64,000 nucleotides of DNA from Nitzschia sp. pyKryTriq1 (Eukaryota; Bacillariophyta; Bacillariophyceae; Bacillariales; Bacillariaceae), in NCBI GenBank assembly GCA_956465555.1, contig OY101126.1, positions 1,468,501 to 1,532,500 of the forward strand. Direction: 5' to 3'. The position numbers and the translations under genes are program-made. The first letter of the stretch is position 1. The number at the start of each line of letters is the position of its first letter. Positions 1 through 64,000 of the stretch are shown here, one piece after another. Under the pieces are notes generated by a model, which was given only the letters and a program-made list of their open reading frames with translations, had not been told where the DNA came from and did not search any database.

Positions 1-2120
1 TGGCCGCGTATGCCGTTGGCTTGTCATCGTCGTCATCTCTTCGATGCGAGGTTGAAACAGAGATGTTGGATCAGCACTGTCATTGACCCATACAATCGCT
101 CCCACACTTGCCGAAAATATTACGAGCTTTCGATCGATCAAGCGCATGGGCGGCCCAGCCATCAACTCATCCTCAACCTCATTTTCGGAAGGAATCGATA
201 TCGATACTTCCACCATGAATCTTCCGTATCCGCAGGCAACCAGCTTCTTTGACGTAAGGACCTGAATCTCGCTAATTTCCCCTCCATCCTGTAAAAAGTC
301 CATCAACTGCAACTGACGATGGTCCGCGGTGTCCGTACTGAGCAAATAATTAATCGTTGCTTCACCGATGTCGATGATGTTCAAGTTGAGATCCTCCGAA
401 TACCCTCCTTTGTCCGCGACGGCACTACTCTCGCCCAAGAGAAATTCTTCTCTGTTGATGACGACCAGCATGTGTTTCTCCGTGTCCTCGCTGTCATCTC
501 CGACCTGCCCTTCAGTATTCACCTGACACAACGATCCAATGCATTCTTCATCCAAAACCATGGACACAAGAGTGCACCGTCGTCGCTTTGTATTTTTGTA
601 GGGGTCGATTCGCTGGTAGACAAGTTCCTTGCACAACTTTTCGTCGCCAGATTTTGGAACAGCCTCGAAGAGCCGTAAACTACAATCTTGAACGTAGGCC
701 ACTAGTATGAGCTTCGGCGACCAAATCTGGACTGAAACGCAAAAGTTTGGCGGCCGAGGCGATTGCTTTCGTGTTGCAAAGTCTTGGTAACACATTTCAC
801 GTTCTGGTTGGATCTTACGAGTAGTTAGAGCAGACATGGCGAGCTTCACGGCATTCATGTCACGCACGGCAGTATAGTGCTCAATAAAAGTCTTTCGAAA
901 CACCTCTTGACTCTGATCTGGGCCTTCTGGCAAGGGCCAACTTCGTCTTTCGAGTAAATGTCTCCATAGATTTGGAGATGCCTGACCAATCTCATTATGC
1001 CAATCTCTGCACACACTGCTGCAAGCCGTAACTGCCGAATCCGGTAAATAGGTGAGAGTATGCTCCAAAATGGACCCTGGGAGCTTGTTGAGGGTTCCAG
1101 CAACATCCTCTTCGCTACCAACAGATATTCTTCGTTTGCCCAACTCATCATGTCCCAGGACGGCATACAAAAATTCCCGCTCACTTAAAATGACTCCTTC
1201 GCGAAATCGATCGTATATTAGAATTTCATTCATGGCCACATAGACAATATTGGCAATTTTGATGTCGTTCCGAGACAGCTCACTGACAACATCATCACTC
1301 AGCAGAGCTGTTGATGATGATGATTCTTCCGCATCAGTATTATTAGTATTATTAGGACGCTCCTTGATATCGACCAATGTATAATTTAACATTTCCATGG
1401 AATTGGGTTCCGTTTCCAATATATCATCGGGAATGGATTCGATTGCCGCGGTCTTGGCCATGCCCAGCGCTTCCTGGTCCTTGACAACGCTAGCCAACGT
1501 CTTGAAGGGTGAAAAATAATGCTCATAACGACACCCGCTATTACCCTTCTTGCTGTTCCCACCCGAGCTGCTGCACTTGTCATGAAAGAAGTGTGACATA
1601 CACGCTAGTGGAGCTTGGTCCTCCTCGTCAGGCATCGGTGAGGAGATGGCTTCTTTGCTATTCGGATGGGCTTTCTTGGGCGTACTTGCTTCTCCGGCAT
1701 TGGAATTGCTTCGATTTCGTCCCTTCTTTTTCTTTCCTCCTCCTCCTCCTCCTCCAACTTCATCACCATTGGAGTCTGCTGCATCTGCTAGTAGTAATAA
1801 GGGCCCGTTGCTCGTTACGGTGTCCGTCCAAATGTGCAGCCGAAGAGGTCGACTACTTGTACCGGTACTTGTTACGTGCTTGTCGAGTAGCTGCAACAAC
1901 TTTTGCGCATGTTGCTTGAACAACCGTCGATCCTGTTTCTTTTGTTTGACTTGCTTGGCCTCTTGACGTCTTGCCTCGGTCCTCTCGACTCGTTTCTAAA
2001 ACATCAGGTATTGAAATAATTGTGAAAGAAAGGAAAGAAAAGTGTCAGACGACGAAGTCTTTTCTCTCCACCATCACCTCCTCATATCTATATATTTACC
2101 TGCCAATTCCCGCGGACCAT
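1..2120 (-). CDS. F-box protein with CCCH-like cysteine cluster (3' end off window)
   Basis: Two exons are seen: 2120-2100 (7 codons, starting MVRGNWQ) and 1995-1, which stays open to the window edge, so the C terminus is missing. The intron (2099-1996) has GTAAAT and TTTTAG borders and keeps phase 0. The visible part is about 670 residues. It begins with a basic Lys/Arg/Gln-rich helix. Near residues 138-165 is a Cys/His cluster (C-x8-C-x13-C-x3-H) resembling a CCCH finger. Around residues 305-355 is an F-box-like stretch (LPGSILEHTLTYLPDSAV, then VCRDWHNEIG and LWRHLLE). F-box proteins recruit substrates to SCF ubiquitin ligases through Skp1. The rest alternates hydrophobic and polar strands (for example VSVQIWSPKLILVAYVQ), possibly a beta-propeller substrate domain, but no WD signature is clear. 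The F-box call is moderate and the zinc finger weak. Confidence 0.6.
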
Positions 2121-3180
2121 ATTCTGCCTTTGGAATGCTCGACTTGAAAACTCTTGCTAAAGAATGTAAAATTCAGGGTTATCACTCTCTCTAGCTATAG
2201 TAGTAGGATTAGGTAAAACAGTAAAACAGTATTACTCTCTCTCTACTAGCAATGATGGAACAGCAACGCCATACCACACACGCATATTATATCCATGTGT
2301 CGCTGCCATCGTGCCTTATCGCGGTGTGGAGAGATCTGATGATGAATGCGCAGGCGTTTGTGATGCGAGAAAATACTGTACAGAAATCAATATGTATGAC
2401 GTCACTTTTGTTGACTACCACGAACCAAATCGGAGGGAAAAGATCGACTTTTGGCACGCGACGCGCACGAGACGGGATAAGATACTACCCAAGCCTTACC
2501 GGCACGTTACGGCTGCGCGCAGACCATATCTTTCGATACCCCTTGTAGCTAGTAGTAGAATGGTATTCTTACTACAGTACTACTCGAAAGACACGAATAA
2601 ATAATAAAATAATGATGATGCTTGCTTGAATGATCAGAAAGACACATCCACGTGTAATCAATTTGTACTTCCGTCTGGCACACGCACGTCCAGTGCCGTT
2701 TCGGGTCGTGCGTGTCGGTACAGGTACACGTATGTACCCGGTACCGATACGTTTTGGTTTCTTGCTTCAACCGCGCGCCCGCAAGGCTGCGCTGCGTCAT
2801 CATCATACCGGTATCATCATTCGGAAGATCGAACGAGCGAGCCAGGCAGCGCAGTGCAGGCAATTAGGTGCGAAACATATAATTATGGACTGCGAAAAAT
2901 TTAATCCTTACCAGCCATGCTCAAATAAGGCGCAAACTCAAACAACAAATCCAACTCGGAGAGCGTTCTTTTAGCGGATAGGACGCACGACTCTTTTTGT
3001 GCTTGTCGTGCATCCGAATTACTTCATGCATGCATCGTTCTTCCTTCCAATTTCATTTTGAATCCGTATGATGATGATATTTGCATCTGTCATAAAATAC
3101 TAAACTGAACAGCCACCGCAATCTCTGCTGCTGCTGCTGCTGCTTCTTCTTCTGCTTCTGCTCTTATACTACTTCGAAAA
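2121..3180. other. Intergenic region between divergent genes
   Basis: No convincing gene here. The short open frames are GTAC- and simple-repeat-rich and have no family resemblance. The stretch lies between the starts of two divergent genes, so it should hold both promoters. A pyrimidine-rich GCTGCTGC/CTTCTT tract at 3120-3165 immediately precedes the plus-strand ATG. Confidence 0.5.
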
Positions 3181-6100
3181 ATGAAGTTGTTTCCTGCCTC
3201 CCTCGGCATCCTACTAGTACTGGCGCCTGTGTGTGCCGCCCACCGGCATCGAAATCGACATCGCCGAGTTGCGATTGGTGACTTTGACGAGCTCAATTCT
3301 CTCTTTGACGATGCCGTGATTCGTCTCGACGACGAATATCAAGTCAGCGAGAGGGTCGGTATTGCCAATCTGGATCTCACCATTTCCAACTTGGTTTGCT
3401 CTGGAATCAACATTGGCGACATGGCGGTTTCACACTCCCTGGAGTCCAATCAAGAGATGAGCGTTTCGATCAACGTGATGGAGCTTGATCTCATTTGCGA
3501 CATGGACTATGATTACAGTTACGGATTTGTTTCCGGAGACGGCTCCTTGAATCTGGAAACAGACAATAACTCGGCCTTTACCCTCCTCAAATTCGATTCT
3601 CCGAACTTCGACAGCCTTCCTCCCAGTGCCTCTACCGTTCAGGAATGTGCCGCCGATGTTTCCATTACAAAGATGGATTTCTCCGGCGATGTTCTTTCCA
3701 GTGTCATTGAGATTTTCCAACGATTGGTCCGTGGAACCATCGAGCGGGCTATTGGAGACGTGGCCTGCCAAGAGCTGGGTTCGATCGGCTCCACTCTGGT
3801 GGGTAGCATCCTGGATCTTGCCAACGACCAGCTGGAGCCATATCTTGTTCCCATGGAGGACGGATTGATGGATCCGCTCCACGTGGAGAATAATTTGGAC
3901 CTTCCTTCTACACTTACGGCCGTCCCGTTCCTTGACACGAACAATACCGTGACCAAGCTTCTCAAGCAAGCCCTGGAGGCCGTCGATCTGTTCTTGGGGG
4001 CTACTGGTAACATTTCGAATGAACGCATTGCGGCAAGCCGCGCCATGACTCTCAACAATATGATTCGTGACTACGCTCTGGATGCCGATCAAGTTCTGAT
4101 TGTAGATGCCGCTGATCTGCCTCTCGAATCCGGTGGTGTCCTCTTTGATGGACACGACCGTTTCTTCCAAACTACCATGACATTGAATCAGGTCAAGATT
4201 ATGGGACTTGACACTATCAACACATTCAAACCATTTCAGGAAATAGGAAATTACACCATCCAGAATGAATGGACCTGGGACCAGCTTACCATGGAGCTCG
4301 ATATCACTGTCGACATTCGACCTTCTACGTTGGATGACGCCATCCTGCAAGATCCAACATCTCCCGGTGTGTCCGAACGCGTCACGGTCGATTTTGGTGT
4401 CAATGATTTGGACATCACTGCCGCACTGCTTGTTATTCTCGATGAGGACAAGATTGGAACCCTGGAGCTCGGATCTCTGCTGAACATTGATGACGTCCTT
4501 CCGTGCATGTTATCGACTGTACACCAAGTCGAGGTGGTTGGCTTGAATGTCAACCCCGTGCAAGTTCTGCAACCCAAATTGAATGGCTTTGTCTCGCCAG
4601 GGATGGATCGGATTTTTAGCGACTCGGTCCAAGCTGCCTTTGCCATGTACGAGGGTGTTCTTCGGGAGGCTCTACCAACTATCTTCCAAACTTCAGTCCG
4701 TAATGTTTTGAATAAGTTTGTTCTCCAACCATGGATGGACAAATACAGTGTCTGTCCGATCACCCAATTTGCATCCACCCGCGAGACAAGCTTTGTGGAT
4801 TTTAGGGATCTACTTCTTCCGGCCTCGAAGGCTTTGGAGCTTGGTGGCAGTGGTGCCTCTCCTTACGGCAACCTCTTCAGAACCGCCGTGGACTACCTAA
4901 AAGGAGCCCTCCTTGAAATTGATGAGTCGACGGGCCTTTCCAAGGTAAACGACGTTCTTATCGGACCTTGGACTCGTGGACAATCCGAGACTACAGGAAG
5001 CTTGCTCTTCCCAGGCGAGCTGCTGAGCAGCGGAACGCGAATCAACGTTGGAGGATTGGATGCCAACCTTCAGTTGCGTGCCAGTGATGCCCGCATCGAC
5101 AATTTGGACACCATGGGAGCTCCAATGGAGCTTGTCGAGGCCTTTAGGGAATCTTATCAGGTCAACAACACAGCGACGATTGGAATCGTGGATGATAGAC
5201 CTATTCACATGGCGGTTCGGCTCCTTGTCGCCTTTACTGGTTCTGACGAAATCGAAGTTCGCAATGAAGTGGAAGTCAGTGCCGATATGGTGAAGGTTTC
5301 CGCCATGGCCAAGGCAATGATGATGGTGGCCGAGTCAAAATTCTACCAATTTCCTCTCCGAGATATTACTAACCTGGACTGTTGGTTGGCAACAATCCCA
5401 GCACCCGAACTGAACGAACAAGGAATCAGAGTCAAAGGGGTCGATGCCAGTGCGTCCTTGGCAGAAGTCGCCGCTTCGATCGCTCAATTGAACATGAACA
5501 TCTCCTGCTTGGATTGTTCCAGCCCACGGATGGTTGAGCTAGCCGAGCTTGTCTCCTCGCCGCAGGCCCAGGATGATCTGACGGTTGCCATGAATGATAT
5601 TTTGAATTATGTCACCCGATTGGCTGGCGGAGACGCTATGCAGACACAAATTGACCGTACGCTGTACGATGCTGCACGAAGATGCCCCCATAGTCCCCTG
5701 TACGACGAAGACTTCTCTTCGGCTGTCTACGAGCCCTTCGAAGCACCTGACGCCGAGATTTCGTACTTGATTATGCTTGGTGCCGTGGCCTTGGGTTTGT
5801 TGGTGGTTGTTTCTATTGTTGTCTTTGCTGTCCGTACCATCGTGCGCCGTCGCCATAGGAAGTGGATTGGCAACCTGCCACCCGATCGGATTCGCCTCCT
5901 CGCTCGGCAACAAAGGAAGGAGAGACAAATCGAAACCACGCTCGATCATGCTACAAAGTCCATGTTCACAAGCCCCGATATTCCCCGACTGGTTCGATGG
6001 GGAATGCCACTCATTATTCTCGGCAACATTGCATTCTTCTTGAGTGGTCACTTGAGTCTTGGAGCGACCGTCAATATCGAAGCTCAAATTGCCGGCGAGA

Positions 6101-8280
6101 GGATCAAGGTTGAAAAGTTCTTTGATTTTTCCATTGCGCGATCTACCGTTGAAATCTGGAATGCTGGTGGGCATGAACTTGCAATTATGATCTTGATATT
6201 CTCTGGCATCTGGCCTTACACCAAGCAATTGATTACCCTGGCGTTGTGGTTCACACCCCCAACCCGCGTTTCTACTTCACGACGTGGGTCGATCCTTCTT
6301 TGGCTGGACTGGCTTGCGAAATGGTCCATGGTGGATGTGTTCATCACGGTGATCTCAATCGCCGCCTTCCGTGTGTCGATCGCGAGCCCCGACGTTGCGT
6401 TCCTTCCCGAAGAGTTTTATTCTATTGACATGATGGTGGTTCCATTGTGGGGTCTCTACGCCAACATGATTGCCCAGCTCATCTCGCAAGTTAGCTCTCA
6501 CTTCATCATCCACTACCACCGCCTTGTTGTAAAGCGTGCTCAACAAGGACTGTCTAGAGGCGAAGTAGGGGACGAACCAAGAGCGTACCCAGAAGACTCC
6601 AAGAGCGAGAATGTTTCTCGTGTGGCTGTCGACGAATCTGTTCAAAGCATCAGCGAGGATGGCAATACTCCTCGTGTCAAGCAAGCCCTCCGAACACATC
6701 AGTTCAGCCGCCCTCATCGAGGCGAGACCGAAAAACTTGTTGTCCGCAGTGGAGTCAATGCACTTCTCTGTTGCGGTGTTTTCGCCATGATCGTCCTCGT
6801 GGTGATTGGATGTATCATTCCCTCTTTTTCATTGGAAGTTCTTGGTATTGTTGGTGTAGCCGTTGAGTTTGGTCAAGACTTTGAAGATGCCAATGTGGAA
6901 CACTCAGTTTTCACCGTGCTCCAGCTCCTTTGGGAAGAAGCTCGGTTCTTGGACACTGCCTCCGATTATGTCGGCCTCTTTTCTCTCTGCACTGTGTTTT
7001 TGGTCACGGTGCTGGTTGTTCCAATCATCCAGTCTCTTGCTTTGGCCAGGCAGTGGTTCTTTTCGGCAACACAAGAGAAGCGAGCTCGAATGGCCGTATT
7101 CATTGAGATTCTTCAAGCTTGGCAATATGCGGAGGTTTACCTCGTTGCAGTGTTTGTGGCCAGCTGGCAGCTTGGGCCCGTATCTCAATACATGATCAAC
7201 GCCTATTGTGGCAATCTCAAGGACACCTTTTCCCAAGCCGTCCAGTATGGAATCTTACGAGAAGAGGATGCCCAATGCTTCAGTGTCCAATCCTCAGTTG
7301 AGAGTGGATTTTTCTTTTTGGCCGGCGGTGCCGCCATTCTTGCTCTGATCAACACTTTCGTATCGAAAGCCGTGTTCCAGTACTTCCGAGACAATGACTC
7401 TGCCCGGAACAAACGAAGCTCGAACCATGGAATTTTGGGCAGCGACTCTGGTTTGACCAATACCGAGAGCGTCGACGAGGGAGAAGCGCCCGCCGTAGCT
7501 GATGCCGGATTTAGTGCTACAATCACTCCCGTTCCCGTTCTGTTTACAGATACCTTTCGGTGGCTTCTCCGTGCGGACAACAGCCTGCCTGCCAGCAGCC
7601 GCGCTCTTTTCGGTAGCCCTGGCGGTCAACATTGGGACCTTCCAGAAGCTCGGGCGGTTGCATATGATGGTTTCGATGAGGAGTCGATTGTCCAGGGAAA
7701 ATATCTTTCCGGCTCTCCTAAAGCTGCTGACCGAAAAGGCAAAGGTGGCAGCTCACGCTCTGTGACTACCACGCATAGATACCCTCCTGCTGCGACGGCC
7801 CAGCGTCGGCTGACTTTTGACGATGCGACTTCTGCCAGTGGCGGCTCTACTAGTAGAAGCGACAGTCGCAAGTCCTTTCCTCACGTCGAGGCAGGAAAAG
7901 GAAGGTTGAAGGATGACGCGACGTATGCCACACCGCCTGGAACGACCAACCACAACATGCAATCAAGGCCGCCTACTCCTGCCCAGTCCAAGCAAAGCGC
8001 CACGCATCATTCACGGTCCTCGGCACGCTCTGTGGATCGATCGGTGGATCGATCTGTGGCTCAATCTTCCATGGCTTATTCCATGTCAACCACACCACCC
8101 AGCGAGCAAAGTCGTTCCGTAACCCATCGCTCGATCCCAGCAGCATCCATGAGCGAAAGCGAATACATTGAAGAAACTGTCGATGGCGACGAGGAATTCT
8201 TTGAAGAGTACACTGTCAAGTCAGTCAATGACATTCTCGAGGAAGATCTCTACGAGGAGATTAGCGAGTACCAAGACTAG
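3181..8280 (+). CDS. Large multispanning membrane protein, ectodomain plus PqiA-like modules
   Basis: Single exon of 1699 residues. A signal peptide (MKLFPASLGILLVLAPVCAA) leads into an ectodomain of about 830 residues. Its hydrophobic/amphipathic pattern and CQELGSIGSTLVGSILDLAND-like helix recall BPI/TULIP lipid-binding folds, but this is only a suggestion. Transmembrane segments start near residue 859. Two related multi-TM modules follow (about 935-1075 and 1190-1345). The first contains GIWPYTKQLITLALW and KWSMVDVFITV, typical of bacterial paraquat-inducible PqiA, an inner-membrane partner of MCE lipid-transport proteins. The second has the related LQAWQYAEVYLVAVFVASW. The last 270 residues are Ser/Thr-rich, then acidic, and probably cytosolic. 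A role in lipid movement at a membrane contact is inference. No other member of such a pathway is visible nearby. Confidence 0.7.
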   Translation: MKLFPASLGILLVLAPVCAAHRHRNRHRRVAIGDFDELNSLFDDAVIRLDDEYQVSERVGIANLDLTISNLVCSGINIGDMAVSHSLESNQEMSVSINVMELDLICDMDYDYSYGFVSGDGSLNLETDNNSAFTLLKFDSPNFDSLPPSASTVQECAADVSITKMDFSGDVLSSVIEIFQRLVRGTIERAIGDVACQELGSIGSTLVGSILDLANDQLEPYLVPMEDGLMDPLHVENNLDLPSTLTAVPFLDTNNTVTKLLKQALEAVDLFLGATGNISNERIAASRAMTLNNMIRDYALDADQVLIVDAADLPLESGGVLFDGHDRFFQTTMTLNQVKIMGLDTINTFKPFQEIGNYTIQNEWTWDQLTMELDITVDIRPSTLDDAILQDPTSPGVSERVTVDFGVNDLDITAALLVILDEDKIGTLELGSLLNIDDVLPCMLSTVHQVEVVGLNVNPVQVLQPKLNGFVSPGMDRIFSDSVQAAFAMYEGVLREALPTIFQTSVRNVLNKFVLQPWMDKYSVCPITQFASTRETSFVDFRDLLLPASKALELGGSGASPYGNLFRTAVDYLKGALLEIDESTGLSKVNDVLIGPWTRGQSETTGSLLFPGELLSSGTRINVGGLDANLQLRASDARIDNLDTMGAPMELVEAFRESYQVNNTATIGIVDDRPIHMAVRLLVAFTGSDEIEVRNEVEVSADMVKVSAMAKAMMMVAESKFYQFPLRDITNLDCWLATIPAPELNEQGIRVKGVDASASLAEVAASIAQLNMNISCLDCSSPRMVELAELVSSPQAQDDLTVAMNDILNYVTRLAGGDAMQTQIDRTLYDAARRCPHSPLYDEDFSSAVYEPFEAPDAEISYLIMLGAVALGLLVVVSIVVFAVRTIVRRRHRKWIGNLPPDRIRLLARQQRKERQIETTLDHATKSMFTSPDIPRLVRWGMPLIILGNIAFFLSGHLSLGATVNIEAQIAGERIKVEKFFDFSIARSTVEIWNAGGHELAIMILIFSGIWPYTKQLITLALWFTPPTRVSTSRRGSILLWLDWLAKWSMVDVFITVISIAAFRVSIASPDVAFLPEEFYSIDMMVVPLWGLYANMIAQLISQVSSHFIIHYHRLVVKRAQQGLSRGEVGDEPRAYPEDSKSENVSRVAVDESVQSISEDGNTPRVKQALRTHQFSRPHRGETEKLVVRSGVNALLCCGVFAMIVLVVIGCIIPSFSLEVLGIVGVAVEFGQDFEDANVEHSVFTVLQLLWEEARFLDTASDYVGLFSLCTVFLVTVLVVPIIQSLALARQWFFSATQEKRARMAVFIEILQAWQYAEVYLVAVFVASWQLGPVSQYMINAYCGNLKDTFSQAVQYGILREEDAQCFSVQSSVESGFFFLAGGAAILALINTFVSKAVFQYFRDNDSARNKRSSNHGILGSDSGLTNTESVDEGEAPAVADAGFSATITPVPVLFTDTFRWLLRADNSLPASSRALFGSPGGQHWDLPEARAVAYDGFDEESIVQGKYLSGSPKAADRKGKGGSSRSVTTTHRYPPAATAQRRLTFDDATSASGGSTSRSDSRKSFPHVEAGKGRLKDDATYATPPGTTNHNMQSRPPTPAQSKQSATHHSRSSARSVDRSVDRSVAQSSMAYSMSTTPPSEQSRSVTHRSIPAASMSESEYIEETVDGDEEFFEEYTVKSVNDILEEDLYEEISEYQD

Positions 8281-8360
8281 CTACAGTAGTAGTAACCCAC
8301 TGTACCATATATAGAGCTGCTGCTGATATATTTCTCATTGATTTTATTGTCTCTATACTG

Positions 8361-10154
8361 TTAGATGGATTCCTCCGTCTCCTCCTCTTCCTCCTCTTCG
8401 TCATCATCGTCCAGTCCCAAAAATTCTGCTTCGATCGATTCCAACAATTCATTGATTCCCCAATGATTGCTTGCCGAAGTAATGTGGACTATAGGTGACT
8501 GAAAGGTGGCCACCCCCGAACCCTGTCGTGCCTGTGAGGTGCGGGTAGAATACCGAATACACAAGTCATTGACTTGTTTGATAACCAATGGCACGCTGAC
8601 TCGATCCGCCTTGGTCAAAACAATCGAAAACGGAATTTCTGCCTCTTCTGCCCACTGGATGACCGTTTCATCCAGCTTGGAAGGCCCGTCTTGTCCGCGT
8701 CGTGCATCTAGGAGCAAAAAGAGCCGTTTCAGGACACCTGCATCCCTCCGATCCAATAACCATTGTTGCGTCTGAGCTTGCCATCCTTCCACGACTTGTT
8801 TGGGTGCGGCTCCAAAGCCATAGCCGGGCAAGTCCACCAAGTATCCCGTGACATGACTTGGATGGATGATAGTACTACTAGTACTGCTACTAGTACTAGT
8901 TGTACTCTTAGCTTTTTCCTTTTCGGCAATGAGTTTCTTGGAAAATAGTCCATAGTAATATGGCAGTTGGGTTCTTCCTGGCGATTTACTGGTCTTGCAC
9001 AAATTCCTTCGCATCAAGGCATTGACCAAACTTGACTTGCCAACGTTGGACCTACCCAAGAATGCCACTTCGGTTCGTCCATGAGTAGGATATTCCATGT
9101 TTAAGGATTGTGGATTGACATGGTCGAATTGATGTGTTTCAAACAAGCGAGGTACCTGCTGATAGTTTCGGAAGAGCGATTGCGCCTGATACTGCTGCTG
9201 CTGCCCGATGATGAGTGAGGATGCTTTTACAGTGCTTGGAATACTATTGCTCGGGCTCATACTTGAAGTATCTACATCAGCATCATCGTCGTTGTCATCG
9301 TCGTTGTCATCGTCGTTGTCATCGTCGTTGTCATCGTCGTTGTCATCGTCGTTGTCATCGTCATCATAGTCGTTGTCATCGTCGTCGTCGTCCATAATAT
9401 TATTATCCACGAGCGCCATTCGGGCAATGTAAGCATGGGGTGATCCCGTGGGGACCAACAAGGCTGGCGGGACGCCTTGAGACGGCACGTTGCTAGTAGT
9501 AGATTGGGATGACGACGACGACGACGACGATAGTAATAATGCTTTCTGCCTTTTCTTGTCTCGTTTCTTTTCCCTTTTGGCTTCGGCCAGGCGCTCGATT
9601 TCGTTTTTTCTGTGGGCAAAGTGTCTGCCGCCTCCACTGCGCTTGTTTTTCGATCCACCACCTCCATCGCTTCGACCACCACCACCACCTCCACCACCAC
9701 CACCACCACCACCCTTGCTATTCTTATTACTTGGTCTGGATGTGGATGATGACATGGATCGTAATGCAGTACTAGTAGTACTGGTACCAGTACGTGTCAT
9801 GTAGACGGAAAAGGGCGATGGCATCATCATCGTCATCGTCATCATCATCGCCAACGATGGCTGATGTCTCTCATGGAACGAAACGACATGATGGGCTGCT
9901 CGTTTCGTAGTAGCCCGAGTATGATTATTATTATTCGTAGTAAACGTACGTGATGTACTACTTATCGCACCTGTTGCCAAACCAGCACGATTACCAACAC
10001 TGACACTGACAACACGGAGGGATCGGGAGCAGGTATTCATACACGCGAAGCGGCGGCGGCGACGGCTGATGCTCGTCAATGATGATATTGATATTGATGA
10101 TGATCTTGATATTATGGATCGAGGAAACAACATCATAATATGTGGACACGGCAT
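8361..10154 (-). CDS. engB: EngB/YihA-type GTPase, probably organellar
   Basis: Single exon of 597 residues starting at an ATG. The C-terminal half is a P-loop GTPase: G1 GRSNVGKSS near residue 368, a threonine switch in SPGRTQLPYYYG, G3 DLPGYGFG near 443, G4 TKAD near 511 and a SAS-type G5 (HITSASNHWG). These match the EngB/YihA (TrmE-Era-EngA-YihA-Septin) family, which assists assembly of the large subunit of bacterial-type ribosomes. The first 330 residues are an extension rich in Ser, Gly, basic residues and a run of Asp/Asn. Its very N terminus, rich in Ser/Arg/Ile, suits an organelle-targeting peptide. Bacterial EngB is about 200 residues, so the extension is unusually long. Plastid versus mitochondrion cannot be decided from the sequence. 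Confidence 0.85.
   Translation of the reverse strand: MPCPHIMMLFPRSIISRSSSISISSLTSISRRRRRFACMNTCSRSLRVVSVSVGNRAGLATGAISSTSRTFTTNNNNHTRATTKRAAHHVVSFHERHQPSLAMMMTMTMMMPSPFSVYMTRTGTSTTSTALRSMSSSTSRPSNKNSKGGGGGGGGGGGGGRSDGGGGSKNKRSGGGRHFAHRKNEIERLAEAKREKKRDKKRQKALLLSSSSSSSSQSTTSNVPSQGVPPALLVPTGSPHAYIARMALVDNNIMDDDDDDNDYDDDDNDDDNDDDNDDDNDDDNDDDNDDDADVDTSSMSPSNSIPSTVKASSLIIGQQQQYQAQSLFRNYQQVPRLFETHQFDHVNPQSLNMEYPTHGRTEVAFLGRSNVGKSSLVNALMRRNLCKTSKSPGRTQLPYYYGLFSKKLIAEKEKAKSTTSTSSSTSSTIIHPSHVTGYLVDLPGYGFGAAPKQVVEGWQAQTQQWLLDRRDAGVLKRLFLLLDARRGQDGPSKLDETVIQWAEEAEIPFSIVLTKADRVSVPLVIKQVNDLCIRYSTRTSQARQGSGVATFQSPIVHITSASNHWGINELLESIEAEFLGLDDDDEEEEEEETEESI
9287..9362. repeat. 12-bp tandem repeat coding Asp/Asn run
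   Basis: About six near-perfect copies of a 12-bp unit (TCGTCGTTGTCA, in any rotation) within the EngB coding frame. On the minus strand they encode repeated Asp-Asp-Asp-Asn. Unit length is a multiple of three, so copy changes keep the frame. Confidence 0.9.
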
Positions 10155-10848
10155 GGACTGTTTCTACTGTATTACCAAAGCGGTACCGGTGTATAATGTT
10201 CCACCAACCGGTTCTGCACTGTAATACGTACAAGTACTACCGATGTTAGGATACGAGTACTGTATGTATATGGATGCAATAATAATGCGGTATCAAAAAA
10301 ATAATGGCGATCGCAATAACTCTCAGCATATTCTCTCTCTCTTTATCTCTCTCTCTCTCTCTCATAGTAGAGTCTTGAGTGCGATGAGGATTTTGTGCGG
10401 ATATTACGCAGTATTGTCATGTACTGTATTACTTGTACACAGTCTTGCAGAAAGTTATGCAAAATGATCACGCGTTATCATGCGGAGCAGGAGAAAAGTT
10501 ATCGCATGATGAAGCACGCGTTAATACTGTACTGTATGTCTTAGCCCTCCATAGTCAAACCACAGGATAGTTCTAATCGACTACTTTGACCTATTTCCGA
10601 CAGCTGGAATTCCAAAAAAATTACAGTAAACGCGAAGAATGTCAGTCCTGCGTACGTACTGTACGCAATCGCTGGAGCACCACACAAAAAAGGAGAATAT
10701 CCATCAAAGAATAATTTCCTTCCAGCATAACGGCCGACGAAATTGGACCCATCACTACTTTATTGTTTTCGTTTTTCGTTTTCTTGACATCTCGCATTAA
10801 TTGCGTGACAGTTCCAAAGAAGTACAGCACTTACATTTTGGATTGAAA
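10155..10848. other. Intergenic region between divergent genes
   Basis: Holds the promoters of the EngB GTPase (minus) and the repeat/SAP protein (plus). A CT-dinucleotide run lies at 10331-10361. Scattered GTAC-containing palindromes occur at 10225-10265 and 10650-10672. No gene was recognised. Confidence 0.5.
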
Positions 10849-10949
10849 ATGAAGTTTCAAAGCTCGTCAGCATCCTTTTGGATGATGTTGGTGATGGGAG
10901 GAATAACCCAAGAATCGACGTTTGTGACGTCGTTTGCACCTCGTTCGTT

Positions 10950-10982
<33 letters not shown>

Positions 10983-13062
10983 GGTGTCGGTGCAGCTCTT
11001 TGGCGTACCTCGGCAAGCAGTGACGCAACTTTGGGCGGGTGGCGACAAGGATGAGTATGATGACTGGTACGCGGACTTTGACCCTTCTGCCTATGAATCC
11101 TACGACAGCAGCAGTGGTGGGCAGACCACGACCACCACCACCAACAACGAGTTTAACTCGGGCCCACCTCGCAGTGGAGGCGGCGGTCGCCGAAGTGGCG
11201 GTGGAGGTGGCGGTGGTGGCGGTGGGGGACGTCGCGACAGCAGCTTTAACCGCGCTGGTGGTCACGATTATGTGCGTGACACCTCCCGAGACTCTTCCAA
11301 CGTCGATGAGGCGGCAGTCGATCAGTTGCTCAGCGAACGTGTCGCTGCCAAAAAAAGACGTGATTTCGATACTGCCGACGACATTCGCGATCAATTGATC
11401 CGGGATTATGCCGTAGGAGTCTTTGATAAAGACCGAACTTGGAGGACGGGATGCTCGTCTTCAGGAAGCGGCATGGGAGGAGGCGGAAGAGGAGGAGGCG
11501 GGGGGAGAGACCGACAAGGAGGTGGCAGAGGAGATCGCCAATTTGGTAGTGGTGGTGGTGGTGGTGGTGGAAGAAGCCGGGCACCTCGGGATTTCGGCCC
11601 CAATGGTCATGACTACAGCCTCAGTCCCGATGCTGGTCCCATGAATTCGGAATTCACTGAACCCGAAGTCCACGAGCTACTAGCCGAACGCTTGCAAGCC
11701 AAAATGAGCCGAAACTATAACTTGGCCGATGAAATTCAATCGCAACTCATCTCAAGTGGGGTTTACGTCCATGATGGTCTCAAGGAATGGCGGGCCGATG
11801 GAGTCCCCTTTGGAGACATTGGTCGAAACGATGGCCGCCCCGGAAGAACCCAAGGAAGCGCGAGCGACCGCGATCGCCCCTATTCCAAGTCGATTTACTC
11901 TGCCGACGCCGCAGGGGATGACGAAGACACCATTCAGGACCTCGTGGATCAACGTAGCAAGTTCAAGCAGCTCCGAGCATACGACAAGGCCGACGCCATC
12001 AAGGAAGAGCTCCTCACAGAGTACGATGTCTACCTAGATGATCGTGGGCGACAGTGGAGCGTGGGCGGCGATTTCGGCAAGGAGTTCAATAATCAACGCG
12101 AAATGGATGCGGCCTTTCGAGACCGCGGATTCACTAAAAGTGCTTCCTCTCTTGATATTTCACCGCAAGATGAAGCTTACGTGGTTGCCAGATTGGAAGA
12201 ACGCTGTCAAGCCAAGCGCGATCGCAACTTTGATGTGGCCGATTCCATCAGGGAAGAATTGGATGAAGAGTTCAATATCATGATCAATGATAAATTGAGA
12301 CTTTGGAGCGTGGGTGGAGACTTTGAAGCCGACGGGGGTCCCAAGAAGCGTCGCACTGGCTATCAAAGACGAGGTGGCGGCACTTTGCCCGAAGAAGACG
12401 TCCAGATCATTTCCGATTTGCTTGCGACCCGGCTTCAAGCCAAGAAAGATCGACACTTTGTGACAGCGGATGACATCCGCGATAAGCTTCTCACGACTTA
12501 CAACATTGCCATTGACGACAAAAATCTAGAGTGGCACGTGGACAGCGATGAATATGTATACGTCTCCAGCCCTGGAAGCGCTAGCCTGTCCGAGGAGGAA
12601 GTCGAAATCATTACGTCAAAGCTCCAGGAGAGATTTGCTTGCAAGAAAGCGAAAGACTACGACCAAGCGGATGATATTCGGGACGAACTAGCCGAAGTAT
12701 ATAATGTTGCGATCGATGACCGAACCAAGGAATGGAGGTGTCTTCCATCAGATAATGCTGGTAGTTCGTACGAGCAAAGGATGTTTCAAGAAGAAGCGGC
12801 AGCAAGTCAAGTCTCGGCGTTCAAAAGAACTCAACCGGATCGGGAACTTGAGGGTGCACTCGAGTCAATCTTTGACGAAGAAGTCGAGGGAATGGTCGGA
12901 GGAGACGACTCGGGTGCTTCTACTCTCTTGGCCAATACTACGGAAGAAGCTTTGCTTGCTCTGAAGGTGCCCGAACTGAAGGAGAAACTGAGAGACGCCG
13001 GTCTCCCAGTGTCGGGAAACAAATCGGAATTGGTCGAAAGACTCCTCCAGGCAAGTCAATAA
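10849..13062 (+). CDS. Plastid-targeted protein with six CysRS-like helical repeats and SAP domain
   Basis: The ATG at 10849 is chosen because the frame upstream has no ATG and this one begins a good signal peptide (MKFQSSSASFWMMLVMGGI). It is followed by VTSFAPRS, close to the ASAFAP motif of diatom plastid presequences. The predicted protein has 737 residues. Six copies of a motif of about 50 residues follow, of the form ER-x2-AK-x3-(D/N)(F/Y)-x2-ADxI(R/K)xxL, then a Val/Asp strand and a Trp. This is the pattern of the helical C-terminal domain of bacterial cysteinyl-tRNA synthetases. Gly/Arg-rich linkers separate the first three. The last 36 residues (LKVPELKEKLRDAGLPVSGN onward) are a SAP domain, a small DNA-binding helix pair. 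No synthetase core is present. A plastid nucleoid or RNA-binding role is inference. Single exon. Confidence 0.75.
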
Positions 13063-13203
13063 ATTGGAAACTGACAGACTAAAAGTAAGACGTGCAAGCA
13101 TAATCAATACCTCGCATAAACGACGTTGCCTTGATACTGGTTTTGAAAAAGAAGAACTGGAGACATGTATAAAGATTGTTATAATAATACTTATTCGTAC
13201 GTA

Positions 13204-15978
13204 TTAGACATCGAACCCCTCCGGCTCAGATTCCTCATCAGAATTATCACCTATTGCGGCAGCGGCTGTTGCATTATTTGATTCTGTATTCTCATTCCCA
13301 ACAGGAGCTGGTGCAGTCACAGCATTGTGCTGAGCGTGATAGATTCTTTCATCTTCGGCAGCTATCAACTCACGAACACGCCTCGAGACTTCTGGGGGTG
13401 GGCGGTCCAGAACTTCTGGCCTCTCCCAGGCATACACATAGTTAAAGCTGGGATACACCCGCTCCGCAAAAAAAGACTTGATGGGCATCAAAATGAACTC
13501 GACGGTGGGAATGGAAAATGAATTCCCAAGCAATCGTTTGGAGTACTCTTCCTGGGAATAGAAAGTCGGCTGACGAAGAAGAAAAACGAAAATGTTGTGA
13601 GTCAGTAGTAGTCTCTCTAACAAAAAGTATAGTAGCCGAAAATACCAACACCACATACCGTCTTGGTGGCCAAGGGTGGAGCCAGCTTGGGCTGTATCGA
13701 TGGAAGGAGATCAAATCGGAAGGGACGACAATTCCCCTCCAATCCATGATAGTCTCCCGCAAACTCCTCATAAGATGCAGGCAAATGGTCCTTCCAGTGA
13801 TTGGTCGGAACCACGCCAGGGATTCGTTTTTTATCCTTTTCTAGTCCATTCCGCAAAATGTTTGAAAATAGATCGGCAACTTGATGTTGGATTCCAAGCA
13901 ACGACGATTGGGAGTGAGAAAATTGACGAAAACGATGAGGAAGACGACCGACCAATGCCAATATGGTCAACAACTTACCGGGAATTCCCACGTAACCCTC
14001 TTCAAATCCCATCAACCGCTCTCTTTCGACCGCAGTAGGAGCCCTTCGCTCAAAAAAGAGAGGGATCACTCCAAGAGGGCCCCTCTCCTCTGGACACTCC
14101 TTAAAAATGGACATGCGGGGGTGGTCGTCCAGCCGGGACTTTGTCGCCATCAATCCATTCGCCCGTGCGGTAATGGATGGCTCAAAGATGCCCCCACCAA
14201 CATCAAAGTCATCATCAAAGCAAGTCCTGGGGGGATACTCCTTGCCCAGATCCAAACCTCCAATGGTAGGTATGTTTGTGATGTACGTGCGATTTCGTCG
14301 CAAGGGCGAAATGTCCTTGGAGTCCAGCTCAAAACTCCAAGGGCTAGCAAGGACTTCCAAGACGTCAGCAAGGTTTTTGATCTCTTCTTCCTCTTCCTCA
14401 TCGTGGCTATCTTCATCATCCATGGGTATAGCTACAGGTGGGAAAGCCTTCATGACACGACTGAGATCCCCTTCCCCTAGCGGCAATTCTGCTTCATTGG
14501 ACAAGACAGCATTTTCTGCCAAGTAAAAGCAGAGCTGTTCATGATTTCGGCTGTATTCGCAGATGTCTCGTATGACTTTGCCCATACGAATAAAGTATGA
14601 GCCTTGCTCTCCACTAGCACCTTGACGGTGGGCATTGACTCCGGTGTAATCGACACAAGGAGGGCCTCCGCAAACAATATCAAAGGCTTTCTTGGTAGCA
14701 GACGCGGCAAGGCAAGGCAAGGCGAGGCAAGGCAAGGCGAGGCGAGGCGAGGCGAGGCAAGGCAAGGCAAGGCAAGGCAAGGCAAGGCAAGGCAAGGCAA
14801 GGCAAGAGAAGAGAAACGTGTGAGAAGCAGCCTTCATTCCAATTCAGGGGGAAAAACCACTTACGCCCATGCTGTTGAAGCAAATGCTCCAGCTGGTCTT
14901 CGAACTCTTCAAATTTTACGATATGAATGTGGTGGATACCATCATTCGTGTTGTTATGCCAGTATTTGTAGACTTGGTTGGCTACTTTGTCGTGTTCGAC
15001 ATGAATTATTGTCTTGATTGAAACTTGGAGTCGTTTCAAGCAGACAATGGCCGCACCAATGCCGCCAAACAAATCTACCACAACGGCGGATCGTTTCATC
15101 ATCGGCTGATTGTCCAATTTCTTGTCGACTGTTGGTTCTCCTTCCTGATGATGATGATGATGATGATTATCGTAGGCCAGATTAGAATGGAGAACATATT
15201 TGTTGAATTTTCGTTCCGCTGCCTGGTAGGCCCGATTGGAACGAAGAACATCGGCAAAATCTAATATACGAGAATAATATATAATACGTACCCACCAAAA
15301 CGACATTTTGGTGAGAGACAGTACAAATCCAAGCCAAAAGTCACCATTCCAACAACCAACACAACACAACACAACACAACACAACCAGCAACACTTACAA
15401 GGGATTTCGTCCTCGTTGTACAGCTGGGCCTCTTGACTTTTGTTGAGGCTGTACCTCGAGTAGACCTCCACCCCGTCGACTTTTTCGTTTGGTTCCGCCG
15501 CATCAAAGATAATATCGTATCCCTCCTTGATCAAAAGCTTTTCAAGTTTGGCTTGAGCTCGGTCAAACTCTGGCAGCCAGTCGTAATCGGGATCATAGGC
15601 TCTGTGGCAGCAGCGGCGATGCCAGAGACATTCTTCGGATTGCTGAATATATTCGTCGCCTTGAAAATCCTTTTTGATCTCTTCGGGACAGTTGCAGATC
15701 TTGCAACAAAATGCAATGTCCGCTTCGATCTGCTCGTCAGTCTCATTGCTGACCTGTCCCATGTTCATGGAATTTCGAATCGCAGAGCCGTCCACGTGGA
15801 TTTGCTGCTGCTTTGCCTTGAGGCGTTTTTGCCGCCCCCTGCGCTGCCTTTCTTCCGCGTGTCGCCGCTGAGCCTGCTCGTCGTCGGAGCTGTCCTCATT
15901 ATTTGCTGCTGCAACGCCAGCAGCTTCTTCCGTCAAGAAGACCCTCTCGCGTTTGCTAGCACGGGGCTGGGTGCGCAT
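13204..15978 (-). CDS. DNMT3: DNMT3-like C5 cytosine DNA methyltransferase
   Basis: Four exons: 15978-15399, 15260-14865, 14686-13659 and 13569-13204, giving 789 residues. All introns are GT-AG and phases agree. Motif I reads VVDLFGGIGAAIVCLKRL. The catalytic motif IV reads GPFDIVCGGPPCVDYTGVN, created across the exon 2/3 junction; its GPFD preface and VN tail resemble DNMT3, not DNMT1. The C-terminal exon carries NSFSIPTVEFILMPIKSFFA, matching the target-recognition end of DNMT3 (RSWSVPVIRHLFAPLK in animals). The first 190 residues are charged and contain a Cys/His cluster (CCKICNC, later CLWHRRCCH) that may bind zinc. No PWWP or classic ADD domain is seen. It should methylate cytosine in nuclear DNA. 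Its promoter is shared with the J-like gene that starts at 16464. Confidence 0.85.
14706..14805. repeat. Pentanucleotide tandem array in DNMT3 intron 2
   Basis: About twenty tandem copies of GGCAA with GGCGA variants. The array fills over half of the 178-nt intron (14864-14687) and ends roughly 20 nt before the acceptor. Confidence 0.95.
15361..15385. repeat. ACAAC pentamer repeat in DNMT3 intron 1
   Basis: Five tandem copies of ACAAC inside the 138-nt first intron of the methyltransferase gene. They lie close to the donor and read as GTTGT on the transcribed strand. Confidence 0.9.
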
Positions 15979-16463
15979 GTTTGTTGTTGTTTATGTTGTT
16001 TATGTTGTCGTTGTTGTTTATGTTGTCGTTGTTGTTTATGTTGTTGCTGTTGTTGCTGTACGAGGACCGAGAATGTGTGAAGAATGAAGAATCGTATGCG
16101 GCATTCCATGCATGCAGACGAATATGTATGTCGTTCCGCATGCATATCATCACTCACTCATCTTTTGCGCTGCGCGGATCTTGCGGATGGATCTTGCTTT
16201 TACTGTACTCGGATTGTGGCTTGCTTGCGGACGCGCGATATTATTACGGTACGAATGTTGCGATCACCGGCCCCGCCGTGTATGACACTCGTGTGTATGC
16301 GTTTTACAGTGTCCTCATAGTACGGTATACCAGGTACTGTATTATAATACTGCTGATCTGCACCTCTATTATTACAAATAATCATTACTCGCGTACATAC
16401 ATTTGTAGAAAAAGAAAATACAAAAGCAAAAGCAAAAGCAAAAGCGAAAGCGAGAAATTGAAA
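15979..16463. other. Shared promoter region of DNMT3-like and J-like genes
   Basis: Divergent intergenic region. Next to the methyltransferase start is a tract of repeated TTGTTGTTTATG units (15981-16050). An AAAAGC hexamer run (16422-16448) precedes the ATG at 16464. No gene was recognised. Confidence 0.6.
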
Positions 16464-18772
16464 ATGGATGAAACAACAACAATAACATTGGAGGAGGAAG
16501 AAGCTCAAGCCGACGCCCACGTGCAAGAAATCCTCGGAGCGACGCGTCCGAAACACTTGGGCGATGGATTGGCAAGGTGAGTTGTCGTCGTTGTTGTTGT
16601 TGTTGTGGTACAGTACCGGTATGGATACCGGAGGTACCGCAGTACCAGTACCAGTACCAGTACCAGTACCAGTACCAGTACCAGTACCAGTACCAGTACC
16701 AGTACCAATTCTTGTATTACATTCTTCGACTGACTCAACAAGGTTTCATCATCATCATCATATAATGACATAATGCTATAATGCACAATGCACAATGATG
16801 CATCATCGCATCGCATCGCATTGGTTTTTTTTTGGGCGGTGGTTCCCTTATAATAATATGTATAGTGGCGTTGGTTACATTGTACGAGGTGCGGTGGGGG
16901 GTGTCGGATGTGCCGTGTTGATGCCAGCCGTTCGTGCCGCGGAAGGACATCGTGAAATGGGGATTCTTGGGGGCGTTTTGGGAGGAGTCGGGTAAGTAAC
17001 AGTAAATCAAAATGGCTTTGGCTTTGGCTTTGTTTGACATGTTGTTGTTGGCGGCGGCTGTCAAGAAGTGTGCTCATTCTTGTCCTACATATTATTGCGA
17101 ATCATACTAACTGACATAATATGATATGATATGATATGGTGGTATTATGGTGCGCGTTCTTGGAATATTTGAACTAAATATATATTATAGAGGAGCTCTC
17201 AGTGGCGCCATCAACGCCGTCAATACCGTTGGTGGTGGCCTCGTGACTGGTGTCGGCCAAGTGTTGCTGGGGGTGGCAGCGACGCCCAAGGCGGTCATTT
17301 CTCCCGCCAGAGGAAAGTGGTGGAATACCAATGAAGGACGATGGGTGGAAACGAATTTGTTGGACGAAGAACGATGGATTCAAACACAAACACAAGCACA
17401 AGGATCTACGTACACGTACGATGAAGACATTCTAGGAGAGGAGGTTCTTCCAGAGGATCTGCGTTCCGAGAAAGAGCAGGCAGCGGGAACAACCAGCAAG
17501 AACAACAAAAAAAACGTCAAAGATACCAAACTGTATGATTTGTTAGGTTTGGATCCGTCGGTCGATGCCAAAATGGTCAAGCGGCGTTATTTCATTCTGG
17601 CCCGAAAGTACTCGCCCGATAGAGCAGGAGCCAACAAAAAGGCACAGGAAGGCTTCCGAGAAATTGGCAATGCTTACATGATCCTGACCAACGAGGAGCT
17701 TCGAGCCAAGTACGATCGAGTCGGATATGACATGCTCTGGGAACCAGAAGAAGAGGTTCCCGATGTGGACCCATATCTACTCTACACGTTTTTGTTTGGA
17801 AGCGAGAAATTCACAGAATACATTGGCCGACTAGCAGCCGCAACCGAGGTTCGAGTGGGAGATGCCGAGACTAGCAAAGTTACCATGGAACAGGCTCGGT
17901 TGCTTCAGAAGCGTCGGGTAACGCGATTGGCACTTGCCCTGGCCAACCGGCTATCCAAGTGGGCAGAGGACGATATGAAAACAGCGGCCAAGGCTGAATG
18001 GATGGCAGAAGCAGAAATCATGAGCGATGCCAGTTATGGAATACAATTAGTTCACATTATTGGACAGGTAAGTTCGTATCAATAATGACGATGATGATGG
18101 CGATGATGATGACGGTGATGATGACGATGAGACTACTACTAGAAATGGACACGTTGGATTGACGGACGGAGCCTGCTGGTACAGTCACATCCCTCTAATT
18201 TTTTCTTGCAAATATGAATACAGGTCTATTCTTTGTCGGCAGTCGAGTTCCTGGGATCGTTCGAATCGGGAATTGGCATGCCTGCGATCAGCAAGTGGGC
18301 GCAAAAACAGCTAGCAGAAGTGAAATCGCGCGGCGAAATGGTCGGTCAGCAGATCAATAAGACCATTGGAGGTGACAGGGATAGGCAAAGTTTGGAAGAG
18401 AACGTGAGAATCGCCATTGAAAAAAGTGAAGGCGATGCTCGGGCGGAAGGGCTGGCAAAGGATATTTTGAAGAAGTCTGCACTGCAGAGCAAGGCGCTCA
18501 AACTCCTTTGGCAACAGACAGTGGTTGATATTACCAACACGGTGCACGAAGCGGTGCAAATGGTACTGTACGACCGAAATGTTTCCAACGATGTAAGAAA
18601 GAAGCGTGCCGAAGCACTAGAGTGCTTGGGAGAAATATTCTCCAACGAAAAAGGAAAAGACCAGCCGATTCCGGAAGAGGCGGGTCTCCAAGAAGTCGCT
18701 TTCAGTGCTATCCTGGAAACCATGTGGCGAAAGGAAAAGGCTAGTCGAATGGAAATCATCTATGACATATGA
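16464..18772 (+). CDS. J-domain-like protein with DnaJ-X domain; HPD changed to SPD
   Basis: Four exons: 16464-16576, 16866-16991, 17191-18067 and 18224-18772, giving 554 residues. Gly/Ala/Val-rich segments (GVGYIVRGAVGGVGCAV, GAINAVNTVGGG) occupy roughly residues 38-105 and may associate with membrane. A J-like domain follows at about 190-260 (KLYDLLGLDPSVDAKMVKRR, ending YDRVGYDML). Its diagnostic tripeptide is S-P-D (RKYSPDRAG) instead of H-P-D. The His is needed to stimulate Hsp70 ATPase, so this is probably a type IV J-like protein without normal co-chaperone activity. After it comes a DnaJ-X-type region starting DPYLLYTFLFGSEKF. A paralogue with the same plan and an intact HPD lies at 60432-62864. 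Confidence 0.8.
16642..16706. repeat. Hexamer (GTACCA) tandem array in intron 1
   Basis: About eleven perfect copies of GTACCA/ACCAGT in the first intron (16577-16865) of the J-like gene. This is one of many GTAC-rich tracts in the non-coding DNA of the window. Confidence 0.95.
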
Positions 18773-18962
18773 CGAGTGTGATCCTTGCTGTTATTTTACA
18801 ACATTTCCCGCTCTTCTGCTTTGTTGCTGCTGTCTGCTGTTGGTCGACAAGTAGTAGGCTACTGTACATGTTCGCCCTTCATAGTAAGTACAGTAGTAGA
18901 CACTCTATCCAAAATCACAGAAAGAACTATATCTGCCGCGCAGCTAGACTACTAGAGTAGAA

Positions 18963-21743
18963 TTACTCCCCAGCCGACATCGTCTCCGAGTGCGGCCCGT
19001 CCTCATCTTCATGGTCCTCTGGTCTTTGCTGGTGGTGCTGAAAGTCGTCCGACTGAAGTGCGTGCCGCTGAAATTGCTGTATCTCGCGAATCGCGGGTAG
19101 ATACGATCGTGTCTGCGATCGATTGTCTTCGGCCACAAAGGTTTGTTTATGCGCATTGGCAAACCAGTTTTCAAAGGCCGCGGCTGAATAATTTTTGTCA
19201 TAAATCTTGTCCCGAATCGCTGGATCGCATCGCTTGCAGAAATGGACAATCAGGGACGTTGTGGCCAGCATGAGGTAAGCAGTGGGAAACATCCACTGAT
19301 CCGCATTTTCCCAACAGTCGTCGGTCTTGGCATCACATTGCTCCCAGTGGGTTTGGTTGAGATACTCAAAGCCCGCTTGGGGAGCATGAATGAGACCAAA
19401 CATGGCAAAAACGGCAGCAGTTAAACTCCAGAGTGACACTAGAAGAAATCGGCGATCGATCGTGTTAACTGCAATCGCCCCCCAAAAGAGAGACACCAGC
19501 AACGAACCACGTTTCAGGGCTAGTATCCCGAACCAGTTGGATGAAGCTCCCAGCAGCTGAGTATTGTATGCATTTCCATTGGGATCAATGTCTTGCACTG
19601 GAGTCCTTCCACTCACCGTGACGACCCAGTCACAAATACTCGGGATAATTCCAATGAAGTATGCAGCAAAATGTCGAGGCGCCAAGAAATCCAAAACATC
19701 TTCGTTAACGTACAGACCAATCAAAAAGACAATGGGACCTAAAAGATAAAATGACTGTTGAGGCCACAGATGCCGATGAGATAGGCATTCACAAGCAACA
19801 AATATCCCACGTACCCACTGCCGCTGGATTCACGATTGAGTTGATGAGGGCCAATATTCCAAACCAGGAAAACACAAGATACAAAATTCCATTCAAAAAT
19901 GAGTATGATACAAGAGCACCTGATCGCTTGTGGGACGGATGTCCTATGTACACTACAGTGCCGAAGGGGCAACCAAAAACAGATGCCAAACAGGTAGCTA
20001 ACCCATCCACAATCAAGGACTCTCGAACCGGATATGGATCTCCGGCTTCTTTGGTGCTCACCAAACACATGAGAGAAAGTGTAGGAGCGGTCTGTTGAAT
20101 TTGAAGTTATCGGGGCGTTGTCGTTAGATCTGGTTGCTTCGCCCAAAGATCACCCTGTACAGAACACCATCACTCAAAACTTACTATTCCAAGGGGGATA
20201 ATGAGACCCATCAGTTCTTGAATGCGTCCAAAATCATCGCCCCACAATTGCGATCCGGCCCAAGACGGGCCCACCCACCCGACAAACTGAGCAGATTCCT
20301 TGACGAGTTGTGGATCGTTGAGTCCGGTTGCCCATCCTAGGACGACACCCACAATCAATACCTGGAGGGCCTCCGGCATACGCCACTTGCCCCATCCGAT
20401 TCTTACATTGGCGTACCAGCTCAAGTACACCCAAAAGAGAGCATTGATCCCCACGATGGGGGCTGCAAAAGATTTGGTGATTTGCTCGAGCCCAAGGAAG
20501 GCGATGCAAATACCGGCGGCTGGGATTAATAAGATATGGGGAGGTACGATTCTCAAAATCCAGGGTCCGAAAATCCCAAAGCCGCAATTTATCAATCCAC
20601 TGACAAAATTGGCCGCCAGAGAAACTCTGTACGCTGTTAAAAATGCTTCATCTCCGCTTACATTTTCTTTACTCCTCTCTTGATAGTAGATTGGGTCTAA
20701 AAGAAAAGGTAGTATGTGGTGTGAGCGCACAGGGTTGTACCACCGAGGCTCCTAATCGATATAACAGTATCGGCGGTCGACGTACAAATGATGTTAAAGA
20801 CCATAGCAAATGCGTAGGGAGTGCTGATACCAGTCGGTAGTGCCGTGTAGTCTCGACCGTACTCTCGTTTCTGTCTAGTTGCCAGCCATGAGTAATACGT
20901 ATTTCCAAAGAACAGGGCCAGACCCAGCCCTGTTGCAACATTTTCGAAAAGAATCCTGTTTATTGTTTGGAGAGAGACATTCTTGTCGATATTGTCGTCG
21001 GTTGCCGTCAAAACAGTTCCCTCCGGGGTTGTAGCCGAGGGTGCGATCCTGGCCAAATCTTGAATCGCATATAACGCAGCCAAGATGGTAGAAAGATTAT
21101 CGAAAAATAGTTGTGCCAAACAGGAAAGATCTCCAGAAGTCACTTCAGGAAATACTGAAGTGATTCCGTCGATGATTTCTCCCAGGGTAACATCTCTCCA
21201 CGATTTCAGGGGCGCGAGGGAAGCAAAAATAGACGATCCAAGTGATTTCGTGGTGCCGTCGCGCGAGTCCACGACCAGCGAGGCATGACCTTGACTTTCA
21301 TCGTCGTTGTCCTTAAGAACGTCTTCCTCTTCCTCTTCTTCTTCTTGAAATGCCTGCGAATCATCCTCCAACGAAAACTGCGATAGGGAATTGGTGGATC
21401 GAGGCCACGTTGGAGGCCACGTTGGAAAAGCAGTCGAATTGGAATGTTTGACGGTCGGAGTCTGAGAGTTATGAGAAGAATCTGCGGAGGAATGTCTCGA
21501 AGATTGTGGGGTGTGCGAAGTGTGTGCTGCTTCTTCCCTCTCTGAACTTGAGAGAGAAGAGGTAGTAGTGGCTGCCGTGTTTTGCCGCTGCCTTATTCTT
21601 CGATCCGAGGAAGGAGAGGCCTCAGAATACTTTGGCGGTGTGGGGTGGATATGTTCTGCCACATGAATGTCTGGTTCTACTGGAGACTCTGCCACGTGCT
21701 GCTCATCGTTTTCGGTTCTGGTTTCAGGACCTCTTGGCTCCAT
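18963..21743 (-). CDS. NCS2/AzgA-like permease (purine/uracil-permease superfamily)
   Basis: Four exons: 21743-20786, 20696-20185, 20091-19815 and 19738-18963, giving 840 residues with consistent phases. The first 170 residues are Ser-, Glu- and Asp-rich and probably cytosolic. The membrane part includes NTYYSWLATRQKREYGRDYT followed by ALPTGISTP, a signature region of AzgA-type NCS2 permeases. Further on is a long run of hydrophobic helices and RESLIVDGLATCLASVFGCP, matching the conserved aspartate-containing segment after the transporter core. Such carriers import purines, uracil or related anions with protons. The substrate cannot be told from the sequence. The final 80 residues are hydrophilic. 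The C terminus converges with the J-like gene at 16464-18772. Confidence 0.75.
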
Positions 21744-22485
21744 TTTTTCCAGGTATTAGATTCTTTTTGTTTGGCAGCTAATACTAAGCACGCCTCGTCG
21801 CGTCGCTCTACTGGCTCCAGCTATTTCCTCCTGTCGTCTGCTCGTTTCAAAAAGGGTAGATCGAGGTACTACTCATACAGTCGAAAGCGTTGATGCTGCA
21901 TGTTGTGGGATGGAATGTGTTGGGAATTGCGAGTATGTTTTGTGTGCGGCAATTTCCATTCTTCTTCCGTTGATGTTGTCGGAAGCAAGTGTTGGTTGTG
22001 AATTCTCGGGGGAAAATCTTTTGGACGCTTTGCGCATAGTATCATTATCGCGCACCCCTTTCTCATGTTTCGATCGTACGAATCAAACAACCAAAAAATG
22101 GGAATTTCAATGCCCTGTCTGTCCGTCTTTCCGTCTGTCTGTTTTGTTTGTGTCTGTCTGTGTGTCTGTCTGTGTGTCTATCTGCGCGCGTTGCGCATCG
22201 TCGCGTCATTGACACCTGACACCGACCGTCATCATGACACTTTTTGCTTGTTGCTCTTCTTTCAAAAGATCACGCACCGTCTCACCTCTGTCGTTACAGT
22301 GTTGCTGGCCATGTTTTGAATGGAAGAATCATAATCATCATCCTCGTCGCATAAAATAAAGTCAAAGTGGATCCGGCTGGAAATCGAGTGTTGCTCTGCT
22401 GTCTACAGTACTACTCACAGCAGCAAAGAGCAAAGTAGCACAAGATCTGCTGATTCTTGTTCAAAACCCCAATAATTCGATCGAA
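21744..22485. other. Intergenic region between permease and PEX11 genes
   Basis: Divergent promoter region of 742 bp. A TCTG/TGTG-rich simple tract (GTCTGTCTGTGTGTCTGTCTG) lies at about 22115-22185. No gene was recognised. Confidence 0.5.
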
Positions 22486-23382
22486 ATGGCTTCCAGCTCG
22501 CTTCGGAAGCGACAAGTGAATTTCCCCACGGAAGTTGAAGTGGACGCGCATCCTCCCTCCAACATGGACGAATCACCATCGACGTTGTCGGCCAATAAGG
22601 ATCGTACCGGTACACGTAATTTTTACCTCTTGTGGAATCGGTTTCTGCAAGCCTATTCTGCGTTTGCTGGCAATTCGCTCAACCAAGACAAGATTCTGAA
22701 AACGATTCAGTATTCGCTTTGGATGCTGTCTCGATTTTATGTGAGAAAGGACAATACCGTAGCTCGGAAAGCCCTTGTCACGATCAGCGGGGAGCTCAAT
22801 TGGGCTCGATATGTGACTCGCCTCCTGGGATTGCCTACAGCGTTGGAAGGTGTTCAATCCGGCAGCTGGGCGGCGCAGAAATCGCTGGGCAGAGCGATGG
22901 CCTGGGCCATGGTCTTTTACTATCCCTTGGAAAACTTGGCCTATTTGAAATGGAAGGCGCCCGAGTGGATCGGTACTCCAAAATTTGCCTCCAGCCTCAC
23001 CAAAGGAGAAAGTCAAACTGGCCCCTCTCGTCTGGCCGCACGTGCCACGGCATGGTCGTGTCGTTTTTGGGTGGCCTACATGGTTTTGGATATTGTCCGA
23101 TCCACATTAGCGTTGAGGCCCACGATTGTCGCCTCGCCAGAGCAGCAAGAAGGTCCTTCGACAGAATTAGTTGTGGAAGTATCCAACGACACGAAGCGAA
23201 ATGAACGTCTCCAAATTCTCCGAAATGTCTTGTTTTTGGCGCCCACCATTCATTGGTCGTTACCCAACTGGGATACACAACCCTGGTTGTCAGAGACTTT
23301 TTGTAATTCATTATTGTGGCTAGAGGCTGTGGTCTGCATGTATCAAGGGATTAAAAACATTCCCGCACCAAAGTCGGCATGA
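22486..23382 (+). CDS. PEX11: Peroxisomal membrane division protein PEX11
   Basis: Single exon of 298 residues starting at an ATG. The family pattern is clear from about residue 65: QDKILKTIQYSLWMLSRF, GELNWARYVTRLLGLPTALE, then the amphipathic stretch LGRAMAWAMVFYYPLENLAY. Two hydrophobic helices follow, and a C-terminal segment ending with WLEAVVCMYQGIKNIP. PEX11 proteins tubulate and elongate the peroxisomal membrane before fission. Length (usually 230-270 residues) is slightly above normal because of a polar N terminus of about 45 residues. Confidence 0.88.
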   Translation: MASSSLRKRQVNFPTEVEVDAHPPSNMDESPSTLSANKDRTGTRNFYLLWNRFLQAYSAFAGNSLNQDKILKTIQYSLWMLSRFYVRKDNTVARKALVTISGELNWARYVTRLLGLPTALEGVQSGSWAAQKSLGRAMAWAMVFYYPLENLAYLKWKAPEWIGTPKFASSLTKGESQTGPSRLAARATAWSCRFWVAYMVLDIVRSTLALRPTIVASPEQQEGPSTELVVEVSNDTKRNERLQILRNVLFLAPTIHWSLPNWDTQPWLSETFCNSLLWLEAVVCMYQGIKNIPAPKSA

Positions 23383-23686
23383 CTGGGTAGGAAACCGTCG
23401 TCGAAGGAATAGACAGTAAAAATTTCAAGTAGGACTAAGCCATATGCCAAACAAACAAACAAACAAACAAACAAACAAACAAACAAACAAACTACGATGA
23501 TAAGAGGCAAATTTGCTAGCATGCGTATATGGCGATCATTGATGTTCTGCCAGTGCTATTATATCGGCCCATTCTCGGTGGTACTGAGTACTGTAGTACG
23601 AGTGCCTGGGAAGGAAGGTTACCGCTCACGTGAACTGTTTTCGTAATGTAGCTTGGGTAACACCATTCCACTGACTAATAGTAAGC
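23383..23686. other. Convergent intergenic region with (CAAA)n tract
   Basis: Lies between the 3' ends of PEX11 and the DUF3119 gene. It contains a perfect CAAA tetramer array at 23447-23492 (about 11 copies). Nothing else was recognised. Confidence 0.8.
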
Positions 23687-24427
23687 TTACAATTTGGTAC
23701 ACCCCCGTCGTTCCCACTCTGCCCTGAGCTGTTGACTGTTGCAGAGGGCAGGGAAAAAGTGGACCTGGCCAGGTTTGGCTCCGTTGGCGAGTGCTTCCTC
23801 CGAATTCGCCTTGGCGCCGGGTCCATCATTCCACTTGTCGGAAGGAGTTTGATTTTCCTTGAAGTAAACCAAAATAGGTCCTTGGGGTTGATCAATCCAT
23901 CCCTTTGGAAAGAATTCGTAATTGACAAACTTGTCGTAGCCCCAGCGGTTTTCGCCGCCTACGACAATGTTTTCGCCCGATTCCTTCGACGTATTCTGCA
24001 ACTCAAAGGCAGTGGAGTCACAGACAAATTTGAGCCGAAAGGTCTGGACCAAAAACAAGACACCCAGCAACGTGATGATGGGACCCAGCGTGAACTTCAA
24101 GATGGGAAGTTGGTCCAACAAAAATCCTCCTGCGAGGAAGATTCCACCCAACCGATAGTCGGCATCAATAATTGTAGCATCGTCTCCCGTGGACGACTTT
24201 CCCTCGGCGCGCACGGGAAAGAGCGAGCCAGTCTTGCGCGGTGCATTTCGATGGAACACAGACTTTGGCGATGATTCCACTTTCGGAGAGTCGTCCAGCA
24301 GCGTGTTCACGTTAACGTTGGAAGCGTGGTGGCGTTGGGGAAGCAAAAAGCCGATGGAAAGGGGCGCCAGCGAGAGTACATGTAAAATCGCCAGAGATCG
24401 TACGAGTAGGAGGGTTCCATGCATCAT
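23687..24427 (-). CDS. DUF3119 family protein, plastid-targeted
   Basis: The start is set at the ATG at 24427 because the open frame upstream has only a TTG. The protein has 246 residues. A signal peptide (MMHGTLLLVRSLAILHVLSL) is followed by SIGFLLP, a plausible cleavage site with the aromatic residue needed for complex-plastid import, then a Ser/Arg-rich transit region. The mature part has two membrane helices (about residues 90-140) and the DUF3119 pattern: QTFRLKFVCDSTAFEL, then FVNYEFFPKGW, GPILVYFKE and a final VHFFPALCNSQQL. DUF3119 is shared by cyanobacteria and plastids and has no assigned function. An insertion of about 25 residues separates the last two motifs. Confidence 0.72.
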   Translation of the reverse strand: MMHGTLLLVRSLAILHVLSLAPLSIGFLLPQRHHASNVNVNTLLDDSPKVESSPKSVFHRNAPRKTGSLFPVRAEGKSSTGDDATIIDADYRLGGIFLAGGFLLDQLPILKFTLGPIITLLGVLFLVQTFRLKFVCDSTAFELQNTSKESGENIVVGGENRWGYDKFVNYEFFPKGWIDQPQGPILVYFKENQTPSDKWNDGPGAKANSEEALANGAKPGQVHFFPALCNSQQLRAEWERRGCTKL

Positions 24428-25125
24428 GGTTGATGATTGGTGATTGGTGATTGAGGACAAGATGGACTTTGGAGCGATGCTGTATTAACGCAGTAATCAA
24501 AAGGCAACGCCAGGACTGTGGCAATAGCATTCATGGTCCGATGTCATGATGATGATGCGGTGGTGGTGGGGGGGGGGGGGGCGGGGTCTGCGGTACTGTG
24601 CCGGTATACCAGTACACTGTACTGGAACTGTACAGTATTACCGTTATGGATACCCACACTGGGTCTGCCCATGCATGGGTAGCAGCCTACTGCACGGCGT
24701 ACTCGCGTACCTGGTACAATCAGAACCTGCTACGACCGCTTGCTGCGGGATGACCGCGATCTTTTATATTCAAAACTTTCTCCCTGTCAGAGGTGGGGTC
24801 GAAAGAGTCGATCGATGACGTATTTCGTTGCCCATGATGATTCATTCTTACCGGTACCAGTACCGGTACAGTACAAGTACTTGCGGTACCGTGTACTGTA
24901 CCAGGTAGCGCGGTATCATAGCGTACGAGTAGCCCGCCCTTTTTCTCGGAAGCAGGTATATTTTAGAGTCGTGCTTTCTCTCTCTCACCGACTCACCTCA
25001 AGAAGACGTTCTTATTCATGTCCAATATCCAAGCAAAACTATCACATTATTTCTTCATTATTTATAATGTCTGTATGAGTTGAAGCGACGAAGACGTGTC
25101 TTCTCTTTCCCCTTTGCCCCTTTCC
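24428..25125. other. Divergent intergenic region, GTAC-rich with a G homopolymer
   Basis: Contains a poly-G tract at about 24560-24590. It also holds two dense clusters of GTAC/ACCGGT palindromes at 24596-24640 and 24850-24930. Promoters for the DUF3119 gene and the PLC-like gene should lie here. No gene was recognised. Confidence 0.6.
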
Positions 25126-26505
25126 ATGATGTTTACCGCAACATCATTCTACTCGTACCGCTATGGTCTGATTCTCCTTCTACTAGTCCTCGTTGCTACT
25201 CGTCCATCAAAAGTCGCGGGCGTGATGCCGACCGAATGCAATGGCGTGAGTAATTTATGCACTGTCAGCGTGGCGGACACTTATTTTGCCATGGTTCACA
25301 ATGCCATGGCAGCTGTCGAAAATGGCTTTGTGTTTGCTGCCAATCATATGGAAGATCCGATTGTAGAAGCTCTCGACGCGGGCTATCGAGGGCTGAGTGT
25401 GGATATTTGCAACTGCAACGGCAATCTACAATTCTGCCATGGAAATGATATTATCGGGTGCGGAGTGGGGCAAGTGGATGCTATCAATGCATTCACCGAG
25501 ATCAACGACTGGATCGCTGCTAATCCTAACAATGTCATTATGATTTTGCTTCAAATCAACGAGGAAGCCGATGAAGCAATTTCATTGGGAATGATTCAGC
25601 AACTTCTCGAACAAGTTCCAGACGGATTCATCAATCGGCTCTATGATCATGGGCAAGTCGAATCTTCTAAGGAATGGCCGACGATGGGCGAACTCATTGA
25701 AACTGATCAACAGGTTCTGTTTTTTTATTTCCAAGGCCCCGAAGGGGCTGGTGACCACATCCCCGGCCTACATTATTGGTACGATTTCGCAATGGCGACT
25801 GGGTGGCAGTGGGAGTCGGTGGCAGAACTTGAATCCACGCTTTTACCAAACTGTCCCATTACTCGAGGCCAATCTTCAACCGGAGACTTTTTCATGGTGG
25901 AGGCTTTTGTGACGGAAAAGGCCCTTTTTGGACTACAGTTTCAACCTAGTCAAGAGGCGGCCCAAAAAATAAACACCGTTGAGTGGGCCGGGCCGATATT
26001 GGATGCGTGTGATGCTGCTCATGGGTTTCCAGCAACAGTGATCTCGGTCGATTTCTGGTCGGAGGGAAATCTTCCTACGTTGATGCAGCAACGTAATGCA
26101 TTGCTTGTGGGGTCATCCGATACATTTTCTACCGGATCCCCGGCACCAACAGCACCGTCATTGCGTCCAACACCCAATCCAACCTCCAGGCCGACCTCCA
26201 GGCCAACCTCCAGGCCAACCTCCAGGCCAACCTCCAAGCCAACCTCCAAGCCAACCTCCAAGCCAAGAACCGATATGCCTACTCCAGCGCCAAGCGTTCG
26301 CATCGATAGCAAGGAGAGCCTCGATGTACGCTCAGCTCCCAGCATGGCCCCTACTCTGAAACCAATTGGGGCATTCAACTCCGCTCAGTTGTCATCATCG
26401 TCAGCTGCTAGCAGTTGGTTCCGACTTTCAAAAGGGTCGGGGGTATGGAATATGCTGCTGCTCTCCGTTGGCGGTTCCTTCTTGATATCATTTTGTTTTG
26501 AGTAG
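25126..26505 (+). CDS. Secreted PI-PLC-like phosphodiesterase with PTS-repeat tail
   Basis: The open frame begins with GTG at 25096; the first ATG, at 25126, is used and gives 459 residues. A signal peptide (about residues 1-32, LILLLLVLVATRPSKVAG) precedes a PLC-like TIM-barrel. It has AMVHNAMA with the first catalytic-type His, YRGLSVDICNCNG, and FCHGNDIIGCG with the second His. These match secreted bacterial-type PI-PLC X-domain relatives, which cleave phosphoinositides or glycosylphosphatidylinositols. Residues about 345-385 are repeats of PTSRPTSKPTS, a linker common in diatom secreted and wall proteins. The C-terminal WNMLLLSVGGSFLISFCFE is hydrophobic and may be a GPI signal or membrane anchor. 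Confidence 0.8.
   Translation: MMFTATSFYSYRYGLILLLLVLVATRPSKVAGVMPTECNGVSNLCTVSVADTYFAMVHNAMAAVENGFVFAANHMEDPIVEALDAGYRGLSVDICNCNGNLQFCHGNDIIGCGVGQVDAINAFTEINDWIAANPNNVIMILLQINEEADEAISLGMIQQLLEQVPDGFINRLYDHGQVESSKEWPTMGELIETDQQVLFFYFQGPEGAGDHIPGLHYWYDFAMATGWQWESVAELESTLLPNCPITRGQSSTGDFFMVEAFVTEKALFGLQFQPSQEAAQKINTVEWAGPILDACDAAHGFPATVISVDFWSEGNLPTLMQQRNALLVGSSDTFSTGSPAPTAPSLRPTPNPTSRPTSRPTSRPTSRPTSKPTSKPTSKPRTDMPTPAPSVRIDSKESLDVRSAPSMAPTLKPIGAFNSAQLSSSSAASSWFRLSKGSGVWNMLLLSVGGSFLISFCFE
26160..26275. repeat. 12-bp repeats coding PTSR/PTSK
   Basis: About nine tandem copies of CCAACCTCCARG (in any rotation), encoding Pro-Thr-Ser-Arg/Lys in the linker of the PLC-like protein. Confidence 0.9.
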
Positions 26506-26585
26506 TTTGCTAATAGATCTATAAAGCAACACCAAACATGAAAGACTCCCTCTTTTCCTGTTGCCTCTTGTCCAGCGTAGATCCA

Positions 26586-27707
26586 TCATCGAAGGAGTTC
26601 TTGTAGCGTGTTCTGGCTATCGGGCGTACTCGGATAAACTCGCACAAAACCAGCCAGTATATAGCGCGTACCATCGATGACTTCCACGCCTTCGTGGAGC
26701 AGGCGACCACAAAAGAGGACGCCTGTTCCCGGCGGTGTCTCGGGTGCCACTGTGGTGTTCGAGTCGATGAATCTGGTCCCTCCCCCTTGGAATGTATCAT
26801 TGAGCGTAATTACAAACGACAATTCACTATCATCGCGATGCGGTGGCAGACTCCGTTGCTGATCTTTCGCGGCAGAGTATTTAGCCAAGAACAAATCTTC
26901 CGTGGCTAAATCCTGCACCGGAAAGTGAAAGAGTTGTGCCAATGTCGGCAAGATGACGTCTTTTAAGTGTCGATTGCACTCACTGAAGAGTTTACCTCCA
27001 ACCACTGCAACGTCAACATCGGTTGTTTTATAGTCCTTGTGTCGATCCAACTGCCAACCGCGTCCATCATGATTCGTGTACTCTACGGCCAGGTCGACCA
27101 GTCGTTGACAATCTGATTCCAAGAGGAGAGGCGTCACGACGTGGGCATGGGGGAGGGGGCTGCTTCGCTTTTGGGAACTGGTGTTGGGAGTTACCGCTGC
27201 ATGTTCGTGGAGGCTATGGCTATCCGAGTGCCTATAGTAGGACGTCAGCTCATTCCCCGTCGTGTCAAACCACGAAAAATGAGTGGCTCTGGCGAACGCT
27301 GGGTGCAATGATCCACGCAATTTGTTGCTGCCCACATCCAGTATGGAAAGCACTGGAAACTGTGACTTGTCCGCAAGAGCCGGTGGCAGATTGCCCGATA
27401 GTTCATTTTCCGAAAGCCACAGCTGTTCGAGATGTGGAGCAAGCTGGGCGAGAGCCTCGAGGACGCCGTCGTCATCAAGCCTTCCCTGAAGATTATTTTG
27501 CGACAGTTCGAGCGCTGTTATATTTCCAGTCTTGGCGCAACACGTGACACCGCTCCATTGCGAGAGGTCTTCTTGGGATAGGGATAGCCAATTAGTGGCT
27601 CGTGTCCATTCCTTGCCTCCTAGGCGGTCTAAGAGTGTTTCTAAGGCTTTCTTTTGTGAAAACTCCTCTATTCGTGGTCTCTTTTCGCCAACGGCAGGAT
27701 CCTCCAT
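26586..27707 (-). CDS. Leucine-rich repeat protein fused to 2OG-Fe(II) dioxygenase
   Basis: The open frame extends to 28193 but would overlap the divergent remodeller gene. The ATG at 27707 (MEDPAVGEK) is preferred, giving 373 residues; an upstream in-frame ATG about 38 codons earlier is possible. Residues 20-150 look like plant-type LRRs with their cap: WSGVTCCAKTGNITALELSQ, LEQLWLSENELSGNLPPAL, LSILDVGSNKLRGSL. Residues 200-360 form a prolyl-4-hydroxylase-like double-stranded helix. PPHRDDSELSFVITLN gives the H-x-D iron ligands, LLHEGVEV the distal His, and GTRYILAGFVRV the 2-oxoglutarate-binding Arg. It should hydroxylate a protein or other substrate using O2 and 2-oxoglutarate, with the LRR possibly choosing it. 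No signal peptide is seen from this start. Confidence 0.75.
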   Translation of the reverse strand: MEDPAVGEKRPRIEEFSQKKALETLLDRLGGKEWTRATNWLSLSQEDLSQWSGVTCCAKTGNITALELSQNNLQGRLDDDGVLEALAQLAPHLEQLWLSENELSGNLPPALADKSQFPVLSILDVGSNKLRGSLHPAFARATHFSWFDTTGNELTSYYRHSDSHSLHEHAAVTPNTSSQKRSSPLPHAHVVTPLLLESDCQRLVDLAVEYTNHDGRGWQLDRHKDYKTTDVDVAVVGGKLFSECNRHLKDVILPTLAQLFHFPVQDLATEDLFLAKYSAAKDQQRSLPPHRDDSELSFVITLNDTFQGGGTRFIDSNTTVAPETPPGTGVLFCGRLLHEGVEVIDGTRYILAGFVRVYPSTPDSQNTLQELLR

Positions 27708-28175
27708 CGAATGAAATGCGAGGTGGGTCCTGAACGTATCCAGTCTCAGTGCCCAGAGTACGAGTAAATGTGCAGCAAAAGGATTATCGCTGGTGTGACA
27801 AGTATGAAGTAGGTGTAGCATGCATGCGATGATGCGTACTACCGGGTTTGTACCGGTGGTAGTACATGAAAACGACAATGCAGGAACTTTGCTTGTTGCA
27901 AAAGAAACGGTTCGGTCAAACGGGTCATTTTGTTCCCCCAGATAAAAGGGGGATTTTTCCAATCCAAATTTTTTTGTTCGTTCAAAATTCAAAGCAAACC
28001 CGCACACGCACCGCAGAAGTTGAAGTTCTTTTGTTGTTTGTTGTTCCTTGTTGTTGCTATTGTTGTTGTCCACACACAAAGAATAGAGATTACGAATACG
28101 TACTGGTAGAGCACCCATCTCCTTTTCAGTGGCAACACAGAGAGAAAAGACACAAAACAAAACAACAAACGAAAA
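27708..28175. other. Divergent promoter region
   Basis: Separates the LRR-dioxygenase gene (minus) from the ATRX-like gene (plus). An open minus-strand frame runs through it, but the encoded peptide is Cys/Asn/Leu-rich and unlike any family. TTGTTG repeats lie at 28030-28070. Confidence 0.4.
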
Positions 28176-31100
28176 ATGGCGCCGACAGCTCAAACTACTG
28201 GCAAGGGAAAGCCCAGTGTAGCCGGCTTTCTGTCGCGTTTGCTTCGTCCCAAAAGTTCCGATATTCTACCACGGGACCCTCCATCCGAGCAGCAGCGGCA
28301 GCAGCAGGCGCAAGTGCAAGTGCAGTTCCGTCCGTACAACGACACGGAAAGCAGCAGCAGTAGCGACATTGTGGCTTTTGACAGCAGCGACGATGAGCAA
28401 GTCCAGATCGTCTCACAGAAAGCCAAGAAGCGGCTCATTGGCAGGGTGAAGACTACAGCAAGTACGATTACGAGTTCGAGTACAAGAAAGAACACTCCTA
28501 TACCGACATCGATACCGACACCCACAGCTACCAGTTCAAGCTCAAGTACGAAGCCAAAGAAGCGACTGGCGCATTTCATGCTCGTTGCTGTCCCCAAGGT
28601 GGCGGCGGCTGCAGCCAAGAGAAACCCCAACTTTGACCATGATTCCGACAGCAGTAGTAGTAGTGATATGGATGTGGATGTGGAGTCCCACGCCAAGAAG
28701 GGGCCGTTGAATTCCAACTCAAAGTTTGACGATGCAGACAGCGACTACGACAGCGATGATACGTTTGATGCAAAAGCGAAAGCTACCAAGGATTGTCTGG
28801 ACCATCACCATTTGAATTTCTCTCAACAGACCGTGCCGACGTCGAACGCCAAGATTCGTACTAGCACTACCACGACTAGAACTAGAACTGAAAAAGCGCA
28901 GTCACCAGAGGATGCTATTGTTGTTGACGATGATGACTATGAGTATGAAAATGAGAATGTCAATGATTCCCCCCAAAGCAAACTAGCAGCAGCACCAGCA
29001 GAAGTGTCGGGTGACGCCGCCTCTCCCGGTCTCCCGACGATCTACTTTTTCAAGAAGCACTGCTGGAAATGCCATGTCACGCTAGACCTAACGATCAACG
29101 GCAATCCCGCACTTTGTCTCTACGCACTTCACCCACATCCACTTCTCAAAGTACCCATTTGCTCGGTCTGCCGAGAGGAGGTCTGGGCGGCAGAACAAGA
29201 GCTACTAGGGAGAGAAGAAGCAGCAGCAAACTCGGAGGAGGAGGAGGAGGAAGAACAAGCTTGCAGTGGTTGTGGAGGCTTGGAGGGGGAGGAAAATGGT
29301 GATACCGGAACTTGTATCGAGACACTTTTTCTCTGCGACGAGTGCCCTAGAGCATTTTGCCAACAATGCGTGGCCCAGTGTCATGGCGGTGGAAGTCGGG
29401 GAGCCAAGCAAGCCAAAGATCTACAGGCAAGCGACGACAAGTGGTCCTGTCCCTTTTGCCTACCACCAAAGCCACTTTCGACACTGCAAACATACATGCA
29501 GAAACGCGCCGAGAGAGAAGGAGTATCCAAGGAGCTAGACCGCACCGTGGAGACCATCCTTTCGGAACTGCAGAAGGTCGAGCAAGAGCGAAGAGAATGC
29601 GACCATCAACTATCCCCAGCAATATTGCGACAGAAGGAAGCCGAAGTTCGCTCGGAAATGTTGTCGATGTCAAATATCATGAAAGATGTTGACATCGCTG
29701 TCCAGGAAGAACTGGAAGCCTGGCAAAAATCATGGGCCAGGCATGATCAACGCCTGGGAGATCGCGTGTTGTCGCTACAAGAAGAAATTGACTCGAGGGG
29801 AGAAAGCTTGGCGGCCGTCTATGCAGCGATTCAGCAAGGCAATGACACGGATCAAGATCAAAGCGACAGCGAACCTGAGTGGAAGAAAGCTGCCGATGCG
29901 GAGATTCAAAGGCGACACGATGACGAGGATGAGGCGGACGATTTGACATTGCAAAATCCATCGGATCCCGCTGTTTACCAGACGAGCATCCCGGAGGATG
30001 TCGAAGATTTAGGTATTTCCGATCCTGGGGAGAATGTAAACAAGCGGTCCAAGTGGCGCCATGGTCGCCGCCGCGCCAATCTCGAAGCTTTCAAGGCAGC
30101 TCTCGAAGAAGAGGACAAGATGTTACATGATCTAGGTATTCCGTTGTCGACGGTAGACGACGACGCGGTTGATCTGGACGACGGCTACGAAGAATTAATC
30201 GTTCGACGGAGACCTCTTTCGGCACTTGGGCCTCGTGGGCCTCGTTCGGAGCCGCCAACGAAGCGACCGCGAATGTTGTCCTCGTCTATTGGTAACACTC
30301 GGGCTCCTCGATCTGCCGGAAAGAATGAAAATGATGATGCTGCTCGTGGCGAAATGTCTGATCTCAGCGACAATGCTTCGCTCGTCACGCCGTCAATGGA
30401 CGATGGAGATTTTGAAAACTCTTCTTTTGTGCTGAGTCCACCTGATTCTGACCGAATCGTGTCGATAGCCGAGCCCTTGGCCACGAAACTCAAGACTCAT
30501 CAAATTGAAGGTGTAGAATTCATGTGGAAGAACTGCTTCGGCGACCTTGCCTATACTGATCCATCTACCGACGTCGTCGCAAACGTCGGTGGTTGTATTT
30601 TGGCGCATGTAAGTACATTACCAGTCGGATCGTGCCTCATCGTCCCTTGCTCGTTGTCGTTCTCTGACGTCCTTCCATTTATCATTCGATTCCAGAATAT
30701 GGGTCTAGGGAAAAGTCTGACATGTATCTCACTGCTACATGCTTTGTTGAGCAAACGTCTCATAAAGACGGTGCTGCTCGTGACGCCCACAAACGTGCTT
30801 GCCCATTGGCAAAACGAGATCGACCAATGGACTGGCAATCTACATTCACCTATCAATATGGTCAATATTGGGGCCATGCAACTATCGGCACGTCGGCAAG
30901 AGATACATCGGTGGAAACAAAGGGGCGGTGTGTTGTTGGTGAGCAACTCCATGTTTGTAGTACTTGTGAAGAACGCAGAATATGCGAACTCTCTGAACGA
31001 CGCCGATGTCGTGGTTGTCGATGAAGGTCATGTAAGTTCTCGACGCGATTTATGTGCCTTTGTTTCACAGTTCCGATATTTCATACTGCACTTCTTACGC

Positions 31101-33093
31101 TTCTTTCCTTGTAAACCAAAGTTGATGCTGAGAAACGCTAGCCAAATTTTGAAAGCATTAACCAATGTGGCGACTAAAAGGCGCATTACACTCACGGGAT
31201 CACCAATTCAGAATAATCTCGGGGAGTACTACAGCATGGCTTCCTGGGTGAGACCTGCTATCCTTGGGCACTCCGAGTCGGCATTCGAGAAAGAATACGC
31301 CGCTCCCATCATGGCTGGTCTCGCATCGGATGCATCTTTGCTTGCTGTTCAACGATCGGAAGAAGTAGGAAAGAAACTGCATAATCTGCTCGCACCACAT
31401 GTTCAGAGAAAAGACGCCACCATTCTTCGACAAGATTTGCCGCCCATGCAACAAGCGATATTGATATTGCGCCAATCGAAGATGCAGTCACGCCTTTATC
31501 GTGCCTTTGCGGCCTATAAAAAACAAAAGGAAATCACAAATTTCTTTCAAAATTATCAGCTGGTGAGGCCTATTCACAACCACCCCGGAACGTTGTTGTT
31601 GGGTGGTGGGAATTTTGCTACCGCAAGTGAGCCCATGGCTACGACTGAAGATGCTACTGAAATAGTCGACGAGGTTACATTAGTTGTTGATAGCAATCAG
31701 GCCTCTCGTGATCTTCCTCCGATGGGACCCTCTCAGTCTACAAACGGCGAGGAAGCTTGGTGGCGAACGACTGTCGAGCGACAAGGTGGCGTCGAAAAAC
31801 TGAACGAGGTGGAGCAGGGCTACAAAGTCGTGCTCCTTCTTCATATTTTGATGGAGGCGCAATCCATTGGCGACAAAGTCCTAGTATTCTCCCAATGCCT
31901 GCGGACTCTGGATTTTCTCGAGAAAGTACTCGGTCTTCAAGACTGGTTTGACCATGTGCCTGGTCTGACATTGCCCTCGAAACCAGGCATAAAGCGTGGA
32001 GGCTGGAAGAAGGGCTGCGATTATTTGCGAATCGATGGGCAAACTCAGTTTTCTCAACGTGGAGAGCTTATTGATAGGTTCAACGATGAGGGAAAAGATG
32101 ATGACGTGAAGGCCTTTCTTTTGTCTTCGACGGTAAGCCGCGTGATAACGTGACCACATGCTTTATCGTTCTACCACCGAATATACCGAGGCTTAATCTT
32201 TTCTTTGCTTTGCTTTCAGGCGGGAGGAATCGGTATAAATCTCATTGCTGCGAATAGAGTGGTGTTGTTTGATAGCTCATTCAACCCGACAATCCTCACG
32301 CAGGCGTTGTTCCGTTGCTATCGATATGGGCAAACGAAACCAGTTTTTGCTTATCGTTTCTTGACCGAGGGCTCAGTTGAGGAAAAGATTTACTCGAGAT
32401 CTGTCAACAAAACTGGAATAGCTCTGAGAGTGATCGATGACAAATCCATCATGCGTAGTTTTACTCAAAAAGAGCTAGAAGACTTGGAAGAAACTGACAC
32501 GTGGGTGCAGTGTGACAGGTACGTCGAATAGACGATATTGGTTATGGTGGTGTTTGATTGGTCATGCGAGAACGAACTCAATTCCTTGATACTCGCCCTT
32601 GTACAGATGCGAGAAATGGCGTATGCTTCCCCATGATGTCGGCTCGTCCGATTTGCCCAACAAATGGTTCTGCGAGATGAATGAAAGTGATAGTGTCAAT
32701 AACAAGTGCAAAGCATCGGAAAAAGACAAAGCCTGGTACTATCGTCATACTGGCCTCGTGGAGGGGCAGGTGAACATTTTGAGCGAGCCCCCTGCCAAGA
32801 GGAGTGCTCCGCCCGACAGTGCTGTGTCGACCTCGCTGTCCCAAGAGAACAGTGCGAAACTGGTTGCAAACGATCCGATGTTGGGAAAATTATTGAAAGT
32901 CAAAGCAAGTGATCAACAGAGCTCTTCTGTGATTTCCAAGCACCATTTTCATGATGCTCTTTTGGCCGAAACCGAAGCAGAGGTCGAGGGAGAGGTGGAA
33001 AAGAAACAAGAACAGGAAGTGATTGAGATTTTGTCTGATGATGACGAGCCCGACGACTCCTCGGACATCAAGATTCTCGCAAACAAAGTGTGA
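28176..33093 (+). CDS. ATRX: ATRX-like chromatin remodeller: ADD + SNF2 ATPase + CW zinc finger
   Basis: Five exons: 28176-30608, 30696-31031, 31122-32132, 32220-32518 and 32607-33093, giving 1521 residues. The N-terminal 280 residues are Ser/Asp-rich. A cysteine-rich region (about 290-430) has CWKCHVTLDL, CSVCREEVW, CSGCGG, LFLCDECPRAFCQQCVAQC and KWSCPFCLP, matching the ADD domain of ATRX and DNMT3. The SNF2 motor follows: HNMGLGKS (motif I, formed across intron 1), VVVVDEGH (motif II, just before intron 2), RRITLTGSPIQNNLGEYYSM, and the C-lobe AGGIGINLIAANRV with YRYGQTKPVFAYR. A CW finger, formed across intron 4, ends the domain set (WVQCDRCEKWR, then LPNKWFCEMN). ADD domains read H3 tails unmethylated at K4 (with K9me3 in ATRX), and CW fingers bind H3K4 methyl states. 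It probably remodels nucleosomes or deposits H3.3 in silent chromatin. Confidence 0.88.
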
Positions 33094-34103
33094 GACTATC
33101 ATATTGATCGACGCTTCGTTCCGAAAGTCGGTCTCCCCGTGGCCGACCTCTTTCGAATATCAGTAGAAGTTTTCAATGTCCTGTTCAACAGTTCCGGCGT
33201 CTCTCGATCTTTTCGTGTGCCGCCATGCCCATTGGAACTAGTAGCATTGTTGTTGCCTTCATCCATGATGGCAAATATAAGTAAATTGATTGATTGAGAT
33301 TGATAATAATGTGCTTAGAATGTGGTGCAAGCGAGTGTTTTCTTGCGAGTGATGATGGATGATGATGATCAAGATACTTTTTCGTGCAGTATACGGATAT
33401 CGCGCATCATCCGTCGGAAGGAGAAATTGGTGCTATGATACACTTCACACTATGATGCGTACCGCGGTATGATGGGTACCTGAGGGCCCATTCTATCGAC
33501 GCGCGGTCTTGTCGGTCCATGTCGGTTTGTCGGTCCGGCTGTCCGACAAACCGACACTTTCGTTCTATCGCGCGGTCTTGTCGGATCATGTCGGTCCCTA
33601 GCGTAGTAATTCAGTCGTGGTAGTCGATGATGTGATGATGTTGTGATGATTATTATTTATTATTTTATTCAGCTCGTTGTTCTGATGACCACCATGACCT
33701 CCATGACCGATGACGACGACGACTCCTCTACTACTATACTACTCTAGAGTGGTAGAGTTTATGTTTCGCAGCATCATTACAAGTCAGTAAGTCTAGCTAG
33801 TACTACTAGTACCGATTGTCGATTTCCTTTGCAGTACAGATAGTATTCGTACTACGACCAGCAGCACTTCATACGCCGCAGTGCTTGCTTGATTAATAAT
33901 TGATGTTTCCCATGATTCTATAGATTCGTAACATCTACTACTAGTAGACTAGACTGGATGGAGGAGTCGTCCTTGAAGTAAAGTGCCCGTGTCGGTGTAT
34001 CATACTACTGTATGTGTGGATTTCTATTATTATTATCATAATTATTACTTCTATTCTCTTATTTTGAATTGGTTTGTACCACCGGTACGATCGAGGCGTG
34101 TGC
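33094..34103. other. Non-coding region with GTCGG hairpin repeats
   Basis: No gene is seen. It contains the left member of a pair of inverted GTCGG-rich repeats (33476-33556) and CTAGTAG/TACTAGTA palindromes at 33730-33810 and 33935-33960. Confidence 0.5.
33476..33556. repeat. Left imperfect inverted repeat with 14-bp hairpin
   Basis: The block TACCTGAGGGCCCATTCTAT onward resembles, in inverted orientation, the block at 35028-35090 (shared core GGGCC-x2-TTCTATCGA-x-GCG-x-CGGTC). It ends in a perfect 14-bp stem: 33520-33533 pairs with 33543-33556 around a 9-nt loop. Confidence 0.7.
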
Positions 34104-34757
34104 TCAATTTTTCTTGGGATCGTCCTCCTCGCAAGGACTACTAGTACTATTCTTGTTCTCGTTCTTGTTGTTGTCCCCGTGATTGGTGGTGGTGATGGTG
34201 GTGTCCTTGTCATTCTTCTTGGCTTTCGTCGTCTTCTTCTTCTTCTTCTTGCACAAAGAGGAGTCGTCGTCGGGTTGTTGCTCTTTCCTCTTTTTCGTCG
34301 CCGTAGAAGTACTAGTAGAAGTAGCAGCAGTAGTTGTAGTTGACACCGCGTTCATGGCCACATTGGCCAATTCTTGAAGTCCACCACCACCACCACCACC
34401 ACCACTGCTCGTGCTGACGTCGGCACCCCTATCCCCCTTGGATGGAAGTGGTCCTCCCGGTTGTTGCTGCTGCTGTTCTTGATTTTTGTTGCTGTGGTTG
34501 TTGTTCTTGTCATGATGAATATTGCTGCTGTTGTTGTTGTTGTTGTATCGGGTATAGATCCTATTCATCCTAGTCATATTCATATTCACGTCATCATTCA
34601 CATCATTCATATTCACATCATTCATATTGATTCCTTGTATATTTCGTCGTCGTCTCGTTGTTGTCGTTGTTCTGCTTTGTTGTTCTTGCCGTCGTAGAGC
34701 CCGTTTCCGATCCATTTCAATGGTTCGTCGTTCTCGGGGTCGTCGTGCCGCTCGCAT
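34104..34757 (-). CDS. Hypothetical low-complexity protein, uncertain
   Basis: Open frame of 217 residues from an ATG at 34757; the frame continues a short way upstream without another ATG. The composition is basic at the start (Arg/Lys helix), then Asn/Met, poly-Gln, poly-Gly and Thr/Lys runs. No family is recognised. One short segment (LQELANVAMNAVSTTTT) might be structured. It lies between the two inverted GTCGG repeats, so it could be a cargo gene, or the frame could be chance in repetitive DNA. A second open frame (35037-34792, minus) abuts it in another phase without a plausible splice joining them. Confidence 0.3.
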   Translation of the reverse strand: MRAARRPRERRTIEMDRKRALRRQEQQSRTTTTTRRRRNIQGINMNDVNMNDVNDDVNMNMTRMNRIYTRYNNNNNSSNIHHDKNNNHSNKNQEQQQQQPGGPLPSKGDRGADVSTSSGGGGGGGGLQELANVAMNAVSTTTTAATSTSTSTATKKRKEQQPDDDSSLCKKKKKKTTKAKKNDKDTTITTTNHGDNNKNENKNSTSSPCEEDDPKKN

Positions 34758-34964
34758 CAAATCATCGCTCAACTTCTTCCGAACCTTGTCTTCACTGCTG
34801 CGGCGGCCGCGGCGGCGTATGGGGATAGAATGTTGCCGCTGAAGCCGCCGCCATGAGCAAGAAGGGGTGTGGATGCTTTGGATGATGATTCATGTTCATG
34901 TTCATGTTCATGTTCGCATTGGCCATGAAGCCGCCAAGGTTGCAGTCGTGGAAGTCAACTCCGG

Positions 34965-35090
34965 GACCGACAATTGTCGGTCGAGATGTCGGTCCCCAAG
35001 GCCCTATATCCGGGTGACTTGTAGGTCGGACCGACATCGACCGACAAATTGCCCGGACCGACGCTTCGATAGAACGGCCCCTGAAGGTAT
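34965..35090. repeat. Right imperfect inverted repeat with 18-bp palindrome
   Basis: Partner of the 33476-33556 block in opposite orientation. Its inner edge has a perfect 18-bp palindrome, GACCGACAATTGTCGGTC, at 34965-34982. Its outer part (35028-35090) carries the matching TTCGATAGAACGG core and TACCTTCAG-like end on the complementary strand. Confidence 0.7.
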
Positions 35091-35126
35091 GGGCTGCTAC
35101 CCCCGCCCGTAACTTGCAGTTAAGGC

Positions 35127-35345
35127 TGGGTTCGATATAGAGGGGTTACTTGGTTCGATAGAGGGGTTAGTTGGTACCCATCAAGGGGATAAACCATATC
35201 CTAGACCCTCAAAAGGGTTAACACCTAAATGCACCGCCCCCAAAACACCCCATTTGGTTCGATCACTAGGAATCAATGCTAGGTTCGATCACTAGGATTC
35301 AATGCTTGGTTCGATCGATTCGACTGAGATCCTTGGTTCGGTCTA
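35127..35345. repeat. GGTTCGAT short-repeat cluster
   Basis: Two copies of GGTTCGATAGAGGGGTTA (the first with a TA insertion) at 35130-35170. Two 27-bp copies of a GGTTCGATCACTAGG unit follow at about 35255-35308, and then two further truncated copies. Function unknown. Confidence 0.75.
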
Positions 35346-36208
35346 CCGGGGGAAGGACAGACGCTACTTTACTACGGTAGTAGACTACTGCTAGCTAGTA
35401 GAGAGAGTGATTGTCAATCCGACAATCAGCAACACTACTGTAGATAGATATATAGAGTAGTCAATAGACTTCTATTTGTGCTACAATGCTGTTGTTGTTG
35501 TACTTGTTCTTGCGATCGAGCGTCGGTCGCAAGAACAAGATGCGTGCGCGCCGCTTTTTTCCGATGTTGTGATCTCTTGTTGTGTGATGGATCGCCGGCC
35601 GGCGTGCGTCGGCATCAAATAATAATCAAAACACCGGCGACGACCGAGCAATCCCGCATGTCCTTGCGACACGACACATCTAATCAACTTCCGTGATCCG
35701 AGCGAAAATATTGCGCAAATCAAAAGTCCGATAAACGGGAGTAAACGAACACTGTGACAAAAGTGCGCACAGATCTCGGCCAATCAGAATCGAGAACGCA
35801 CGAAATCCGAAAATAGACCCCCCGAATGGGATTTTCAACCAAAAATCTCGCGCATTACATCCACGGCTACGCCGACTAGATAGCTACGCCCCCTGTGATT
35901 TTGTAGGTAGCAGATTAAACCTCTTGGAGAGAAATGAAGATGCCAGGGATTGATTCGTACGACTAAATCGTTTGGATCGTACAATTCGGATATCAACGAT
36001 GACGTGGTATCATAACCGTCACCAAAAAATGAAGCGAAGAGATACGCATACAGAATATATTCTGCAAAAAGCACAAAAGATGACAATGACGACCAGCTCA
36101 TTATCCGTATGACTACAGTAGAGTCTGTTCTTCTATTTTCTATTCTTGTCGACGCAACAAACTCATACAGCGGTGCTCTCTTCGAATTCAAACAAAGCAA
36201 ACAATACC

Positions 36209-38143
36209 ATGAGGCAGCAGCAGCTCGAGCGAGTCCTCCGAATTTTGTGGATACCCACGATATTTTTCTTCGGTGCTGTCGTCGATGGATTTCTCATTCC
36301 GACAGCACCATTGACATCAGCATCAGCAGCAAGAAGATGTCCTACTATCAGTCGGACGCCTTTGTTGGAATTATCAGCGCAGCATCAGTCATGGGATCGA
36401 GGAGTCGATGTGCTTGTGAATGACCCCTCCTCAAGCTCCACAACGAGCTCCTCGGAGAACAATAACGAGGAGCTCATTTTGGCCCGTACCAACGTCACCT
36501 TGAAGTTTCCCTCATATCTGGAATTGATGAACTACAACGTGGGAGAATTTGTCACTTCCGATCCATTTTCCTGCGGTAATGCCCAATTTTGTGTCAAGTT
36601 GTATCCTCGCGGGGGTGGACATCGAACGGGAGGTAGTACCACAGCAGCAACAACAGCCATTTCTGGACAGCAGAAACAGCAACAGCAAGGATTCGGCATG
36701 TCCTACAAAGTACTGCCCATGTTCGACAGCAAGAGCAAAGAGTTTCGGAATCAACGTGTGGGAATGTATTTGCAATATCTAGGTAGTGGTGCTGGAGGAA
36801 ACGACGATTCTTCAGTCGATGCTTCCTTTGCTCTACGACTCCAAGGCAATCAACAAGTCGGACGCAAATTCTCGGTCGAGTGGAGAGCGGGCATGCGATT
36901 TGTACCGCCCAATCAATCCACGGATCTATCCAAAGGAAGGGCCAATGACTTTGGAGCGCATCTCATGCAAACACCATTGCTACAAGAATTCATGGGAGTC
37001 TCGGACGACCACTTTGATGATCCAACGCCTTTGACTGCGGAAGTCGAGGTGACTATTCATGACACGGCCAAAGAAAAAATATTGCCGGCGGCTCCGGCGG
37101 CGCAAATGAAAAGTGATGATACAATGACAACGAAAGAAGACAATGATACGACGCCTAAATCGTTCTTTGGTGCATTGGGAAAGGATATTCGAATTCCAAA
37201 CGGAAGGAACGGCAAAGACGAAGAGCATGACGGCAAACGGGTCCGGGTCGGCAAGGTAGTAGTACCCATCCTATCCAAGCTGAAACAACGACCAAAGATG
37301 TTTGAACAAGGAGCGTATCCAGGTGTCGAGTATCGTATCCTACGGATTTTGGATCCGTCGGGTGCGGAACGATTCACCAGTTGCCCCGGATGTGAATATG
37401 AGCTCAAGCCAATCTATCCTCTCGTCGCGCAGCTCGAACGACCCTGGCCGGTTCGAGTCAATGAAGGGGATATTCCACGATTGTACACACCCAATATGTA
37501 CAATGCCGTTTCAGCGGCGGGCTCGCTGTTGACTGCCATCACTGGCCTCGCCACTGCGTTTTTACTATCTCAAGCAGTGTCCCTTTTCTTCATCCCGTCC
37601 CGGTCGATGGACCCAACACTTGCCGTGGGCGACGTCCTGCTCGTGGATAAAGTTTCTCCAAGAATATTCAAGAATCAAAAGGCGGGAGACATTGTTCTCT
37701 TCTCACCCCCGACTGAATTACGCGATATCGTAGCTGCCAATGGGGGCAAGTTGACGAGTAGGGATTTATTTGTGAAACGAGTGGCGGCCGAAAGCGGGGA
37801 TACTGTCGTCGTGGACGCGACGGGCCGCGTCCGAATCAACGGGCAGCCCGCCCCAGGACGACGAGACTTGTGCGAGGCAGAGCCATTGCGATTGATCGAA
37901 AAATACGTCAAGGCAACGCAGAATGGCGAGCAAACGACATTGAAGAGTGGTGAGTTCTTTGTCATGGGCGACTGTAGCTCGGTATCTATCGATTCGAGAG
38001 TATGGGGGCCGTTACAATCCTCGGAAGTCGTTGGGAAACCCATTTTGAGACTGTGGCCACTCGAGCGTTTTGGCACTCTTGGAGCCCTTCCTTCTTCGAT
38101 ACAACCATTGACGACAGCGACTGATACCTGGCAAGACTACTAG
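36209..38143 (+). CDS. Plastid-type signal peptidase I with N-terminal MATH-like domain
   Basis: The ATG at 36209 is used because the frame before it starts only with TTG. The protein has 644 residues. A hydrophobic signal (ILWIPTIFFFGAVVDG) is followed by FLIPTAPL, compatible with a diatom plastid presequence. Residues about 95-265 look like a MATH/TRAF beta-sandwich (FCVKLYPRGG, RVGMYLQYLGSG, ASFALRLQGNQQVGRKFSVE). After a TM helix (AAGSLLTAITGLATAFLLSQ) comes the peptidase: SRSMDPTLAVGDVLLVDK with the nucleophile Ser near 466, FVKRVAAESGD with the general-base Lys near 523, and MGDCSSVSIDSRVWGP. Type I signal peptidases remove export peptides; the plastid form acts at the thylakoid or envelope. 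The MATH-like part is not normal for this family. Confidence 0.82.
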   Translation: MRQQQLERVLRILWIPTIFFFGAVVDGFLIPTAPLTSASAARRCPTISRTPLLELSAQHQSWDRGVDVLVNDPSSSSTTSSSENNNEELILARTNVTLKFPSYLELMNYNVGEFVTSDPFSCGNAQFCVKLYPRGGGHRTGGSTTAATTAISGQQKQQQQGFGMSYKVLPMFDSKSKEFRNQRVGMYLQYLGSGAGGNDDSSVDASFALRLQGNQQVGRKFSVEWRAGMRFVPPNQSTDLSKGRANDFGAHLMQTPLLQEFMGVSDDHFDDPTPLTAEVEVTIHDTAKEKILPAAPAAQMKSDDTMTTKEDNDTTPKSFFGALGKDIRIPNGRNGKDEEHDGKRVRVGKVVVPILSKLKQRPKMFEQGAYPGVEYRILRILDPSGAERFTSCPGCEYELKPIYPLVAQLERPWPVRVNEGDIPRLYTPNMYNAVSAAGSLLTAITGLATAFLLSQAVSLFFIPSRSMDPTLAVGDVLLVDKVSPRIFKNQKAGDIVLFSPPTELRDIVAANGGKLTSRDLFVKRVAAESGDTVVVDATGRVRINGQPAPGRRDLCEAEPLRLIEKYVKATQNGEQTTLKSGEFFVMGDCSSVSIDSRVWGPLQSSEVVGKPILRLWPLERFGTLGALPSSIQPLTTATDTWQDY

Positions 38144-38398
38144 TAATCGAGAGTAGTACATAACCTAGAATGATCCTTTATATTGATGATGATGATGATG
38201 ATGATGATGATAATAATAATATGCAAGAGATGATGGTGTAGCGTTGATCTCTCTAATATAAACCAACAGTCAAGGCACGAATGAGTTATCATCGTCAAAT
38301 CAAAATGCTCCGGTATCACTAGTCAAGTTCACTTACCCACCAGCGCCAGAGACCCTCTCTACTCTAGTAGAGAGCAACTTCTTTTGTCCACCACGAGA

Positions 38399-41147
38399 CT
38401 ATGTCCACGAAATGTATTGATGCACCGACTCTTTCACCTCGTTCTTCAGTCGTGAGGGAAGCTCCACACCTAATCCGTGTTTGATCGTATCGATGGCCGA
38501 CTTGGAAGCTTTGGCGCAAGCACGGGCGTCTCGATCCCAGATACCGTCCTCCGACTTTTCTGCGAGTGCCTCGGACAGGTTCCACATGGTTCCAATCACC
38601 TTCCCAACACCTGCATGGTACTCTACATCCAGCATTTTGGTCTGCGCAGCAGCAAACCAATCTCCATCGTTGGAAATGTCTTCTTTGAACTTTGGACCTT
38701 CGTTCAAATTTACTTGCTGGGCACGAAGGTTGTTTTCTTGAACTCGAATCTCCGTCCGCATTCGTGGAGTATCGAATACTTTTTCAAGATGACGGATCAA
38801 AAGCTTGTCGAACAGTATGAAATAGTAATCCCCATCCAAATCGCCTTCTCCTACAAGAGCTGGGAGTGGGGCGGCATTCAAGCGATCTTTCGGTCGCGAG
38901 AAAATGATCGTTCCGAATGGCTTGTTGCATAACCATTCCCAAACGTCATCTGGCATGAGTTCCGGCTTGGTTCCGACAAGGGGCAACAATTTACCATCCG
39001 TAGGTTCTTTGCACGGTGACCGAGTGACAAAGATTCTTTCCAGATGCGCTGAAAATAGTACACGTTCCTTTTTCATCTCTTTGTCCTTCTCACTCGCGTT
39101 TTTGGTTTTGTCATTCTCGTTCTTGTTGGTTTTCTCATGTTCCTCCTCTTTCGCACAGTATCCAGGTATGAAGATTGAGCCTTGGGGCAACATTCCAGTT
39201 GGATCACATACACCCATTAAAAACGTGTGCTTTAGCCCATCCACTTTACGGGCTCTTCTAGTGTAGGCTACAAGGATATCTTTCGGCACCCCAAGTCCAA
39301 CAAGAAACGTTTGTAACCTGACAGACAGCGAGAGACGGAAATTACGGCGTAAGAAGACCATGACAGCACGTAAGAATACGACCAAAGATATGCTTGTATA
39401 CCTACATGGGACTCAATACACGGGCCGATTCTTTTTCAAAAGACGCATTCGCCTGACTGTCTGGGTCAAGAAACTTCCCAAGTTGGGAATTGCGGTAGCC
39501 TGGTACTATGGCCTTGACAACCATGACCGCCCAATCTTCTGTACATTCTCGCGAAGGTCCGACTTTAATCATCGACGGTGGCAGTTGAATCTTGTCGATG
39601 CCTCTCTTTCGGGTGAGCATACCCTTGGCAATGCCAATTTTGGGCGCAAAAATACGCACTTGGAAGCTGTCAAATTGTTGCATTGCTGATTTTTTGTTGT
39701 AGTAAAGATTGCTGACAAACGCCTCGGGGATGAAGCCACATCCCATGTGGGAGTCTTCTTCTTCGAGGATCTCAAAGTTGTCCGCCGACAACCGATCAAA
39801 GATGGAATCTTTGTCGTAGGCCGGTGTCAGCATGAGCTCCAGACGTGCGGGCACCTTGTGAATGGGTACGGACTGAAAATCTGCCAATTTCTCCAGCTCC
39901 ACCTTTGGATTCCATTTAGACATATTGGGCCCACGAATGGCCACGTACCGGAAATCTGTTTCCTCCTTCTGAGTCCATGGTCGATAGGTTTGTTCTTTTT
40001 GACCCCGTCCGGCATTATTATTATCACTTTTGTCACGAGGTGATTTGGCAGCCACAAGCTCAAAAGTGATACCATTGTCCTGGAAGTGGCGCAATGGTTT
40101 TTGACAACTCTTGGCTCGTAGTGCGGCAACGCGAAACTTCACCTTTCCAATCTGCTGTCCATTGGTAAATAGCCTGAAAAAGTTGTTGTCCTCTTCCTTT
40201 TCTGCATCGTCACAAGTGTACACGAACGGTAGTCCCATTTTGTTCACCATCTCACCGGTTGACTTTGGAAACGGCGAGGCTTGCACAAGTTTGAGAGGGC
40301 TTGCCTGCTCTCGCAGCATCGCTTTCACCCGTTCACGAACTTTCTTGGCGTCTTCTTGGGTCTTTTCATCCTCCAAAGAACACCACGGCTCCCACGAGTT
40401 GTGTTCTTCCGAGTACCCCGCCCACTTGATAAGGTATCTGTTGAGTTTTGGGTCCCAGTCCAAGATTCCCTCCACCTCCCATGCTCTTTTTTTGCCCTGG
40501 CCAGCAACTGGTTCCTTGTTGGTGATTTGTTTTTGTTGCTTGGCCCGCCTTGGTCTAGTAGTAGTCGTAGTAGTCGTGGTAGTAGTAGTAGTAGTAGTGG
40601 AATTTTTGGTTGGTGGTGTTGGTCGTCGTCGTCGCGAGTAGGATTTTGAGGAGGACGATATGTTGGCCGGTTGACGACGTCTGGGCTTTTTTTTTACAGG
40701 TCTGGTGTCCTCTTCTTCTTCGTCCACTTCGTTCTCTTCGTCGAGGCCATCCTCAATGTATTCGTGTAATATGAATGATGATGATGAGGATTCATGATCT
40801 CCTCCTCTGCTGCTGCTGTTGTTGCTGCTGCTGTTGTTGCTGCTGTTGTTGCTGCTGCTTCTTTTCTTTTCCATAATGACATTTGCCATAAAAGCATCCG
40901 CATCGTTCTTTGCCGAATCGCAAAGATCGAGGTCCGCCACCCATTGCTTCTTAGGGTAGTCCACCCAAGAAACCAACCAAAGAGTGTCGTCTTCTGTTTT
41001 CCCCAACCTGAAACCGTGGATCCCCTCAATCTCCCACATGTCCTCGTCTTCGTCCACGAGTTTGCCTTGAAGAAGAACCTCTGCTTTTGCAGTCGTTGCA
41101 GTAGTAGTGGACGTTGGTGGCGTCGATTGTTGATGACGATGATGCTT

Positions 41148-41179
<32 letters not shown>

Positions 41180-41834
41180 GCTTCATTTTCTTTCCTTGGA
41201 TGATCATGCTGCCACTAGTACTGCCGCTGGCTTTCTCATTCGCCATATGCTTATCGTAAATGAGCATGTCTGAAAACTGAATCCTTTTGGAGCGAAAGAG
41301 TTGTTCGACGTCTTTCCATTTCGGCTTACTTGTAACCGCGCTGCTGGTTTTGCTGCGAACGAGAAACTGATTCTTTCCAGTTCTACTATCGACTCGAGCA
41401 TTGAGAATATCAACTTTGTTGCTGTTTTTGTTGTTTGTGCTGTTTGTGCTGTTTGTGCTGTTTTTGCCTTTATCAATATCATCATTATCATCATTATCAT
41501 CATCACTGTCAAGGCTCATGTCATCATCATCGTCGTCGTCATCCGATAGGACTGAAGAAAACGAGTAAGAGGAAGAAATCGACGAAGACGAGGATGATTC
41601 TTCTTCTTTTTCTTTTTCTTCTTCTTCTTCTTCTTCTTCTTTTTCCTTCGTCTTTTTCTTGTTGACAAGAATTTTCGCGGCAGGCTTTCGATCGTCGGCA
41701 TTGTCATCGTCGGCGTTGTGGATTTCTTCCTCTCCCACTTTGTTGCTGTTGTTGCTGTTGTTGCTGTTGCTGCTGTTGCTGCTGTTGTTTGGAGCAGGAT
41801 CCTCCTGAATAATGGCGGTGTTTGTTGCTTCCAT
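38399..41834 (-). CDS. RDR: Cellular RNA-dependent RNA polymerase fused to two chromodomains
   Basis: Two exons, 41834-39406 and 39317-38399, giving 1115 residues. The intron (GTAGGT to GTCAG) joins in phase 2, producing LSPM-LQTFLVGLGVP. Residues 1-265 are acidic, Asn/Ser- and Gln-rich. Chromodomain 1 is near 265-310 (MWEIEGIHGFRLG, LWLVSWVDYPKKQW). Chromodomain 2 is near 452-505 (WEVEGILDWDPKLNRYLIKW, GYSEEHNSWEPW). From about 540 the protein is an eukaryotic RdRP: KGMLTRKRGIDKIQLPPSMI, GVPKDILVAY, FLMGVCDPTGMLPQGSIFIP, then the catalytic DxDGD motif as GEGDLDGDYYFILFD near 967. Such enzymes make dsRNA from aberrant transcripts for Dicer. Chromodomains bind methylated histone H3 lysine. The fusion would place dsRNA synthesis on marked chromatin, which is inference. 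Confidence 0.9.
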
Positions 41835-42518
41835 TGTACACGTAGCTAATATACTATATTACTACTGAGGAAGGCTGCTGAATACCGCAGCGGTACTACG
41901 AAGAAGTGGGTTGTTTTCTTGTGTTGAATTCAATTTAATTCAATTCAATTCAATTCCAAGAATGATCGGCATGTAATGCGATGCGATCGAGCGAGGTTGA
42001 GAGGAAAATGCAGCAACATACTGCACCGGGTACCGCATAGCAACAGCAACAAAGAAAAAGATCTTCTACCATCGGACATCATCGGACATCGGACATCTAC
42101 CTGGGCGCGCCAATTTGGTTCGAATACTTCGATTAGAACAATCAATATGAAGCCCGCGCCGGCCTGACAATCCATTGGTGTGGCTTGCTCGCTTTTGGCG
42201 CAACAACGAACAAAAAACGAACGAAGGAACAATGATGCGAGATGCGATGATAATGAGGAGTGCAAGGACGCACGCTGCGGGAGGAGCGGAGAGAGAGGAC
42301 GACGATGCTGATGATTGATTGGTGATGACATACCGGTACAAGTACCGTAGACTACTATTACTCGTATTGAGCATTGAACATTGAACATTGAACATTGAGC
42401 ATACAGTACTAGTACTGGTACCAACCCAATCGATCGATCAAAGCACTCCACTCGGCATCTACAACCCGCACTGTACTGTACTGTACTGCACATTCATTCA
42501 TTCAGTGCCATCAGCATT
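41835..42518. other. Divergent intergenic region
   Basis: Lies between the RdRP gene (minus) and the PP2A subunit gene (plus). AATTC repeats occur at 41925-41957, GAACATT repeats at 42370-42400 and a CTGTA tandem at 42471-42488. The open frames here are not credible genes. Confidence 0.5.
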
Positions 42519-44641
42519 ATGGCAGCCCCAATCAAGGTCGATGAACTCCTCGTTTCCTTCTGGCTGGGTTCCGACGAAGTGTACGAGAATGTCCTCAATT
42601 TGATTGAAAAGTACCGCATGCAGCGGCAACAGCAACAAGAGCAAGAACTACAGCAACTACAACTACAACAGCAAGCGCAGCAACAACACCACGAACAGCA
42701 AGCGCAGACCAAGGGACCGAGTTCTCTCAAGAATGTTGGCGGCGGTGTCGGAGAGGACGTCAATGACAATGAGAATGACAATGACAACAATTCCGAACGA
42801 TCGCCACGGGGTGTGATGAATATGGTGATTCCACCCTTTTATCCTTTGCAAACGGCGACGGGGACCAAGATTCAGCGACGACGTCAGCTGCCAAGGCAGT
42901 TTGAAACGTGGGATCGTCTTCCGGACAACGCTGCTGCTGATGCTGCTACTGCTACTGCCGCAGTACAAGTACCGCCTTTGCCCAAGAAACAGCAACCACC
43001 GCCGTCCAAGAAAAAGACTTCGTCCCAACAGTTGTTGTCATCCGACGACGACTTGCCCGACGATGAGCAACAAGAAGATCAGCAAGCTGCGGCGGCTGCG
43101 GCGCTCTGCGTTAAAGATCAAGTCCAGAACCTGATACCCGAACTAGTAGAGCTGACGACGATGGAGCCGACGGCGGCTGGAGATGATGTGATCATCTTTT
43201 CACTCGAGTCCTTTGTTCGCATCACCAAGGAGATTTGTAACTTTCCTTCCTTTTTCAATGGCCCTCTCTACCAACGCATTTTGGATCTCTGGAATGTCGC
43301 TCACAAAAATCAAACACAGGCAACAGCAGCAGCAGGAGCAGCAGCCGTTTCGCTGCCCATGTTGGAATGGTTTTGGAAGACGGAAATGGAACCCTATGAT
43401 CCACCCGAACGATTCTTTCGTCTCGTCAAACAACCTCACAATGATTGTATCCTCAGAGATGACTTTTTGCCTTATATCAAAGCGTTGCTCAATGATCACC
43501 CGGTAAGTAAACGAGTACCGTATCAGTTCCGTCCATCGCAGGTGCCAGGTGCCAGGTGCCAAAACAGTCAGTCTTGGATAGCAGCAGCAAGCAGTGAAGT
43601 GGCGACCAACTGTCACCTCATGCCCCCCGCAACTCTCACCTCATTGTTTTATTATCTCACTGTCATCTTCAAAAACAGGGACTCGAGTTCTTGTCCAATC
43701 ACGCCGAGTTTCAAGAAAAGTACGCCGTCACGGTCATTACTAGGATCTTTTATTCCGTCAACAAGTGCCATTCGGGACGCATCACGTCCCGTCAGGTCCG
43801 TCGCAGCGACTTGCTCAGTGCCTTTGCCGCGGTCGATGAAGAAGAAGATATCAACAAGGTTACTCGATACTTTTCCTACGAACACTTTTATGTCTTGTAT
43901 TGTCGATTCTGGGAACTCGACCATGATCGAGATTATCGCATCACACGAGAAGACCTGCTCAAATATGGAGATCATTCTCTTTCTCATATGATTGTTGATC
44001 GGATCTTTGATGCGGCACCCCGTCCCTTCTTTTGTCAAGACAAGAACAACAGTAAGGTCGATCGAGAATTTTTATCCTATGAAGATTTCATCTACTTTAT
44101 GCTATCTGAAGAAGACAAGGCCAATGATGTTTCTGTCCGTTATTGGTTTGCCTGCGTCGATGTCGATGGCGATGCCAAATTGAACAATATGGAAATGAGA
44201 TCCTTTTATGCTGTCCAATTGCATCGAATGCAATGCATGGGACATGAAATTGTCCCGTTTGAAGATATGCTCTGTCAAATGATGGATATGATCAAACCCG
44301 CCTCAAATGATCATTTGATCGTGGAAGATTTTCTACAACCCGAATGCAGTAATGTTTCGGGTGCACTATTCGATGCGCTCTTTAATTTGAACAAGTATCT
44401 CATGTTTGAACAACGTGATCCGTTCGTCGAACGACAAAAACGAGAAGATGAATTTGAAACGGATTGGGATCGATTTGCCTGTATTGATTATAATCGCTTG
44501 GCCATGGAAGAAGAAGCCCGAGAAGAAGAAAATGAATTGAATATGGAAATCGATTGGGTGAATGTCGATGAAGATGAAGAAGAACAGCAGCAACAACAAC
44601 AATTCTCGGGAGGACCGGTCACTACTGAATCGCCATTCTAG
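42519..44641 (+). CDS. Protein phosphatase 2A regulatory subunit B'' (PR72/PPP2R3-like)
   Basis: Two exons, 42519-43502 and 43679-44641, give 648 residues; the phase-0 intron runs GTAAGT to AACAG. The N-terminal 200 residues are Gln/Asp-rich and not conserved. The core includes RITSRQVRRSDLLSAF, EHFYVLYCRFWELDHD, and EF-hand loops DHDRDYRITRED and DVDGDAKLNNME. These are the calcium-binding pair typical of B'' subunits. A motif of the form SYEDFIYFMLSEEDK also fits. B'' subunits choose substrates for PP2A in a calcium-dependent way. The C terminus is acidic and Gln-rich. Confidence 0.88.
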
Positions 44642-45408
44642 TAGGCTAGTAGTAAAGGTGTCGATGATGTTTACTCGATCGAGTCGAATGTTTCCTCTCT
44701 ACTGATCGGTCAAGGTAGTAAGGACTTGTGGATGGAAAACACTCGAATTTGAGGAAAAATCGAGCTCCAGCAATTTCTATAAAACTAGTTGAAAAAGTTG
44801 ACGCCAGCACTGAAGTTTCGATACGTCGAAGAATTAGTGAATTCGGACCACTCCAAGGTGCCGAAATTGGCTTTCATAGCCCTCTCCAAAGTCGGTTCCC
44901 CATATTGGGACTACGGACGACGGCCAGCCGGCGTTGACTCCGTGTTATGGGGAAGAAAAAAGAAGACACGTCCGAACGTCGTACGTATTATTTTGACGAA
45001 AAGACACCTTTTAACGCGCGTGCAACAGCGCCCGCAACAATGCGAAAATCTGCCGCCGACAGACCAAGCGACAATACGACGAGAGCGAGAGGCCGACTGC
45101 CTGCGCTACCATACTATTGCTGGTACCAGTACGAATACGAACTGTACGGTACGAATCATCGTACTTGCTCCTACAGTACTGGTACGAGTAGCACAGCATG
45201 GACACATCATAAAACAAATGGCAGCACAACTTTTGATACTACTTACTTTGAAACTTGTTTCCTGCAATTGAAAGCCACGCTCCACAAACAACAAACAACA
45301 GAAAAAACAAACGACGAGTGAGTTCTTATCGCAGTTCTCCTGGTACAATTAGATCTACCGTACAGTAGTACAGTACGAGAAACGTACAGAGCGTTCGTAC
45401 ACAACAGT
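44642..45408. other. Intergenic region upstream of DGAT2
   Basis: No credible gene. Several open frames overlap in different phases without family resemblance. GTAC-rich sequence (TGGTACCAGTACGAATACG) lies at 45120-45190 and 45355-45400, just before the DGAT2 start. Confidence 0.45.
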
Positions 45409-46638
45409 ATGACGACCACGTCGCCACCTCAATCTCAATCCCAAAGTTCGTCGTCGTTCTACAAGCTCAACTTGGGCACTTTGCCCGATGATTTGTATTT
45501 CGATGACGTCCCCGTGGAAAAGTGGTTGGCCTTGGCCGAGCAGTCGCCATCTGTCGATGGTGCTGCGGCTGCGGCTGGATGTGTTGGATTTCCGCCCAAC
45601 TCCCTGAACCAGCTGGTGCCGCTCGAACCCATGGTCGAGATCGAACGAATCATTGGCATTTCCATGTACATGCTCGGAAACGTGCTTCCGTTTGCCCTGC
45701 CTCCTCTCATCGTGGGCGCATTTTACTCGGTGGTGGCTCGGTATGCGCTGTTTGCGCTCTTGTTCTATGCCGGATCTTTCATGACGGTCCATGCCGTATT
45801 CTTTCAGCCTTACTTTTTGAAACGGTACAAGCGCACTGCCAACATGAACCACAACAACGTCCGAGACAACCAATATCTGTACACGGAACGCAATTCCTGC
45901 AAGTATTTGAACACGACTGTCGTGTGGCCGTCTTCACTGCACGAGGGAGGAAAGTACAAGGACAAGCCAGTCATTTTCTGCATGGTCCCCCACGGCGTTG
46001 CTCCCTTTGGAGCGACGGCGTACCCTATGTGGAGCAAATTGTGGTCGTCGAAACTCTGTCATTGGACGTGCGCTCCGATCATTTTGCAATTGCCATTTAT
46101 CGGTTATTTTATGAATCAGATTGGCTACATTCCCGCCAAATCACAGCCGATCATAGAGACCTTGACGGGCACAGAGAAACAAGAATCGGTCGGCGTCTTT
46201 TTGGATGGCATTCACGGCATGTTTCAACCCCAGAATGGAATTGCTGGTAAAGAAGAAACTGCCTATTTAAAACAACGCAAGGGAATTGTCAAGATCGCTT
46301 TACGGGCGGGGGTGCCTATTATTCCCGTCTATGGATTCGGACACACGGCCATGTATACAGTACTCGTGGATCCGTTTGGCATTTTGGAATGGCTCAGTAT
46401 TCAATTGCAAGCTTCGCTGACTCCTTTTTATGGACGATGGGGGTGGTTCTTGGGACCACCCCGGCGTATTCCCGTCACTTTGTGTTTGGGAGAACCGATC
46501 GAATGTCCCCTCATTGCCGAACCCACCAAGGACGACGTCAATCGATATCACGCCGAAATGGTAGCAGGCTTTCAACAAGTCTTTCAACAACACAAGCATG
46601 CGTATGGCTGGGGAGACAAGACTTTGAAAGTTGTGTAA
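45409..46638 (+). CDS. DGAT2: Type 2 diacylglycerol acyltransferase (DGAT2/MOGAT family)
   Basis: Single exon of 409 residues. Hydrophobic helices lie at about 85-130 (MYMLGNVLPFALPPLIVGAF, then ALFALLFYAGSFMTVHAVFF). The acyltransferase core has MVPHGVAPFGA near 192, equivalent to the HPHG active-site motif although the first His is Val. It continues with LPFIGYFMNQIGYIPA, GVFLDGIHGMFQP, KQRKGIVKIALRAGVPIIPV and YGFGHTAMY. DGAT2 acylates diacylglycerol with acyl-CoA at the ER to make triacylglycerol. Diatoms have several DGAT2 paralogues. The V-P-H-G form could shift acyl or acceptor preference, so monoacylglycerol or wax synthesis cannot be excluded. Confidence 0.85.
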   Translation: MTTTSPPQSQSQSSSSFYKLNLGTLPDDLYFDDVPVEKWLALAEQSPSVDGAAAAAGCVGFPPNSLNQLVPLEPMVEIERIIGISMYMLGNVLPFALPPLIVGAFYSVVARYALFALLFYAGSFMTVHAVFFQPYFLKRYKRTANMNHNNVRDNQYLYTERNSCKYLNTTVVWPSSLHEGGKYKDKPVIFCMVPHGVAPFGATAYPMWSKLWSSKLCHWTCAPIILQLPFIGYFMNQIGYIPAKSQPIIETLTGTEKQESVGVFLDGIHGMFQPQNGIAGKEETAYLKQRKGIVKIALRAGVPIIPVYGFGHTAMYTVLVDPFGILEWLSIQLQASLTPFYGRWGWFLGPPRRIPVTLCLGEPIECPLIAEPTKDDVNRYHAEMVAGFQQVFQQHKHAYGWGDKTLKVV

Positions 46639-46771
46639 TAATATTGAATTATAGTAACGTCTGTATGAATAGAATGTAGTTCCCTTATTCTTGCAAGCTA
46701 CACGTTGTAGCTAGCTTCCGATAGTCATTCTTGCAGTGCGGAACGTATTCAGTAGTACGTGCTCGTCAGTG

Positions 46772-49700
46772 TCAGCGTATTCGTTGTCGACGCACAGAGC
46801 TCTGCCTCCCGCCTGTGCGGATCGATCCAAAAACCTGCGAGTAATATGCAACACATGTAGGATATAAAATTCGGATAACCCAACAAACAACAAAAGGTTG
46901 ACGCAAAAGGCTCATCCGGTGATGTGAGGGCGGAAGGGGGCTCGCTGTGCGAAACAGAAACACCAACCGACAAGGCACCGGTGAGTTCACACCGTCCCAT
47001 GCAATGTTCTCGACAAACTCAACCATTATACCGGTACTTACCCATCCCTTCCTGGAAGAAGTGCTACTCAAGGTGCAGCGACTGTCGTAGACTCCGTAGC
47101 CTTCGAACAATCGACCAGCTAGATACTGCCCGACCTCATCGCGACGAATCAAATGAGAGTCATTCTCATCGTCAGCGATGAGTGGGCAGGTTACCTGGGC
47201 AAGTACCAGATAGCCACCATAACTGGAAAGGCGTTGAAAGGAGAATGTTAGACCACTTGAATAGGACTAGCTAGAGTAGAAACGGAACGGCAGACGGAAT
47301 GGCAGACCGACTCTTCATCGTTGGCAGGAGTGTAGACGTCTAGAGAATACGTACCTAATTGCCCGGTTCGCCAACTTCTCGCTATTAAGAAGTACTGGAA
47401 TCTTTCGGGGGCTCTTTGTTGCCGATCCATCTGATGAAAATGTTGGAGAATAGGTACTGGTGAGAAATTGCAGGGTGATGGGAAGAAACGGCCAGAAATA
47501 TTGACTTACATTGGTACGACAAGTCGTACGTCAAGTCGTACAAAGACGAATTATTCAGTCCGGTGATGCCGTGATTGCCAAATCTCGGGGGTGGCGATGC
47601 ATTTTCGTTTAAAATGCAACGATAAAACATCGGCTTAGACGTGCCCTTGAGTCCACCCTGGGCCGTCAAGAGGAAAGAAAAGCTACCGTCATTGACATCG
47701 AGTAGCCTGAAGTCATCCACTAGATCTCTTACCAAAGTCCCACTTGGGACATTGTTGTCTCTTCCCATCTTGGTCGCTGTGGTGTAGAGATATCGGTATG
47801 ACAGATGTGAGAGCAAATTTGTCAGTGAGTGATACGATTCCGCTCTCTAGGAGTCACTTACTTGGCACAATATTCATATTGTGATCCTGAAAATAATCAA
47901 CGAATAAAGCGTGAGTCTGGCGAATTCAAAAAGAATCAAAGAAACGAAACCAGCAGGACTTGCCTTGTTTGAAACTATGAAGGTTAGCGGAGGGGCACAC
48001 ATCGGGCAATTTCGGTCCTCGCAATTCTGGGGGCACTCTCGGCCGCACTCCATGTTCATTTCAGCAAAAGCTTCCTTCACAGCTTTGACCTCTTCATTTT
48101 TAATGTTATCGAATGACCCCGTTGAGCCACCATCACGGAAAATAATTATCCGCTCTGGGACTGCATCCGCGTGGGCGAAGAAGTTCATCGCCAAATCCTT
48201 CACGAGCTCTTTGAGCACCCCGCTGTCGACCACATCTGATTTTTTTCCAGACTTCTGAAATTTCACACTCTGACCCATTTGCATTGGATGGTGTAGGCAA
48301 ACGGAGCCAGCAACAGCGGTCGTAGCCTCTGAATTGATCCGCCCATGACCGAGGCTGTAGCCTATGATGATAAGACAAAGCAACACGGCAATTAGCGAAC
48401 ATCGTCCCAAAAGACGTTAGCCTCTATTGACGAAAGCATACATCATACATGGAACTCACCGAAGATCATCGTGGGAATTTGAGTGACCCATTTCAGGGAG
48501 TCTTTCAATATCCACGCACAAGCTTCGTTTGCTTTGTTAAAAAGCTTGGTATTCACCTTCAGTGCGATGTTCGAACAGCTAGAAAGTACGTATTGGATTG
48601 GGTGAGAAAAATCAACGCGACTGTCAAAAAAACAAAATTGGCACTCACTACTGTTGTGTGGTCTTCTGCCTTTCAGCAGTCGCCCGGACAATGCACTGCG
48701 TATTGGTTGCCGCGTGAAGATCACAGACAGCCTTTACGCAGTTGTATAAAGCTGTTTCTACCTCGGGGAGGAAACAGAAGATCATGGAAGGGCATTCGAT
48801 TTGCCAGTCTTCAAGCTTGTGGTAAAATGTATACCCCGACACCTCGCTATGAGGAATGATCTGGTTCCAGCCATCTACTTTGAATCCTTTCGCTCCTAGA
48901 TCGATTGGTACTGCAGCAAATTTTAGATCGTGGAAAACAAGGTTCGCAAAGTCAACAAATGAAACTTACCGTCCCCTGGGACTTCAGAGGGATCAAGCCA
49001 CCTGCCGTCTAAAGTTCGGAATTGAAGTCTTGCAAAGGCTTTTTTTGTCGGGTCCTTTGCATTTGTTATTTCATGCGATGGCTCGGGAAAAGGAGGGATT
49101 CGATACCAATTTCCGTCGTCTTGAACAAGCCAGGCATTTTCGATCTGGCCGTCTGGACCAACGGCTGTGCCGTTGAACACAGTCCCTGATTCAAGGAAAA
49201 CTTTTTTTGCCCTTGCTTTTGCTTCTTTGAAGCTGAGATAAACAGAATCGGGACTACTGTGCCGATTCTGTATGATTAAGTTGTGCAAATGCGATCGACC
49301 TTGGTTCAATATTTTCATGCCGTGGCCCTCCATCGACTGGAAGAGGTCCCGCATGATCCGATCTGCAGTGATCCGACCAGATCCCCCGCAAAAGTCTATC
49401 ACCGCATAGGCTGGTAAATCGGCAGAACTAACGCAAGTGAAATGATGGTGTTAGTTGGATTTGCCGGTGATGTATTCGATCCCCACCAAGTTGAACTCAC
49501 CTATAAAATTTTTTATTCTTCAGGTTCCAGGAGCCTTTTGGCACCCCATCAAGGGTTTCATTCTTGAATTCAAGAGAAGGAGGAGGGAGTTGGACAGCTG
49601 GAGCATCTACCGGTTCTTCCTCAACATGAAGATGGAAATTTTCGAAGGTTCTCAACAAGCTATCCTCGCCACCCTCTCGGTACGCCATATTCTTAATGTC

Positions 49701-51632
49701 CCGCACGTGATGGATACGAGCTATTCCGGCATTGGCATCATGATATGCCAATACCTTCATCACCTTATCCGGTGCGTTTCCTCCAACACGAGAACGCTCC
49801 TGGAAGAGGAACTCAATCGGAAAATAGCCCGCTGCTCCAACGCAGATAATTGGCATGTTTGGAAATTCGACAGTGACATCGTAGATGTCCTTATAATAGG
49901 AGGCAACGTTGTATTCCTTGACCTCATCCCCCATCTTTTTTGGAAAGGTGTGCTCGTAACAAGACCACATGATTCGAGGTTCACTTGGTAGTGCTGCTAC
50001 CTCCTCCTTGGGGCCTCTTGGGGTACGGTATCTCATTTCTTGTCTAATCTTAGTACATATGCGGTACTCTTCAGTGTACCCAACTCGCTTTCCTTCCGCT
50101 CTGCGGCCTAGTAGATGTGAAATGGCAAGTGATAAAAAAGTTAGCTCACAATAGAATGACCTTGGGGGCTGCGAGAGGGATACGTACCTTGAACCCATGC
50201 TTCGCCCTTTTTGTAGACGACCTTAAAAGTCATTTTTGCGATTGCTTCTTCAATATTTTTTTTCAAAACTGGGTCGCTGATCTTGTTGTTGAGATCCCGG
50301 ATTGGGATCCCAACGATAGTTCTGTTGAACTTATCCAGGAGGGGGATGTCAGTGGAAAGATCGCCAGGTAGGCCTTGGCGATAAAACCAGTCGACTTTGT
50401 TGTTGATGGCCAACATAAACTTGCCATTGTTCCCAAATCGAGCTGACTGAGAAAGCCCAACGTATGGCGCAAAGGATCCTGGGCGTTCCTATGAATAATA
50501 GAAAAGGTGTCAGGATTATTCGGATCTTTCGAAAACCAAAGTGACAAGACGATATGCTTACGTAGTACGAGCCTAGTGGATTTCTTCCACTCTGTCTCAT
50601 GAGTTCGATTTGCCTCTGTTCTGGCAAAAAGAACGCCTCTGGATTCTTTCCTACGGCAAGGCAGCTGACGGTCAAGCCATGTTTGATAAGTATCTCAAGG
50701 CACTGCTTGATTTTGTCGCTCGTGGCTAGCTCGACTGGGGATGTCGGCTTGGAGAAAAAGATCCCCAGCGGGACGGCATCCGTATGGTGTAGTGTGACTT
50801 TGTAGCTTTGGTGTCGAGAACTCAATACTACAAACACTTCTTTGCTGCTAGTTTCCTCAAAGTTCCAAATTGGAACGGGAGAAATCCCAGTCTGTACGGA
50901 ATCAGTCTGGGCGAGACGGAAGATCGTAAGATCGTGAGAAACATATCTGAATCACCCAAGTAAACGCCCGAGCCCCGAGGCCTTTACGTACCGCTAGTAA
51001 AATGTTATATAAGTCCTTGATTTTGTTCGACAAGCGCAACAAAATCTCCCTTGAGTGTTCTGTGGACCCTGTTTCAATCATTTTCTTCTGAAAGCGCTCG
51101 ATCTTGGCTGGGTGGGCGTCCGGAACTGCTTCCAACGGCTGGTCCCGATCCTTGTCTTGTCTTCCCTTTTTGGGAGTAATGACAATCTGGTACTTGTACC
51201 AGACTGCATTGGGATCTTTTCCCAGGTAATTGACATTGAAAAGATTAGTCAAGACACGGAAGTCTTGGGGTACCCTAGGAACTGGGGGGCCTCGTCCACC
51301 ACCGCCGCCGCCACCGCCACTGCCGCCACCGTATCCACCGTATCCTCCGCGACCGCCTCCTCCATGATTAGGCCGCCCTCCTCCTCCACCTCCGCCTCCG
51401 TATCCTAAAATAAAAGAATAACAATGATACAAGTACCAGTATCAGCACCAGTACAGTGATTTAGAAATCGTTCATGTCAAGACTTGCCGCCATGCGAATG
51501 CGAATGAATTGGAACGAAGTCAGACATACCGCCACCTCCGCGCCCTCCGCCTCCTCCGCCACGGCCGCCGTAACCTCCGCCTCCAGGAGGTGGATATGGA
51601 GCATATCCTCTACCTCCGCCTGAATAGCTCAT
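46772..51632 (-). CDS. AGO: Argonaute, 14 exons, catalytic residues incomplete
   Basis: Exons: 51632-51530, 51404-50992, 50891-50562, 50488-50188, 50107-49501, 49427-48970, 48910-48649, 48578-48460, 48361-47964, 47886-47862, 47776-47510, 47430-47355, 47222-47042 and 46834-46772. This gives 1200 residues with all phases agreeing. A Gly/Arg/Tyr-rich N terminus (first 65 residues) precedes the Argonaute N domain. PAZ covers about 340-480 (VTVEFPNMPIICVGAAGYFP). MID has TNTQCIVRATAERQ and QQYCSNIALKVNTKL. PIWI has RIIIFRDGGSTGSF, LTFIVSNKDHNMNIVP and NVPSGTLVRDL. The first catalytic Asp (GADVTH in active proteins) reads GGYSLGH, and the final His/Asp position reads SEKL. RDG keeps its Asp. Slicing is therefore doubtful. 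The last exon is uncertain: another splice choice would end at 46711 with TARMTIGS. Lies directly downstream of the Dicer-like gene. Confidence 0.9.
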
Positions 51633-52016
51633 TGTTACTGCTCTTCTTCTTCTTTCTAAAGGATGAAATGAAATAATGAATAATGACAGCATCGCGTGTA
51701 TCGTGTCATAGTCTCGCTTCGTTTGCGGTCGCGATCTTTTGTTTTTACGAAGTACTGTACCATTTCGCCGCTCGAAAGATTCGATAATGACGCACGCATC
51801 GCGTGCGCGCGCACCTAAGTAACAGACGCCATACGCGGCGGGCTCTCTCTCTCTACTAGTAGAGAGTACATAAAAATAATAACAACAAGAAGCGATAGCG
51901 CAAGTAGAGTAATAATGAAAATAACGCGTGTCTCTACCGTAGTGGTCTCAGAGAATTAATAACAACAATAGTAAGACTGGTCAAGAAGGAATTTCGGGAG
52001 TAAAATGAAGATCTAA
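51633..52016. other. Spacer between Dicer-like and Argonaute genes
   Basis: A 384-bp gap between two minus-strand genes. It holds the Argonaute promoter and the Dicer 3' end. GCGTGCGCGCGC and TCTCTCTACTAGTAGAGAG palindromic tracts lie at 51790-51870. No gene. Confidence 0.6.
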
Positions 52017-55000
52017 TTAAGTTGTGGTTTTTCGCAGGCAGTTGGTGTTCCCTGTGCTGTAGTTTGCACATACTGTCGAAACATCACTGAAATGGAGCCG
52101 ATACTCTTCCGGAGTGAGAATCATGACCTCCTCCATTAGTGGGCGAATGGCATTGTTCCATGTAGTCTCGGACCCAACAGACAAGACTAGACCACCAACG
52201 ATACATTTGAACGAGAACTGCCAATCGTCTACAGTAGTCATGTTCAATTTTTTGTCGTTTCCGTAGAGTCGTCCCCCAGCCACTCCAGGGTATGTGGGTC
52301 CAGCACACTCTTCGCAGGCTAAAACTGGGTTCAAAGAAAGTAGCTGCTGTCTGCGGGCGTGAAAGGTTGCTGAGCCACCAGGCAATATCCAGCCTGCATT
52401 ACTTTCCCAATGCTTATGCCCAATGGCGTCAGCCGCGAGCACTATCTGCATTACTCGACCTCGTCCCGGGGGATTATCGTCGAACAGACACTCATGAAGG
52501 CCCCGTTTCAACAATATGTACACCAGAACGTCGTGGGTGAGTGCACATGCAAGAAGAAGATGCAAGTCGCTAGGCGTAGCGCTTGGGTTCAAGGCAAATA
52601 GATCCCTGCTCATATGAAGCTCAAGTGCGGTAGAACCAACGTGGAACAAATTGTCGCGTATCATACCGATGACGCCGAGTCTCTCTAGTATATCCTGCGA
52701 GTCGGGCAAAGCTTTGTCAGATCCGTCCAGATTGGCATCGAACAAAGCAATTGACAACAAAAGACTTCCTGTTTCCTCCACTTTAGGCAAATTGCTTAGT
52801 ATTGATAGCAGTTGCCGGGATTTGATCCCCAGTGTTTCTTTTATCGTAGGTAGGAGGACGTCAAATACAGTGTTGGCTTCGTGCAAACGCTCTTGCCACT
52901 CTGGATGGAGCCCAAAGTCGTACCCCTTTCCCAAGCAGAGACTGCAATGGCGGAACCACGACCCCCCACATCTTGGCGCTGTGTTTTGGTCAGTAGGTAT
53001 AGGGGGCTTGAGTCCCTCCAAAATTCCCACTACAATCTGGCCAACACCAACATCTCTGATCTCATCTTGCTCGTGAAGGTAGGCAGCTCCCAGAATACTT
53101 TCGACAATATTGCACAAGAAAGTGTCAGGAATTGCAAAAGAAGCCCAATCTTTCTTCCAAGGAATGATGCCTGCATGGATCAATCGGTCTAGCCCCGCAC
53201 GAAGAGCACAATCAACAAGAGCGACATTTTTCTTGGCCACCGTGCCATGGTCCTTGAGCTCGTCGTGTCCCCATTGAAGCTGGCAATTTCTAGCAAATAG
53301 GTTCAATGAAATCGCGTGATTGAGAACCCGATCACCAAGAAACTCCAACCGTTCGAAACGGCTTGTCGGGAAAACAGTCGTTGCTTCCGAAAGAAGATCC
53401 GTAAATGTATCGGTCGTGGTGACTTCTTGCCCAACACCCCGAAGATCGCCCACCAAAACTAAGTCTCTCGAGAACACGCTGGAGCCCAGAGCTGACGCTG
53501 CTTGTTTCAACTGCTGAGCTTTGGAATAATTTGTAATGACTGTCTCCAGGGATAACATGTAACTTTCCGCTGCTCCCACAGCAAATAAAAAATCTCGGGG
53601 CATCGGATCAAGACCACTGTCTCTTGATTCGCATGTCTTGTCTCCTTGGGGGTTAGACCGTGCAGTGGTCTTAAATTGAACCACTCTTTCAATGAGATCC
53701 CAATCAATTTTATTTTCATGCTGCAAGGAAGAGGTTTCCACCAGCGGGACAAAGGTGTAGTGCCGCCTTTTGTCTCCTTTCGATTTCAAGGCCTCCAGGG
53801 GGCAATTCGTGCCATAAAGTTTCCAGTGTGTGGTAATAGTGAAGAAATCCTCCAGTTTTGAGGCCACATTGTCATTGTCATTGTCATTGCCATTGTCGAG
53901 CGTGATAAGGTGGGGCTTACACAGCTTGACTGTATAGTCTGTCTCGCCATTTCCGAGCCGAAAGGAAGCTTGGAACTCCCGTGGATGATTATCTTTATCT
54001 CGGCCTCGGAGCTCCTCACAGTCCGGTAATAGTAGCCCAAGACTGCCGGTAGTGACAAACGGTACATCGACTTTATATAGTATGGCCTTTCCGTTGCTCC
54101 TAATGTTGCTAATTTTGGACGCATTCCAACAAGCCCAATGCGGCAATTCGAAGGCGCAGTGAAGATACGGAGGATCGCTCGCAAGCAGTTCCATCTTTTC
54201 TTCGAGCTCACAAAAAATGTTGGGAGTCTTGTCCTTGTCCTTGTCACTGTCACTGTCACTGTCCTTGTCCTTGTCACTGTCACTGTCACTGTCACTGTCC
54301 TTTTCCTTTTCCTTTTCCGTCTCCTGAAGCCTAGAGGCTAACTTCGAAATTGCCTTGTTCCGTGCCTCTGATTTGGTTGGCATCGGGTCGCTCTGGACTT
54401 TGATGGTAGCAGGAGTTCTGATCTCAATTTCGCAGACGACCAGGGTAGGAGATAGCATAGTATGACTGAGACTGCCAGCAAAATCTGGACTCTTTTGTGT
54501 GCGATAAACAATGTGGAGTTTTCGAATACCCAATCGATAAACCTCATGGATCCATGGTATTTTGTCGAGTTTCTTAATTTTCTTTTCGATGTTCATCTGT
54601 GGTGCTGTTGCTGCTGTTGCTGATGTTGTTACTGTGTTTGTTGTCTGGGATTCTCGAAAAAACGCGTCCTTCTTCCTTTTGCTCTTTGTCATTATTAATT
54701 GGTCTTCAGGGATTCCCTGGGGGCCAAAGCGTTTCCACAGAAAGCAGAAGGCGGCACTTCGTTTGGCATTCTTCTTGGTCCCGAAGTAGACGACGTCGTT
54801 GTTGACAACAAAATCGCCGAACCATTGCTGAGACAGTCTCGCCAAGTTCCGCAGATTACTCGTCTCGGAATCGATATTATCGGTATCGGTATCGGTCCTC
54901 CGCAACAAGGGAGAGGCTACGACGCTGGTGCCACTGGCCGACTGGTCGAGAGGACATTGGAAGGTGCAGCTCCAGTAGGTTTTCGTTTCCTTTTTGCGGC

Positions 55001-55289
55001 CGATACGATACCACTGAGGGGGCAGCCAGCAATTCGACATTCCCTCCAAATACTTTCGTTGCTGGTAGTAGTGCTGTAGCGTCATCAGCGGGTCGCCCCG
55101 TTTCGTGTAGAGTTCCAAGAGCCGGATAGCCTCGTCGACAGACTGAGATAGAGATTGAGACTGAGACTGAGACTGAGACTGAGAATCACTGAGTTGAGAT
55201 TCAGATGTCGGGTCTTTCTCACCATCTCCTGCTTCTAGTAGCGGTGTTAGCGACAGTGATGCGCGGGACACAAACAATTGCGGTTGCAT
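52017..55289 (-). CDS. DCL: Dicer-like RNase III (no helicase), second RNase III domain degenerate
   Basis: Single exon of 1090 residues. The N-terminal 60 residues are Ser/Gln repeats. Residues about 60-330 are of unknown fold. A Ser/Asp/Lys repeat follows at about 325-358, then a platform/PAZ-like region ending with HYTFVPLVETSS and KIDWDLIERVV (near 510-535), as in Dicers. RNase IIIa (about 610-770) has SRFERLEFLGDRVLNHAI with the catalytic Glu/Asp pair and IVESILGAAYL with the distal Glu. A second RNase III-like region (about 850-1050) has HVGSTALELHMSRDLF, where the catalytic Asp of FLGD is Ser. Its distal helix reads KCIVGGLVLSVG, lacking the Glu. Dicers cut dsRNA into small RNAs. With one live centre it may cut one strand per domain or act as a dimer. 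Argonaute follows 385 bp downstream on the same strand. Confidence 0.85.
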   Translation of the reverse strand: MQPQLFVSRASLSLTPLLEAGDGEKDPTSESQLSDSQSQSQSQSQSLSQSVDEAIRLLELYTKRGDPLMTLQHYYQQRKYLEGMSNCWLPPQWYRIGRKKETKTYWSCTFQCPLDQSASGTSVVASPLLRRTDTDTDNIDSETSNLRNLARLSQQWFGDFVVNNDVVYFGTKKNAKRSAAFCFLWKRFGPQGIPEDQLIMTKSKRKKDAFFRESQTTNTVTTSATAATAPQMNIEKKIKKLDKIPWIHEVYRLGIRKLHIVYRTQKSPDFAGSLSHTMLSPTLVVCEIEIRTPATIKVQSDPMPTKSEARNKAISKLASRLQETEKEKEKDSDSDSDSDKDKDSDSDSDKDKDKTPNIFCELEEKMELLASDPPYLHCAFELPHWACWNASKISNIRSNGKAILYKVDVPFVTTGSLGLLLPDCEELRGRDKDNHPREFQASFRLGNGETDYTVKLCKPHLITLDNGNDNDNDNVASKLEDFFTITTHWKLYGTNCPLEALKSKGDKRRHYTFVPLVETSSLQHENKIDWDLIERVVQFKTTARSNPQGDKTCESRDSGLDPMPRDFLFAVGAAESYMLSLETVITNYSKAQQLKQAASALGSSVFSRDLVLVGDLRGVGQEVTTTDTFTDLLSEATTVFPTSRFERLEFLGDRVLNHAISLNLFARNCQLQWGHDELKDHGTVAKKNVALVDCALRAGLDRLIHAGIIPWKKDWASFAIPDTFLCNIVESILGAAYLHEQDEIRDVGVGQIVVGILEGLKPPIPTDQNTAPRCGGSWFRHCSLCLGKGYDFGLHPEWQERLHEANTVFDVLLPTIKETLGIKSRQLLSILSNLPKVEETGSLLLSIALFDANLDGSDKALPDSQDILERLGVIGMIRDNLFHVGSTALELHMSRDLFALNPSATPSDLHLLLACALTHDVLVYILLKRGLHECLFDDNPPGRGRVMQIVLAADAIGHKHWESNAGWILPGGSATFHARRQQLLSLNPVLACEECAGPTYPGVAGGRLYGNDKKLNMTTVDDWQFSFKCIVGGLVLSVGSETTWNNAIRPLMEEVMILTPEEYRLHFSDVSTVCANYSTGNTNCLRKTTT
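54217..54320. repeat. Hexamer/18-bp repeats coding Ser-Asp/Lys-Asp run
   Basis: Repeated CTGTCA and CTTGTC hexamers inside the Dicer-like coding frame, encoding alternating SDSDSD and KDKD on the minus strand. In frame, so length can vary without breaking the gene. Confidence 0.9.
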
Positions 55290-55675
55290 GTTGTATTATA
55301 TTCGTATGAGTACTGTGTACTGTACGAGTACTTGGACCTGTACCGGGAACTAACACTAACACTAAAACACTAACACTCTGCGAGTACTATACATCTGTAC
55401 CTGGTACTGTACGAGTACATCGGAGAGTCATAAAAGTACAAGTACAAGTGCAGGTACAGGTACAGTAATTATGAATTATGCAAGATGCAAGATGCACTAA
55501 GATGCAAAATGAAATTCAGACAATGCAAATCTTCTCGTCAACAAACGCAATACTGCTGATAATGTATAAAATACGGGGTAAGTTGAGATGTCGGACACGT
55601 CCGACATCATTATTTATTCGATTAAGTCGGACACGACTGAAGGCGGAAACTATACTCGGAAGCTTGGAATCTTGT
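55290..55675. other. Dicer-like gene promoter and left flank of LTR remnant
   Basis: GTAC-rich palindromes at 55300-55460 sit just upstream of the Dicer-like gene. A hairpin GATGTCGGA-CACG-TCCGACATC (55587-55608) may mark the original 5' end of the LTR beginning TGTCGG at 55589. No gene. Confidence 0.5.
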
Positions 55676-55891
55676 TCGAATCCTGCTTGGAAACTTTTAT
55701 TTATGAACACTGGTATTCGCAAAGATCCTATTTTAACAATGGATCTTGTGTCCTCGTCTCGCCAGTATTATCGCAAGAGTATCCAGAAGGTGATGAGTCC
55801 CAGAAGACGAGTAGTTTCTAGAACCTAGTCCAGACTAAACTGTTATAAAATTGGAATCTACTGATTTAGTAACACCGTACATTCTAAGTGG
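55676..55891 (+). repeat. Direct repeat copy 1 (5' LTR part)
   Basis: Starts TCGAATCCTGCTTGGAAAC and ends ACATTCTAAGTGG. It appears identical over its full length to 56497-56712. Confidence 0.92.
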
Positions 55892-55941
55892 TTATTACGC
55901 CCAATTCAGTAGTAGTGCCTCCAACGCACACGCATCCTCTA

Positions 55942-56527
55942 AAAGATCCCGGGCGACGCGGATACTCCATCGTCCGCCGGATCGGCAGAGTCTTTTGAAC
56001 ACATCGAGGGAGGTGGCTTCTTCCCCTTCGATAGTGACCAGCCAAGTCCTCGTCGTACAGACCCACAGCAGAGCCCTGATCAAGCTACTACTCCGATGTC
56101 TGGCAACCAAGGAACAACCGCGGCTGCGCCTACGCCAGCTCCAGCACCTGCGCCTACGCCAGCCCCTTCTCCCGCGCCCACGCCGGGACCCACCAGCTTC
56201 AAGCCCCAGACACCGAAAATGGGAGGCCTTGTCCAGACAGGCCCGACTGAGTATTGCGCTTGGACTGGTGGAAAGCCCAAAGCCGACTGGAGTGGACTTG
56301 ATTCCACCGCAGCAGCGGCCCCCAAGGATGCCTTCCAGTATCGCCCGTCCTCCCCTGGATCGGCTCAGAAGAGCAACAAGCACCGAGAAGAGGGATTGAG
56401 CGACAAGTTTGGCATGAAGTCTAATCTCACCGAACTTCGAGAGACGATGAACGAGTACTTTGTGCGAACTGGTCTTGACACCATCGCATACTTGCCTCGA
56501 ATCCTGCTTGGAAACTTTTATTTATGA
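55942..56527 (+). pseudogene. Gag-like fragment of the LTR element
   Basis: Open frame of about 194 codons after an in-frame stop near 55941, with its first ATG only at 56096 (MSGNQGTTAAAP). The product has a Pro/Ala/Thr-rich linker (PTPAPAPAPTPAPSPAP). It then has the segments YCAWTGGKPKADWSG and GMKSNLTELRETMNEYFVRT followed by GLDTIAYLPR. That last pattern resembles the start of copia-type Gag proteins of diatoms. It is cut off by the second repeat, which supplies the last residues and the stop. Confidence 0.5.
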
Positions 56528-56712
56528 ACACTGGTATTCGCAAAGATCCTATTTTAACAATGGATCTTGTGTCCTCGTCTCGCCAGTATTATCGCAAGAG
56601 TATCCAGAAGGTGATGAGTCCCAGAAGACGAGTAGTTTCTAGAACCTAGTCCAGACTAAACTGTTATAAAATTGGAATCTACTGATTTAGTAACACCGTA
56701 CATTCTAAGTGG
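56497..56712 (+). repeat. Direct repeat copy 2 (3' LTR part)
   Basis: Second copy of the 216-bp repeat, 821 bp downstream of the first. Sequence diverges immediately outside both ends. Confidence 0.92.
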
Positions 56713-57113
56713 GTATTGGCATATTTCCCGCATGCTGTTGAATGTGATGTGGCGGACAGACGGCAGTAAAGATCTTCGATCTCATGTCGCGAAAGATTTT
56801 TCTTCGCAGGCATACACGTGCGTACAGTACTCATACGTACCGGTACGTTCCGTACACGCGTCCCGCGTATCTTCTTTTCGTGCTTCGTGCTTATACTGCT
56901 CAGTGCTTATAGTATTATGCTTTGTGCACATTCACATTTTAATTTGCACTTCGTATTAACGTTGCGGCAGCCAACGCAAAAAAGCACCTGCACAGTGCAC
57001 AGACAGTACCGGTACCGGTACCGGTACCGGTGCCGGTACACATATCGGTAGCGTCAAATCATATTCAAGCTCGGCATCACACAGTCATTACGAATAATAC
57101 CATCAGTACGAAT
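56713..57113. other. Intergenic region upstream of dsRBD-like gene
   Basis: Contains a strong palindromic run of GTACCGGTACCGGTACCGGT type at 57005-57045 and GTAC-rich sequence at 56820-56865, just before the ATG at 57114. No gene was recognised. Confidence 0.6.
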
Positions 57114-58157
57114 ATGGAAGCATCGTCATCGATCGGACCTCATCATCAGCCTCCTCGCTCTGGTTTTGATGGGTGGAAAGCAGCGTTATGGAAGCATCGA
57201 ATGCCACCCGGCTACCAGCCGCCGCCCTCCGCAACAACAACAGCACCCGACCCCGAAGGCCGCTTCATTCCAGGGCACTTGTGGGGTGACTCGACCCTTA
57301 CGGAAACTTCTCCCCCTGTGGCCACCAGTACAGTGGGTTCTCCTACTCCCACTATGGAAACGGATCCAGTGCCAAGTCCACAGGAGGACGACACCAAAAC
57401 TGATGATGCTTCGCCTTCCGATGGTGCCCGAGACGAAGAAATGAGTGCGGAAATACTCGGGGATGAACCAACCGAAAACCGATTCTTCCTCGGGGCACCA
57501 TTCATCCCTACAACAACCCAAGGGTCTCCAAAAATGGCACTCAATGCCCTGTACGGGAAAGAAATGGAAGTGGACATCAGGGAAGATTCTTATTTTTATT
57601 GGAACCATAGAGGTCAATTTACATGCGTTGTGGTATGCCCAGTCACCTACGAAATATTTCCTGCTGGTCGGTACCAGTCAATGGCGCTCACAGCTTCGGG
57701 GGGAGACATTGGGATGACGGTCGATGACACAGGAATTGTGTGGTATTCTAGAAAAAAGGAAGCCGCCCAAGGAGCAGCGGCCTGTCGCTACGATTGTTGG
57801 TACTATCGCCAATGGTTGCTAAGCAATCCGTCAGCACCCAAAATTCGGCTCTTTGGGCTCGATGACCCCTATGGTAGTCCTGAAGATGATCGTCCCAGCA
57901 AAACTCTAGCTCTTATCCCTCCAGAGATCATGGAATCGATCCAAGCCAGAATTGTGGCTTGGAAAAAAGCAGCTCAAGAACGGAAACACGCCAAAGAACA
58001 GGAGGTCGTGGTGGAAGTAGAATCGGACGCCTATCGAAATGCATACCTAGAGACTCGAGGTGGAGGGGGACAGAATACGAATACCGGTACCGGTACGGGT
58101 AGTGACGAGGCAATGGATGACGACTCTCCGCAGATGCCAGGAGCAAATATACTTTAG
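57114..58157 (+). CDS. Unknown protein with dsRNA-binding-like segment
   Basis: The ATG at 57114 is chosen because the longer frame starts with GTG. The protein has 347 residues in a single exon. The first 160 residues are Pro/Thr/Asp-rich and disordered. Residues about 163-230 contain SYFYWNHRGQFTCVVVCPVT, then GIVWYSRKKEAAQGAAACRY. The beta-rich start followed by K-K-x-A-x3-AA in a final helix resembles a degenerate dsRBD, although no close family is recognised. An Arg/Lys/Glu helix and an acidic end follow. The neighbouring Dicer-like and Argonaute genes make an RNAi accessory role (as for R2D2 or HYL1-type partners) attractive but unproven. It converges with DHFR-TS. Confidence 0.5.
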   Translation: MEASSSIGPHHQPPRSGFDGWKAALWKHRMPPGYQPPPSATTTAPDPEGRFIPGHLWGDSTLTETSPPVATSTVGSPTPTMETDPVPSPQEDDTKTDDASPSDGARDEEMSAEILGDEPTENRFFLGAPFIPTTTQGSPKMALNALYGKEMEVDIREDSYFYWNHRGQFTCVVVCPVTYEIFPAGRYQSMALTASGGDIGMTVDDTGIVWYSRKKEAAQGAAACRYDCWYYRQWLLSNPSAPKIRLFGLDDPYGSPEDDRPSKTLALIPPEIMESIQARIVAWKKAAQERKHAKEQEVVVEVESDAYRNAYLETRGGGGQNTNTGTGTGSDEAMDDDSPQMPGANIL

Positions 58158-58314
58158 GTAGTTTTATGTTGAAATTTAAAATCCCAGTATGGCCGAATAC
58201 GACACGACGACACGACACGAACTAAAGTGTTGTGCGACCATGATTTGAAACGCATCGTATTAAACGTAGTAATACCTTTGAAATAAATTATTACTACTCC
58301 ACAACCCCCTGTCT

Positions 58315-59872
<1,558 letters not shown>

Positions 59873-60431
59873 GATTGTGTTGTTTGCTTGTGATTTTGAT
59901 AATATTGTATTGTCTTGCTGTATTCCGAGGCCGATACGAAATGGTTATTCGTATTGTAAAGGATACAAGCATGTACTGGTAGTCTACTGCCGGTACTGTA
60001 CTGTACGAGTACCGGTATTTTTGTCATTGCTGCGGTTGCGCTCTCCGCGGCTTCATCGCAGCCTCGCGCCTCTCATCGCGCTTTGTTTTATTATTTTGCT
60101 CTGATCATCTATCTGATGATGCCACCGACATGATCATTATTTCTATCGCGCCAAAAAATGAGGGGGATGTACGACATCGTCCAACCAATCAGTGATGCAC
60201 GACAACATGAGATCGTACGAATCAAATGGACCCCAGAGCGCAAGCGCCCCCACGCAGTAATTATCATAAGTACGAGTACAAGCATGCACCGCGGTGCTGT
60301 ACCTCATCGAGAACATCCACAAGGACGATACGAATGGACCATTACAGATTACAGGCACACCAGGTACTTGCAGCAGACCCTCCAGAGCACGAGTACGAGC
60401 ACGAGTAGAGTGGCATCATACCCGCAAGACC
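59873..60431. other. Divergent promoter region of DHFR-TS and second J-protein gene
   Basis: GTAC-rich palindromes at 59970-60020 and 60265-60300, and ACGAGTACGAGC repeats at 60390-60410, just upstream of the ATG at 60432. No gene was recognised. Confidence 0.5.
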
Positions 60432-62864
60432 ATGTCGACGAGTGCTGAAGAAGCAGAAGGAAGTGCAGCGGAGGAGCTGCGAGAGGAAACAGGAGTACCG
60501 GTACAAGCAGACAACGATGAAAGCAACGGGGAAACAAGCGGGACGACGAACGACAAGCCAGCTTCGGCGCTGTCTCCAGAAGAGAGTCGGGATGAACAAG
60601 CCAGTAGTGCTGCTACAAGTGGTGGAAACAAGAATGAAAGCAAAAACGAATCAGAAAGCGAAAAAGGCGATGCGATGGAGAACGAACTCGAAAAGGTGAA
60701 TCGAAATTATGAATTGTGAATTCTATGCTTGTACCGTCATTTGAATTTTCCACTGTATTCGTACCGGTACGTGAACGCTGAATTCAATTCTCACATGCTG
60801 CTCAATTATTGCAACAACAGGAACGACAAGTTTTCAACTCGCTCTTCAGTACCCGAAGACCCAAAGGTAAGTCAAAACGTCGGAAACGACAAAACGAACT
60901 ACCTAATTCAATGCAGCATACCTCGTCTCATTTTACATTTTCTCTCCAGATGGTTGGGCAGGCCTGGGCTCGGGTCTCAAGTCTGTTGCTAAAGGCAGTG
61001 CTGCTGGGATAGCCAGTCTGGTGGCTCAGCCTATTGTAGGAGCGAAAAACGGTGGGAGTAAGTTCCAGCATTTCAAGGGCTCACTGACTGACTGACTGAC
61101 TGACTCTCTGTATATCTGCCCAACTCACTTTCTTTTGTGCGACCAGTCGGTGGCTTCTTAACGGGCCTGGCAACGGGTGTTGCATCGTGCGTCGCTTTAC
61201 CCATCACCGGAGTTTGTGTAGGAGCGTATCAAGTAACAAGAGGTGTGGTCAATAGTGCAGAGGCCGTCTCGTCAGCAGCACAAGGAATGGTATGGAACGA
61301 TGATGCGAGGGAATGGTATTACTATCGACTCGATGACGACGCAGAAGAAGTGAAAAAGATAGACGAACAGAGGAAGAATGACGGAGCGGGAATGGCGTCA
61401 GCATCGGGCCCCAATCGGAAGGTGAAAGATGATTCGTTTTACAAATTACTTGGTGTACCAACCAACGCAAACCAATCTCAGATCAAGAAAGCATACTACG
61501 TAAAAGCGAGAAAATGCCACCCCGACAAGAATCCCGGTGATAATACTGCTCCAGCAAAATTTCAAGAACTGGGACACGCCTATCAAGTGCTAGCAAATGA
61601 TCAATCACGCGCTGCCTACGACAGGGACGGTCTAAACGATGCAGCAGAAAACAAGCTCTCAATGACGGAAATTGATCCCTACCTGTTTTTCGCGATTCTC
61701 TTTGGAAGCGAGAATGTCACCCCTTATATTGGAGAACTTTGGTTAGCTTCGAAAGCCGAAACACTCCTCAAAGACTCGAAAATGGCACAAGAGTTGGCAT
61801 CGAACATGAAAGAAAATGGAACAGAGTCCGAAGACCCCGACAAGCAATCAAAAAGAGAGGAACATGTTAAACAACTTCTTGAAGAGGACGAATTCGCGCA
61901 AAGGAAAAGACAGATCAATTGTGCGATCAACATTCGACAACGAATACAACCCTTTGTTGATTCAGAGGAGGGGATGGATGAAAGCGAATTTGTTGTGACT
62001 GTGCAAGCGGAAGCGGCCAAGATATGCCAGTCTTCATTCGGATACGTTTTCTGCACTGCGATTGGCAAAACGTTGGAACTTGAAGCAACTGAGTTTTTAG
62101 GATTCTCAAAAAGTGTTTTCGGAAGTTGGGACGCACATGCTGCATCCTTTCAAAAACAGACTGCCAGTCTCTCCAATAATATCAAAGTTGGTGTCGGCGT
62201 TGTCTCAGCAATCCGAGCCGGAAGTCAAGCAATGAAGCAGGTCGATGCTGCGCAGAAACAAAAGATGGAACAAAACCCGGATGGGAAGCCATCGTCACCC
62301 CTAGATGCTAGCAATGCGAAAGAAACAATGGAGAAGCTTGAGGATACTCTTCCAGCAATTCTAGAGCTTGCTTGGGCGTTCAACGTGCGCGACATTTCTA
62401 GGACCCTAAAAAAGGTCTGTCATAAACTTTTTTTCGATGCATCAGTTGATAGGGAAGTGCGTTGGAAACGCGCGGAAGCTGGTACGTACTGCCTGTATGG
62501 CTGCCTGTGTGTCTGTTGTGCAGTAGCCAGTCAGTGGCAGCGATGGTAAAACTCGGACTTCACCGCTTCCTCATGCGATCTTTTGTTCTTCTTTCGTAAT
62601 TCAGTTCGGATCCTCGGCCGGGAGTTTTATGCCATAGGGAAAGCAAGTGAGATTACTCGGACTCTAAATGAAAAGGGCGAAGATAAGAACGACATCAAGC
62701 TTAGAGCTGAAATCGCGGCAATGACAACGCTTGCAAAAGCCCAGGGCCAAGAAATCACGGAAGCGGAAGCAGAATTTCTGATTCGACAACAGCGGCAGAT
62801 GAAGCAGGCGGCAACCAATACAACAACGGCTGCGTCGGCACATCAGAAAGAAAATGGAACGTAG
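60432..62864 (+). CDS. J-domain co-chaperone with DnaJ-X domain
   Basis: Five exons: 60432-60695, 60821-60866, 60950-61057, 61147-62481 and 62605-62864, giving 670 residues. The first 88 residues are Glu/Ser-rich. Gly/Ala-rich helices (GGFLTGLATGVASCVALPIT) cover about 100-175. The J domain (about 235-300) has FYKLLGVPTNANQSQIKKAY and an intact HPD (RKCHPDKNPG). The DnaJ-X region starts DPYLFFAILFGSENVTPYIG (about 314) and extends through Lys/Glu-rich helices. The HPD implies real Hsp70 stimulation. The same architecture, order and glycine-rich lead occur in the gene at 16464-18772, whose HPD is SPD, so they are probably paralogues. Confidence 0.85.
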
Positions 62865-64000
62865 CTTCCTTCGCTGTGCACGAAACTATTTACTTTTAAT
62901 TGGAATACGTATTAGTTTTAACTTGTAATCAGCTTGTTTTTGTACATGCAGCGACGTGTAATTCCTGCTACCGGCACGATGATTTTCTTGCGCTTTAGTG
63001 TTTGTGGCGGTCGCATCTCTACGCTGCTGGGAAATCGGGGTCGAACAAGTAACAAACAAACTGCTGTGTACACACATGCACTTACGATTCGATATTTTTG
63101 ACACTTTCTCGGAAAGCCTATCAGAAACCATTATTATTTAAGCCTACTTCGTCCGGAGCACCCGTTCCGGTGTATCCTACTCTACAGTAGGAAGATCACA
63201 TTGCTCACATGTGTTTCATACGGCGTACCGTTGTGAACATGTGATAGCCACACTTTCTCGGAAAGCATCAGTAATTGTCATTATTCATGGATCACGCACA
63301 CAAAAACCCAAGCGAGCATACTCACGCACACCGGATTCTCCCGACAAACACCCAGAGGGACCCAACCCGGCCGGCCAAAAAAAGGTGGCTCCTAGTGTGA
63401 AGAGCCATTTCAAAAACACTATTGAGATGGCACCCGACCTCTTCCGTTGTGGACCGATTCCGCAAATATAAATCACCACAACAAATTTCACTTTCCCCAA
63501 CGGTACCACGTGACGTCCCTCACTCCCCGTAAATCTCCGCGAATGTCCACTCCCTCAGAAATGGCTAACGGCGGACTAAGCAAAATACATTTTCATACCA
63601 CAACTCAAAAACAGTATTGAGATGGCACCCGAACTCTTCCATTGTGGACCGATCCCGCAAATATAAATCACCACAACAAATTTCAATTTCCCCAACGGTA
63701 CCACGTGACGCCCCTCACTTCCCGTAAGTCTCCGCGAATGTCCACTCCCTCGGAAATGGCTAACAGCGGACTAAGCAAAATTCATTTTCATTTTGCTATA
63801 ATGCTAACATTATCTTATCTACTTATATCATTATATGCATACTGCAAAATAACCTTGAATAACTTAGGTTCCACACGGTCAAAGGAATTTGTAAACCTGC
63901 GGTAGCCATACTTCATCGAAAAGCCGATCACACGCCAAAGCATTGATCTCCTATCTTAAGAGAGCTTCGTTTCAAGTCTTTGGCATGCCAACCGGAGACA
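62865..64000. other. Non-coding right end with local duplications
   Basis: No supported gene. Two kinds of duplication are visible. ACTTTCTCGGAAAGC plus CATTATT sequence occurs at 63101-63138 and 63249-63286. A 190-bp unit is repeated at 63410-63797. Confidence 0.6.
63410..63797. repeat. Tandem pair of about 190-bp diverged repeats
   Basis: Copies at about 63410-63598 and 63606-63797 share long blocks such as GCAAATATAAATCACCACAA, CCCCAACGGTACCACGTGAC and CCGCGAATGTCCACTCCCTC. Differences are mostly single bases (roughly one in 15). Neither copy has a long coding frame. Confidence 0.85.

What the first reader, a model, noticed from the sequence alone, without database searches (positions are those of the whole stretch)
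13204..58157. Cluster of RNAi, chromatin-reader and DNA-methylation genes within 45 kb
The sequence shows a DNMT3-like methyltransferase, an ATRX-like ADD-SNF2-CW protein, a chromodomain-RdRP fusion, an Argonaute, a Dicer-like RNase III and a dsRBD-like protein in one neighbourhood. These families belong to RNA-directed heterochromatin or DNA methylation in plants and fungi, where their genes are normally dispersed. The co-location, with Dicer and Argonaute in tandem, suggests a selected or co-regulated silencing locus. Unrelated genes lie between members, so this is not an operon, and the functional link is inference.
Basis: partly seen in the sequence, partly recalled or inferred. Interest (0 to 1): 0.93.

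Follow-up and report, generated by a model that had tools for sequence, protein, structure and literature searches.

The report
Diatom RNA-silencing gene cluster
In a genome that looks like a diatom's, an Argonaute gene, a Dicer-like gene and a gene for an RNA-copying enzyme that carries a chromatin-reading domain lie close together, and the unusual make-up of the three proteins suggests a separate, chromatin-directed form of RNA silencing.

Summary
The cluster is real. Spliced gene models confirm five of the six proposed members: a DNMT3-type methyltransferase, an ATRX-like SNF2-CW protein, a chromodomain-RdRP fusion, an Argonaute and a Dicer-like RNase III. The "dsRBD" protein stays unproven. 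The core is RdRP-AGO-Dicer-like in 16.9 kb; random placement of the families' genome-wide copies gives this in 371 of 40,000,000 trials. The methyltransferase and the SNF2-CW gene add about 1% each and may be bystanders. No gap lies in 264 kb.

The members are not ordinary RNAi genes. The AGO has lost slicer residues, as have all six homologues aligned. The Dicer-like protein has an Asp-to-Asn change in RNase IIIa and no catalytic residue left in RNase IIIb (7 of 7 rows). The RdRP keeps DLDGD; a few relatives carry chromodomains or a methyl-CpG-binding domain. A tandem RNase III enzyme with all catalytic residues and an AGO keeping two catalytic Asp lie on another contig.

Best reading: a slicer-independent, chromatin-coupled RdRP module for heterochromatin, using Dicer cuts made elsewhere. 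Co-regulation is not shown: no shared promoter words, no expression data; gene order in other diatoms could not be checked. New variant of a known kind.

The parts
38399..41834 (-). Chromodomain-RdRP fusion, 1115 aa, 2 exons (39406-41834, 38399-39317); DLDGD catalytic motif at 38819-38851
   Evidence: Pfam RdRP 2.6e-18 and Chromo 1.9e-5; splice model; motif places; the nearest homologue P0001 (59% over 55% of the region) stops at the same place, SPM, where the window gene has its intron
40374..40484 (-). Chromodomain of the RdRP protein, aa 451-487, aromatic cage positions W452/W471/Y474 (cage positions recalled from HP1)
   Evidence: PDB: Chromobox 5 (HP1 alpha) 1.1e-6; place
40923..41039 (-). 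Possible second, degenerate chromodomain-like stretch, aa 266-304
   Evidence: Sequence pattern only; no significant PDB match; a similar stretch is visible in P0001, but Pfam finds one stretch there
46912..51632 (-). Argonaute, 1176 aa, 14 exons, RGG-rich N-terminus; slicer position D1 is Ser (FGYSLGHG), the fourth catalytic position (His/Asp) aligns with Glu, second Asp kept (FRDGG)
   Evidence: PAZ and Piwi, human AGO2 alignment, clade alignment, places
52017..55289 (-). Dicer-like protein, 1090 aa, single exon: two dsRBD-like stretches, no PAZ found, RNase IIIa (aa 646-740) with D-to-N at N727, pseudo-RNase IIIb (about aa 870-1040)
   Evidence: Pfam Ribonuclease_3 1e-12; alignment of 7 (residues); dsRBD-like helices by eye
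13204..15978 (-). DNMT3-type cytosine-5 DNA methyltransferase, 789 aa, 4 exons (15399-15978, 14865-15260, 13659-14686, 13204-13569); motifs in the order I, IV, VI, VIII, IX, X
   Evidence: Pfam DNA_methylase 1.7e-7; PDB DRM2 1.6e-14, DNMT3A 1.4e-10; motif places (motif labels recalled). Membership in the cluster weakly supported
28176..33093 (+). ATRX-like SNF2 protein with N-terminal ADD-like zinc region and C-terminal CW finger, 1521 aa, 5 exons (28176-30608, 30696-31031, 31122-32132, 32220-32518, 32607-33093)
   Evidence: SNF2 5.8e-44, zf-CW 1.5e-15; ATRX ADD 0.0052; last splice correction. Membership in the cluster weakly supported
57114..58157 (+).
   Evidence: No Pfam or PDB relative; low-confidence model
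42519..46638 (+). Unrelated gene between RdRP and AGO: EF-hands plus diacylglycerol acyltransferase (possibly two genes merged by the gene finder)
   Evidence: EF-hand_13 4.6e-17, DAGAT 3.6e-24

Best explanation
The core (chromodomain-RdRP, AGO, Dicer-like; 38399-55289) is a linked gene set for a chromatin-coupled, slicer-independent RNA-silencing branch. Proposed order of events. (1) The chromodomain holds the RdRP on histone-methylated chromatin (inferred from the domain). (2) The RdRP, whose DLDGD motif is intact, copies nascent transcripts there into dsRNA (inferred). (3) The dsRNA is bound by the Dicer-like protein, which can at most nick one strand because its RNase IIIb is dead; true dicing is done by the tandem RNase III enzyme with intact residues encoded on contig C2 (loss and presence of residues shown, division of labour inferred). 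(4) Small RNAs guide the AGO, which lacks slicer residues, back to nascent RNA, where it recruits modifiers instead of cutting (loss of residues shown, recruitment inferred). (5) The DNMT3-type methyltransferase and ATRX-like remodeller nearby may act in the same heterochromatin, but their linkage is weak evidence. Likely target: transposons and other repeats (inferred).
For: Linkage of the three core families: 371 of 40,000,000 random placements. Chromodomain on the RdRP. Readers fused to RdRPs in some relatives: by precomputed Pfam, 3 of 41 hits carry a chromodomain (P0001, P0006, P0016) and 1 of 41 an MBD (P0002); confirmed in a Pfam scan of 10 of the 41, where P0003 also shows an MBD under cut-off. 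The window RdRP and P0001 form a 100/100 pair inside a 100/100 clade of 7 that holds chromodomain and MBD members; P0016 falls in another clade (P0001 fills 43% of columns). AGO position D1 is Ser in 6 and Ala in 1 of 7 clade rows; the fourth position is not His or Asp in 6 of 7 (Epithemia has Asp there but has lost the first two Asp); a plant AGO keeps D1, second Asp and His, and the second own AGO keeps the first two Asp. Dicer-like: Asn at 727 in 6 of 7 and RNase IIIb catalytic positions lost in 7 of 7, so the losses are old and kept. The RNase III gene at C2:886 kb has two domains with E, D, D, E each: YEKLEW-FGDAVLK (across an intron) with ADVIESILG, and ERLEWVGDAVL with ADIVESLFG. In Phaeodactylum, Dicer is reported to make 26-31-nt small RNAs mostly from transposons under repressive marks (passage on Grypioti et al. 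2024 in PMC11910954).
Against: No expression, small-RNA or methylation data. No shared upstream 8-mers (a weak test). Gene order in other diatoms could not be looked at; viral and prokaryotic collections gave no relatives. Most of the 41 RdRP hits carry no reader domain in Pfam, the next most common extra being KOW/SPT5 motifs in 7 of 41. An unrelated EF-hand/acyltransferase gene on the other strand lies between RdRP and AGO. The chromodomain's histone preference is unknown. Loss of catalytic residues is read from sequence; both AlphaFold models were too poor to use.
Confidence: 0.5

Rival explanations
1. Chance or historical linkage: the genes lie together by accident of rearrangement and work independently; some, such as the methyltransferase and the SNF2-CW gene, are mere neighbours.
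For: Ten other gene models, one of them marginal, are interspersed. Families were chosen after the fact. Methyltransferase and CW genes would fall within the span by chance about 1.1% and 0.8% of the time each. No shared promoter words.
Against: The RdRP-AGO-Dicer-like triad is expected at about 9e-6 per genome, AGO and Dicer-like are in tandem 384 bp apart, and the AGO and Dicer-like members are the catalytically altered copies.
Confidence: 0.27
2. A general RNAi locus (post-transcriptional or antiviral) without a special chromatin role, the chromodomain being for localisation only.
For: AGO, Dicer-like and RdRP are the usual trio; T. pseudonana and P. tricornutum hold such sets (passages).
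Against: AGO lacks slicer residues and the Dicer-like protein lacks one cleavage centre entirely, which argues against target cleavage; the RdRP carries a chromodomain.
Confidence: 0.13
3. A decaying paralogous RNAi set: AGO and Dicer-like are relics that have lost function.
For: Catalytic residues lost; the Dicer-like copy also lacks about 150-190 aa, with the end of a PAZ-like region, that homologues have.
Against: The reading frames are open over 1090 and 1176 aa; the main losses are shared by the homologues, with 44-52% identity for 5 of 6 Dicer-like rows and 52% for the nearest AGO, so the proteins have probably been kept under selection.
Confidence: 0.1

Closest known systems
Fission yeast RITS (Chp1 chromodomain, Ago1, Tas3) with RDRC (Rdp1) and Dcr1 (recalled)
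   Same: Chromodomain reading of methylated H3 coupled to RdRP, Argonaute and dicing
   Different: Here the chromodomain is fused to the RdRP itself, the AGO lacks slicer residues, the genes are linked, and DNA methyltransferases exist in the genome
Plant RNA-directed DNA methylation (RDR2, DCL3, AGO4, DRM2, CLSY/DRD1) (recalled)
   Same: RdRP, Dicer, AGO, DNMT3/DRM-type methyltransferase and SNF2 protein; DRM2 is the best PDB match of the methyltransferase
Phaeodactylum tricornutum and Thalassiosira pseudonana RNAi set (PMC3145265, PMC3155517, PMC4247016: passages)
   Same: Dicer-like proteins with two RNase III domains (with a dsRBD in P. tricornutum), AGO, RdRPs; no canonical full-length Dicer
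   Different: Their dicing candidates are described as keeping the key residues and the AGO as having canonical domain composition; the window's Dicer-like and AGO have lost catalytic residues
Diatom DNMT3 (PMC9998398: abstract, one section and passages)
   Same: DNMT3-type enzyme in diatoms without recognised chromatin domains
   Different: The window copy has a cysteine-rich N-terminal stretch of unknown nature and lies near RNAi genes
Linked AGO1/DCL1 genes of Chlamydomonas (recalled; paper not held)
   Same: A Dicer and an Argonaute gene as neighbours
   Different: No chromatin-reader RdRP recalled there; not verified here

Membership tests
Eukaryotic Argonaute | PAZ and Piwi domains in order | tested here: met
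   PAZ 1.2e-5 (under Pfam's cut-off) and Piwi 1.9e-15, each on one exon; AGO2 match over both regions
Slicing Argonaute | DEDH/DEDD catalytic tetrad | tested here: not met
   First Asp is Ser and fourth position aligns with Glu; second Asp kept; the Glu finger was not scored
Dicer | Two RNase III domains in tandem | tested here: inconclusive
   One clear domain; the second is recognisable only by eye in the alignment and has no catalytic residues
Dicer | Catalytic acidic residues (E, D, D, E) in each RNase III domain | tested here: not met
   IIIa E649, D653, N727, E730; IIIb none in 7 of 7 rows
Dicer | PAZ domain | tested here: not met
   No Pfam PAZ; the PAZ-end region of homologues is missing from the window copy
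Cellular RdRP | PF05183 domain with DxDGD motif | tested here: met
   2.6e-18; DLDGD
Chromodomain | Sequence match to the fold and aromatic cage | tested here: met
   HP1 alpha 1.1e-6; 30.9 bits, 24.9 against a cut-off of 25.1; cage positions by eye; binding not testable
RITS/RDRC-type system | Chromodomain protein, AGO and RdRP in physical complexes on H3K9me chromatin | not testable with these tools
   Needs interaction and ChIP data
DNMT3 | Catalytic motifs I, IV, VI, VIII, IX, X in this order | tested here: met
   Motif places; DNMT3A 1.4e-10
DRM | Permuted motif order (VI-X before I-IV) | tested here: not met
ATRX | ADD domain plus SNF2 ATPase | tested here: inconclusive
   SNF2 5.8e-44; ADD only 0.0052 to ATRX
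RNA-directed DNA methylation | Small-RNA-guided cytosine methylation | not testable with these tools
   Needs small-RNA and bisulfite data
Co-regulated gene cluster | Shared expression | not testable with these tools
   Only proxy run: no shared upstream 8-mers

The most novel reading that the evidence does not exclude
Diatoms hold a silencing branch in which the RdRP itself is the chromatin reader (chromodomain in some lineages, methyl-CpG-binding domain in others), paired with an Argonaute that never slices and a Dicer-like protein that binds or nicks dsRNA but cannot dice alone. The linked genes travel as a module beside a separate Dicer/AGO pair with intact residues. This would be a read-copy-silence loop built without the RITS adaptor and without plant Pol IV.
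Probability: 0.25. Interest if true: 0.85.

Novelty: new variant of a known kind. Interest (0 to 1): 0.62.

Why it matters
How RdRPs are brought to chromatin is solved by adaptors in fission yeast and by Pol IV in plants (recalled). Direct fusion of methyl-histone or methyl-CpG readers to the RdRP would be a third solution and gives a simple test bed: one protein, separable reader and polymerase. A kept pair of catalytically altered AGO and Dicer-like proteins would show that heterochromatic silencing can run without slicing. If the genes are linked in several diatoms, the locus would be an unusual case of a functional gene cluster for RNA silencing in a eukaryote.

Tried and rejected
DRM-type methyltransferase: best PDB match but motif order is DNMT3's. 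Cluster reaching beyond the window: of 33 flank genes listed within about 60 kb on either side, the largest exon piece of 30 was scanned at E 1e-5; one methyl-CpG-binding protein (8.1e-6, L017) and no other silencing gene; other exons of those genes were not scanned. Shared promoter words: none. dsRBD member: unproven. Synteny in other genomes: three scans of viral contigs and one of prokaryotic genomes found no relatives; contigs behind the protein homologues cannot be opened here. AlphaFold of the Dicer-like protein with 7 sequences: mean pLDDT 44.6, not used. First gene-finder run merged neighbouring genes and was replaced. PDB search of the RdRP core gave nothing at 0.001. Literature: no paper held any of the six chromodomain/MBD-RdRP phrases tried; other searches. 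The paper most to the point (Grypioti et al. 2024) is not held, so absence from print is not shown.
Full report
What is there. The window lies at C12:1468501-1532500 of a 40.65 Mb assembly in 20 contigs. Organism names are hidden; the closest homologues that bear a species name are diatoms: Nitzschia sp. Nitz4 and Attheya for the RdRP, Dactyliosolen fragilissimus and Epithemia clementina for the AGO. Further named hits are dinoflagellates for the RdRP and grasses, with much weaker scores, for the AGO. A diatom is therefore likely, not proven. A gene finder trained on long open frames of 264 kb gave 16 models between 13204 and 55289; two of these are one methyltransferase gene and one is marginal, so 5 of 15 genes belong to silencing families.

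Identity of the members. Pfam and PDB searches on single exons and spliced models support the methyltransferase, SNF2-CW protein, chromodomain-RdRP, Argonaute and Dicer-like protein. The introns of the four spliced genes all begin with GT and end with AG and are 59-178 bp long. One SNF2 acceptor was then corrected, which brings helicase motif AGGIGINL into the model. The 347-aa protein at 57114 is not shown to be a dsRBD protein.

Chance. Six-frame family searches of the whole genome found 2 Piwi, 3 RdRP and 3 RNase III genes, 7 DNA_methylase genes, 5 chromodomain places and about 6 CW genes. Placing 2, 3, 3 and 8 genes (7 plus the window's methyltransferase) at random gave the triad within 17 kb in 371 and the triad plus a methyltransferase within 45 kb in 6 of 40,000,000 trials. 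These numbers ignore that the families were chosen after the fact and that many kinds of cluster could have been noticed.

What the members can do. Argonaute: in an alignment of the window protein with six homologues, a plant AGO and the second own AGO, the first slicer Asp is Ser in six clade members and Ala in Epithemia. The second Asp is kept in six and is Ser in Epithemia. The fourth position is Glu in the window and P0049, Ser or Ala in four, and Asp in Epithemia only. The plant AGO keeps both Asp and the His; the second own AGO keeps the first two Asp, its last exon was not read. The human AGO2 alignment agrees at D1. Dicer-like: in 7 rows E649, D653 and E730 are invariant, position 727 is Asn in 6 and Asp in one distant row, and the second RNase III domain lacks every catalytic acid in all rows. 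The window copy has 25 aa where five homologues have 178-213 aa; the stretch missing holds a hydrophobic segment and the end of a PAZ-like region. A different RNase III gene at C2:886 kb has tandem domains with all four acidic residues in each, the first read across one intron. So the cluster holds the altered copies. RdRP: the DLDGD motif is intact.

Readers on RdRPs. Of 41 RdRP hits, precomputed Pfam shows a chromodomain in three (P0001, P0006, P0016), an MBD in one (P0002) and KOW or SPT5-KOW in seven; most have the RdRP domain alone (only the 8000 candidates sharing most words were scored). P0001 is cut before the catalytic part, so its RdRP identity rests on alignment. A scan of ten chosen hits agreed, with an MBD under cut-off in P0003 and KOW in two, one of them under cut-off. 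In the tree the window protein pairs with P0001 (100/100) inside a 100/100 clade of seven with mixed readers, while P0016 joins KOW-type relatives at 99/96, so the chromodomain fusion has probably arisen or moved more than once. P0001 ends where the window gene has its intron, which suggests a shared intron.

How it may work, and how sure. The simplest reading is a loop: reader-RdRP on silent chromatin, dsRNA made in place, dicing by the intact enzyme, and a non-slicing AGO that recruits modifiers. Shown: genes, domains, residue losses, linkage. Inferred: order of events, localisation, targets. A passage on P. tricornutum Dicer making 26-31-nt RNAs from transposons under repressive marks fits a heterochromatic role for diatom RNAi in general, but concerns another species and perhaps another kind of Dicer.

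Known and new. Published diatom sets (passages in PMC3145265, PMC3155517, PMC4247016) list AGO, Dicer-like proteins and RdRPs, with dicing candidates said to keep key residues; gene linkage was not mentioned in the passages seen. Diatom DNMT3s are known (section of PMC9998398). No paper in the held library matched the chromodomain-RdRP phrases. The main diatom RNAi paper was not available, so novelty of the fusion is provisional.

Verdict. Real, non-random core; outer members that may be bystanders; an unusual biochemical make-up that makes the chromatin reading plausible and testable.

Noticed in passing
P0042-P0047 (homologues of window 52017-55289): Dicer-like homologues (6 of 6) carry a 19-residue hydrophobic segment (mean hydropathy 1.8-2.3) before the PAZ-like end, and 5 of 6 a second, mostly weaker one (1.0-2.0); could be a membrane hairpin in a Dicer-like protein. 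The window copy lacks the stretch.
   Followed up: partly
L025 and L023 (contig C14, about 555-558 kb): A second RdRP of this genome is a long single open frame with three KOW/SPT5-like stretches by eye; 7 of 41 RdRP hits carry KOW-type motifs in Pfam. RdRP fused to a transcription-elongation module.
   Followed up: partly
L017:5988-7055: Protein with a methyl-CpG-binding domain (8.1e-6) about 55 kb beyond the Dicer-like gene.
   Followed up: no
P0005: RdRP with five helicase-associated (HA) domain stretches in front of it.
   Followed up: no
window 14706-14806: 20 copies of GGCAA lie inside an intron of the methyltransferase gene.
   Followed up: no
window 42519-46638: EF-hand and diacylglycerol acyltransferase domains in one gene model; either a fusion or two merged genes.
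   Followed up: no
window 63410-63791: Two copies of a 195-bp tandem repeat, 94% alike.
   Followed up: no
L037 (contig C9, about 1.773 Mb): Methyltransferase within an open frame of 1799 aa, possibly DNMT5-like (label recalled).
   Followed up: no
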